From positions 1 through 39,246 of the forward strand of contig JAQWYJ010000049.1 in NCBI GenBank assembly GCA_029254005.1: a DNA stretch of 39,246 nucleotides, read 5' to 3'. The translations under genes and the position numbers were made by a program. The notes under the pieces are model-generated. The model worked only from the letters and a program-made list of their open reading frames with translations, ran no database searches and was not told where the DNA came from. The stretch is from Porticoccaceae bacterium. GTDB lineage: Bacteria; Pseudomonadota; Gammaproteobacteria; Pseudomonadales; Porticoccaceae. Positions 1 to 39,246 of this stretch are shown one piece after another (positions within the stretch are counted from its first letter, which is position 1; each line of letters opens with the position of its first letter).

Positions 1-1
1 C

Positions 2-751
2 CCATTTGATGCAAGTGAAACCTCTGACTCAGATGGTGATGGTGTAGGTGATAATGCAGACTGGGCGCCAAACGACAGCTCCGAATCAGCTGACTCAGAT
101 GGTGATGGGGTTGGCGACAATGAGGATCAGCTACCTAATGATGCAAGTGAATCAGTTGATACCGATCTAGATGGCATAGGTAATAATGCTGATACTGATG
201 ATGACAATGATGGTATTGCTGACAGCGATGATGCCTTCCCTCTAGATGACCGTTATGCTGCAGATTCTGACAATGACGGTATGCCGGATGTTTGGGAAAC
301 GCAGTTTGGTCTGGATCCTAATGACCCTGCTGATGCGAGTCTAGATACTGATGGAGATGGAGTAACTAATTTGGCAGAGTTCTTGGCCGGCACACCACCT
401 TCAGGTTCTCTTGATATTGATGGTAATGGTGAATACGATGCGCTTACCGATGGCCTGCTGTTACTCAGAGGTATGTTTGGCCTAACCGATGCGGCTTTGG
501 TAGAGGGTACTATCGGCGATAATGCTCTCTATAGTTCATCAGACCAAATTCTGGCGCAGATTGCTCGGCTAGATGATCTTATAGATGTCGATGGTAATGG
601 CGAGATTGATGCCTTGACTGATGGTTTAGTTACCTTGCGTTACTTATTTGGCTTGCGCGGAGATGTACTAATCGAGGATGTGGTTGGTCTTGGGGCTACC
701 CGAACCAGCGCAGCTCAGATAGAGGCGCATCTCGCGTCTCTGAGCCCATAA
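2..751 (+). CDS. Secreted calcium-binding repeat protein, 3' end (thrombospondin type 3 and dockerin-like repeats)
   Basis: This is the C-terminal part of a larger protein whose start lies before the window; the frame is open from base 2. The first ~90 residues are Asp/Asn-rich repeats of the type DSDGDGVGDN, typical of thrombospondin type 3 calcium-binding repeats. After a linker come two copies of a dockerin-like EF-hand unit, with cores IDGNGEYDALTDGLLLLR and VDGNGEIDALTDGLVTLR, about 60 residues apart. Such pairs end many large secreted or surface proteins of marine gammaproteobacteria and may act in surface attachment or stability; that role is inferred. The catalytic or adhesive part is outside the window, so the function is unknown. 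Confidence 0.85.
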   Translation, partial: PFDASETSDSDGDGVGDNADWAPNDSSESADSDGDGVGDNEDQLPNDASESVDTDLDGIGNNADTDDDNDGIADSDDAFPLDDRYAADSDNDGMPDVWETQFGLDPNDPADASLDTDGDGVTNLAEFLAGTPPSGSLDIDGNGEYDALTDGLLLLRGMFGLTDAALVEGTIGDNALYSSSDQILAQIARLDDLIDVDGNGEIDALTDGLVTLRYLFGLRGDVLIEDVVGLGATRTSAAQIEAHLASLSP

Positions 752-808
752 CATTGAGTATAAGCAGCGCACATTGCTTTAGTGTCGTTGCTGGAGTTTA
801 GCATAGAC

Positions 809-835
809 ATAAGCGCCTAAAATTTAGGCACTTAT
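809..835. terminator. Palindrome between convergent gene ends
   Basis: An ATAAG-c-GCC arm pairs with GGC-a-CTTAT around an AT-rich centre (core GCCTAAAATTTAGGC at 815-829). It covers the stop codon of the leftward kinase gene and lies in the gap after the rightward repeat-protein gene. There is no clear U-tract, so termination is a guess from position and symmetry. Confidence 0.4.
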
Positions 836-1702
836 AGTGCGATTTACCCCCAATCGGAATAGATGATCGGCTCTGCCAGGCATTTCTTCTAGGCAATATT
901 CGGTGATTCTCTGAAAATAAGCAATGAAATCACCGATTTCTTGTTTACTCATGATACTTGACACAGTGAGGTCGTGTTGCTCAAGATTAAGTTTTTTACT
1001 TAGCTTTTGTTCTTGTTCCAAGCGCCATTGAAACACCTGGTCAAAAGAGGGTGCGGCTAACATTATTAATCGGTGAGCCATGGCGAATAGCTTCTGATAG
1101 TCTTTGCCTAATTTGTTGTTAACATAATGCCGCCAGATACCCTCAGGATCCGATATTGACTCAAGAGCATTGATAGGTTTAGTTAGCTCTTGTTTAGGCA
1201 GTGGCTTGGCGCCAAAACACCAGCCCTCTATAACAATCAGTGCCACAGGCCCTTTGATAATCTCGCTATCAGATAAGGCTACACGCTCATCAGTGCTTTT
1301 ATCAAAGCGGGTAATACGTGTTGGTAGTCCAGAACAAACTGCGTTTATGGTATTTATTGCAAGATCTATATCATGAGTTCCAGGCACTCCTCGCGTCGCG
1401 AGTAAGGGATGAACAGTGTCGCTCAATTTTTGTCGCTCATGTTTTGTGTAGTAGAAGTCATCCATAGATAAGGCAAGAGTTTTCACTCCTAGCTCATCGG
1501 CAATGCGTGTACACAAATAATCGGCCAATGTAGACTTTCCAGAGCCCTGACTACCATTGATACCAATAATTTGAGTCGATTGATTTTGCTCATAGATTCG
1601 ATGAATTTCCGCGATGATATGCCCAAAGTGTTGATTGGCATGATGTATATAGGTTTCAGGCAGCTGATGCTGGCTCAGAAATTGCTGTAACGATAAATTC
1701 AA
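824..1702 (-). CDS. D-glycerate 3-kinase-like P-loop kinase
   Basis: This 292-residue protein resembles the P-loop kinase family of plant glycerate kinase and yeast YGR205W, which phosphorylates D-glycerate to 3-phosphoglycerate. Seen directly: a Walker A GSQGSGKS at about residues 50-57, a strand ending SMDDFYYTK near residue 80, the TRGVPGTHD segment near 105-113, and VIEGWCFG in the second half. The length fits the family. It is divergent from the phosphatase gene and convergent with the repeat-protein gene, so it is probably its own transcript. Substrate assignment rests on family resemblance; a pantothenate- or uridine-kinase-like activity is less likely. Confidence 0.75.
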   Translation of the reverse strand: MNLSLQQFLSQHQLPETYIHHANQHFGHIIAEIHRIYEQNQSTQIIGINGSQGSGKSTLADYLCTRIADELGVKTLALSMDDFYYTKHERQKLSDTVHPLLATRGVPGTHDIDLAINTINAVCSGLPTRITRFDKSTDERVALSDSEIIKGPVALIVIEGWCFGAKPLPKQELTKPINALESISDPEGIWRHYVNNKLGKDYQKLFAMAHRLIMLAAPSFDQVFQWRLEQEQKLSKKLNLEQHDLTVSSIMSKQEIGDFIAYFQRITEYCLEEMPGRADHLFRLGVNRTISA

Positions 1703-1791
1703 TACGTTAGTCTATGTAGGTCAATTGTTAGGACTACGATAAACAGTAGCACAAATTATTTGCTGATAAAATATCTATATCTTGAACAGTT

Positions 1792-1808
1792 TAGTCATAA
1801 ACATGTAG
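1792..1808 (+). promoter_or_regulatory. Possible Pho box upstream of the alkaline phosphatase
   Basis: TAGTCAT-AAAC-ATGTAGT has two imperfect 7-base half-sites at the 11-base period of PhoB boxes (consensus CTGTCAT-N4-CTGTCAT). Five of seven bases match in the first half and four in the second. Its position about 50 bases before an alkaline phosphatase gene supports it; the match itself is weak. Confidence 0.3.
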
Positions 1809-1857
1809 TCTCAATTATGCGACACTCCAAAGATTATTTAATGGTAAGGAAGAATCT

Positions 1858-3252
1858 ATGAAATATCGATTTATAAAGATTAGCGTTGGTCTTTGTTTAT
1901 GGACATTGTTAGCTGGTTCAATTGGGCTTTCTAATACAGTTGCGGCTAAAAATGTAATTTTAATTATTGGTGATGGAATGGATGATAATCAAATTACCAT
2001 AGCGCGTAATTACCTAGTGGGTAGTCGTGGTAAATTACTTTTAGACCAATTACCAATGCGCAGTGCGGTTCAAGTGTTGACTGTCGATGAGAAAAATCCT
2101 CAGAGAGCATTGTATGTCGCAGATTCTGCAAATAGTGCTACGTCTATGGCAACCGGCGCCGTTACAAGCCCCGGGCGCATAGGTACGACTGCTAGTTCTG
2201 ACCAAGATGTTATTAATCTTGTTGAGCTTTCCCAACAGCAAGGTATTAAGGTTGGTTTAGTAACTACCTCTAGCATTACTGATGCCACTCCGGCCTCTTT
2301 TTATGCCCACATTAGTGAGCGTGGTTGTGAAAACCCCAATGCTATGGTTGAGTATGAAAAATACGCAGGGATTATTGTTGATTGTTCGCAAGATTTAAAA
2401 GCTAATAAAGGCCTTGGATCAATCTCAGAGCAGTTAGTTAGATCAGGAGTGGACGTGGCTTTAGGTGGTGGAATGATGCATTTTATTCCAGCTATGGAAG
2501 GTAGTGACATTAGCGTTCTAACTGAAGCTGTCAATCAAGGCTACAAAGTCGTGACGCAGGTGGATGAGCTAAAGGGGCAACATGGTGGAAAATTGTTAGG
2601 TTTGTTTTCCCCAAGTACTATGCCGGTTAGATGGCAGGGGCAGGATGGTCGAAAAGCTGAAAAGCCTGAAACTAGTTTCATGAACATATTCCATCCTTTG
2701 CTAGGGTCTGTGATCTATCCTGAACCAATGCTGTGTGAGGATAATCCTGATTATGGTGACATGCCAAGTCTGGCTTTGATGAGTGAAACCGCTCTGGCAG
2801 AGTTAACCACCAATGGAACTAACTCATTTTTTTTAATGATCGAATCTGCTTCAATTGATAAACAGGCACATGAACGCAAGGCGTGTGGCAGTATTGGTGA
2901 GTTACAGCAGCTTGATGAGGTTTTAGCAGTAGCCCTTAAATTTGCCAATACCCACCCGGAGACCTTGATTTTAGTTACCGCAGATCATGGACATGCAGCT
3001 CAAGTGCTCCCTGAGCGAACTATTTATGAGGCCCTTGATGTTCCAATTCATTCTCCTGGTCAGGTAGCGCGGATTAAAACGCCGGAGGGTGCAATAATGA
3101 CTGTCAACTATGCAACTAATAACTTTGTTAGTGAGGAACATACTGGTGTCAATGTGCCTCTGTTAAGCAACAATAATGGTGTTGGTAGAATCCCTACAAT
3201 GCTCACACAGCCTGAGATTTTTACCATTGTTAAAGACTATCTATTTGATTAG
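1858..3252 (+). CDS. Alkaline phosphatase, PhoA family
   Basis: A 464-residue exported phosphomonoesterase that would release phosphate from organic esters in the periplasm. It begins with a signal peptide (hydrophobic stretch ~10-28, likely cut after TVAA). The metal-binding IIGDGMDD lies at residues 36-43, and the nucleophile motif DSANSATSMATG at 89-100 puts the catalytic Ser at 90. TADHGH (374-379) and EEHTG (His428) supply the remaining zinc ligands expected of the family. A GGAAG ribosome site precedes the ATG. A GST and an FGE-like lipoprotein follow on the same strand at short spacing, so they may be co-transcribed. The family is clear; induction by phosphate shortage is only suggested by the weak Pho box. 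Confidence 0.9.
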   Translation: MKYRFIKISVGLCLWTLLAGSIGLSNTVAAKNVILIIGDGMDDNQITIARNYLVGSRGKLLLDQLPMRSAVQVLTVDEKNPQRALYVADSANSATSMATGAVTSPGRIGTTASSDQDVINLVELSQQQGIKVGLVTTSSITDATPASFYAHISERGCENPNAMVEYEKYAGIIVDCSQDLKANKGLGSISEQLVRSGVDVALGGGMMHFIPAMEGSDISVLTEAVNQGYKVVTQVDELKGQHGGKLLGLFSPSTMPVRWQGQDGRKAEKPETSFMNIFHPLLGSVIYPEPMLCEDNPDYGDMPSLALMSETALAELTTNGTNSFFLMIESASIDKQAHERKACGSIGELQQLDEVLAVALKFANTHPETLILVTADHGHAAQVLPERTIYEALDVPIHSPGQVARIKTPEGAIMTVNYATNNFVSEEHTGVNVPLLSNNNGVGRIPTMLTQPEIFTIVKDYLFD

Positions 3253-3299
3253 TATGCAAGTAAACGGACACGTAAACTAATACCTTCAAGGAGTAATTA

Positions 3300-3929
3300 A
3301 TGCTTACTATTCATCACTTGGTTCACTCTAGATCACAGCGTATTATCTGGTTATGTGAAGAAATTAATGTCGATTATAAAGTGCTTACCTATCAGCGAGA
3401 TCCTGTGACTTCTCTTGCGCCGCCTAGCTTAGAAAAGATTCATCCTTTAGGTAAGTCGCCAGTGATTACCGATGACAGTCAAACCATAATTGAATCTGGT
3501 GCAATTATTGACTATTTACTTCGCAAACATGGCAATGGTCAGTTTCGTCCAGTACTTGGCACTTGGCATCATGAGCAGTATTTACAATGGCTGCATTATG
3601 GCGAAAGTGGTGCGGCGCTGCCGCTGATGTTGAAGTTATATACATCTAAATTACCAGATTCTGGTGAAGCGCTTCAGCCTCGTATTAGTGACGAATTAGA
3701 GCGGCATCTTGGTTATATAGAGCAGTCATTAGAGGGTGTAGAATGGCTGGTAGGGAACGCCTTCAGTGGTGCGGATATTCAGTTGTCTTTTGTTGCTGAA
3801 ATTGCGCCTTTATTGCATACAGTAGATAAATTACCAAATCTACTGGCATTTCGAGATCGTTGTCAAAATCGATCAGCTTATCGTCGTGCCCTGTCAAAAA
3901 CTGAACCCTATGCCTACGGACCTAAATAA
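3300..3929 (+). CDS. Glutathione S-transferase family protein
   Basis: A 209-residue cytosolic protein with the two-domain GST plan. The N-terminal thioredoxin-like half carries HSRSQRIIWL near the start (the Ser region that activates glutathione), LGKSPVITDD around residues 50-60 and ESGAIIDYLL just after it. An all-helical C-terminal half follows, with the family's W-L-x-G-N-x-F-S-x-A-D-I-Q pattern near 140-160. It follows the phosphatase gene by 47 bases with an AAGGAG ribosome site, and its stop is two bases before the next ATG. The substrate cannot be told from sequence. Confidence 0.88.
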   Translation: MLTIHHLVHSRSQRIIWLCEEINVDYKVLTYQRDPVTSLAPPSLEKIHPLGKSPVITDDSQTIIESGAIIDYLLRKHGNGQFRPVLGTWHHEQYLQWLHYGESGAALPLMLKLYTSKLPDSGEALQPRISDELERHLGYIEQSLEGVEWLVGNAFSGADIQLSFVAEIAPLLHTVDKLPNLLAFRDRCQNRSAYRRALSKTEPYAYGPK

Positions 3930-3931
3930 TT

Positions 3932-4930
3932 ATGCACGGTATCAATAAATTGTTAGCAACAGTTGGCTTAGTTACCGGTGTTTTTGTTTTAAGTGGGTGT
4001 GGAGAGGACAATGCACCGATGGTCTGTTTGTCTGAATCTGATGCGATTGCTACCGTTGATATTAAAGGTAGTGCGTTTAGCTTTGGAGACAACCGTTATT
4101 ATCCTGATGAAGGGCCCGTTAAAGTTCTCAGTGTAGATGACTTTAATATTGATAAAACTGAGGTAACTAATGAGCAATTTGCGCGCTTTGTCGCGGCCAC
4201 TGGATACATTACTGCTGCTGAAATTGGTCTTGCAGAGGATCAGTTTCCCAATATTCCCGCCGAATTTAGAGTGCCAGGTTCTATGGTTTTTATAGCGCCT
4301 GATATGAATAAACCTAGTTCGCCCGCATCTTGGTGGAAGTTTGTTGCTGGTGCCAATTGGCGCCAGCCTGAAGGTCCCAACAGCACTATTGTTGGTATGG
4401 AGTCTTTTCCTGTAGTGCACATCATTCATGGGGATGCAGTGGCCTATGCTACCTGGATGGGTCGGCGATTACCGACAGAGGCAGAGTGGGAATATGCCTC
4501 TCGTGGTGGCCTTGATGGAGCCTCTTTTTCTTGGGGGGAAGAATCACCAAATAAAGGTCAGGCGCGCGCTAATACGTGGCAAGGTCGTTTTCCCTATACC
4601 AATATGAAAGAGGATGGTTATGATGGTCGTGCCCCGGTAGGATGTTTTCCCGCCAATGGGTATGGCTTGTATGACACTACTGGCAACGTGTGGGAGTGGA
4701 CTGAAACTCCCTATGGTCCAGACCGAAAAAGAAACTATGGAGATGCTGGCTATGATCCTCAACAACCCGGTGTTGTAGTTAAAACCCTTAAGGGGGGATC
4801 GTTTTTGTGTTCTGATAATTATTGCCAGCGTTTTCGTCCAGCGGCAAGGCAGGCGCAGGATATAACTCTGGCATCATCACATATTGGCTTTCGCACCGTC
4901 ACAGACATAAAGCAGACGACAACGCCATAA
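3932..4930 (+). CDS. Formylglycine-generating enzyme-like lipoprotein (SUMF1 domain)
   Basis: A 332-residue protein with a lipoprotein signal (lipobox VLSGC, Cys23) followed by a full FGE-sulfatase domain. The family contains the enzymes that oxidise a Cys in type I sulfatases to formylglycine, and also many relatives without that activity. Here the C-terminal active-site pair is intact: GGSFLCSDNYC gives Cys293 and Cys298 in the same spacing as the two copper-binding cysteines of authentic FGEs. Domain landmarks include DKTEVTNEQFARF, RRLPTEAEWEYASRGG and TGNVWEWT. It is almost fused to the GST gene, separated by two bases. A membrane-anchored FGE would act outside the cytoplasm, which is unusual; no sulfatase lies in the window. 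Confidence 0.82.
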   Translation: MHGINKLLATVGLVTGVFVLSGCGEDNAPMVCLSESDAIATVDIKGSAFSFGDNRYYPDEGPVKVLSVDDFNIDKTEVTNEQFARFVAATGYITAAEIGLAEDQFPNIPAEFRVPGSMVFIAPDMNKPSSPASWWKFVAGANWRQPEGPNSTIVGMESFPVVHIIHGDAVAYATWMGRRLPTEAEWEYASRGGLDGASFSWGEESPNKGQARANTWQGRFPYTNMKEDGYDGRAPVGCFPANGYGLYDTTGNVWEWTETPYGPDRKRNYGDAGYDPQQPGVVVKTLKGGSFLCSDNYCQRFRPAARQAQDITLASSHIGFRTVTDIKQTTTP

Positions 4931-4935
4931 TCGGC

Positions 4936-4962
4936 TTTTACCATTGATTGTGAATGGTAAAA
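4936..4962. terminator. Hairpin between convergent genes
   Basis: A perfect 10-bp stem, TTTTACCATT (4936-4945) with AATGGTAAAA (4953-4962), and a 7-base loop. It sits just after the FGE gene and over the stop of the leftward small gene. The T-rich and A-rich outer edges fit a bidirectional terminator. Confidence 0.6.
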
Positions 4963-5303
4963 CCTAGTGCGCAGATGATGGCGCTGATACCCACAATCAC
5001 ATACTTTAAAAAGTGGTTCAGTGCTTTGTGAGAGCGTTCTGCAGAGTATGCTTTTATATCGACTAATTCTGCAGCTGAAAATCCTGATTTAACCTGATGA
5101 GTATGGTCGTCTAAAAACGCCTTAGCATCTTCAAATTGGTGGTCATATATATTCCATAACCCTACGCTAAAAACTCCAGTAACAAAGCCTGATAAGGAGT
5201 GTGAATGCCTCGATGATACGTGGGTAACGATACCTTGCTGTTCAAGGAGCAAAGCATCCACCTCTGCTTGACGCATTCCATGATATTGTTGAAGCAATTT
5301 CAT
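4938..5303 (-). CDS. DUF2007-like small membrane-anchored protein
   Basis: A 121-residue protein. The N-terminal ~65 residues (MKLLQQYHGMRQAEVDALLL, then an EQQGI turn) look like the DUF2007 fold, a small ferredoxin-like domain annotated as a putative signal-transducing protein. The C-terminus has one hydrophobic segment (YVIVGISAIICALGFTI) that should anchor it in the membrane. It lies downstream of rlmA on the same strand and could be co-transcribed, though an inverted repeat separates them. The DUF2007 assignment is from pattern only; the function is unknown. Confidence 0.55.
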   Translation of the reverse strand: MKLLQQYHGMRQAEVDALLLEQQGIVTHVSSRHSHSLSGFVTGVFSVGLWNIYDHQFEDAKAFLDDHTHQVKSGFSAAELVDIKAYSAERSHKALNHFLKYVIVGISAIICALGFTIHNQW

Positions 5304-5316
5304 CAGTCTCTCATTA

Positions 5317-5341
5317 TGATACTATTTTGGCCATAGTATCA
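5317..5341. repeat. Intergenic inverted repeat
   Basis: Perfect 9-bp arms TGATACTAT and ATAGTATCA flank the 7-base spacer TTTGGCC. It lies between rlmA and the DUF2007-like gene. No U-tract follows on either strand, so an operator or a processed hairpin fits at least as well as a terminator. Confidence 0.5.
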
Positions 5342-5362
5342 CCGAACAAGGACTATTTAACA

Positions 5363-6223
5363 TCAGCGACTTATTTTCTCATACACTCGCAAATGGAAAT
5401 CGATAGGTGTTGTTAAAATGGGCAGAGCAACTAGCAGCTTTTTTTGTTCGGGGCTGGTTTGCCAGTAGTAGGGCGTCATGGTTAATAGGTTTTCAATATC
5501 TGTATTTTTTACACTGATGGTTTGCTGCAAATTATGGGATCTTTTTAGCGCAAACAATCTCTGTTCGTCGGTTGATTTAAAATTACCCTGGTGAGGTTGA
5601 TGCTGATCATAAATGTATGAGGTTAAACCACTCAAATGTTGCTCGCCGGGACCCACCATAATGAGTATTCCGCCAGGTTTTAATACCCGTGCCGTTTCTT
5701 TTGGGCACAGTGGCGAGAACACCGATAAAGCGACGTCAATGCTCTGATCAAACAGTGGGAGGCTATAGGCGCTATCGACGATCAGTTGAGCATCAAACTT
5801 ACGTTTTGCCGCAAGCTTTACTCCAGATTTAGAGATGTCTACACCAATCAAGTTGAGATTTTCTAAAGCCTTTGTTTGAGATAGGTGTTGTAAGTAATAA
5901 CCCTCGCCACATCCTATGTCCAGAAGAGTTTTCACAGAACATATAGATTCTTGATTGATCAGCTCCGCGACGGAATTAGCAAGACATCGATAGTAGCCGG
6001 CATTTAAAAAGGCTTGCCGACTTTTCATCATTTGATCACTGTCACCGGGGGTTTTGCTACGTTTGTGTTGGGCTAAATGTAGATTGATGTAGCCCTCTCG
6101 GGCCACATCAAAGCTATGTAGATTAATACATTGATAACATTTATCTAGCTGAGCTAGAGCGAGTTGGCCATCGCAGTTAGGACACTTTAGTGCGGTGACC
6201 AGACGCTTCGTTCGGTTTAAAAT
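5363..6223 (-). CDS. rlmA: 23S rRNA (guanine-N1-)-methyltransferase RlmA
   Basis: RlmA methylates G745 of 23S rRNA in helix 35. The body has the SAM-binding [15 protein letters not shown] and the family blocks [17 protein letters not shown] and PGDSDQMM. The N-terminal zinc finger is also present, in frame, upstream of the first ordinary start codon (GTG, 6106): CPNC, then [11 protein letters not shown], matching the Cys/Cys/Cys/His ligands of E. coli RlmA. That frame is open back to 6241 but holds no ATG, GTG or TTG before the finger. The start shown here is ATT at 6223, ten bases after a GAGG; CTG at 6202 is the alternative. Either start overlaps or abuts the fhs stop, suggesting translational coupling. 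The function is secure, the start is not. Confidence 0.85.
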
Positions 6224-7884
6224 AGTCCCATAACCTCGCCATCAGCATCTATATCAATATTATTAGCGGCCGGAATTCTTGGTAGTCCTGGCATAGTCAT
6301 GATGTCACCACAAACTACCACAATAAAACCAGCACCTGCAGACAGACGTACTTCACGAATGGTCATAATGTGGCCGATTGGCGCTCCTTTAAGGTTTGGG
6401 TCTGTTGAGAAACTATACTGACTTTTAGCGATACAAACCGGAAAGTGGCCGTAGCCAGAATCCTCAAGGGTTTGAATTTGATCTCGTATTTTTTGATCAG
6501 CTATAATATCCTCAGCGCGATATAGTGTGGTCGCGATAGTTTTGATTTTGTCCCAAATGGGTAATTCATCAGCATACAGTGGTGTGAAATCAGCTACCCC
6601 AGAGTCAGCAATACGAACCACTTCCTCTGCGAGCGCCTCGGTGCCAGCACCGCCATCAGACCAGTGTGTGCACGATACGGCCTTTACTCCAGCAACTTGA
6701 GCAATCCGTTGGATCATAGCTACTTCAGCATCTGTATCTGTAATAAATCTGTTTACTGCGACCACCACGGGGACGCCGAAGGACTTGACGTTTTCAATAT
6801 GTCGGATCAAATTATTGCAACCTTCTTGAACTGCGGAAACATTCTCTTGGCTCAATGCCTCTTTAGCTATTCCACCATGCATTTTAAGCGCTCGGACAGT
6901 AGCAACAATTACTGCTGCCGCTGGTTTTAAGTCTGCGCTTCGACATTTGATGTTAAAAAACTTTTCGGCACCTAAATCAGCGCCAAACCCTGCTTCTGTG
7001 ACTACATAGTCTGCCATTTTTAGGCCAGCTCTCGTGGCAATTACTGAATTACAGCCATGGGCAATATTCGCAAAAGGGCCGCCGTGAATAATGGCCGGAT
7101 TATTTTCCAATGTTTGCACTAGATTGGGGGCAATAGCATCTTTCAGGAGTACAGCCATCGCGCCAATTCCTTTTATCTGACTAGCCAAAATTGGCTTATG
7201 ATCTCCAGTGTAGGCCACTACAATTTTGTTAAGTCGAGCTTTTAAGTCATCCAAATCATTAGCTAAACAAAATATAGCCATAATTTCAGAGGCTACGGTG
7301 ATGTCATACCCATCCTGACGAGGAAAGCCATTTCCCGGGCCGCCAAGCCCGCAATTGATATTGCGCAGAGCTCGGTCATTCATATCGATGACGCGCTTCC
7401 ATTGTACCCGCCTAGCGTCAATCTCAAGATCATTGCCCCAGTGGATATGGTTATCTAATAGGGCCGACAATAGGTTGTGAGCTGCACCAATGGCATGAAA
7501 ATCGCCGGTAAAGTGTAAATTTATATCTTCCATGGGTACCACTTGCGCATAGCCGCCACCTGCAGCACCGCCTTTCATACCAAAACAAGGACCTAAGCTA
7601 GGTTCGCGTAAACAGACTATAGACTTTTTACCAATCCTGTTGAGCGCGTCGGTCAAGCCAACGGAGGTAGTTGTTTTACCTTCACCGGCGGGCGTTGGGG
7701 TAATGGCAGTCACTAAAATCAATTTGCCATCAGGTCGGTCGTCTAATGTAGTTAGGTACTCTGGATCAATTTTCGCCTTCGTTTTGCCATAAGCAATAAT
7801 GGCTGAGGTAGGAATATCTAATTTGTCAGCCACCTCTTCGATGGGTTTCATTGTCGCATTACGGGCAATTTCAATATCACTCAT
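6217..7884 (-). CDS. fhs: Formate-tetrahydrofolate ligase
   Basis: A 555-residue enzyme, full family length, that interconverts formate + ATP + THF with 10-formyl-THF. Seen: the ATP-binding [16 protein letters not shown] near residues 61-76, [36 protein letters not shown], and the C-terminal [12 protein letters not shown] block. An AAGGA ribosome site lies nine bases before the ATG. It is divergent from the methylamine operon across a 250-base regulatory gap, and its end meets rlmA. Beside demethylases, its likely direction is release of formate with ATP recovery; that direction is inferred from the neighbours. No folD is present in the window. Confidence 0.96.
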
Positions 7885-8040
7885 AGCTATTAGTCCTTGT
7901 TTATGCAGGCTTCGATTATTAGCTCAACATCTTCGGTAAAGTACGCTTTCAACGAATCTCTAAGACCGTCGGTTGATGTCTTAAAAACGACGTTAACACA
8001 GGGTCAATATCTCTTCTATTTTAAGTGGCGTTTTCAGATA

Positions 8041-8059
8041 TACAGTTGTCGTAACTGTA
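8041..8059. promoter_or_regulatory. Palindromic candidate operator, fhs/dehydrogenase divergent region
   Basis: TACAGTT-gtcgt-AACTGTA is a perfect 7-bp inverted repeat. A further ACAGTT half-site follows at 8079-8084, overlapping a consensus -35 box. The placement between divergent fhs and the methylamine operon suggests a regulator site, perhaps for one of the GlxA-type proteins encoded near 19 kb; which protein binds is not known. Confidence 0.5.
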
Positions 8060-8075
8060 CCCCATTGAGGATGGT

Positions 8076-8101
8076 TTGACAGTTACACTCTCAAAAATAA
8101 T
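8076..8101 (+). promoter_or_regulatory. Possible promoter of the methylamine operon
   Basis: A perfect TTGACA (8076-8081) is followed by AATAAT (8096-8101), but the spacer is only 14 bases. An activator-dependent promoter would fit such spacing. The -35 overlaps the third ACAGTT half-site. Confidence 0.35.
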
Positions 8102-8134
8102 GGTTTTTTTAATAAGTTAATGCGAGAGATCAGC

Positions 8135-10648
8135 ATGAAGAAAAATGCGCAGGTAGTAGTTGTTGGTGGTGGGGTGGTGGGAGTGAGTACTCTTTATCAT
8201 TTAGCTAAAAAAGGTTGGACAGATGTAGTTTTAGTAGAACGAAAGGAGCTAACATCTGGTTCTACTTGGCATGCCGCCGGATTATTACCGTTGTTTAACA
8301 TGAGTTATTCGGTCGGTAAACTTCATCAGTACTCGGTAAATTTTTATCATGAGTTAGAAAAAGAGACTGAGCAAAATGTCGGTTTTAGCGTAGTCTCTAA
8401 CATCCGATTGGCCTCTACTGAGGATCGAATGGATGAATACAAATATTATGCTGGAGTCGCTCAAACGGTGGGTGTTGAAGTTAATTTTCTTACCCCAGAA
8501 CAGGTCAAAGAAGCGTGGCCCATGTGTAACACCGACGGACTTATAGGTGCTATTCAACATCCAGATGATGGGTATATTCAGCCTGCGGACCTAACCCAGG
8601 CCCTGGCCAAGGGCGCGCGAGCCAGAGGTGCTGAAATTTATCGAAACACTGTAGTTGTTGACTTAGAGCAACGACCAGATGACAGCTGGATTGTAAAGAC
8701 AGACAAGGGCGACATTAACTGTCAACATGTGGTTTGTTGTACAGGAAATTTTGCCCGTCAAACAGGTGAAATGGTTGGTTTAGATATCCCGGTCATTCCT
8801 GTAGAGCATCAGTATATAGTCACAGATCCGCATCCAGATATCTTAGCGCGCAAAGCCGCTGGACTCCCAGAGCAAGCGGTATTGCGAGAGTCAGATGCGG
8901 GTTATTATCTGCGAGAGGAAGCTGGTGGCATGATTTTGGGGCCCTATGAAGAGGGAGCTCCTTGTTGTTATGTTGATGGACCCAACGCGGAGTCCGAGTA
9001 CGAACTTTTTAATGGTGATCTTGATCGTCTTTTGCCACATGTCGAAGCCTGTATGAATCGTGTCCCTGCATTTGCAGAGGTTGGTGTTAAAACTATTTAT
9101 AACGGTGCCATTGCTTATACACCAGACGGAAATCCTATTGTTGGTCCCGCCTGGGGGCTAAAGAACTTCTGGCTTAATGAAGGCCATAGCTTTGGCATTA
9201 CTGCTGCTGGCGGCGCTGGTTGGCAGCTGGCTGAATGGATTGTGGATGGCGAACCCACTGTCGATATGATGGGAGTGGACCCACGACGATTTGGCCCTTA
9301 TGCCACCAGAGGCTATTTGCGTCGCAAAAATGAAGAGGCTTATGATCACGTGTTCAAAAATCATTACCCTGATGAAGAACGCAGCGCTGCCAGACCTCTT
9401 AAGACATCTCCCTGTTATGATCGAATGAAAAATCTCGGTGCAGTATTTGGTAGTATCTATGGATGGGAGCGACCAAATTGGTTCGCTCCAAATGACTATT
9501 CTCTGTCGGCTAATGATCTAGATAAGGACGACACGCTGTGGAATAAAAACCACTCAACAGCGTTAGCTGATGGCCGGATTGTAGAGAAGAACTCATTTAG
9601 ACGTTCCAATTACTTTGACTTTGTGGGCAATGAATGTCGCCATGTACACGAAAAAGTAGGCCTTTTGGATATGTCAGCTTTTTCTAAAGCTACGGTATCT
9701 GGGGGTGGTGCTGAAGCGTGGTTAAATAGTATTGTGGCTAATAATGTCCCTAAGGCGATTGGCAGAATTGGTCTTTGTCACATGCTCTCCCTAAATGGTG
9801 GTGTCAGAGCAGAATTTACCATTTATAAACGGGCAGAAAATAGCTATTACCTAGTTTTCGCCGGTGCTAGCGAGCGCCATGACTGGGACTACCTAACTAA
9901 ACTTGCACCTAGAGACGGATCAGTTCAACTGCAAAAAATCACAACTCAAATGGGTGTTCTAGTGCTGGCGGGCCCAAAATCTAGAGCGGTGCTGCAAAAG
10001 CTGACAGACACTGATTTGTCTAATGATAATTTTAAGTGGCTAACTGGTAAGCCTATCAATGTAGGCTATGCGCAGGCGGAGGCGCTTCGGGTTAATTTTG
10101 TGGGTGAACTGGGTTGGGAACTTCATCACCCAATTGAAATGCAAAATTACATATTTGATGAGCTTATTAAGGCCGGTGCAGAGTTTGATATTAAGCCTTT
10201 TGGTATCCGTGCAATGGACTCTATGCGATTAGAAAAATCCTATCGTTTAATTCCTCGAGAAATGTCTATCGAATACGCAGCGCTAGAATCAGGCTTGGAT
10301 CGCTTTGTAAGACTGGATAAACCTATTGATTTCGTGGGTAAAGCAGCCTTGCTTGCATGGCAAGATCGTGGCTTTATCAATCGATTTGTTACATTAGAGG
10401 TGCACGATATTACTGATGCAGACGCTCGCGGATCTGAAGGTCTTTATAAAGACGGCGAGCTCGTTGGGCGAGCGACTTCAGGTGGTTTTGGATTTCGAGT
10501 GAATAAATCTTTGGCCCTGGGCTTAGTTAAGAGTGAATTCGCAGTGGTAGGCACTCAGTTGCGTATTGAAATTCTTGGGCGGCTTCATCGAGCCACAGTG
10601 ATTCCAGAATCTGCTTTTGATCCAGATAATGTCGCGCTTAGAAGCTAA
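8135..10648 (+). CDS. Dimethylglycine/sarcosine dehydrogenase-like flavoprotein with GcvT domain
   Basis: An ~837-residue two-part enzyme. The N-terminal DAO-type FAD domain begins VVVVGGGVVGVSTLYHLA, and SGSTWHAAGL puts a His at residue 46, where DMGDH/SARDH relatives bind FAD covalently. The C-terminal half (from ~440) is a GcvT-like THF-binding domain (HEKVGLLDMSAFSK, FVGELGWELH). The family oxidatively removes N-methyl groups and passes them to THF as methylene-THF. The ATG at 8135 is preferred over that at 8120 because GAGAG lies just upstream and the FAD fold starts soon after. As first gene of the rightward operon, before the MttB homologue and with soxBDAG further down, dimethylglycine is the likeliest substrate; other N-methyl amines remain possible. 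Confidence 0.85.
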   Translation: MKKNAQVVVVGGGVVGVSTLYHLAKKGWTDVVLVERKELTSGSTWHAAGLLPLFNMSYSVGKLHQYSVNFYHELEKETEQNVGFSVVSNIRLASTEDRMDEYKYYAGVAQTVGVEVNFLTPEQVKEAWPMCNTDGLIGAIQHPDDGYIQPADLTQALAKGARARGAEIYRNTVVVDLEQRPDDSWIVKTDKGDINCQHVVCCTGNFARQTGEMVGLDIPVIPVEHQYIVTDPHPDILARKAAGLPEQAVLRESDAGYYLREEAGGMILGPYEEGAPCCYVDGPNAESEYELFNGDLDRLLPHVEACMNRVPAFAEVGVKTIYNGAIAYTPDGNPIVGPAWGLKNFWLNEGHSFGITAAGGAGWQLAEWIVDGEPTVDMMGVDPRRFGPYATRGYLRRKNEEAYDHVFKNHYPDEERSAARPLKTSPCYDRMKNLGAVFGSIYGWERPNWFAPNDYSLSANDLDKDDTLWNKNHSTALADGRIVEKNSFRRSNYFDFVGNECRHVHEKVGLLDMSAFSKATVSGGGAEAWLNSIVANNVPKAIGRIGLCHMLSLNGGVRAEFTIYKRAENSYYLVFAGASERHDWDYLTKLAPRDGSVQLQKITTQMGVLVLAGPKSRAVLQKLTDTDLSNDNFKWLTGKPINVGYAQAEALRVNFVGELGWELHHPIEMQNYIFDELIKAGAEFDIKPFGIRAMDSMRLEKSYRLIPREMSIEYAALESGLDRFVRLDKPIDFVGKAALLAWQDRGFINRFVTLEVHDITDADARGSEGLYKDGELVGRATSGGFGFRVNKSLALGLVKSEFAVVGTQLRIEILGRLHRATVIPESAFDPDNVALRS

Positions 10649-10789
10649 CGTAAAGTAACTTTTTGGTGTCGCAAGGGTATACAGCAATGTCGTTAGTTAG
10701 TATGCGAAAAAGCCTAAATCAGCACAGAATTCGAGGCTTAAAAGCAGGATTAGAACCGTCGATAAAAAACCTTAACTGGACGCATTGAG

Positions 10790-12343
10790 ATGACTGAAGC
10801 AACGGCAAGACGAAGATCTGGGCGAAGTGGCGGTGGCCGTGAGGGGCGGCGTGAAGCTCGCGCTAAGACCACGGTTGAAATTACGCCCTATATTGATCGT
10901 AAAATTCCTTATTTGGAATATCTTAGCGAGGAAAGTTTACAGATTATTGAAGATAACGCAGATACCATCCTTCAAGAAATAGGCATTGACTTCCTTGATG
11001 ATGCTGAAGCATTGGATATGTGGAGAGCTGCAGGTGCAGACGTTAAGGGGACTCGTGTGCGTTTCCCTAAAGGCCTCTGCCGTTCATTAATTCAGGCAAC
11101 AGCTCCCAGAGAATACGTGCAACATGCAAGAAATCCTCAGCGAAGCACGATTATTGGTGGCAAACGCACGGTTTTAGTGCCAGCTTATGGTTCTCCTTTT
11201 GTGCATGATATAGATCAAGGACGCCGATATGCGACCATCGAGGACTTTAACAATTTCGTTAAACTTGCCTACATGGCCCCGGGCTTACATCATTCTGGCG
11301 GCACAGTCTGTGAGCCCGTAGATTTACCAGTGAATAAGCGCCACTTCGATATGATTTATAGTCACTTTAAATACAGTGATAAGCCATTGATGGGGTCGGT
11401 GACACATTATGAGCGTGCTCAAGACACAGTTGATATGGCAAAGCTTGTTTTCGGCGATGAATTTGTCGATCAAAATTGTGTCTTGACTAGTTTGATTAAC
11501 GTTAATTCTCCAATGACCTATGATGCTACGATGCTTGGTTCTCTAAAGGTCTATGCTCGAAATAATCAAGCGACTGTAGTGTCACCGTTTATTTTGGCTG
11601 GCGCAATGTCCCCTGTGACAGCAGCGGGTACGGTGACGCAAATTCTTGCAGAGGCCTTGGCTGGCATTGCGTTTACACAGCTCTGTCGACCAGGTGCACC
11701 GGTGATCTTTGGAACGTTCGCAGCGGCCGTTTCAATGGCTTCTGGCGCGCCTACTTTTGGTACCCCAGAGCCCAGTCAAATTCTCTATGCGGCAGCGGCG
11801 CTTGCACGCAGGCTCGGTGTGCCATTTCGTAGTGGTGGAGGTCTTTGTGGGTCTAAAATACCTGATGCCCAAGCAGCCTATGAGGCGGCTAATACTTTGC
11901 AAACAGCATCTCTTGCGGGAGTTAATTTTATGCTGCATACCGCTGGGTGGTTGGAGGGTGGATTAGCCATGGGTTATGAGAAATTTATTATGGACTGTGA
12001 TCAAGCCAGTATGATTTCAGTGTTACTTGGTGGTATGGATATGTCAGAAAATGGACAGGGTTTAAGCGCTGTGCGCGAAGTTGGACCGGGTAAACATTAT
12101 TTGGGCTCAGCACACACCCTAGCGAATTTTGAAACAGCTTTTTATCGCTCAACGGTTGCTGACAACAATAGTTTTGAACAATGGACCGCCGATGGTGCTC
12201 TAGATGCTGCTCAACGAGCCAATATTTTGTGGAAAAAAATGCTCAATGAGTATCAGGCGCCAGCGTTAGATCCGGCGATTGATGAAGCGTTAAATGATTT
12301 TATGGCTCGACGCAAAGGATCCTTTGCTGATCGCGACTATTAA
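10790..12343 (+). CDS. MttB-superfamily corrinoid methyltransferase without pyrrolysine
   Basis: A 517-residue member of the trimethylamine methyltransferase (MttB/COG5598) family, whose members move a methyl from a methylamine to a corrinoid protein. The frame has no internal TAG, so it lacks the pyrrolysine of true MttB and belongs with homologues such as MtgB that act on quaternary amines like glycine betaine. Recognisable blocks include LQEIGIDFLDDAEALDMWRAAGA, CEPVDLP, SGAPTFGTPEPSQ and MDMSENGQGLSAVREVGPG. Residues 7-27 are a basic Arg/Gly-rich extension (RRRSGRSGGGREGRREARAK) outside the catalytic barrel. The corrinoid partner follows after 23 bases. The context favours glycine betaine; proline betaine or carnitine are alternatives. 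Confidence 0.88.
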   Translation: MTEATARRRSGRSGGGREGRREARAKTTVEITPYIDRKIPYLEYLSEESLQIIEDNADTILQEIGIDFLDDAEALDMWRAAGADVKGTRVRFPKGLCRSLIQATAPREYVQHARNPQRSTIIGGKRTVLVPAYGSPFVHDIDQGRRYATIEDFNNFVKLAYMAPGLHHSGGTVCEPVDLPVNKRHFDMIYSHFKYSDKPLMGSVTHYERAQDTVDMAKLVFGDEFVDQNCVLTSLINVNSPMTYDATMLGSLKVYARNNQATVVSPFILAGAMSPVTAAGTVTQILAEALAGIAFTQLCRPGAPVIFGTFAAAVSMASGAPTFGTPEPSQILYAAAALARRLGVPFRSGGGLCGSKIPDAQAAYEAANTLQTASLAGVNFMLHTAGWLEGGLAMGYEKFIMDCDQASMISVLLGGMDMSENGQGLSAVREVGPGKHYLGSAHTLANFETAFYRSTVADNNSFEQWTADGALDAAQRANILWKKMLNEYQAPALDPAIDEALNDFMARRKGSFADRDY

Positions 12344-12366
12344 TACCTATTTGAGGGTTATAAACC

Positions 12367-13068
12367 ATGTCTGACAACGACGATATTATATTAGCTGATT
12401 TACCTGATGATGAACTTATGCTGCAAATGCATGATGATCTCTACGATGGACTTAAAGAAGAGGTTATGGAGGGTACCGAGATTTTATTGCAACGTGGGTG
12501 GTCAGCTGAGCGAGTGTTGGGAGAAGCTTTGGTTGATGGTATGACAGTTGTGGGTGTTGATTTTCGCGATGGCATATTGTTTGTTCCAGAAGTACTTTTG
12601 GCGGCAAATGCAATGAAAGGAGGTATGACTATTTTAAAGCCTCTACTTGCCGAGACTGGTGCAAAACCTGTAGGTACTATGGTTATTGGCACGGTGAAAG
12701 GCGACATTCATGATATAGGCAAGAATTTAGTGTCTATGATGATGGAAGGTGCTGGTTTTGAGGTACATGATATTGGTATTAATAACTCGGTTGAAGAATA
12801 TCTCGCTGCACTGGAGCGGCACAAGCCAGACATACTGGGTATGTCGGCTCTACTTACAACAACGATGCCTTACATGAAAGTAGTAATTGATGCTCTTGCT
12901 GAACAGCAATTGCGAGAAAAGTATATTGTTATGGTGGGTGGTGCGCCATTGAATGAAGAATTTGGCTTAGCGGTTGGTGCCGATGCTTATTGTCGTGATG
13001 CAGCTGATGCAGCTACTACAGCCATTCGCTTGGTGTCTGAGCGAAGAGAGTTAGAAATGGCGGGCTGA
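12367..13068 (+). CDS. Corrinoid (B12-binding) methyl carrier protein
   Basis: A 233-residue methyl carrier of the MtaC/MtbC/MttC type. A helical cap domain (~20-95, with GMTVVGVDFRDGILFVPEVL) precedes a Rossmann-like B12 domain with GTVKGDIHDIGKNLV. This holds the base-off signature D113-x-H115-x-x-G118, in which His115 ligates cobalt. VMVGGAPLNEEFGLAVGADAY near the end forms the nucleotide-tail pocket. It carries methyl from the upstream MttB homologue to the THF methyltransferase encoded downstream. Its stop overlaps the DUF1638 start (TGATG). Confidence 0.93.
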   Translation: MSDNDDIILADLPDDELMLQMHDDLYDGLKEEVMEGTEILLQRGWSAERVLGEALVDGMTVVGVDFRDGILFVPEVLLAANAMKGGMTILKPLLAETGAKPVGTMVIGTVKGDIHDIGKNLVSMMMEGAGFEVHDIGINNSVEEYLAALERHKPDILGMSALLTTTMPYMKVVIDALAEQQLREKYIVMVGGAPLNEEFGLAVGADAYCRDAADAATTAIRLVSERRELEMAG

Positions 13069-13691
13069 TGATGCTAGTCAGTGAACCTAATCACCCATCA
13101 CCGATTTTAATTATCGCCTGTGGTGCATTGGCGCATGAAATTATAGCTCTACAAGCACTCAATGGTTGGAATCATATGGACCTAACTTGTCTCGATGCTG
13201 AGCTGCATAACAAGCCCCAGTTGATCGCCGGTAAGCTGCGCCAAAAGATTGCCCAGCATCGCGATGATTACGATAATATTTTTGTTGCCTATGCAGACTG
13301 CGGTACTGGCGGAGCGATTGACAAAGTTATACTCGAAGCGGGTATTGAACGATTGCCAGGTGCCCATTGTTATTCTTTTTTTGCTGGTGAGAAGCAGTTT
13401 ACGGCGATAGCCGAGCAGGCAATTGGAACATTTTATTTGACCGATTTTTTAGTTAAACATTTTCAACGACTTGTGATCCAAGGTTTAAAGCTTGATAGTC
13501 ATCCGGAGTTACGCAATCAACTTTTCGCGCACTATACTCATTTGGTTTATCTCTCGCAGACTCAAGATTCTTTGTTGGTTGAACAAGCCAAGGCAGCAGC
13601 TAAGGCGCTTGGTTTGGTGTTTAAACATCATCATTGTGGTTATGGTGATTTACAAAATGGGCTTGAAAAGCAAATTTTAAAGTTTGGTTAG
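13068..13691 (+). CDS. DUF1638 family protein
   Basis: A 207-residue protein of the DUF1638 family, for which I know no biochemical function. Seen: IIACGALAHEI at the N-terminus, YADCGTGGAID around residue 70, a middle segment LPGAHCYSFFAGE, and KHHHCGYGDL near the end. The three Cys-Gly motifs and the His run suggest a metal or Fe-S site, but this is a guess. The ATG overlaps the corrinoid gene's stop, with a second ATG immediately following, so translation is coupled. DUF1638 genes are known companions of corrinoid methylamine methyltransferases, which argues for a role in assembling or loading that system. Confidence 0.8.
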   Translation: MMLVSEPNHPSPILIIACGALAHEIIALQALNGWNHMDLTCLDAELHNKPQLIAGKLRQKIAQHRDDYDNIFVAYADCGTGGAIDKVILEAGIERLPGAHCYSFFAGEKQFTAIAEQAIGTFYLTDFLVKHFQRLVIQGLKLDSHPELRNQLFAHYTHLVYLSQTQDSLLVEQAKAAAKALGLVFKHHHCGYGDLQNGLEKQILKFG

Positions 13692-13725
13692 TGAAATTTT
13701 TAATGTGATTGGGAGTGGTTGAGAG

Positions 13726-14037
13726 ATGCAAAAGATTCTTGTTTTTTGGCGCGACATTCCCGCTCAGGTACTGGTGAAACGCGGGCGTGAGCGTGGCAAA
13801 ACGATATTAAGCCACCGTTTTCAAGCCGCCATTGATCGAGCTGCCATGCGTGCTGGTAAGGGCGGTAGTGACGAGTATTTGGCCGACTGGCGGCGAGAGA
13901 CTATCACGATAGATAGTTCAGAGAGTCCTCAGTCGCTGGCCGATCAGATGGCGGCTGAAATAGAGATGACGTTTTCAGATGAAGACATTAAACTATTGGT
14001 CAAAAGTAAAGGCCTTAAGGTTGAGAAAAAGGTCTAG
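13726..14037 (+). CDS. Small PF13769 ('virulence factor')-like protein
   Basis: A 103-residue soluble protein. ILVFWRDIPAQVLVKRGRER, then SHRFQAAIDRAAMRAG and YLADWRRE match what I recall of the small Pfam family labelled 'Virulence_fact', a name of little value here. There is no signal peptide or membrane segment; the N-terminal half is basic and the C-terminal half acidic. It lies 34 bases after DUF1638 and 77 bases before the MetF-like gene. Its place inside a corrinoid operon suggests an accessory role in that pathway rather than virulence. The function is unknown. Confidence 0.65.
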   Translation: MQKILVFWRDIPAQVLVKRGRERGKTILSHRFQAAIDRAAMRAGKGGSDEYLADWRRETITIDSSESPQSLADQMAAEIEMTFSDEDIKLLVKSKGLKVEKKV

Positions 14038-14114
14038 CTGCAAATGTATAAATACTTATACCTCAAAAGCCTGACCTCAGTGTATTTTATCTACAAACAA
14101 CGGAGACTATATTA

Positions 14115-15050
14115 ATGCCGCCAAGTATGGTTGAAGAAAAGCAAGCATTGGTTGATATGATGCTCAAGACTACGCTAGAGGTGACCCCAGGTGGCGCCGC
14201 TAAGGTTGCCGATTTTGGTCCAATACTGCGACCTGGCTGTACGGTTTATGTAACATTTTTACCCGGCTCTGACTTCGCCGAGACACTGACCACTGTCCGT
14301 AGGTTAAAGTCTGATGGTTATAACCCAGTACCACATTTTGCGGCTCGCTCCATAGTTTCTTCTGCCATATTAGAAGAGAACTTGGCGGCATTGCAGCATG
14401 AAGGCGTTAGTGAAGGTCTCTTGATTGGCGGTGGTGTGGATAAACCTTTGGGAGAATTTGGTGCCTCCATAGACGTGTTGCGTACAGGTCTTTTTGAGAA
14501 GTACAGCTTCACTAAATTAGGCGTGGCGGGGCATCCTGAGGGGAGTCCAGATATTTCTGATGGAGATTGTGCAATAGCCATTGAACAGAAAAATAAGTAT
14601 GCCAAAAATAGCTCTATGGAGCTCTATTTGGCGACTCAGTTTATTTTTGAAGCGCAACCCTTATTGGCGTGGGAGAAGAGAATTCGTCAACAGGGTAATA
14701 AGCTACCAGTTCATGTTGGTATTCCCGGTTTGGCTACTATTAAGACACTGCTGCGACACGCACAGCATTGTGGTGTAGGACCGTCTATGCGCTTTTTAAC
14801 GCGCAGTCCCATGAACATGTTGCGATTAAGTTTAAAAGATTCATTTTTGGGGTCGTATTTGAATGCACCTGCATCAGAACCCAGTGAGTTGGTTAGGGAT
14901 TTGGTTGCAGGCATGGGTAAGGATAAGGATTGTCTGATCAAACAGCTTCATCTGTATCCTCTTGGTGGATTAGCTAAGTCAGCGCAGTGGATGCATAAAG
15001 TTCAGGATGGTCATTTCCAGCTCACTGGGAATGGTTTTAAAACACTATAA
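14115..15050 (+). CDS. Methylenetetrahydrofolate reductase (MetF-like)
   Basis: A 311-residue flavin-type MTHFR domain protein. Landmarks are the N-terminal LEVTPGG turn, VYVTFLPGSDF, the NPVPHFAARSI segment that corresponds to the pterin/flavin region of MetF, LLIGGGVDKPLGEF, and LGVAGHPEGSPDIS. Ordinary MetF makes 5-methyl-THF for methionine. Placed between corrinoid methyltransferase genes, this one more likely runs in reverse, oxidising methyl-THF from demethylation to methylene-THF. That direction, and the electron acceptor, are inferred. A CGGAG ribosome site precedes the ATG. Confidence 0.85.
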   Translation: MPPSMVEEKQALVDMMLKTTLEVTPGGAAKVADFGPILRPGCTVYVTFLPGSDFAETLTTVRRLKSDGYNPVPHFAARSIVSSAILEENLAALQHEGVSEGLLIGGGVDKPLGEFGASIDVLRTGLFEKYSFTKLGVAGHPEGSPDISDGDCAIAIEQKNKYAKNSSMELYLATQFIFEAQPLLAWEKRIRQQGNKLPVHVGIPGLATIKTLLRHAQHCGVGPSMRFLTRSPMNMLRLSLKDSFLGSYLNAPASEPSELVRDLVAGMGKDKDCLIKQLHLYPLGGLAKSAQWMHKVQDGHFQLTGNGFKTL

Positions 15051-15108
15051 ATGCTTAAACATTACCGGGTAAAACGAGTGCTTATAAACATTAATAACAG
15101 GATAAATT

Positions 15109-16002
15109 ATGACCATTACCACCATTAGTTCTGCCACAAAAGAGGTTCATATTGGCTTTGATCAGCCCTTTGTTATTATCGGTGAGCGTATTAACCCCAC
15201 CGGCCGAAAGATTCTTGCCGAAGAGATGAAAGTAGGAGATTACAGTAGAGTTGAGTCTGATGCGCTGGCCCAAGTTCTGGCTGGAGCCCATATGCTTGAC
15301 GTTAACGCGGGTATTCCTCTGGCGGATGAGCCGCGAATACTGGGTGAAACGATTCAACTTGTGCAGTCAATTACAGATGTGCCTATCAGTATAGATTCTT
15401 CGATTATTGAGGCTCTTGAAGTTGGTTTGTCGGTTTATCAGGGCAAGGCACTCGTTAATTCGGTAACAGGTGAAGATGAAGTGCTTGAACGGGTACTTCC
15501 TCTAGTCAAGAGATATGGTGCGGCGGTTGTCGCTATTTCAAATGATGAAACTGGTATTTCAGAAGATCCTGATGAGCGCTTTTTGGTAGCCAAAAAAATT
15601 GTTGAGCGAGCTGCTGATTATGGTATTCATTACAGCGATGTAGTAGTCGACCCGCTTGTGATGCCTATTGGAGCGATTAACACGGCGGGACTTCAGGTGA
15701 TGCATGTGGTCAAGCGCCTGCGCGAGGAACTTAAAGTTAATACTACCTGTGGTGCGTCAAATGTAAGCTTTGGGCTACCCAATCGGAATGGCATTAATAG
15801 TGCTTTTTTAACTATGGCCATGGGAGCCGGCATGACTTCTGCAATTACCAGTCCGCTGCATCCTGAAGTAATGCAGGCGGTTCGTGGTGGCGATGTAATG
15901 ATGGGTAAGGATGCGAATTGCGCTAACTGGATCAAGGCTTATCGTGACCCCAGCGCAGACACAGGGCGTGGTGGTCGTTCTGGGCGTCGTCGTGCTCGAT
16001 GA
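15109..16002 (+). CDS. Methyl-THF:corrinoid methyltransferase (pterin-binding domain, MtgA-like)
   Basis: A 297-residue pterin-binding TIM-barrel protein like AcsE, MtgA and the pterin domain of MetH. Seen: GERINPTGRK at about residues 25-34, DVNAGIPLADE, ISIDSSIIEALE, VNSVTGEDEVL, ISNDETGI, DPLVMPIG, and NTTCGASNVSFGLPNRNGIN. These motifs are the THF pocket. In this operon it would take methyl from the methylated corrinoid protein and give it to THF. The last 12 residues, GRGGRSGRRRAR, form a basic Gly/Arg tail outside the barrel, like the N-terminus of the MttB homologue. Confidence 0.88.
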   Translation: MTITTISSATKEVHIGFDQPFVIIGERINPTGRKILAEEMKVGDYSRVESDALAQVLAGAHMLDVNAGIPLADEPRILGETIQLVQSITDVPISIDSSIIEALEVGLSVYQGKALVNSVTGEDEVLERVLPLVKRYGAAVVAISNDETGISEDPDERFLVAKKIVERAADYGIHYSDVVVDPLVMPIGAINTAGLQVMHVVKRLREELKVNTTCGASNVSFGLPNRNGINSAFLTMAMGAGMTSAITSPLHPEVMQAVRGGDVMMGKDANCANWIKAYRDPSADTGRGGRSGRRRAR

Positions 16003-16030
16003 AAATATCATTTTTTGATCGAGTAAACTG

Positions 16031-18064
16031 ATGATAGATAATCAGGTAAAGGTTGTCTTTACTCCCTCTGGAAGGCGTGGCAGTTTTCCTGTTAACACCT
16101 CTTTACTTGATGCTGCGCGCAGTCTTGGTGTCGATATTGATTCGGTGTGCGGTGGACGTGGTCTTTGTGGGCGCTGTCAAGTAACCTGTAGTGAGGGTAG
16201 TTTTCCCAAACATCAAATCACCTCTGCCAATAAGCATTTATCGCCGATAAGCGAAACCGAAAAGAATTATAACCAGCGTAAAAAATCTCTAGCTGAGGGT
16301 CGTCGTCTAAGTTGCCACACTCTTCTCCTTGATGATTGTGTTATTGATGTTCCTGCGGAAAGTCAGGTGCATCGGCAGATTGTTAGAAAAGATGCTGAAT
16401 ACCGAGATATTAAGCTGGATGTTGCCACTAAACTATATTACGTGGATGTGCCAGAGCCTGATATGGCTATTCCCAAGGGCGATTTGCAGCATTTATTAAA
16501 AGTGTTAGCTACTGACTGGGACTTAGATGAATTAACCTGTGACCCCTTACTTCTGGGGCAATTACAACCTTTATTAAAGAAGGCTGGACGTAAACTAACG
16601 GTAGCTGTGCATAAAAATCAAACGATTATAGCCCTCTGGCCAGGTTTTTTTGATCAGGCTTATGGTGTCGCCGTTGATGTCGGTTCTACTACTGTGGCCG
16701 CGCATCTCTGTGACCTAGCTAGTGGAGAGGTTGTTGCCAGTGCAAGCTTGATGAATCCACAAATTCGCTTCGGGGAAGACCTGATGAGTCGAGTTTCTTA
16801 CGTGATGATGCATCCCGAAGGGGTTGTTGAAATGAGCAGGGTGATCCGCGAGGCTCTAAATAGTCTGTTTGTCGAGGTCACCAAAAAAGTTAATGTCGCG
16901 GTTGAATATATTGTTGAGGTCACACTTGTGGCTAATCCAATTATGCATCACCTGCTGCTTGGAATAGACCCGGTAGAGTTAGGCGGCGCGCCTTTTGCCT
17001 TAACTACTGATGCGGCGATCGAGATTCGCGCCGGTGATCTTGATCTGAATATTAATCGTGGTGGGCAACTTTATATATTACCCTGCATTGCCGGACATGT
17101 CGGTGCTGATACCGCAGGGATGATCTTGTCAGAGGAACCTCAGCAACAAGAAAAAATGACCCTTTTGGTAGATGTGGGGACCAATGCTGAAATCGTGCTT
17201 GGTGACAAACATCGCTTGCTAGCATGCTCAAGTCCCACTGGACCCGCTTTTGAGGGCGCTCAAATTAGTTGTGGTCAGCGCGCAGCTGCTGGCGCCATAG
17301 AGCGTGTGCGTATTGACCCTGAATCTCTAGAGGCAACCTTCAAGATAATTGGTTCTGAGTTATGGTCCAATGAGCCTGGCTTTGATGAGCAAACCTCTAG
17401 TTTTGGTGTAACTGGAATATGTGGCTCAGGAATTATTGAAGTAGTAGCAGAAATGTATCTTGCTGGCGTGATTACTGAGGATGGTGTTGTTGACGGCGAC
17501 CTAGCGGTCTCTTCCTCTCGGGTTATAGCCGATGGACGAACATTTTCCTATGTACTCTATCAGCCAACTGCTGCTGATGGCCTAGGTGCCAGTAATCAGA
17601 CGCCTATTGTTATCACTCAAAATGATGTACGCCAAATTCAGCTTGCTAAAGCGGCCTTATACGCTGGTGTTAAATTACTCATGGATAAACTTGAAATACA
17701 GCATATAGATCGTATTCGACTCGCTGGAGCTTTTGGTAGTCATATTAATGTACAACACGCTATGATTTTGGGTCTGATTCCCGATTGTGCTTTAAATCAC
17801 GTCTCTTCTGCCGGTAACGCGGCAGGTACAGGTGCAAGAATTGCCTTATTAAATCAACAATCCCGTCATACTATTGAAGGTTTGGTTGCTAATATAGAAA
17901 AAATTGAGACGGCAATGGAATCTAAATTTCAACAATATTTTGTTGATGCAATGGCGTTTCCTAACAAAGTTGATTCTTTTTCCAATCTATTTTCTGTGGT
18001 GAAGAAGCCAGTTAATAAAACTATTACTCCAGAGGTTTCTGGTCGCAAACGCCGGCGGCGCTGA
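16031..18064 (+). CDS. RACo-like reductive activator of corrinoid proteins (2Fe-2S + ASKHA)
   Basis: A 677-residue protein that should reduce inactive Co(II) corrinoid to Co(I) using ATP. The N-terminal plant-type ferredoxin domain has Cys40, Cys46, Cys49 and Cys95 (VCGGRGLCGRCQ ... RRLSCHT), the usual 2Fe-2S set. The rest is the ASKHA/DUF4445 ATPase region: AVDVGSTTVAAHLCDL, LVDVGTNAEIVLG, SSPTGPAFEGAQISCG, GICGSGIIEVVAEM and LAGAFGSHI. The C-terminus ends SGRKRRRR, a third basic tail in this operon. RACo proteins are best known from acetogens and related anaerobes. Here the gene closes the corrinoid gene run, before the regulator. Confidence 0.9.
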   Translation: MIDNQVKVVFTPSGRRGSFPVNTSLLDAARSLGVDIDSVCGGRGLCGRCQVTCSEGSFPKHQITSANKHLSPISETEKNYNQRKKSLAEGRRLSCHTLLLDDCVIDVPAESQVHRQIVRKDAEYRDIKLDVATKLYYVDVPEPDMAIPKGDLQHLLKVLATDWDLDELTCDPLLLGQLQPLLKKAGRKLTVAVHKNQTIIALWPGFFDQAYGVAVDVGSTTVAAHLCDLASGEVVASASLMNPQIRFGEDLMSRVSYVMMHPEGVVEMSRVIREALNSLFVEVTKKVNVAVEYIVEVTLVANPIMHHLLLGIDPVELGGAPFALTTDAAIEIRAGDLDLNINRGGQLYILPCIAGHVGADTAGMILSEEPQQQEKMTLLVDVGTNAEIVLGDKHRLLACSSPTGPAFEGAQISCGQRAAAGAIERVRIDPESLEATFKIIGSELWSNEPGFDEQTSSFGVTGICGSGIIEVVAEMYLAGVITEDGVVDGDLAVSSSRVIADGRTFSYVLYQPTAADGLGASNQTPIVITQNDVRQIQLAKAALYAGVKLLMDKLEIQHIDRIRLAGAFGSHINVQHAMILGLIPDCALNHVSSAGNAAGTGARIALLNQQSRHTIEGLVANIEKIETAMESKFQQYFVDAMAFPNKVDSFSNLFSVVKKPVNKTITPEVSGRKRRRR

Positions 18065-18182
18065 AAAGACTTTTTGATTTTCATTTCTTGGCATATACTT
18101 CGCAGAAGAGCTCCAACCAAAGAGCCATTGTTGTCTTTTTAGGCTACTGACGCCGATATTAAGATTGGCGGAGGATTGAAAA

Positions 18183-19166
18183 ATGTCCGATTTTCTTCAT
18201 GATGTTTCGACCGAACCTGAAACCGCTCTGCATGTTGCCTTTTTAATGATTCCAGAATATACGCTTAGCACCTTTTCAAACGCGGTGGGTATGCTGCGTA
18301 TGGCTAATCGGTTAACTGAGCGGACTCTTTATACTTGGAGTTTACACAGTATTGATGGTCAACCGGTGATTTCAAGTGCCGGTCTTGAGTTGAGCATAGA
18401 TGCAAGTCTTGAACAGACTCATGAGGCAAATATACTTATAGTTTGTGGTGGATACTCGGTAAAAAAATACTGCGACAAGCCACTTCTAGAAGGGTTGCGT
18501 AAGGTGTCTAAACGCAAGATACCTATTGGGGGTGTTTGTACAGGAACCTACGTTCTTGCGGCGGCAGGCTTATTGGATGGTTACCGCTGCACAATTCATT
18601 GGGAAAATCTAGCTAGTTTGCGTGAAGAGTTTCCAAAACTAGAAATTTCATCAAGTCTCTTTGTTATTGACCGCGATCGTTATACCTGCTCTGGGGGTAT
18701 TAGCTCTATTGACTTAATGCTAAACCTCATTGCGAGTATTCATGGTCACCAATTGGTCCAGAAAATCTCAGAACAGTTTACCTGTGATCGTGTTCGTACC
18801 GAAAAAGATGCCCAGCGTGCACCATTAAAATATCTGATTGGTGCAAGCCAGCCTCGACTTGTGGATGCAGTTACTCTAATGGAGTCTAATGTTGAGGAAC
18901 CCCTAACCTTAGATGAGGTTTCAGAGTATGTTGGCATTTCAAGGCGTCAGCTAGAACGACTATTTAATCGGTATTTGCACTGTGCCCCCTCTCGTTACTA
19001 CCTAGAGTTAAGACTATCTCGGGCGCGTTTGTTACTTCTTCAAACGGCAATCCCGGTGATTGATGTAGCGATTAGTTGTGGATTTTCAACTGCCCCTCAT
19101 TTCAGTAAGTGCTACAGTGACTTGTATGGTAAGCCACCAAGTGCTGAGCGGCGAGTTTTACGTTAG
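18183..19166 (+). CDS. GlxA-type AraC family transcriptional regulator
   Basis: A 327-residue regulator with an N-terminal DJ-1/PfpI-like domain (ALHVAFLMIPEYTLSTFSN; GGVCTGTYVLAAAGLLDG with the Cys at the nucleophile elbow) and a C-terminal double-HTH AraC domain (LDEVSEYVGISRRQLERLF, ... GFSTAPHFSKCYSDLYG). The same architecture includes GbdR, the glycine betaine/dimethylglycine sensor, and CdhR, the carnitine sensor. A GGAGG ribosome site is present. It follows RACo on the same strand and ends two bases from the convergent paralogue. Regulation of the methylamine genes is a likely but unproved role; the ligand is unknown. Confidence 0.88.
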   Translation: MSDFLHDVSTEPETALHVAFLMIPEYTLSTFSNAVGMLRMANRLTERTLYTWSLHSIDGQPVISSAGLELSIDASLEQTHEANILIVCGGYSVKKYCDKPLLEGLRKVSKRKIPIGGVCTGTYVLAAAGLLDGYRCTIHWENLASLREEFPKLEISSSLFVIDRDRYTCSGGISSIDLMLNLIASIHGHQLVQKISEQFTCDRVRTEKDAQRAPLKYLIGASQPRLVDAVTLMESNVEEPLTLDEVSEYVGISRRQLERLFNRYLHCAPSRYYLELRLSRARLLLLQTAIPVIDVAISCGFSTAPHFSKCYSDLYGKPPSAERRVLR

Positions 19167-19168
19167 TA

Positions 19169-20182
19169 CTACGTGCGACGGATGTCAGTGGGTTTTTTAC
19201 CAAATGTTTGGCGAAATGCTCTAGAAAAATGTGCGGTGTCAGAAAATCCTGAGTCTTGACCTATCTCGGTAATCATTCGGTTGGTATTTTGCAACAGCCA
19301 TAAACCATAGCGAAGACGTATTTGGCGATAACATTTTTGCAGCGTAGTGCCTGTTTCTCGAGTAAATAAGCGTTCCAGCTGCCGTTTAGAAATGGCCAGT
19401 TTAGTCGCTATTTCATCAGTATTAAGTGGCCTACTTAAATTCTGCTCCATTAAAGAAACGGCTCTAGTCACCCAACGGTTAGTAACCTTGGGGTCAGCTT
19501 CAGGTTGGCGAGCTTCAGCTGGCCTTGGACGATCCATCACAAGGATACGCAAGCTTTTTCGTGCCCACTTTTGCCCGAGATGGCGCTCAATAATATACGC
19601 CGCAAGATCTGCGGCCACAGCGCCGCCTGCGCACGTAATTCTGTCACCATCATCGACAAATAACTGATTTGCAATGGGAATTACCGAGGTGTATCTGTGG
19701 GTTAAATCTTGGTAGTGGAACCAGCTAATGCAACAGCGACGATGATCCATTAAACCAGCTCGAACCATTGCAAAAGATCCTGTGCATAGTCCGATAATAG
19801 GAACATGGTTGTCAGCTGCTAGCTTTAAGTAATCAATAACATGCTGGCTGCCGGTAAGTGTCTTTTCCAGTAATCCACCAACTACAACAATGTAATCAAA
19901 ATCAGTTGGATTTCGATAGGTCTCCCACGGTTTAACCGTTACTCCCGCACTTGCAGTAATAGGATTCAAATTCGGCGCCATTAACGTCCACTGGCAGTTT
20001 ATTTGACGGCTTTTATCACCTTCATCTGCCGCTAAACGCAATGCGTCTATAAAGGCTGAAAAAGGCAGTAGAGTAAATTGAGGCATCAAAACAAAACCCA
20101 CCGATAGATGTGTGGTGGAGGTTATTTTTGTTGTTTGATTGCCTATCAACCACCATCTCCTAATGTCGTTTTGGTTCAACAT
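19169..20182 (-). CDS. GlxA-type AraC family transcriptional regulator, GbdR-like
   Basis: A 337-residue protein of the same plan as its convergent neighbour: an amidotransferase-like N-terminal domain (VGFVLMPQFTLLPFSAFIDA; GLCTGSFAMVRAGLMD) and a C-terminal AraC HTH (TKLAISKRQLERLFTRETG; DSGFSDTAHFSRAFRQTFG). The sequence identity to the neighbour looks low, so these are old paralogues rather than a recent duplication. It is divergent from soxB across 173 bases, the usual arrangement for an activator and its target, so I infer that it controls soxBDAG. Confidence 0.88.
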   Translation of the reverse strand: MLNQNDIRRWWLIGNQTTKITSTTHLSVGFVLMPQFTLLPFSAFIDALRLAADEGDKSRQINCQWTLMAPNLNPITASAGVTVKPWETYRNPTDFDYIVVVGGLLEKTLTGSQHVIDYLKLAADNHVPIIGLCTGSFAMVRAGLMDHRRCCISWFHYQDLTHRYTSVIPIANQLFVDDGDRITCAGGAVAADLAAYIIERHLGQKWARKSLRILVMDRPRPAEARQPEADPKVTNRWVTRAVSLMEQNLSRPLNTDEIATKLAISKRQLERLFTRETGTTLQKCYRQIRLRYGLWLLQNTNRMITEIGQDSGFSDTAHFSRAFRQTFGKKPTDIRRT

Positions 20183-20300
20183 AAATGAATAATAATACAG
20201 AATTTTAATGACATTTATGGGTAAAAATTCTCATTATTGTTTTTAGGTGTTAAAAGTGTCGTTTTTAAGCCATTGGTTGGCGTTTTTGTTCTAGTTGTTG

Positions 20301-20318
20301 TGACCATAAAACTGGTCA
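20301..20318. promoter_or_regulatory. Candidate operator upstream of soxB
   Basis: TGACCA-taaaac-TGGTCA is a perfect 6-bp inverted repeat in the gap between the GlxA-type regulator and soxB, about 38 bases before the soxB ATG. Binding by the adjacent regulator is inferred from position only. Confidence 0.4.
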
Positions 20319-20355
20319 AATAGAGGTTCAATTAAACTTTACTGTAGTGATATCA

Positions 20356-21606
20356 ATGAAACGATATTCAGGCTTTAGTCTTTTCGCCAATGCACTTAGT
20401 TACCATGAGAAATGGCAAAAAGTATGGCGAAAACCGATACCCAAAAAAGAGTATGACGTGATTGTTGTCGGCGGTGGCGGTCATGGTTTGGCAACTGCTT
20501 ATTATCTGGCCAAGGTGCATGGTATCACCAATGTAGCGGTGATTGAAAAAGGGTATTTGGGAGGCGGAAATACAGCGCGTAATACGACTATCATTCGTTC
20601 TAATTACTTGTGGGATGAAGCTGCGCAACTCTATGAATTGTCATTGAAGCTGTGGGAAGGGTTAAGTCAAGAATTAAACTACAACGTTATGTTCAGTCAA
20701 CGAGGAGTACTTAATCTTGGTCACACGCTACAAGACATGCGAGACATCGAGCGTAGGGTGAATGCTAATCGCCTAAATGGTATTGATGGAGAGGTTGTTT
20801 CACCAAAAAGGATTAAAGAGATTGCTCCACTAATTAATACATCGCCAAATAGTCGCTATCCCATATTAGGTGCGTCATGGCAGCCTCGTGGCGGGACAGC
20901 TCGTCATGATGCGGTTGCCTGGGGTTATGCAAGAGGCGCAGATGCATTGGGAGTGGATATGATCCAACAAACTGAGGTGACTGGTATTCGTCGGAAAAAT
21001 GGCGCAGTGATCGGAGTGGATACTACTCAAGGGTTTATCGGTGCGCGAAAAGTTGCCTGCGTTACTGCCGGAAACTCTGGTGTTGTGGCGGCCATGGCAG
21101 GCCTGCGCCTACCAGTGGAGTCTCGACCCTTACAAGCGTTGGTTTCTGAACCTGTGAAACCCTGCCTAGATACGGTGGTTATGTCTAATGCAGTGCACGG
21201 GTATGTGAGCCAGTCAGATAAAGGTGATCTTGTCATAGGCGCTGGGGTAGATAGCTATAACGGCTACGGCCAGCGCGGGTCATTTCATGTGATCGAGCAT
21301 ACAGTTCAGGCAATTTGTGAACTATTCCCTGCTTTTAGTCGGGTGCAAATGAATCGTCAATGGGGTGGTGTTGTAGACACCTGCCCTGATGCCTGCCCAA
21401 TTATTAGCAAGACCTCTGTTGAGGGACTGTACTTTAACTGTGGTTGGGGTACCGGTGGTTTTAAAGCAACCCCAGGTTCAGGGTTTGTTTTTGCAGACAC
21501 AGTTGCCAATGATCGGCCCCATCCACTGGCAAAAGCGTTTACCGTCGATCGCTTTAACAGCGGTGCGCTTATTGATGAGCATGGTGCGGCTGGTGTTGCC
21601 CACTAA
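20356..21606 (+). CDS. soxB: Sarcosine oxidase subunit beta
   Basis: The FAD/FMN-bearing beta subunit of heterotetrameric sarcosine oxidase, which oxidises sarcosine to glycine with transfer of the methyl to THF and production of H2O2. It starts with the family's MKRYSGFSL, so the ATG at 20356 is chosen over the GTG at 20347. [19 protein letters not shown] is the FAD-binding fold at ~34-52. The [10 protein letters not shown] segment near 181-190 holds the His expected to carry the covalent FMN. The length (416 residues) is normal. It leads soxBDAG. Confidence 0.95.
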
Positions 21607-21636
21607 TCTTAGTTAGCCATAGGTTTAGAGAAAAAT

Positions 21637-21927
21637 ATGTTATTAATCTATTGTCCACATTGTTTAGAGTCTCGTGAAGAGGAAGAGTTTAGTTATGGCG
21701 GTGAGGCTCATATTGCACGACCGCTGGATCCAGAGAATCTAAGTGACGAACAGTGGGGCGACTACCTGTTTTTTCGTAAAAATCCACGCGGCATTCATCA
21801 CGAAATGTGGTACCACGCCACTGGGTGTCGACGCTATTTTAATGTCACCAGAAATACGCTGACCTATGAAATTTTAGAGAGCTACCTTGTAGGTACCGAG
21901 CCGCAGATAACAGAGGTTGGAGTATGA
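21637..21927 (+). CDS. soxD: Sarcosine oxidase subunit delta
   Basis: The 96-residue zinc-binding small subunit. Cys6 and Cys9 (YCPHC) with His60 and Cys64 (WYHATGCRRYF) give the zinc site, and GEAHIARP and DYLFFRKNPRG are family blocks. Its stop overlaps the soxA start (ATGA), so the two are translationally coupled. Confidence 0.95.
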   Translation: MLLIYCPHCLESREEEEFSYGGEAHIARPLDPENLSDEQWGDYLFFRKNPRGIHHEMWYHATGCRRYFNVTRNTLTYEILESYLVGTEPQITEVGV

Positions 21928-24900
21928 AACAGAAGAACCGCCTAGTTGTTTTTGGCCGCACTGACCCAAATCAACCGATTAACTTCACGTTCAATGGTAA
22001 ACCATATCAAGGGTTGTTAGGTGATACCTTAGCCTCTGCGCTACTAGCCAATGGCGTTAATGTTGTTGGGCGAAGTTTTAAATATGCTCGACCTCGAGGC
22101 ATTGTTGGCCATGGACCAGAGGAGCCAAATGGTATTATTCAGCTAGGCTCTGGTAGTGCTACGGTGCCAAATTTAAAAGTCACTCAGGTAGAGCTTTATG
22201 AAGGTCTTGATGCTAAAAGTGTCAACGGCTGGCCAAGCGTTAATATTGACGTCATGGGTCTGGTGGGTGCCTTTGGTCGGCTTATGCCACCGGGTTTCTA
22301 TTATAAGACGTTTATGTATCCAAAAAAGCTTTGGATGACCTACGAACACTTTATTCGCAAAGCTGCAGGACTGGGTAAAACGCCCACCGAGGCTGATCCA
22401 GATACCTATGAAAAGCTAAATCAGCATTGCGATGTATTGGTGGTCGGTGCTGGGCCTGCTGGGTTAACGGCAGCTTTAGAGGCGGGCCTTACTGGTGCTC
22501 GAGTAATTATAGCGGATGAGCAAAGCGAGTTTGGTGGAAGCCTTCTTGCGTCGACACAGCCTATTGATGATCAATCATCAACAGACTGGATTGCACAAAC
22601 AGTTTCGGCAATAACCGCAATGCCCAATGTACAGCGACTGAGTCGAAGCACCGTGTTTGGTTATTATGACCACAATTTTTTGACTATCTTAGAAAAGCGT
22701 ACGGATCATCTAGGGATCAATTCGCCGCAAGGCGCGCGACAGCGATTGCACCGCGTGCGTGCTAAACAGGTCGTATTGGCCACTGGTGCCTTTGAGAGAC
22801 CACTGGTATTTGCGCACAATGACATTCCTGGTGTTATGCAAGCATCATCGGTATCAACTTACGTGAATCGCTATGGTGTTGCACCAGGTGAAAAGTTGGT
22901 TTTGGCTACCACTAATGATAATGCCTATCAAACAGCTATTGACTGGTATAACAGTGGGCGGGTAGTGGTAGCTGTGGTAGATACTCGCCAGGCTACAAAT
23001 GGCCCATTGGTTAGTCATGTCAAAGATCTTGGGATCGAGGTCTTACAGGGTTACGGTGTTATTCAAGCTATGGGTTCAAAGCGGGTACGAGGCGCTTTAG
23101 TGGCGCCCCTTAATGAAAATGGCACTAAGGTAACTGGTCCTGTTGAGCAACTGAAATGTGACCTAATTGCTACCTCAGGTGGCTGGAGTGCGGCTGTGCA
23201 TCTAAGCTCACACACCGGCGCTAAACCGATTTGGGATGACGCTATCGTAAGTTTTCGACCAGGGATTTCAAAGCAACAAGAGCGTTCAGTGGGTGCTTGT
23301 AATGGTACTTTTGATCTTGCGCAAGGACTTTTAGAGGGTGCCTTAGCAGGTTCTGAAGCAGCGCAGCTTGCAGGATTTGGTGATGGTCAAGTCAAGAGAG
23401 GTATGCCCATTGTTAATACGCTTGAAGAACAAGCTCAGCAGGCACTTTTTTTAATTCCTCATACGCTGCCGAGTAGCAGAGCACCGAGTCAATTTGTAGA
23501 CTTGCAGTTAGATGTCAGTGCTGCTGGGATTGAGCTTGCTGTAACCGAGGGCTTTGAGAGCGTTGAGCATGTAAAACGCTACACCGCATTGGGTTTTGGC
23601 ACCGATCAAGGCAAACTGGGTAATATCAATGGCATGGCTATTTTAGCCAACGCACTTGGTCAGAGTATTGCCGAAACAGGAACTACAATTTTTCGGCCCT
23701 CCTATACACCAACAACCTTTGGTGCTATTGCCGGACGTGATATTGGCGAGTTGTTTGATCCAGAGCGCTACACTGCCATGCACCGTTGGCACGAGCAACA
23801 AGGTGCAGTTTTTGAAGATGTTGGCCAGTGGAAACGACCTTGGTTTTTCCCTAATCAACAAGAAACCATGCACCAAGCGGTTAATCGAGAGTGTATGGCG
23901 GTGCGCAACAGCATTGGTATTCTTGATGCCAGCACCTTAGGAAAAATTGATATCCAAGGTCCTGATGCGGCGGAATTTATTACCCGTATGTATACCAATT
24001 CTTACCTCACATTAGCCCCTGGAAAATGTCGCTATGGGGTTATGTTAAAAGAAGACGGAATGATTTTTGATGATGGTGTGTGCGCCTGCATTAGTGATAA
24101 CCATTACTTGATGTTTACTACTACCGGTGGCGCCGCTGGTGTATTAGCGTGGCTAGAGCTTTGGCAGCAAACCGAATGGCCAGAGTTGCAGGTTTACTTC
24201 ACGTCAGTGACCGACCACTGGGCTACCGCCACTATTACTGGGCCCAATGCACGTAATGTGATGGCAAAAGTATGTGATGATATTGACCTTAGTGCGGATA
24301 AATTCGGCTTTATGGATTGGCGAGATGGCACAGTTGCTGGCCTAGCTGCACGGGTTTTTAGAATCAGTTTTACCGGTGAATTAACTTACGAGATTAACGT
24401 TGCGGCGAACTATGGTCGTTACCTATGGGAAAGATTAATGGCCGCTGGTGCCGAGTTCGACATAACGCCTTATGGAACCGAGGCCATGCACGTTTTGCGG
24501 GCTGAAAAAGGCTTTATCATCGTAGGGCAGGATACCGACGGTTCTATGACGCCCACTGACATGAACATGGACTGGGTAATTGGTAAGAAAAAAACCTTTA
24601 GTTTTGTCGGCAAGCGTTCACTTGAAAGAAGCGACTGTTTGCGTGATAACCGCAAACGGTTGGTAGGATTAAAAACGTTGGTGCCTACAGCGGTCATTCC
24701 TGAAGGTGCTCAGATTGTTAATGATCCTCATCAGCCACTACCTATGGCTATGCAAGGGCACGTGACATCCAGCTACTTTAGTGCAAACCTTGATCATTCT
24801 ATTGCTTTGGCCGTGGTAAAAGGAGGTTTAAATAGAATGGGTGAGATCGTCTATTGTCCGGCAGCAGATGGATCGTCGATTGCCGCAGAAATTGTTAATT

Positions 24901-24941
24901 CAGTGTTTTATGATCCCAAAGGAGAGCGTCAACATGTCTGA
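21924..24941 (+). CDS. soxA: Sarcosine oxidase subunit alpha
   Basis: A 1005-residue subunit at full family length. An N-terminal ferredoxin-like domain (FTFNGKPYQGLLGDTLASAL, FKYARPRGIVG) is followed by a nucleotide-binding domain (CDVLVVGAGPAGLTAALEA near 170-190) and a C-terminal GcvT-like THF-binding domain (from ~610: ECMAVRNSIGILDASTLGKI, FTGELTYEINV, AEKGFIIVGQDTDG). It forms the SoxABDG complex, with the THF site close to the flavin so that formaldehyde is captured as methylene-THF. The ATG overlaps soxD by four bases. Confidence 0.95.
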   Translation: MKQKNRLVVFGRTDPNQPINFTFNGKPYQGLLGDTLASALLANGVNVVGRSFKYARPRGIVGHGPEEPNGIIQLGSGSATVPNLKVTQVELYEGLDAKSVNGWPSVNIDVMGLVGAFGRLMPPGFYYKTFMYPKKLWMTYEHFIRKAAGLGKTPTEADPDTYEKLNQHCDVLVVGAGPAGLTAALEAGLTGARVIIADEQSEFGGSLLASTQPIDDQSSTDWIAQTVSAITAMPNVQRLSRSTVFGYYDHNFLTILEKRTDHLGINSPQGARQRLHRVRAKQVVLATGAFERPLVFAHNDIPGVMQASSVSTYVNRYGVAPGEKLVLATTNDNAYQTAIDWYNSGRVVVAVVDTRQATNGPLVSHVKDLGIEVLQGYGVIQAMGSKRVRGALVAPLNENGTKVTGPVEQLKCDLIATSGGWSAAVHLSSHTGAKPIWDDAIVSFRPGISKQQERSVGACNGTFDLAQGLLEGALAGSEAAQLAGFGDGQVKRGMPIVNTLEEQAQQALFLIPHTLPSSRAPSQFVDLQLDVSAAGIELAVTEGFESVEHVKRYTALGFGTDQGKLGNINGMAILANALGQSIAETGTTIFRPSYTPTTFGAIAGRDIGELFDPERYTAMHRWHEQQGAVFEDVGQWKRPWFFPNQQETMHQAVNRECMAVRNSIGILDASTLGKIDIQGPDAAEFITRMYTNSYLTLAPGKCRYGVMLKEDGMIFDDGVCACISDNHYLMFTTTGGAAGVLAWLELWQQTEWPELQVYFTSVTDHWATATITGPNARNVMAKVCDDIDLSADKFGFMDWRDGTVAGLAARVFRISFTGELTYEINVAANYGRYLWERLMAAGAEFDITPYGTEAMHVLRAEKGFIIVGQDTDGSMTPTDMNMDWVIGKKKTFSFVGKRSLERSDCLRDNRKRLVGLKTLVPTAVIPEGAQIVNDPHQPLPMAMQGHVTSSYFSANLDHSIALAVVKGGLNRMGEIVYCPAADGSSIAAEIVNSVFYDPKGERQHV

Positions 24942-25557
24942 ATCATTGCAGCCTCAGCCACGTTTTGAATCACCTTCACATTATGTAAGGGGTCGCCATT
25001 CCGGAAATGTACAAAGTGTAACTGACGCTGGTCTCGTCGTAACCGAGGTCAATAATGGCTGTTATCTCAATCTGCGAGGTGATGCCAGTAATGCAGAGTT
25101 TAATGCTGCTGTTTTGTCAGTTTTAGGTATCTCTCTGCCACTTATGCCAGGTACTTTTATGGCTAATGATACTGAATGTTTATATTGGCTTGGCCCCAAC
25201 GAGTGGTTATTGGTGAGTGCACAGCCGGGGCAGAAACGCGAGGCTGAGTTACGAGCAGTGTTAAATGGTCATATTGCTGTTGTCGATGTAAGTGGAGGTT
25301 TTACTCAACTTAACTTAAGTGGTCCCAGCCTGAACTTTGTTCTTAAAAAGTCTAGTGTCTATGATTTTGAAGCATGGTGGATTCAGCCTAAAAATGATCT
25401 GCGTTGTGTGCAAACCACCTTTGCAAAAGCCTCAGCATTGGTGATTGGCCAGTCTCAGGGCACCGTTGCTATTATTATTCGGCGCAGTTTTACCGACTAT
25501 ATCGCTCAGTGGCTACTAGACTGCGCAGCTGACAATGGATGTTTTATCAGCCCCTAG
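24934..25557 (+). CDS. soxG: Sarcosine oxidase subunit gamma
   Basis: A 207-residue protein with the SoxG pattern (ALNG-like turn replaced here by LNLRGDASNAEF, CLYWLGPNEWLLVS, VVDVSGGFTQLNLSG, and FTDYIAQWLLDCA at the end). The ATG at 24934 is chosen because GGAG lies nine bases upstream and the next residues fit the family; an open frame back to 24841 lies inside soxA. It overlaps the soxA end by eight bases. It completes soxBDAG; no purU, glyA or folD follows. Confidence 0.92.
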   Translation: MSESLQPQPRFESPSHYVRGRHSGNVQSVTDAGLVVTEVNNGCYLNLRGDASNAEFNAAVLSVLGISLPLMPGTFMANDTECLYWLGPNEWLLVSAQPGQKREAELRAVLNGHIAVVDVSGGFTQLNLSGPSLNFVLKKSSVYDFEAWWIQPKNDLRCVQTTFAKASALVIGQSQGTVAIIIRRSFTDYIAQWLLDCAADNGCFISP

Positions 25558-25716
25558 CAGCCTAAATTAGCCATTTTTTATGGGTAATATTTTCACTCAA
25601 GCTACTAAATAACAGCTGTCAAATCTGCTACCATAGAGGCCTGTCTGAGTCGTGTGTTAATCTGTTTCTCAGACCTATTAACTCCAGTTATTAACTCATT
25701 AGGTGAATGGTAAACA

Positions 25717-27096
25717 ATGAAAACTCGCATTGAACGTGACAGTATGGGGGAACTTAATGTTCCAGAAAACGCACTCTATGGAGCGCAAACGCAGCGTGCC
25801 ATAAACAATTTTCCGGTCAGTGGCAAGTCTATGCCAAAGGCATTCATTCGAGCCCTGTTGACAGCCAAATCAGCCGCTGCTCAAGCTAATGCAAATCTCT
25901 CTTTATTGCCGAAAAATGTTGCCGATGCCATTAGTGAAGTAGCGAGCGAGCTGCTAGACAGTAGTGACATGATGAGTCATTTTCCTGTGGATGTCTTTCA
26001 AACGGGATCAGGTACTAGCTCCAACATGAATGCCAATGAGGTTTTGGCAACCTTAGCCTCGGTTAAGGTAGGCGAAACCGTTGGGGCTAATGACCATATT
26101 AATTATGGACAGAGCAGTAATGATATTATTCCAACCACCATTCATATCAGTGCAACCATCGAGCTAACTGAGCAATTACTGCCGTCCTTAGAGCATTTGC
26201 ACAGTGTTATTGTGTCGAAGGCAAAGACCGTTGATCACCACATTAAAACTGGCCGCACACACCTTATGGATGCAATGCCTGTTCGTCTTAGTCAAAGTTT
26301 ACTTAGCTGGGCAAGTCAGATTGAGCAAAATATCTTTTTTATCAAAGCAACACTGCCTAAGTTACAGACGCTTGCTCAAGGTGGGACAGCGGTTGGGACG
26401 GGTATTAATGCGCACCCTGACTTTGCCGCTGAATTTAGTAAGCAGTTAAGTAAGGTCACTGGTATAGCATTTTTACCGGCAGACAATTTATTTACTCATA
26501 TCAACACACAAGATGTGGTTGTTGCCCTGTCGGGCCAGTTAAAAACCACAGCAGTGTCTATGATGAAAATTGCTAATGATTTGCGCTGGATGAACTCTGG
26601 CCCATTGGCAGGCCTAGGAGAAATTGCTCTTGAAGCGCTGCAGCCAGGATCATCAATTATGCCCGGCAAGGTCAATCCCGTTATACCAGAGGCTGCTACT
26701 ATGGTCTCTGCGCAGGTTATTGGCAACGATGCAGCGATTACTATCGGCGGGCAGGCAGGTAACTTTGAACTAAACGTTATGCTGCCAATGATAGCTGACA
26801 ATATTCTTTCCAGCATCCAATTGCTGGCTAATGTCAGTCGACTACTTGCTGACAAGGCCATAGCAACCTTCACCGTCAACGAAGATCAGTTGCAACTTGC
26901 TTTGGGCCGCAACCCTATTTTAGTTACAGCGTTAAATCCCATTATTGGTTACGCAAAAGCCGCTGAAATTGCTAAAAAAGCCTATAAAGAGGGAAGGGCT
27001 GTTCTTGATGTTGCCGAAGAAGAAACCGATATTTCAAGAGTTGAGCTAGAGACGTTATTAGACCCAGCCAAGTTGACGCAAGGTGGTTTGGGCTAG
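25717..27096 (+). CDS. fumC: Class II fumarate hydratase
   Basis: A 459-residue iron-free fumarase of the TCA cycle. It carries the superfamily signature GSSIMPGKVNPV in the last third, TGRTHLMDAMPVRLSQ in the middle, and SGSGTSSN-like QTGSGTSSNMNANEV near residue 100. The closely related aspartase and argininosuccinate lyase families differ at these blocks. A 160-base gap with promoter-like sequence separates it from soxG, so it is probably a separate transcript. A role in glycine or betaine catabolism is not implied. Confidence 0.93.
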   Translation: MKTRIERDSMGELNVPENALYGAQTQRAINNFPVSGKSMPKAFIRALLTAKSAAAQANANLSLLPKNVADAISEVASELLDSSDMMSHFPVDVFQTGSGTSSNMNANEVLATLASVKVGETVGANDHINYGQSSNDIIPTTIHISATIELTEQLLPSLEHLHSVIVSKAKTVDHHIKTGRTHLMDAMPVRLSQSLLSWASQIEQNIFFIKATLPKLQTLAQGGTAVGTGINAHPDFAAEFSKQLSKVTGIAFLPADNLFTHINTQDVVVALSGQLKTTAVSMMKIANDLRWMNSGPLAGLGEIALEALQPGSSIMPGKVNPVIPEAATMVSAQVIGNDAAITIGGQAGNFELNVMLPMIADNILSSIQLLANVSRLLADKAIATFTVNEDQLQLALGRNPILVTALNPIIGYAKAAEIAKKAYKEGRAVLDVAEEETDISRVELETLLDPAKLTQGGLG

Positions 27097-27166
27097 TCCA
27101 GCTTCTGGTTTAAGGATTTTGCACACAAAACAACAATAACTATCCAATGAAAAGAGAGGGTTTGTA

Positions 27167-27997
27167 ATGGGGAATTTATCAGGAAAAACGCTATTTATCA
27201 GTGGTGCTAGCCGCGGTATTGGCCTAGCCATTGCAAAGCGCGCAGCGGCTGATGGTGCCAATATTGCCATTGCAGCAAAAACTACTGAACCTCATCCACG
27301 TTTAAGTGGCACTATTTATACAGCGGCGGCAGAGATTGAAGCCGCTGGTGGTAAGGCTCTACCACTGGTTGTGGATGTACGTTTTGAAGATCAGGTTCAA
27401 GATGCGATGGAAAAAACCGCCACCGCATTTGGTGGTATAGACATTTTAATTAACAATGCCAGTGCAATTAACCTAGCCGGAACAGAATCTGTGTCGATGA
27501 AAGGCTATGATCTGATGCATAACATTAATACCCGTGGTACATTTTTGTGTTCACAAAAAGCAGTCCCTTTTCTACGTAAATCAGACAATCCTCATGTTCT
27601 AAATCTCTCACCGCCCCTTAATATGGAGGTGCGCTGGTTTCAAAATCATGTGGCTTACAGCATGGCCAAATACGGTATGAGTATGTGCGTATTGGGTATG
27701 CATAGCGAATTTGCCCGAGACCGCATAGCCTTCAATGCCCTATGGCCGCGCACAGCGATCGCAACGGCGGCGGTAGCCAACCATCTGGGGGGCGACTTAA
27801 TGGTAGCGCGCTCAAGAACTGTTGATATTATGGCAGATGCTGCGCATATCATTCTTACCCGTGATAGCCGCGAACATACCGGTAATTTCTATGTGGATGA
27901 CGAAGTACTCGCCGAAGAAGGTATTACCGACTTAAATGGCTATCAGGTGGACACGGCGTTGGATATTTCGGAGTTAGCACCAGATTTTTTCGTATAA
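27167..27997 (+). CDS. Short-chain dehydrogenase, HSDL2-like
   Basis: A 276-residue NAD(P)-dependent SDR. The cofactor motif is SGASRGIG near residues 13-20, NNAS sits near 95, and the catalytic Ser (NLSPPLN) and YSMAK lie near 145-170. The sequence NTRGTFLCSQKAVPFL with IALWPRT-like ALWPRTAIATAAV resembles hydroxysteroid dehydrogenase-like 2 proteins, which lack a clear substrate. It follows fumC by 70 bases with GAGAGGG upstream and may be co-transcribed. Confidence 0.88.
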   Translation: MGNLSGKTLFISGASRGIGLAIAKRAAADGANIAIAAKTTEPHPRLSGTIYTAAAEIEAAGGKALPLVVDVRFEDQVQDAMEKTATAFGGIDILINNASAINLAGTESVSMKGYDLMHNINTRGTFLCSQKAVPFLRKSDNPHVLNLSPPLNMEVRWFQNHVAYSMAKYGMSMCVLGMHSEFARDRIAFNALWPRTAIATAAVANHLGGDLMVARSRTVDIMADAAHIILTRDSREHTGNFYVDDEVLAEEGITDLNGYQVDTALDISELAPDFFV

Positions 27998-28260
27998 ATT
28001 ATGTTCAATTATTGTATAAGGCTCCTTTCTAGAAGTATTTTGTGCAGTAAATGGTTGCACAGTTAATTGCGAATATTGTAAAAAAGAGTCTTGCACTGAC
28101 CCTGCGGCTCAATGTTATTAAGTGCGCCTATGTTATTTTGGTTGTTTATGGCCTAATCAGCAGCTTGCGGCGAGTCCTAAACGGATAATCAGTTATAGGC
28201 GTGTTATTCTGTTAGACTACTATCTCTATCACCGACTTTAGTCTTAGTCAAAGGCTAGCC

Positions 28261-29691
28261 TTGACTAAACCACCGTTGCTTTCTACCCAAAATACGAGAA
28301 TTCCTTTGTCACAATCTGACTTTGCCAGTTTAGGCCTAAACCCCGCTTTAGTAGATAACCTTGCAAGTTTGGGTTACATCACAATGACGCCGATTCAGGC
28401 GCAGGCTCTACCGCCTATTTTGGTCAAAAAAGATGTTATTGCTCGGGCCAAAACCGGCTCTGGTAAAACCGCAACCTTCGCCTTGGGGTTGTTGCATAAC
28501 CTTGATGTAAAGCGTTTTCGTGTGCAAACCCTAGTGTTATGCCCAACGCGTGAGTTAGCCGACCAAGTGGCGGTGGAAATACGTAAAATTGCCCGTGGTA
28601 TTCACAATGTTAAGGTGCTTACTCTATGCGGTGGCATGGCTTTTGGGCCTCAAGTGGGTTCATTAGAACACGGCGCACACATTATAGTAGGCACCCCAGG
28701 GCGGGTTGAAGAGCATCTACGCAAAGCTAATCTCAATTTAGACAACCTAACAACATTGGTACTAGATGAAGCTGATAGAATGTTAGACATGGGTTTTCAG
28801 CAAGCCTTAGATGACATTGTTAGTTACATGCCCAAACAGCGGCAAACGCTGTTATTTAGTGCTACCTATCCGGTAAAAATTGAGAACATCGCACAGCGTA
28901 TTATGCAATCACCAGTAACAATAGAAGTGCAGGACAGTCACAGTAAGCAAAGCATCATACAAACGCTTTATCAGGTAGACAGCAACGAGGCCCGCATAGA
29001 CGCTATTAGACTCTTGTTGCAGTTGCATCAACCAGAGAGTACGCTCATTTTTTGTAATACCAAAATAGACACTGACCATGTGGCCAACCAGTTGCGCACA
29101 GCGGGCTATGAAGCGTCGCCCCTACATGGTGATTTAGAGCAAAAACAGCGCGACCAAACCCTAGTACGTTTCGCTAATCGTAGTGCGTCTATTCTTGTTG
29201 CTACCGATGTGGCCGCTCGTGGTTTAGACATTGAAGCCTTAGATTTAGTCATTAATTACCAAATTGCTCGCGAGCTAGAAGTGCATACCCACCGTATTGG
29301 TCGTACCGGTCGCGCGGGGGCCCAGGGCAATGCCTGTAGCCTGCATACACAACGTGAAAACCACAAAGTTGAAATCTTGGAAGACTATTTAAAGCAAAAA
29401 TTTGAACGCGCTAAGTTGCCACCTATAGGTCTGTTACAGCAACCGCCGTTTGCGCCGCCCATGGTCACCCTGCAAATTGTTGGCGGTAAAAAGCAGAAGC
29501 TTAGACCTGGCGATATTGTCGGTGCCCTAACTGGTGTTGACGGTATTTCAGGTAGTGAAATAGGCAAAATACAGGTAGCTGACCAGTGGGCTTATGTTGC
29601 TGTTGGCCGTGCCCATAGCAAAGTTGCTTTTAAAAAACTTAGTGAAGGTAAGTTAAAGGGTCGTAATTTTAAAGTCAGGTATGTTAGATAA
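28261..29691 (+). CDS. dbpA: ATP-dependent RNA helicase DbpA
   Basis: A 476-residue DEAD-box helicase of 50S subunit assembly. Seen: Q motif TMTPIQAQALP, Walker A AKTGSGKT, LDEADRML (DEAD), SATYP (SAT), ARGLDIEALDLVINY and HRIGRTGRAG. The C-terminal ~75 residues (LRPGDIVGALTGVDGISGSE to the end) form the DbpA RNA-binding domain, specific for hairpin 92 of 23S rRNA. The start is TTG with AAAGG six bases upstream; the next ATG is inside the helicase core. A 263-base gap precedes it, with no gene visible. Confidence 0.95.
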   Translation: MTKPPLLSTQNTRIPLSQSDFASLGLNPALVDNLASLGYITMTPIQAQALPPILVKKDVIARAKTGSGKTATFALGLLHNLDVKRFRVQTLVLCPTRELADQVAVEIRKIARGIHNVKVLTLCGGMAFGPQVGSLEHGAHIIVGTPGRVEEHLRKANLNLDNLTTLVLDEADRMLDMGFQQALDDIVSYMPKQRQTLLFSATYPVKIENIAQRIMQSPVTIEVQDSHSKQSIIQTLYQVDSNEARIDAIRLLLQLHQPESTLIFCNTKIDTDHVANQLRTAGYEASPLHGDLEQKQRDQTLVRFANRSASILVATDVAARGLDIEALDLVINYQIARELEVHTHRIGRTGRAGAQGNACSLHTQRENHKVEILEDYLKQKFERAKLPPIGLLQQPPFAPPMVTLQIVGGKKQKLRPGDIVGALTGVDGISGSEIGKIQVADQWAYVAVGRAHSKVAFKKLSEGKLKGRNFKVRYVR

Positions 29692-29822
29692 TAGACAAAT
29701 ACTGTGTACTAATGAGCCTGTTTAATTTGGATAAGAGGTTGTAGGCTGCACTGGATTAGTAATCCATATGCATATATTATCAAGAAAAAAACTTAGTCTC
29801 ACTTAATTTGGGGTATCTATTT

Positions 29823-30362
29823 ATGTTTACACGAATGGACAGCAGTACTGCCGAAGAATGGCAGCATATTACTGAACAGCACATACCGCATATCCAAGAC
29901 ATGCCTAAGCGGGTTATCTCAATGCTGCAACAATTGGCAGATCTTACCTTGGGTTTTGGTACCGACCAGCTCCACCATGCGCTTCAAACAGCCACAATGG
30001 CTAGAAGGGCAGGTGCTGATGAAGAGATGATTTTAATCAGTTTAATTCACGACATTGGCAAAGTGGTTAACGTACTTAATCATGGCCAAATTGTTGCCGA
30101 AATTGTCAAACCCTATGTTAGTGACGATGCATACCATATTTTACGAACACACCAAGACTTTCAGGGCGAACACTACTATCAATACATGGGTAAACCCCAG
30201 GATCTACGCAAGCAATATACCAGCGAAGCCTGGTATTCAAAAGCGATTGAGTTTACTGATAAATGGGACCAAGCTGCTTTTGACCCCAGTTATCAAACAG
30301 ATTCTCTAGCATCTTTTGAACCCTTAATTAACTCATTCTTTACCACACCTCGAGCGCTCTAG
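29823..30362 (+). CDS. HD-domain protein, PhnZ-like (possible di-iron oxygenase)
   Basis: A 179-residue HD-fold protein. Candidate metal ligands follow the six-ligand order of the PhnZ/TmpB group: His52, His76-Asp77 (LIHDIGK), His87 (NHGQ), His110 or His117, and Asp146 (FTDKWDQ). LHHALQTATMARRAGADEEM also recalls the PhnZ pattern. PhnZ and TmpB oxidatively cleave aminophosphonates; other relatives are phosphohydrolases. The ATG at 29823 is preferred over the TTG at 29808. No phosphonate gene is nearby, so the substrate is open. Confidence 0.7.
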   Translation: MFTRMDSSTAEEWQHITEQHIPHIQDMPKRVISMLQQLADLTLGFGTDQLHHALQTATMARRAGADEEMILISLIHDIGKVVNVLNHGQIVAEIVKPYVSDDAYHILRTHQDFQGEHYYQYMGKPQDLRKQYTSEAWYSKAIEFTDKWDQAAFDPSYQTDSLASFEPLINSFFTTPRAL

Positions 30363-30412
30363 TTTTACTCGCTAGTGGCGCTCTTACGGCCCGTTGTTTA
30401 CTAACCTATCTA

Positions 30413-30964
30413 GTGGACTTCCTGTTCCGGCATAATGAAATATATAAAAAAATTGAGATTCCTAAGGAGCAATTAGAAAACTTAATAAAGTCACACGCCA
30501 AAGTTTTCGAAAAGTGGCGATATATATATGAAACAGACTCTGCCAATGTAAGTTTAGATTTCTTAAGAAACTTCCAAAATGCAATTGAAGATCAAAGCTA
30601 ACAAAACGGTGCAAATCGGACAAATATTTGGCTCGTAGGTCCAACGGAAGTGAAAGGAAATTCAAAAGTCCTATCGACAAATAACGAAAGAACCATTCGC
30701 CCAGACTCAATTATCGGCGGTAATACTCAATTATTAGGAGATATTTAGCACAGTGTAGAACAAATGACAGGTTCGACGGGAGTATGGTACGGAATGGTCC
30801 ATCTTGAATTTATGGGTGATCCGGAGTGGGGTTCAGAACGGACTGAGCCAGAACCAGAGATTACCCTGTCTATAGAAAACATAGGCTGGGAGGACGGTCC
30901 GTTTGAAGCCTTCACAGTAACTAATTCGCACAATCAACAACTCAGGGAATGCATAGCGAAGTGA
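30413..30964 (+). pseudogene. Decayed gene: one frame broken by two in-frame stops
   Basis: A single frame runs for 184 codons from GTG 30413 to the stop at 30964 and is interrupted only by TAA (30599-30601) and TAG (30746-30748). The first piece (62 residues, with KSHAKVFEKWRYIYE) looks like a protein C-terminus of unknown family. The last piece (from ATG 30764, 66 residues, acidic, with GDPEWGSERTEPEPEI) also has protein-like composition. They may be one disabled gene or remnants of two. No family is recognised. Confidence 0.4.
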
Positions 30965-31302
30965 TCAGTGGTCAGTGGCCAGAGTATAAATAGCATTCCT
31001 TGTGCTGAAAATTACTCAGTGCACGCAAAACAATATTGCATCAAACAAGGGCGTGCTTCCCATCGACACCATGTTATACAACCATCACGGGTTTTCTCAG
31101 CATATAAGACCGATCTAGCCTAGAAAACTTTGGCAATTTGTTACCCAATGGGCGCGCACATGTCGTTGCTTGAAGCTGACTTCTACGTTATTTGGTCGGG
31201 AGTCCGCATGTGTTCGAGAGCTCGACGTTTAAAGAAAAAATTTAAAACAACGGAGTTTTTTTTAAACATTAATTGATTAGGACTTTAATTGCAAATAGTA
31301 AT
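30965..31302. other. Intergenic stretch without recognisable gene
   Basis: No frame of protein-like composition and no RNA gene is recognised. It joins the decayed frame to the siderophore operon, and looks like eroded accessory DNA. Confidence 0.5.
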
Positions 31303-31321
31303 GCGAATGATTATCATGTGC
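31303..31321 (+). promoter_or_regulatory. Fur-like box
   Basis: GCGAATGATTATCATGTGC matches the central 12 bases of the Fur consensus (AATGAT-W-ATCAT) with poor outer bases. It lies 49 bases before the TonB receptor ATG, as expected for iron repression of the operon. Confidence 0.75.
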
Positions 31322-31369
31322 ATTCTGTTTATGTTGTCATAAATCATTACTTCTTAAGGATACCTAACA

Positions 31370-33805
31370 ATGAAATTTAAATTTAAAGGAACCTGGGCCG
31401 GTGCCGCTGCAGTCGCCCTAATAACGGCCACTCCAATTATATCATTAGCAGCTGAGAGTGAGTTTACGTTAGAGGAGGTCGCCGGCACACCCACGTCTGA
31501 TTTAAAAATAGACACAATCACTGTATATGGTAAGCACAATCAGCTGATTTTAGAGTCGGGAACAGCGACTAAATCAAATATGAGCCTGATGCAAACTCCA
31601 GCACCAGTTGTAGTAGTCGATAGGGCATTACTGGATGACCAAGCAGCCAGCACTTTGCAAGATTCGATTCGTAATGTTAGTGGTTTAACTCAGTCAGGAA
31701 ATAACTATGGTATTGGTGATAACTTAAGCATCAGAGGGCTTGGCGCTAACTACACCTATGACGGAATTTACGGTGGTGCAGACTTAAATAACAGTTATAA
31801 CCCTACTCGATCTACTACAAACATTGAAAGTGTGGAGGTATTGAAGGGTCCGGCTACTGGACTTTATGGTATGGGCTCAGCAGGTGGAATAATTAATTTA
31901 ATTGAGAAAAAGCCCCAGTATGATGATGCTTTTGAGGCCCGAGCAGTGGTTGGTCAGTGGGGAAATTACGGCATAATGTTGGACGCTACTGCTGCTTTAA
32001 CTGACAACGCCGCCTACCGCGTGGTTGCAAATTACGAAACCTCTGATGGTTATCGAGGCTTAAGTTCAGAGAGAAATGAGTTGTATGCTTCTCTTCACCA
32101 AGGTTTTTCTGAAGGCCATGAGCTACTAATTTCAGCTGCTTATATTGATGATTCGGTGCAGATTGACTCGGTTGGTTATCCTGTACGGATCTTGAGTCTC
32201 GATGATATTGGCGTAGCTCCGGCCCATATTACAGCAGCAGATATACCTAATGATGCTGATGCTGACGGTGATGGCAGGTTTGGTATCGTATTAACGGATC
32301 AGCAACGCGAGCAGCTTGCTAACTCGATTATCTCTGCTGATGGTTTACAACCTTACAATATAGGCAGTCAAGGGCTTATTTCGCCTCTATCTAGCCCTAA
32401 TGATGGTAAAGAATCTCGCATCAAGGTGCGTCATGACATTACGCTGCCCAATAATTTAATGCTTACTCAGCAAATTTTATATCGTGACTATTCTTCAAGT
32501 TTTACCCGCCAAACTGGCGCGTTTAATTATGTGTACTGGAACAGGCGTGGTGAAATTAATGCAAATCCCAGAGCTCCATTAGTCGTTGATGATGTGTTGT
32601 ACCCATTTGCCGCACGTCGGCAGGAGTATCGTCATCAAATTGCAGATGAGAAAACTTTACAGTACTTCGCCGACGTAACTAGTAGCTGGTCATCAACTAG
32701 CATTTCCGGAGAGCACTTACTTAGTGTCAATTATGAAACTAGAGAGGCGGCTGTTCAGTCGTATTCTGCCTATGACGCTGATGGCGGTGGTGCCATCCCT
32801 TACATTTTAGATATCCGAAATCCCAACTGGCCAACAGGCAGCTTTAAAGACTATTCCCCGAGCTTAAGATCAAATTACGATAAAAGTGTAACTGCGTTTG
32901 GCATAAGTGGCCAAGAGGTCATCTATTACGGGGACTTTACTGCGAGAATCGGTTTAGCTTCTATGAAAATAGAGCAAGATTATCAGCATCTGGGGTCAGA
33001 TCGTGCACCAGGAGTCGGGGAAGAGCTCGATACCAATGACGCGGGAATGACATATAACATGGGTTTGAATTATCGCATTTCCGAAAAATTTGCCACCTTC
33101 CTCAACTATTCTAAGGGTACAACCGCCTATAGCATTTTAGGATCCCTAGACTCTGCAGGAGACGATAGGCCAAACTCTGAATCAGAATCTCGTGATCTAG
33201 GTCTAAGGTTTACTGGTTTCGATGAGGATTTATTAGGTTCACTTGTCTTATTTGAAACCAGTAGGACAAACCTACGATACGGTAATGATGAGTACAATGA
33301 CAATCCAGATGATGTCGAATTTAATATCAGTGTCCCTCAGTATTTCTATGATAAAGGGGATCGAAGTCGCGGTGCAGAATTTGATCTCAACTTGGCGCTT
33401 AATCGCCGATGGAGCGCAAACTTCAATGCGACTTATCAAGACGCTGTCACTTTTGAAGGAGATGATTTTTCCGGGCAAACAAAAGGAGTACCGCGTAAAT
33501 ACGTTAGGCTTTGGAATAATTATGAGCAGGAATTCGATACTTTGTCTGCACCGATTAAATTTAGCCTAGGTTTTATTTATGAAGATGAAAGATCCGTCAA
33601 CTCCTCAAGTTTTGGTCTTCCTTATGCAGTCTTACCCTCCTACACCGCGTGGGATGGAGCAATAAGTTATGCTACGGACCATCTAAACGTTAAGCTCAAC
33701 CTCCGCAATTTGACCGACCAAACATACTTTACCAGAGCTATGTTTTTGGGCGGACTCCCAGCAGAAGGAAGAAGCGCTAAGCTCACAGTATCTTATAATT
33801 TTTGA
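31370..33805 (+). CDS. TonB-dependent siderophore receptor
   Basis: An 811-residue outer-membrane receptor. A signal peptide (to about ISLAA) precedes DTITVYGK, a TonB-box-like segment, and a plug domain with APVVVVDRALLDDQAASTLQDSIRNVSGL, LSIRGLG, and VEVLKGPATGLYGMGSAGGIINL. A ~600-residue beta-barrel ends in the outer-membrane signature SAKLTVSYNF with a terminal Phe. TYFTRAMFLGGLPAEGR matches the last strands of siderophore receptors. AAGGA precedes the ATG, and a Fur-like box lies upstream. The particular siderophore cannot be told; the three genes that follow are typical partners. Confidence 0.93.
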   Translation: MKFKFKGTWAGAAAVALITATPIISLAAESEFTLEEVAGTPTSDLKIDTITVYGKHNQLILESGTATKSNMSLMQTPAPVVVVDRALLDDQAASTLQDSIRNVSGLTQSGNNYGIGDNLSIRGLGANYTYDGIYGGADLNNSYNPTRSTTNIESVEVLKGPATGLYGMGSAGGIINLIEKKPQYDDAFEARAVVGQWGNYGIMLDATAALTDNAAYRVVANYETSDGYRGLSSERNELYASLHQGFSEGHELLISAAYIDDSVQIDSVGYPVRILSLDDIGVAPAHITAADIPNDADADGDGRFGIVLTDQQREQLANSIISADGLQPYNIGSQGLISPLSSPNDGKESRIKVRHDITLPNNLMLTQQILYRDYSSSFTRQTGAFNYVYWNRRGEINANPRAPLVVDDVLYPFAARRQEYRHQIADEKTLQYFADVTSSWSSTSISGEHLLSVNYETREAAVQSYSAYDADGGGAIPYILDIRNPNWPTGSFKDYSPSLRSNYDKSVTAFGISGQEVIYYGDFTARIGLASMKIEQDYQHLGSDRAPGVGEELDTNDAGMTYNMGLNYRISEKFATFLNYSKGTTAYSILGSLDSAGDDRPNSESESRDLGLRFTGFDEDLLGSLVLFETSRTNLRYGNDEYNDNPDDVEFNISVPQYFYDKGDRSRGAEFDLNLALNRRWSANFNATYQDAVTFEGDDFSGQTKGVPRKYVRLWNNYEQEFDTLSAPIKFSLGFIYEDERSVNSSSFGLPYAVLPSYTAWDGAISYATDHLNVKLNLRNLTDQTYFTRAMFLGGLPAEGRSAKLTVSYNF

Positions 33806-33827
33806 TCTATCGTGAATTTGATTTAGC

Positions 33828-34109
33828 ATGACACGAAAAGCTGAGGTTTTTTTTCGTTCAGTAGCCGCCATTGTTGGCGGCTACTCTATTGCTGCGGTTT
33901 TCAGTTTAGCTTTTGTCCCGGTACTAGTCTGGTTGCAGTGGTGTAACCAAAATGAAGCTGTGATGATTGCAACAATGCTGAGCTACATAATATATTTTTC
34001 AGTCATCATCATTAGCTTTAGTCGCGAAAGTACACTGCTGTTGTGGAGAGATATTGCCTTAACTCTCTGTCTGGGTTGTGCGATGTATTTAGCGATGGGT
34101 AGCCTATGA
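33828..34109 (+). CDS. DUF3649-like inner-membrane protein
   Basis: A 93-residue protein with three hydrophobic segments (~12-35, 45-63, 72-92). Small DUF3649 proteins commonly sit between a siderophore receptor and a PepSY membrane protein, as here. Its TGA overlaps the next ATG (ATGA). The molecular function is unknown; a part in iron release at the inner membrane is inferred. Confidence 0.72.
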   Translation: MTRKAEVFFRSVAAIVGGYSIAAVFSLAFVPVLVWLQWCNQNEAVMIATMLSYIIYFSVIIISFSRESTLLLWRDIALTLCLGCAMYLAMGSL

Positions 34110-35599
34110 ACCCGGACTTTACAAAATCTATGATCTGGTTGCACACTCACTCAGGCTTAGTGCTAGGATGGCTGTTATTCGTTATTTTTTTTACCGGTAG
34201 CTTGAGTTACTTCAATCCTGAAATTAGCCAATGGATGAAACCTGAGCTAGTCAATGTTACATCCACCGAAAACGTGATTAATCATTCACTTAAAAAACTA
34301 CATCAGGTGACAGTTAATTCTGATATGTGGCGAATTAACTTACCCAACGAGAGAACACAACATTGGTCCTTGCAGTGGCGCAATGGAAGCGAAAGGCATG
34401 TACTGAGCTTAGGCGCTAATTTTGATCAAGTCATCAAGCCAAGAGACACCTATGGTGGAAATTTTTTCCGTAAATTTCATTACAGTTTGCAATTACGAGA
34501 TTATGGTGGTCGTTATATAGTAGGTTTTTCTGCCATGTTTATGTTGGTGGCAGTCTTTAGCGGTATTTTTACTCACCGACGATTGTTCAGTAATTTTTTC
34601 ACACTACGGTTAGGCAAATTGTTAACAACGTTAACTGATTTTCATGCGCTTGCAGGATTAATTACCATTCCATATATCATTATGGTTTGCTCTAGCGGCA
34701 TTATGATTTATGCAATTATGTATCTTCCCTTCAGCGCGGATCACTTTGCGGGCGGGCAAAGAAACTTGAGTCGAGCACTAAGTCCCGGTTTAGAAGTAAT
34801 AGATAAGAATGCGCCTAGTCAGCTTCCTTTAAGCGACTTTACGGTGGTACAAAATAAAATTGAGCAACACTGGCAGGGACAAAACCAAATTCGGCGAATT
34901 ACCTTTGAACAGCCTTTCAGTAGGGAAGGGCGGATTATTGTTGATAGGGTAAAAAATCTAACGTTATCCAAGCAGTCAGAACGTTTGGTTTTTTCCTCAA
35001 ACGATGGAAAACCTTTGCAGGGATATGCGCAGGCTAGTAATGCGGCGCAGGTCAGGCGAATTTTTTTTGGTCTGCACGAAGCCCAGTTTGCAGATATTGG
35101 TTTACGTTGGCTACTATTTTTACTCGGTCTTTTAACCAGCGCACTTATCGCCAGCGGCCTGATCATCTGGTTAAATAAACGTCTTCTAAGAGTTAAACAG
35201 CCACAACTTGGACACTTCGTGGTAGAGCGCTTAAATATTGCAGTTATCGGAGGGTTACCATTAGCCACAGTGGCTTTTTTTCTAAGTAATAGGCTATTAC
35301 CACAGTTGTTAGAAGGTAGGGCTATTATGGAAGTTCAAGTATTTTTTCTGACATGGATGGTATGTGTGTTGGTTAGCTTATTTCGTCCAGCCAAGAAAGC
35401 CTGGGTAGATCTGCTGTTGGCCAGCGCATTTGGTTGTTATTTGTTGCCCATAATTGACCTATATCAAGACAGCCAAAGAATGAAAGACGCCATATTGGAG
35501 GTTAACTTAGTGTACCTGACATTTGCGTTGTTCATTCTGCTTATGGGTTTCGTATTTATGAAACTAGCATGCTGGTTAAGAGCAAAAGATGCTGCATAA
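34106..35599 (+). CDS. PepSY-associated transmembrane protein (siderophore iron reductase-like)
   Basis: A 497-residue inner-membrane protein. WLHTHSGLVLGWLLFVIFFTGSLSYF is the first PepSY_TM helix with its His pair; a periplasmic domain follows, then further helices at ~145-165, 185-210, 330-352, 375-395, 405-425 and 460-485. Conserved His residues (KFHYSL, FHALAGL, GLHEAQF) could ligate haem, as proposed for FoxB/PiuB-type ferrisiderophore reductases. It is coupled to the upstream gene and followed by DUF3325. Reduction of siderophore iron is the family-based proposal. Confidence 0.82.
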   Translation: MNPDFTKSMIWLHTHSGLVLGWLLFVIFFTGSLSYFNPEISQWMKPELVNVTSTENVINHSLKKLHQVTVNSDMWRINLPNERTQHWSLQWRNGSERHVLSLGANFDQVIKPRDTYGGNFFRKFHYSLQLRDYGGRYIVGFSAMFMLVAVFSGIFTHRRLFSNFFTLRLGKLLTTLTDFHALAGLITIPYIIMVCSSGIMIYAIMYLPFSADHFAGGQRNLSRALSPGLEVIDKNAPSQLPLSDFTVVQNKIEQHWQGQNQIRRITFEQPFSREGRIIVDRVKNLTLSKQSERLVFSSNDGKPLQGYAQASNAAQVRRIFFGLHEAQFADIGLRWLLFLLGLLTSALIASGLIIWLNKRLLRVKQPQLGHFVVERLNIAVIGGLPLATVAFFLSNRLLPQLLEGRAIMEVQVFFLTWMVCVLVSLFRPAKKAWVDLLLASAFGCYLLPIIDLYQDSQRMKDAILEVNLVYLTFALFILLMGFVFMKLACWLRAKDAA

Positions 35600-35628
35600 A
35601 AGCCTTCAAGTATTCGGACTAAGAAGCG

Positions 35629-35907
35629 ATGATAATTAGCATTTCTCTCCAAATATTTGGTTTACTCTGTTTGTCGTTAGCGATGGAAAAACATTTTAAA
35701 GCTACTTTTGCAAGGCCGTTAACTCAACAATTGAAACTCAGTGTCAAAGTTTTGGGGTTTTTTGCAACAGGTTTGTCTGTCTTTTTTCTATTGCTACTCG
35801 CACATCCAATCCCCATTTCTATCGTTAAGTGGATGGGGTTTTTATCGGTTCATATATTATTGATTTCGTTAATTCACTCCAGAATAGCGTTAAAAGCCAA
35901 GCGATAG
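35629..35907 (+). CDS. DUF3325-like inner-membrane protein
   Basis: A 92-residue protein with three hydrophobic helices and the pattern LSLAMEKHFKATF near residues 16-28, typical of DUF3325. It usually closes operons of the receptor-DUF3649-PepSY type, as it does here, 30 bases after the PepSY gene. The function is unknown. Confidence 0.72.
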   Translation: MIISISLQIFGLLCLSLAMEKHFKATFARPLTQQLKLSVKVLGFFATGLSVFFLLLLAHPIPISIVKWMGFLSVHILLISLIHSRIALKAKR

Positions 35908-36275
35908 AATTACTAATATCGTTAATATAATCTTTTTCAATGAATATTGATAAGCTCTGCAGGGACATGTCGGTATGCGAGGCGTAGGTTACTCGCAGTG
36001 AGAATTGGGTACAGTCTGAAACACTTTTAGGTGTCTTTGGTAAATAGGGTCGTAAACGGATCTGTTAGTACCAACTATAATAGACTGAGGTAGCGCGCTC
36101 CAATTAATGCACTAGAACACAGAAAAGAATATTCTCCGCAGTTAATTACATTAGGAGCCATAACCGAACTTATCAGATAACTATACGGGCGATGATTGGT
36201 TTAGATTTCATGCTAGGGAAAGACGTTTATCTTTGATGTCCCAATTAACTCTATCACTAATCTTGCGTTTAGCTA
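35908..36275. other. Intergenic stretch after the siderophore operon
   Basis: No intact gene is seen. The last ~40 bases may continue the remnant that follows: SQLTLSLILR (from about 36238, in a shifted frame) parallels DVTLAFFLR of the gene at the right edge. The rest is AT-rich and unassigned. Confidence 0.45.
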
Positions 36276-36395
36276 ATAAACGATCACAAGGCCTTGGTGG
36301 CTGCAAGGAAAGCACTGGACAATCATCCAAAACCAGAAGGTTTTGTATTAACCGATCATTTAGGCAATGTGGTTGATCGCCCATGGCCACATTAG
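36276..36395 (+). pseudogene. 3' remnant of a paralogue of the right-edge gene
   Basis: The frame reads NDHKALVAARKALDNHPKPE and then about 19 residues to a TAG at 36393. Bases 36282-36329 match 39199-39246 at 43 of 48 positions, with a 20-base exact block. A stop lies just before the matching part, and the upstream part is out of frame, so this is a broken end of a related gene. It also predicts how the edge-truncated gene ends. Confidence 0.75.
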
Positions 36396-36405
36396 CTGAC
36401 CGAAA

Positions 36406-36499
36406 ACACCATAAGATGGCCAAATGGCCAACTTATGGTGTCATGTACAAATGTACATGGCACCATAAAGTGGCCAAATATTGTGACCATAAGTTGGCC
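36406..36499. promoter_or_regulatory. Array of four 14-bp motif copies (candidate operators)
   Basis: The motif ACCATAAGTTGGCC occurs at 36408-36421 (one mismatch), 36426-36439 (inverted, exact), 36462-36475 (two mismatches) and 36486-36499 (exact). The first two form a near-perfect 36-base palindrome (36406-36441), with 17 paired positions, one mismatch and an AA loop. The last copy overlaps the probable -35 region of the peptide gene. Confidence 0.65.
36442..36459. repeat. Small perfect inverted repeat within the motif array
   Basis: CATGTACA and TGTACATG are separated by two bases. It lies between motif copies two and three and could be a second operator type or a cruciform element. Confidence 0.5.
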
Positions 36500-36520
36500 T
36501 TTCTTGAACTGGTATATACT
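36492..36520 (+). promoter_or_regulatory. Probable promoter of the leader-peptide gene
   Basis: TATACT (36515-36520) is a good -10 box. AGTTGG at 36492-36497 lies 17 bases upstream and TTGGCC at 36494-36499 lies 15 bases upstream; both are weak -35 boxes inside the last motif copy. This arrangement suits repression by a protein bound to the motif. Confidence 0.45.
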
Positions 36521-36545
36521 GATAAATCACTTAACGAAAAGTATT

Positions 36546-36656
36546 GTGAAAGAGTTAACTATGAATGAAATGGAAGAAGTTAATGGTGGTGTTGCACCCG
36601 TAGTTGTAGCGGTAGTTCTTGTAACTGGGCTGTTGTGGTCTTCTAACGCTAATTAA
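36546..36656 (+). CDS. Double-glycine-leader peptide (bacteriocin-like precursor)
   Basis: A 36-residue peptide. MKELTMNEMEEVNGG is a textbook GG-type leader: hydrophobic residues at spaced positions, an acidic EME run, and Gly-Gly at the cut site. The 21-residue core starts VAPVVVAVVLV and ends WSSNAN; it is very hydrophobic and has no Cys. GTG at 36546 is chosen because it gives the whole leader; ATG at 36561, six bases after AAAGAG, is an alternative but would cut the leader short. An upstream in-frame ATG at 36435 would start inside the operator array. A terminator and an ABC exporter pair follow. Bacteriocin or signalling peptide cannot be told apart. Confidence 0.75.
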   Translation: MKELTMNEMEEVNGGVAPVVVAVVLVTGLLWSSNAN

Positions 36657-36669
36657 CTTCAAGAACACC

Positions 36670-36715
36670 AGTGGGCGAGCTGATAATTTGAGGCTCGCCC
36701 ACTACATTTTTAAAT
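36670..36715 (+). terminator. Rho-independent terminator after the peptide gene
   Basis: A perfect 11-bp GC-rich stem, AGTGGGCGAGC (36670-36680) with GCTCGCCCACT (36693-36703), is followed by ACATTTTTAAATTT. It lies between the peptide gene and the ABC genes, so the peptide mRNA would be more abundant than read-through mRNA for the exporter. Confidence 0.85.
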
Positions 36716-36755
36716 TTCTACTCCACCCAAGCTGGCCATATGATTTAATACGAAA

Positions 36756-37385
36756 ATGAATTTATCACTAAAGCACATCAGAATCTCACGTGGTAACAAA
36801 CTCATTTTTGGTGATTTAAATTTTCAATCATCTAGCAAGCTAATTCATTTAACGGGCCAAAATGGTGTCGGAAAGTCTTCTCTTTTATTAGCCTTAAGCG
36901 GGCTTATTCCTTTTCAGAGTGGTACCGTAAGCATTAACAATAATGTTGTTTCTTGTAAAGATTTAGTTGCATCTGTTGGCCTTTCGTCTATTGAAGTTAC
37001 CACACCACCAGCCGTATTAGCGAAGCATGTAACCCGCTATCTGGCAAAAAGATATCTAAATTCACAGTATCAAGTTGATGACCTCATAGCAGGCTTTAAC
37101 TTTGCAAGTCAGCTCAATAATACCGTAGGAGAATTATCAGAGGGCTCACTTAGAAAATTATCATTAATTACTGCATTGATGAAGGCACAGGCGCTTTTGC
37201 TACTGGACGAACCAGTCAATGGGCTTGACGCGAAGTCTAACCACTTTTTGATAAATGATATTTTAACTAATATGAACGTATGTACACTGTTAACAGGCCA
37301 CGCAGAATCGGCTTATACACAACTACCTGATCTAGAAATCATTAGCCTTGACAGCCCTGCTATTGAAAAAAACAATCATCTATGA
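36756..37385 (+). CDS. ABC transporter ATP-binding protein
   Basis: A 209-residue ATPase with Walker A GQNGVGKSS (34-42), signature LSEGSLRK (about 127-134), Walker B LLLLDEPVNGLD (about 148-159) and H-loop TGHAES. It resembles short CcmA-like export ATPases. There is no C39 peptidase domain. Its ATGA overlap with the permease gene shows coupling. Export of, or immunity to, the peptide encoded just upstream is the natural inference. Confidence 0.9.
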   Translation: MNLSLKHIRISRGNKLIFGDLNFQSSSKLIHLTGQNGVGKSSLLLALSGLIPFQSGTVSINNNVVSCKDLVASVGLSSIEVTTPPAVLAKHVTRYLAKRYLNSQYQVDDLIAGFNFASQLNNTVGELSEGSLRKLSLITALMKAQALLLLDEPVNGLDAKSNHFLINDILTNMNVCTLLTGHAESAYTQLPDLEIISLDSPAIEKNNHL

Positions 37386-38386
37386 GCCGATTAAAAGCAC
37401 CCTATTTTGGTGTTTCTACAGCCCTTGAACTTATGCTGTGGTTTATTTTAAAAAAACATCTGTTGGTGGCGTACCAAAACAACAAAGTCATTGCTGGGGT
37501 TATAATCATAGTATTCTCGCCGGCATTGCTATTTATCTTTATTCCCGGCGTACAGGTATTAGTGAGCCATCAAGATGCACTTGTCTGGCAATGCTCTCTA
37601 ATTATGGTCACTATCTTACCTTGGCCAGTCCTTCGCTATGTTTTCCTTCAAAACCGCGTATTCCTTTGTCAACTGAGCCCCACTAGAGGCCAACTATTTC
37701 TGTCATTACTACTTCATTTTACCAAACGATATCTAATGATCTACCCACTATGGCTTTTACCCTTCGTCATTACATGGTCAGACACTAATCTTGACTACCT
37801 GGCTTATTTTAGCTCATTCATTTTAACTTTAGTTCTGATCTTATTGTTAACCTTCGCGATAAGCGTTGAATTATTCAGTTTTCAGCCCGTCTGCTCACTC
37901 AATATTCCTTATTTCAAGAACCGCTCAGAGAACGCTCTTAGCCTACTGCTGGCACATAACTGGAAACGGGTACTGGTTCGCGTAATTGTCTTAATCATAG
38001 CCCTACATCTTTTTGAAACAAATGATGCTAAGCGTATCAGTGTTGCCATAGCCTTGATGGGGATATTATGGACTTCATCCATTAACGCGGACGTTAAGTT
38101 GTTAAGGGACTTTCCATTTTTTTCCCATTTGACTGGTCGCTCGGCTTCTAATTTGCGGTGGAATAGTATGCTGCCAGTGGATCTACTCTGCTTTGCCATC
38201 TCAGTCATTAGCTACGTCACCATTAGGCAAGGTCCTACAGCGCAAACTTTGTCGACTGCCGCTTATCTCGCATGCAGCTACATTGTTGCATTCGCATTTG
38301 CACAACAATCACGAATAACAACAATGCCCATAATAATTTTCTTTACAATCCTTTATGCAGGGATACAGCTTTCTTTAATCAGTTAA
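37382..38386 (+). CDS. ABC transporter permease, unrecognised family
   Basis: A 334-residue integral membrane protein with about seven or eight hydrophobic helices (~42-60, 70-88, 105-128, 135-160, 198-212, 220-235, 268-285, 290-333) and no long soluble domain. I do not recognise the family; position and coupling to the ATPase make it the membrane half of a two-gene exporter. Its neighbour upstream is a GG-leader peptide, so it may export that peptide or give self-protection. Confidence 0.75.
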   Translation: MSRLKAPYFGVSTALELMLWFILKKHLLVAYQNNKVIAGVIIIVFSPALLFIFIPGVQVLVSHQDALVWQCSLIMVTILPWPVLRYVFLQNRVFLCQLSPTRGQLFLSLLLHFTKRYLMIYPLWLLPFVITWSDTNLDYLAYFSSFILTLVLILLLTFAISVELFSFQPVCSLNIPYFKNRSENALSLLLAHNWKRVLVRVIVLIIALHLFETNDAKRISVAIALMGILWTSSINADVKLLRDFPFFSHLTGRSASNLRWNSMLPVDLLCFAISVISYVTIRQGPTAQTLSTAAYLACSYIVAFAFAQQSRITTMPIIIFFTILYAGIQLSLIS

Positions 38387-38506
38387 AACAGCTGTTATTT
38401 TCGTCAACCTTGCCCGGTGAGATTACAAGTCAATGTGCAGAGACCAAATCAAATCACTCCAAGCTCAAGCCATATATCATCAACTTAAAGACCTTAAAAT
38501 GCACTA
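38387..38506. other. Intergenic stretch between permease and VOC fragment
   Basis: No gene is recognised. A short frame reading SLQAQAIYHQLKDLKMH ends just before the VOC-like fragment and could be its displaced upstream part, but this is not supported by a family match. Confidence 0.35.
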
Positions 38507-38668
38507 ATGTCTTATAACGATAGTGTCCTGTCACTCGGCAAAGAACTCGCTTTGCCCATTTTATATGAAGGTATCGTTGAATGGCCCAAGTCCAAATCTC
38601 TTTATGTGGAAGATCCAAATGGTTACGAAGTTGAGTTAACAAATACATGGGGTGGTGATCTTGCATAA
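38507..38668 (+). pseudogene. C-terminal fragment of a glyoxalase/VOC-family protein
   Basis: A 53-residue frame whose second half, KSLYVEDPNGYEVELTNTWG, is the typical last strand of VOC proteins (S-x-Y-x-x-D-P-x-G-x-x-x-E-L, with Glu as a metal ligand). The N-terminal module is missing and the frame is closed upstream, so this is a remnant. It sits between the permease gene and the right-edge gene. Confidence 0.6.
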
Positions 38669-38800
38669 CAAAACTATCTTGAGCCACGCCATAACGGCAG
38701 CGTTTATTTCGAGTATTTAATAAGAAAGGCAACACTAACCAAAAGACCCAATCTGGCCAAAGTAACTGACCCAAAGGCCTCACTGAAAGCAGTCAAAACA

Positions 38801-39246
38801 TGCAAACAGTATTTCTAGTAGTCTTCCTAATTCTCAGTTCTCCACAAAGCTGGTCGAAGGATAAATCCATAGATAATGATGTAGATTGCAGCTATAACTT
38901 AACCAATCAATTAGCACTCAGTCTGAATGAGTTTGATCGGGATTTTAAAGGCGGTTGGCGGGTGCTCTCCGACAAAGGATGCTTCTCTGAGGCCGCAGAC
39001 TTGATCGCGCTGTACAGGGAGGAAAACCTTAAACCAAACTCACTTTTATTTCACGAGGCCCAAATGAGGGCATCTGCTGGTGATTACACCACTGCATCGC
39101 AATTGATGCCCGAGGAAATAAAACAAGATAAAGACAGCAAACAAGATCACTTTGGAGCATCGTATTATTTGGATGTAACTCTGGCCTTTTTTCTCCGAGA
39201 TCGCGAGGCCTTGATAGCTGCAAGGAAAGCACTGGAAAATCATCCA
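38801..39246 (+). CDS. Exported protein, 5' part, cut by the window edge
   Basis: At least 148 residues, open to the edge. MQTVFLVVFLILSSPQSWSK is a signal peptide. The mature part (CSYNLTNQLALSLNEFDRDF, ... GGWRVLSDKGCFSEAADLI, ... FHEAQMRASAGDYTTASQLM, ... LRDREALIAARKALENHP) has helix-pair character like TPR repeats, with two cysteines near 30 and 62. No family is recognised. Its visible 3' end is copied in the remnant at 36276-36395, which suggests that the protein continues about 20 residues past the edge. Confidence 0.75.

What the first reader, a model, noticed from the sequence alone, without database searches (positions are those of the whole stretch)
8135..25557. Corrinoid (Co(I)) demethylation module joined to oxygen-linked amine oxidases
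An MttB homologue, corrinoid protein, methyl-THF:corrinoid methyltransferase, MetF and RACo form one run, flanked by a DMGDH-like enzyme, soxBDAG and divergent fhs. Together they could strip all three methyls from glycine betaine: the first by corrinoid chemistry, the others oxidatively. No Rieske-type GbcAB or betaine:homocysteine methyltransferase lies here, so the MttB homologue is the natural candidate for the first step. Co(I) chemistry is oxygen-sensitive, so its use beside H2O2-making SoxBDAG is striking.
Basis: partly seen in the sequence, partly recalled or inferred. Interest (0 to 1): 0.78.

Follow-up and report, generated by a model that had tools for sequence, protein, structure and literature searches.

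The report
Aerobic vitamin-B12 betaine-stripping gene cluster
A marine SAR92-type bacterium carries a known kind of vitamin-B12-dependent gene cluster for removing methyl groups from the common osmolyte glycine betaine, and it lacks the usual methionine-making genes, which raises the question whether betaine now supplies its methionine methyl groups.

Summary
Window 8120-18064 is one co-directional run: DMGDH, MttB-family methyltransferase, corrinoid protein, DUF1638, PF13769, MetF-like, methyl-THF:corrinoid methyltransferase, RACo. Divergent fhs, two GbdR-like regulators and soxBDAG flank it. The genome is a SAR92-clade assembly.

The kind is known. Mausz et al. (PNAS 2025, PMC12478193) describe MtgBCD(E) as an aerobic, cobalamin-dependent betaine demethylase, including marine Gammaproteobacteria with co-located demethylation genes. 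Oxygen is thus no objection, and the DMGDH matches dehydrogenases better than oxidases.

Two features look like a variant. (1) The window's MetF resembles MetF2 of chloromethane plasmid pCMU01; 27 of 44 classed family genomes have another form. (2) Of the 17 genomes with the window's form, 13 lack both MetH and canonical MetF; of the 27, none lack both. In the window's genome both native sites are empty in unbroken sequence, MetE is undetected, and the one stand-alone homocysteine methyltransferase is not MtgE-type.

The boldest reading, that betaine methyl on MtgC supplies methionine, is untested; five relatives without MetH, canonical MetF or MttB suggest that methionine scavenging also occurs.

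The parts
6217..7884 (-). fhs, formate-tetrahydrofolate ligase, divergent; would run in reverse to release formate and make ATP (direction inferred)
   Evidence: PF01268 894 bits; PRK13505 913 over cut-off 652
8120..10648 (+). dimethylglycine dehydrogenase-like (DAO + FAO_M + GCV_T)
   Evidence: DMGDH 4pab 625 bits, bacterial DMG oxidase 1pj5 321
10790..12343 (+). mtgB, MttB-superfamily betaine:corrinoid methyltransferase; Leu aligned to the X (pyrrolysine) position of the TMA methyltransferase 7xcl
   Evidence: PF06253 756 bits; PDB 4yyc, 2qne, 9yce
12367..13068 (+). mtgC, corrinoid protein
   Evidence: PF02310 + PF02607; below both curated MtgC models, 193 vs 370 and 162 vs 310; PDB 1y80 175 bits
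13068..13691 (+). DUF1638 protein, proposed corrinoid reactivation factor
   Evidence: PF07796 105 bits; fitness data in P. inhibens from passages of PMC5764234
13726..14037 (+). PF13769 small protein (labelled 'virulence factor' in Pfam; function here unknown)
   Evidence: 70.6 bits; found in 48 of 80 relative loci
14115..15050 (+). MetF resembling pCMU01 MetF2, proposed to oxidise methyl-THF
   Evidence: 35% identity to the pCMU01 MetF; 7xg9 159 bits; PF02219 only 24.6 bits
15109..16002 (+). mtgD, methylcorrinoid:THF methyltransferase
   Evidence: PRK07535 359 bits over cut-off 259
16031..18064 (+). RACo/RamA-like reductive activator of corrinoid proteins
   Evidence: PF14574 295, PF17651 164, PF17650 73, Fer2 31 bits
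18183..19166 (+). GbdR-like regulator 1
   Evidence: NF052371 421 bits, cut-off 480
19169..20182 (-). GbdR-like regulator 2
   Evidence: NF052371 194 bits, cut-off 480
20347..21606 (+). soxB
   Evidence: TIGR01373 716 over cut-off 529
21637..21927 (+). soxD
   Evidence: TIGR01374 126.5 over cut-off 116.5
21924..24941 (+). soxA, with THF-binding GCV_T domain
   Evidence: TIGR01372 1422 over cut-off 1164
24841..25557 (+). soxG (ORF as listed; it overlaps soxA, so the true start is probably later)
   Evidence: PF04268 82 bits, residues 79-230

Best explanation
This is an MtgBCD-type catabolic operon for glycine betaine in an (inferred) aerobic marine gammaproteobacterium. MtgB moves one methyl from betaine to Co(I) on MtgC, leaving dimethylglycine; MtgD passes it to tetrahydrofolate; the MetF2-like protein oxidises methyl-THF to methylene-THF. 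DMGDH and SoxBDAG remove the other two methyls, also onto THF, and reverse Fhs would release formate with ATP gain. RACo, probably with DUF1638, re-reduces MtgC oxidised by air. GbdR-like regulators would switch it on by betaine or dimethylglycine. Shown by sequence: gene content, families, order, conservation, empty native sites of metH and canonical metF. Inferred: substrate, direction of each step, regulation.
For: Families and cut-offs. MtgB is nearest to 4yyc and to the glycine betaine methyltransferase 9yce/2qne, far from TMA methyltransferase. Named relatives at 68-70% identity: in Sinorhizobium meliloti with bmt about 6 kb and a glycine betaine/proline transporter gene about 9 kb away, and on an Azoarcus plasmid directly beside a choline transporter gene with betA and betB 3-6 kb away. 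One MttB in the genome, no Rieske protein over the GbcA cut-off, no PF02574 protein over the BHMT cut-off. R. pomeroyi mtgC and mtgD mutants cannot grow on betaine even with methionine (PMC12478193, parts 1-4 of 6 read). CM4 metF2 is essential for chloromethane growth (PMC3621897, passages); a SYK-6 MTHFR oxidises methyl-THF (PMC12585457, whole short text).
Against: No assay exists for this organism. MtgC scores below both curated MtgC models and both regulators score below the GbdR cut-off. R. pomeroyi sequences themselves were not compared. A Rieske oxygenase of unknown substrate exists elsewhere in the genome. Cobalamin supply, FolD and formate dehydrogenase were not searched. The genome is 94.5% complete.
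Confidence: 0.85

Rival explanations
1. The module demethylates another quaternary amine (proline betaine, carnitine, gamma-butyrobetaine, choline), and DMGDH and SoxBDAG beside it serve betaine from another route.
For: MttB-family members differ in substrate (PMC12478193 discussion); no betaine-binding residue was tested here.
Against: DMGDH and SoxB match the products of betaine demethylation and both lie with the full module in 14 of 80 relative loci; the nearest solved homologue with a named substrate is a betaine enzyme; GbdR-like regulators.
Confidence: 0.1
2. The C47 Rieske oxygenase is the real first step for betaine and the MttB module serves only other purposes such as methionine synthesis.
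For: Its best NCBIfam hit is GbcA (274 bits).
Against: Far below the curated cut-off of 670; its best solved matches are 3vca, 4qup and 3n0q (218-232 bits; that 3vca and 4qup are stachydrine demethylases is recalled); by eye its neighbours are a glutamine-synthetase-like gene, a T-protein-like gene, oxidoreductases and a polyamine-type transporter, and no GbcB-like reductase ORF was noticed in the 16 kb read (not scanned).
Confidence: 0.05
3. On methionine (not exclusive of the main explanation): methionine in this lineage is simply scavenged, or the stand-alone methyltransferase uses another donor such as S-methylmethionine; loss of metH and metF has nothing to do with the betaine module.
For: G098, G101, G103, G105 and G110 have no MetH, no canonical MetF (G110 has one 16-bit PF02219 hit), no MttB and no PF02574 protein; G098 and G105 are 97 and 96% complete. 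Of the 13 genomes of the window's MetF form without MetH and MetF, 7 have no PF02574 protein. The G000 protein is nearest to the PRK09485 homocysteine S-methyltransferase model.
Against: G000 keeps this protein, and 7 further genomes hold it at 53-94% identity, all 8 with at least part of the module.
Confidence: 0.5

Closest known systems
MtgBCDE of Ruegeria pomeroyi and other marine bacteria (Mausz et al. 2025, PMC12478193)
   Same: MtgB, MtgC, MtgD, RamA-like activator, DUF1638, a second MetF, DMG and sarcosine genes; the paper names Gammaproteobacteria with co-located genes
   Different: Here no MtgE-type (PRK07534) protein and no canonical MetF was found in the genome; R. pomeroyi has metF, metF2 and MtgE
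MtgABC of Desulfitobacterium hafniense
   Same: MtgB homologue (417 bits to 2qne/9yce; that these come from D. hafniense is recalled), corrinoid protein
   Different: Anaerobe; MtgC here is below both curated MtgC models
CmuA/CmuB/MetF2 of Methylorubrum extorquens CM4 (PMC3621897)
   Same: Corrinoid methyl transfer to THF with a divergent MetF2 (35% identity to the window protein)
   Different: Substrate chloromethane; methyltransferase not of the MttB family (recalled)
LigM-S6MTHFR of Sphingobium lignivorans SYK-6 (PMC12585457)
   Same: MTHFR running methyl-THF to methylene-THF in a demethylation pathway; 7xg9 probably is this enzyme (recalled, not shown by a call)
   Different: THF-dependent, not corrinoid; lignin aromatics
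Bhmt of SAR11
   Same: Would join betaine and methionine as the bold reading here does
   Different: Single enzyme; the PF02574 protein here has Ala and Thr where human BHMT has Tyr77 and Tyr160 (alignment; that these bind betaine is recalled)
GbcAB
   Same: Same overall product, dimethylglycine
   Different: Rieske monooxygenase; no protein over the GbcA cut-off

Membership tests
MtgBCD betaine demethylase of aerobic marine bacteria | pfam06253 protein close to known betaine methyltransferases | tested here: met
MtgBCD betaine demethylase of aerobic marine bacteria | separate corrinoid protein and pterin-binding methyltransferase | tested here: met
MtgBCD betaine demethylase of aerobic marine bacteria | RamA-like activator and DUF1638 | tested here: met
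MtgBCD betaine demethylase of aerobic marine bacteria | methyl transfer from betaine | not testable with these tools
   needs assay
MtgBCDE split methionine synthase | MtgE (PRK07534-type) in the genome | tested here: not met
   the only PF02574 protein scores 59 of 338; MtgE-type proteins score 441 in relative G027 and 589 in S. meliloti
MtgBCDE split methionine synthase | no MetH and no MetE (usual, not universal) | tested here: met
TMA methyltransferase MttB (pyrrolysine) | TIGR02369 over cut-off, Pyl position | tested here: not met
   257 of 525; Leu at the Pyl column
GbcA | NF058607 over cut-off for the Rieske alpha of the genome | tested here: not met
   274 of 670; single Rieske alpha over the Pfam cut-off
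CM4-type MetF2 | closer to MetF2 than to canonical MTHFR | tested here: met
   by scores, no tree was made:
CM4-type MetF2 | oxidises methyl-THF | not testable with these tools
   needs assay

The most novel reading that the evidence does not exclude
In the SAR92-family lineages with the MetF2-like form, loss of metH and canonical metF cut methionine off from the usual methyl-folate route. Methyl-corrinoid made from betaine by MtgB, or from methyl-THF by MtgD, is handed by MtgC to a stand-alone homocysteine methyltransferase that is not MtgE (G000:C13:8357-9241), so the catabolic operon doubles as the methionine synthase and betaine becomes the main or obligate source of methionine methyl groups: a corrinoid counterpart of SAR11 Bhmt with a new kind of acceptor subunit.
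Probability: 0.22. Interest if true: 0.7.

Novelty: new variant of a known kind. Interest (0 to 1): 0.42.

Why it matters
Betaine is an abundant marine osmolyte. The locus places a published B12 route in SAR92, and strain HTCC2207 (contig CH672397.1; a cultured strain, recalled) carries the sister form of the operon. The joint loss of metH and metF in lineages with one form makes a testable question: can a betaine-catabolic corrinoid protein be the cell's methionine synthase, so that these bacteria need betaine, B12 or methionine from algae?

Tried and rejected
Considered and dropped: TMA methyltransferase (below cut-off, Leu at the Pyl column); Rieske GbcA as first step (below cut-off); BHMT elsewhere (below cut-off); a hidden MetH or MetF lost in assembly gaps (both native sites are contiguous and empty in G000). 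An Rfam gathering scan of the window found 0 matches. Independence: only 2 independent pairs on the tree, so the link between MetF form and loss is not shown to be more than shared ancestry; the Fisher p of 4.6e-8 ignores kinship. Literature: nine searches. For SAR92 with glycine betaine and methyltransferase one paper was listed, on sea-ice brines, not opened; (85 papers, 15 listed) listed Mausz et al. first. Papers not named in this report were seen as listings only, except PMC13001107, of which passages were seen. I did not find the metH/metF pattern described, but the library lacks most subscription journals and the supplements and figures of Mausz et al. were not seen.
Full report
WHAT IS THERE. 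From 8120 to 18064 eight genes run in one direction with gaps of 141 bases or less: DMGDH-like, MttB family, corrinoid protein, DUF1638, PF13769, MetF-like, methyl-THF:corrinoid methyltransferase, RACo. Fhs diverges upstream; two GbdR-like AraC genes and soxBDAG follow. Named relatives place the window in SAR92-clade Porticoccaceae (best hit UBA9550, 98% in MtgB; SAR92 MED-G29 91%, HTCC2207 89%). The genome is held as 147 contigs, 2.55 Mb, 94.5% complete.

PRIOR ART. Mausz et al. 2025 (PMC12478193; I read parts 1-4 of 6, plus passages; figures and supplements not seen) show in Ruegeria pomeroyi that MtgC and MtgD are needed for betaine catabolism and for methionine synthesis, name RamA and DUF1638 as reactivation parts, suggest that MetF2 oxidises methyl-THF, and state that in marine Alpha-, Gamma- and Deltaproteobacteria the later demethylation genes often lie near mtgBCD. 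They report that 108 of 156 genomes with MtgBCD lacked MetH. Price et al. [quoted passage not shown] So the kind of system, its aerobic setting and frequent absence of MetH are known.

SUBSTRATE. MtgB scores 757 bits to 4yyc, about 417 to 2qne and 9yce (the latter named glycine betaine methyltransferase) and 112 to TMA methyltransferase. It has Leu where MttB has pyrrolysine. Kin at 68-70% lie about 6 kb from bmt in S. meliloti and within 3-6 kb of betA and betB in Azoarcus. The genome has one MTTB protein. One Rieske alpha is over the Pfam cut-off and below the GbcA cut-off; a second hit was under the Pfam cut-off with a stop inside. The DMGDH resembles solved DMG dehydrogenases (617-625 bits) more than bacterial DMG oxidases (319-321), so only SoxBDAG is expected to make H2O2 (family knowledge, recalled).

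TWO FORMS OF METF. In the family sample of 112 genomes, own genome included, MttB occurs in 49. PF02219 matches beside MtgD fall into two sets: 27 genomes at 120-139 bits and 17 at 16-28 bits, the window's among the latter. Of the first set 7 were fetched and 7 of 7 show a MetV-MetF pair (in G018 PF12225 89 bits and PF02219 128 bits). Of the second set 12 were fetched besides the window and 12 of 12 hold a single MetF at 58-93% identity to the window's. That protein is 35% identical to the MetF of the chloromethane plasmid pCMU01, a gene essential there and only 25% identical to E. coli MetF (PMC3621897, passages). Not classed: G108 (module but no PF02219 hit in it) and G015, G022, G033, G048, G051 (cut modules); G005 and G110 have weak PF02219 hits without MtgD or MttB and were left out. 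G002, G024, G032, G034 and G054 were classed by MtgD next to MetF, because MttB is missing or on another contig. On a quick module tree of 34 rows the form needs 2 changes.

LOSS OF METH AND METF. Of the 17, 13 lack both MetH and canonical MetF (G000, G001, G002, G003, G020, G024, G047, G053, G100, G102, G104, G106, G109) and 4 have both (G025, G049, G099, G111). Of the 27, 0 lack both; 4 lack MetH only (G017, G029, G046, G050, completeness 73-87%) and 2 lack canonical MetF only (G023, G034). MetH pieces at contig ends or in broken frames (such as G052, G057, G111) were counted as present. The unclassed G015 (74% complete) also lacks both. Several genomes are incomplete, so native sites were read. 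Of 13 genomes searched for ahcY, 12 had it, and in 12 of 12 (11 of them from the 13 above, plus G025) ahcY is followed by rsmE with 41-152 bases between and no metF. The 21 genomes with metF in that place were all picked from their metF hits, so they show only what the filled site looks like. Of the same 13 searched, 9 had nfuA; 8 regions were fetched (not G020, whose nfuA lies at a contig end) and in 8 of 8 no metH stands next to nfuA, whereas it does in the reference loci of G018, G036, G037 and G012, which were picked for having it. G000 shows both empty sites (C137, C89). G025 and G049 carry an adjacent metF-metH pair elsewhere, which looks like a later gain (inference). On a housekeeping tree of 33 genomes (G046 left out for too few columns; 11 of the 13 included) the loss needs 4 changes, at least 2 on well-supported branches, but only 2 independent pairs exist, so dependence on MetF form is not proven.

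METHIONINE. G000 has no MetE match, two B12-binding proteins (MtgC and, by eye, a methylmalonyl-CoA-mutase-like ORF) and one stand-alone PF02574 protein of 294 aa with GGCC and NC motifs (that these bind zinc is recalled). It scores 119 of 215 for PRK09485 and 59 of 338 for BHMT/MtgE. The same type (53-94% identity) is in G002, G003, G015, G024, G025, G049 and G053, all with at least part of the module. Of the 13 genomes without MetH and MetF, 6 have a stand-alone PF02574 protein (5 of this type, another type in G106) and 7 have none. Against the bold reading: G098, G101, G103, G105 and G110 have no MetH, no canonical MetF, no MttB and no PF02574 protein, so some relatives must obtain methionine otherwise (unless by MetE, which was tested only in G000), and metH and metF can be missing without the module.

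VERDICT. A member of the published MtgBCD kind with a MetF2-like MetF and without MtgE; ordinary in its main function, with an open and testable question about methionine.

Noticed in passing
L007 (G000:C47:1-16000): Rieske oxygenase (best solved matches 3vca, 4qup) beside, by eye, a glutamine-synthetase-like gene, a T-protein-like gene, several FAD oxidoreductases and a polyamine-type ABC transporter: a possible second N-demethylation cluster of unknown substrate.
   Followed up: partly
L149 10877-11338 and 9894-10880 (G018): 27 of 44 classed family modules have the stronger MetF form; in 7 of 7 that were fetched it is a MetV-MetF pair, an arrangement known from acetogens.
   Followed up: partly
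L144 4621-9221, L145 4208-8832 (G025, G049): Adjacent metF-metH pair away from the native sites; the native sites that were read (both in G025, metH in G049) are empty.
   Followed up: partly
G098, G101, G103, G105, G110: Genomes of one genus code of the family (g14) with no MetH, no canonical MetF, no MttB and no PF02574 protein.
   Followed up: no
window 25717-27096: Fumarase/aspartase-like lyase after soxG, also found beside the module in G003 and G049; no fumarase or aspartase equivalog cut-off is reached.
   Followed up: no
window 31370-35599: TonB-dependent receptor-like ORF and a membrane ORF that looks PepSY-like, both by eye, perhaps iron uptake.
   Followed up: no
window 281-751 and L008 15556-18531: Repeated segments resembling dockerin/EF-hand repeats in two proteins of the genome (by eye).
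   Followed up: no
L087, L089, L093, L096, L104, L107, L112: In 7 of 80 named relative loci an MtgE-like gene lies in the mtgB locus; none of the loci titled Porticoccaceae among the 80 shows one.
   Followed up: partly
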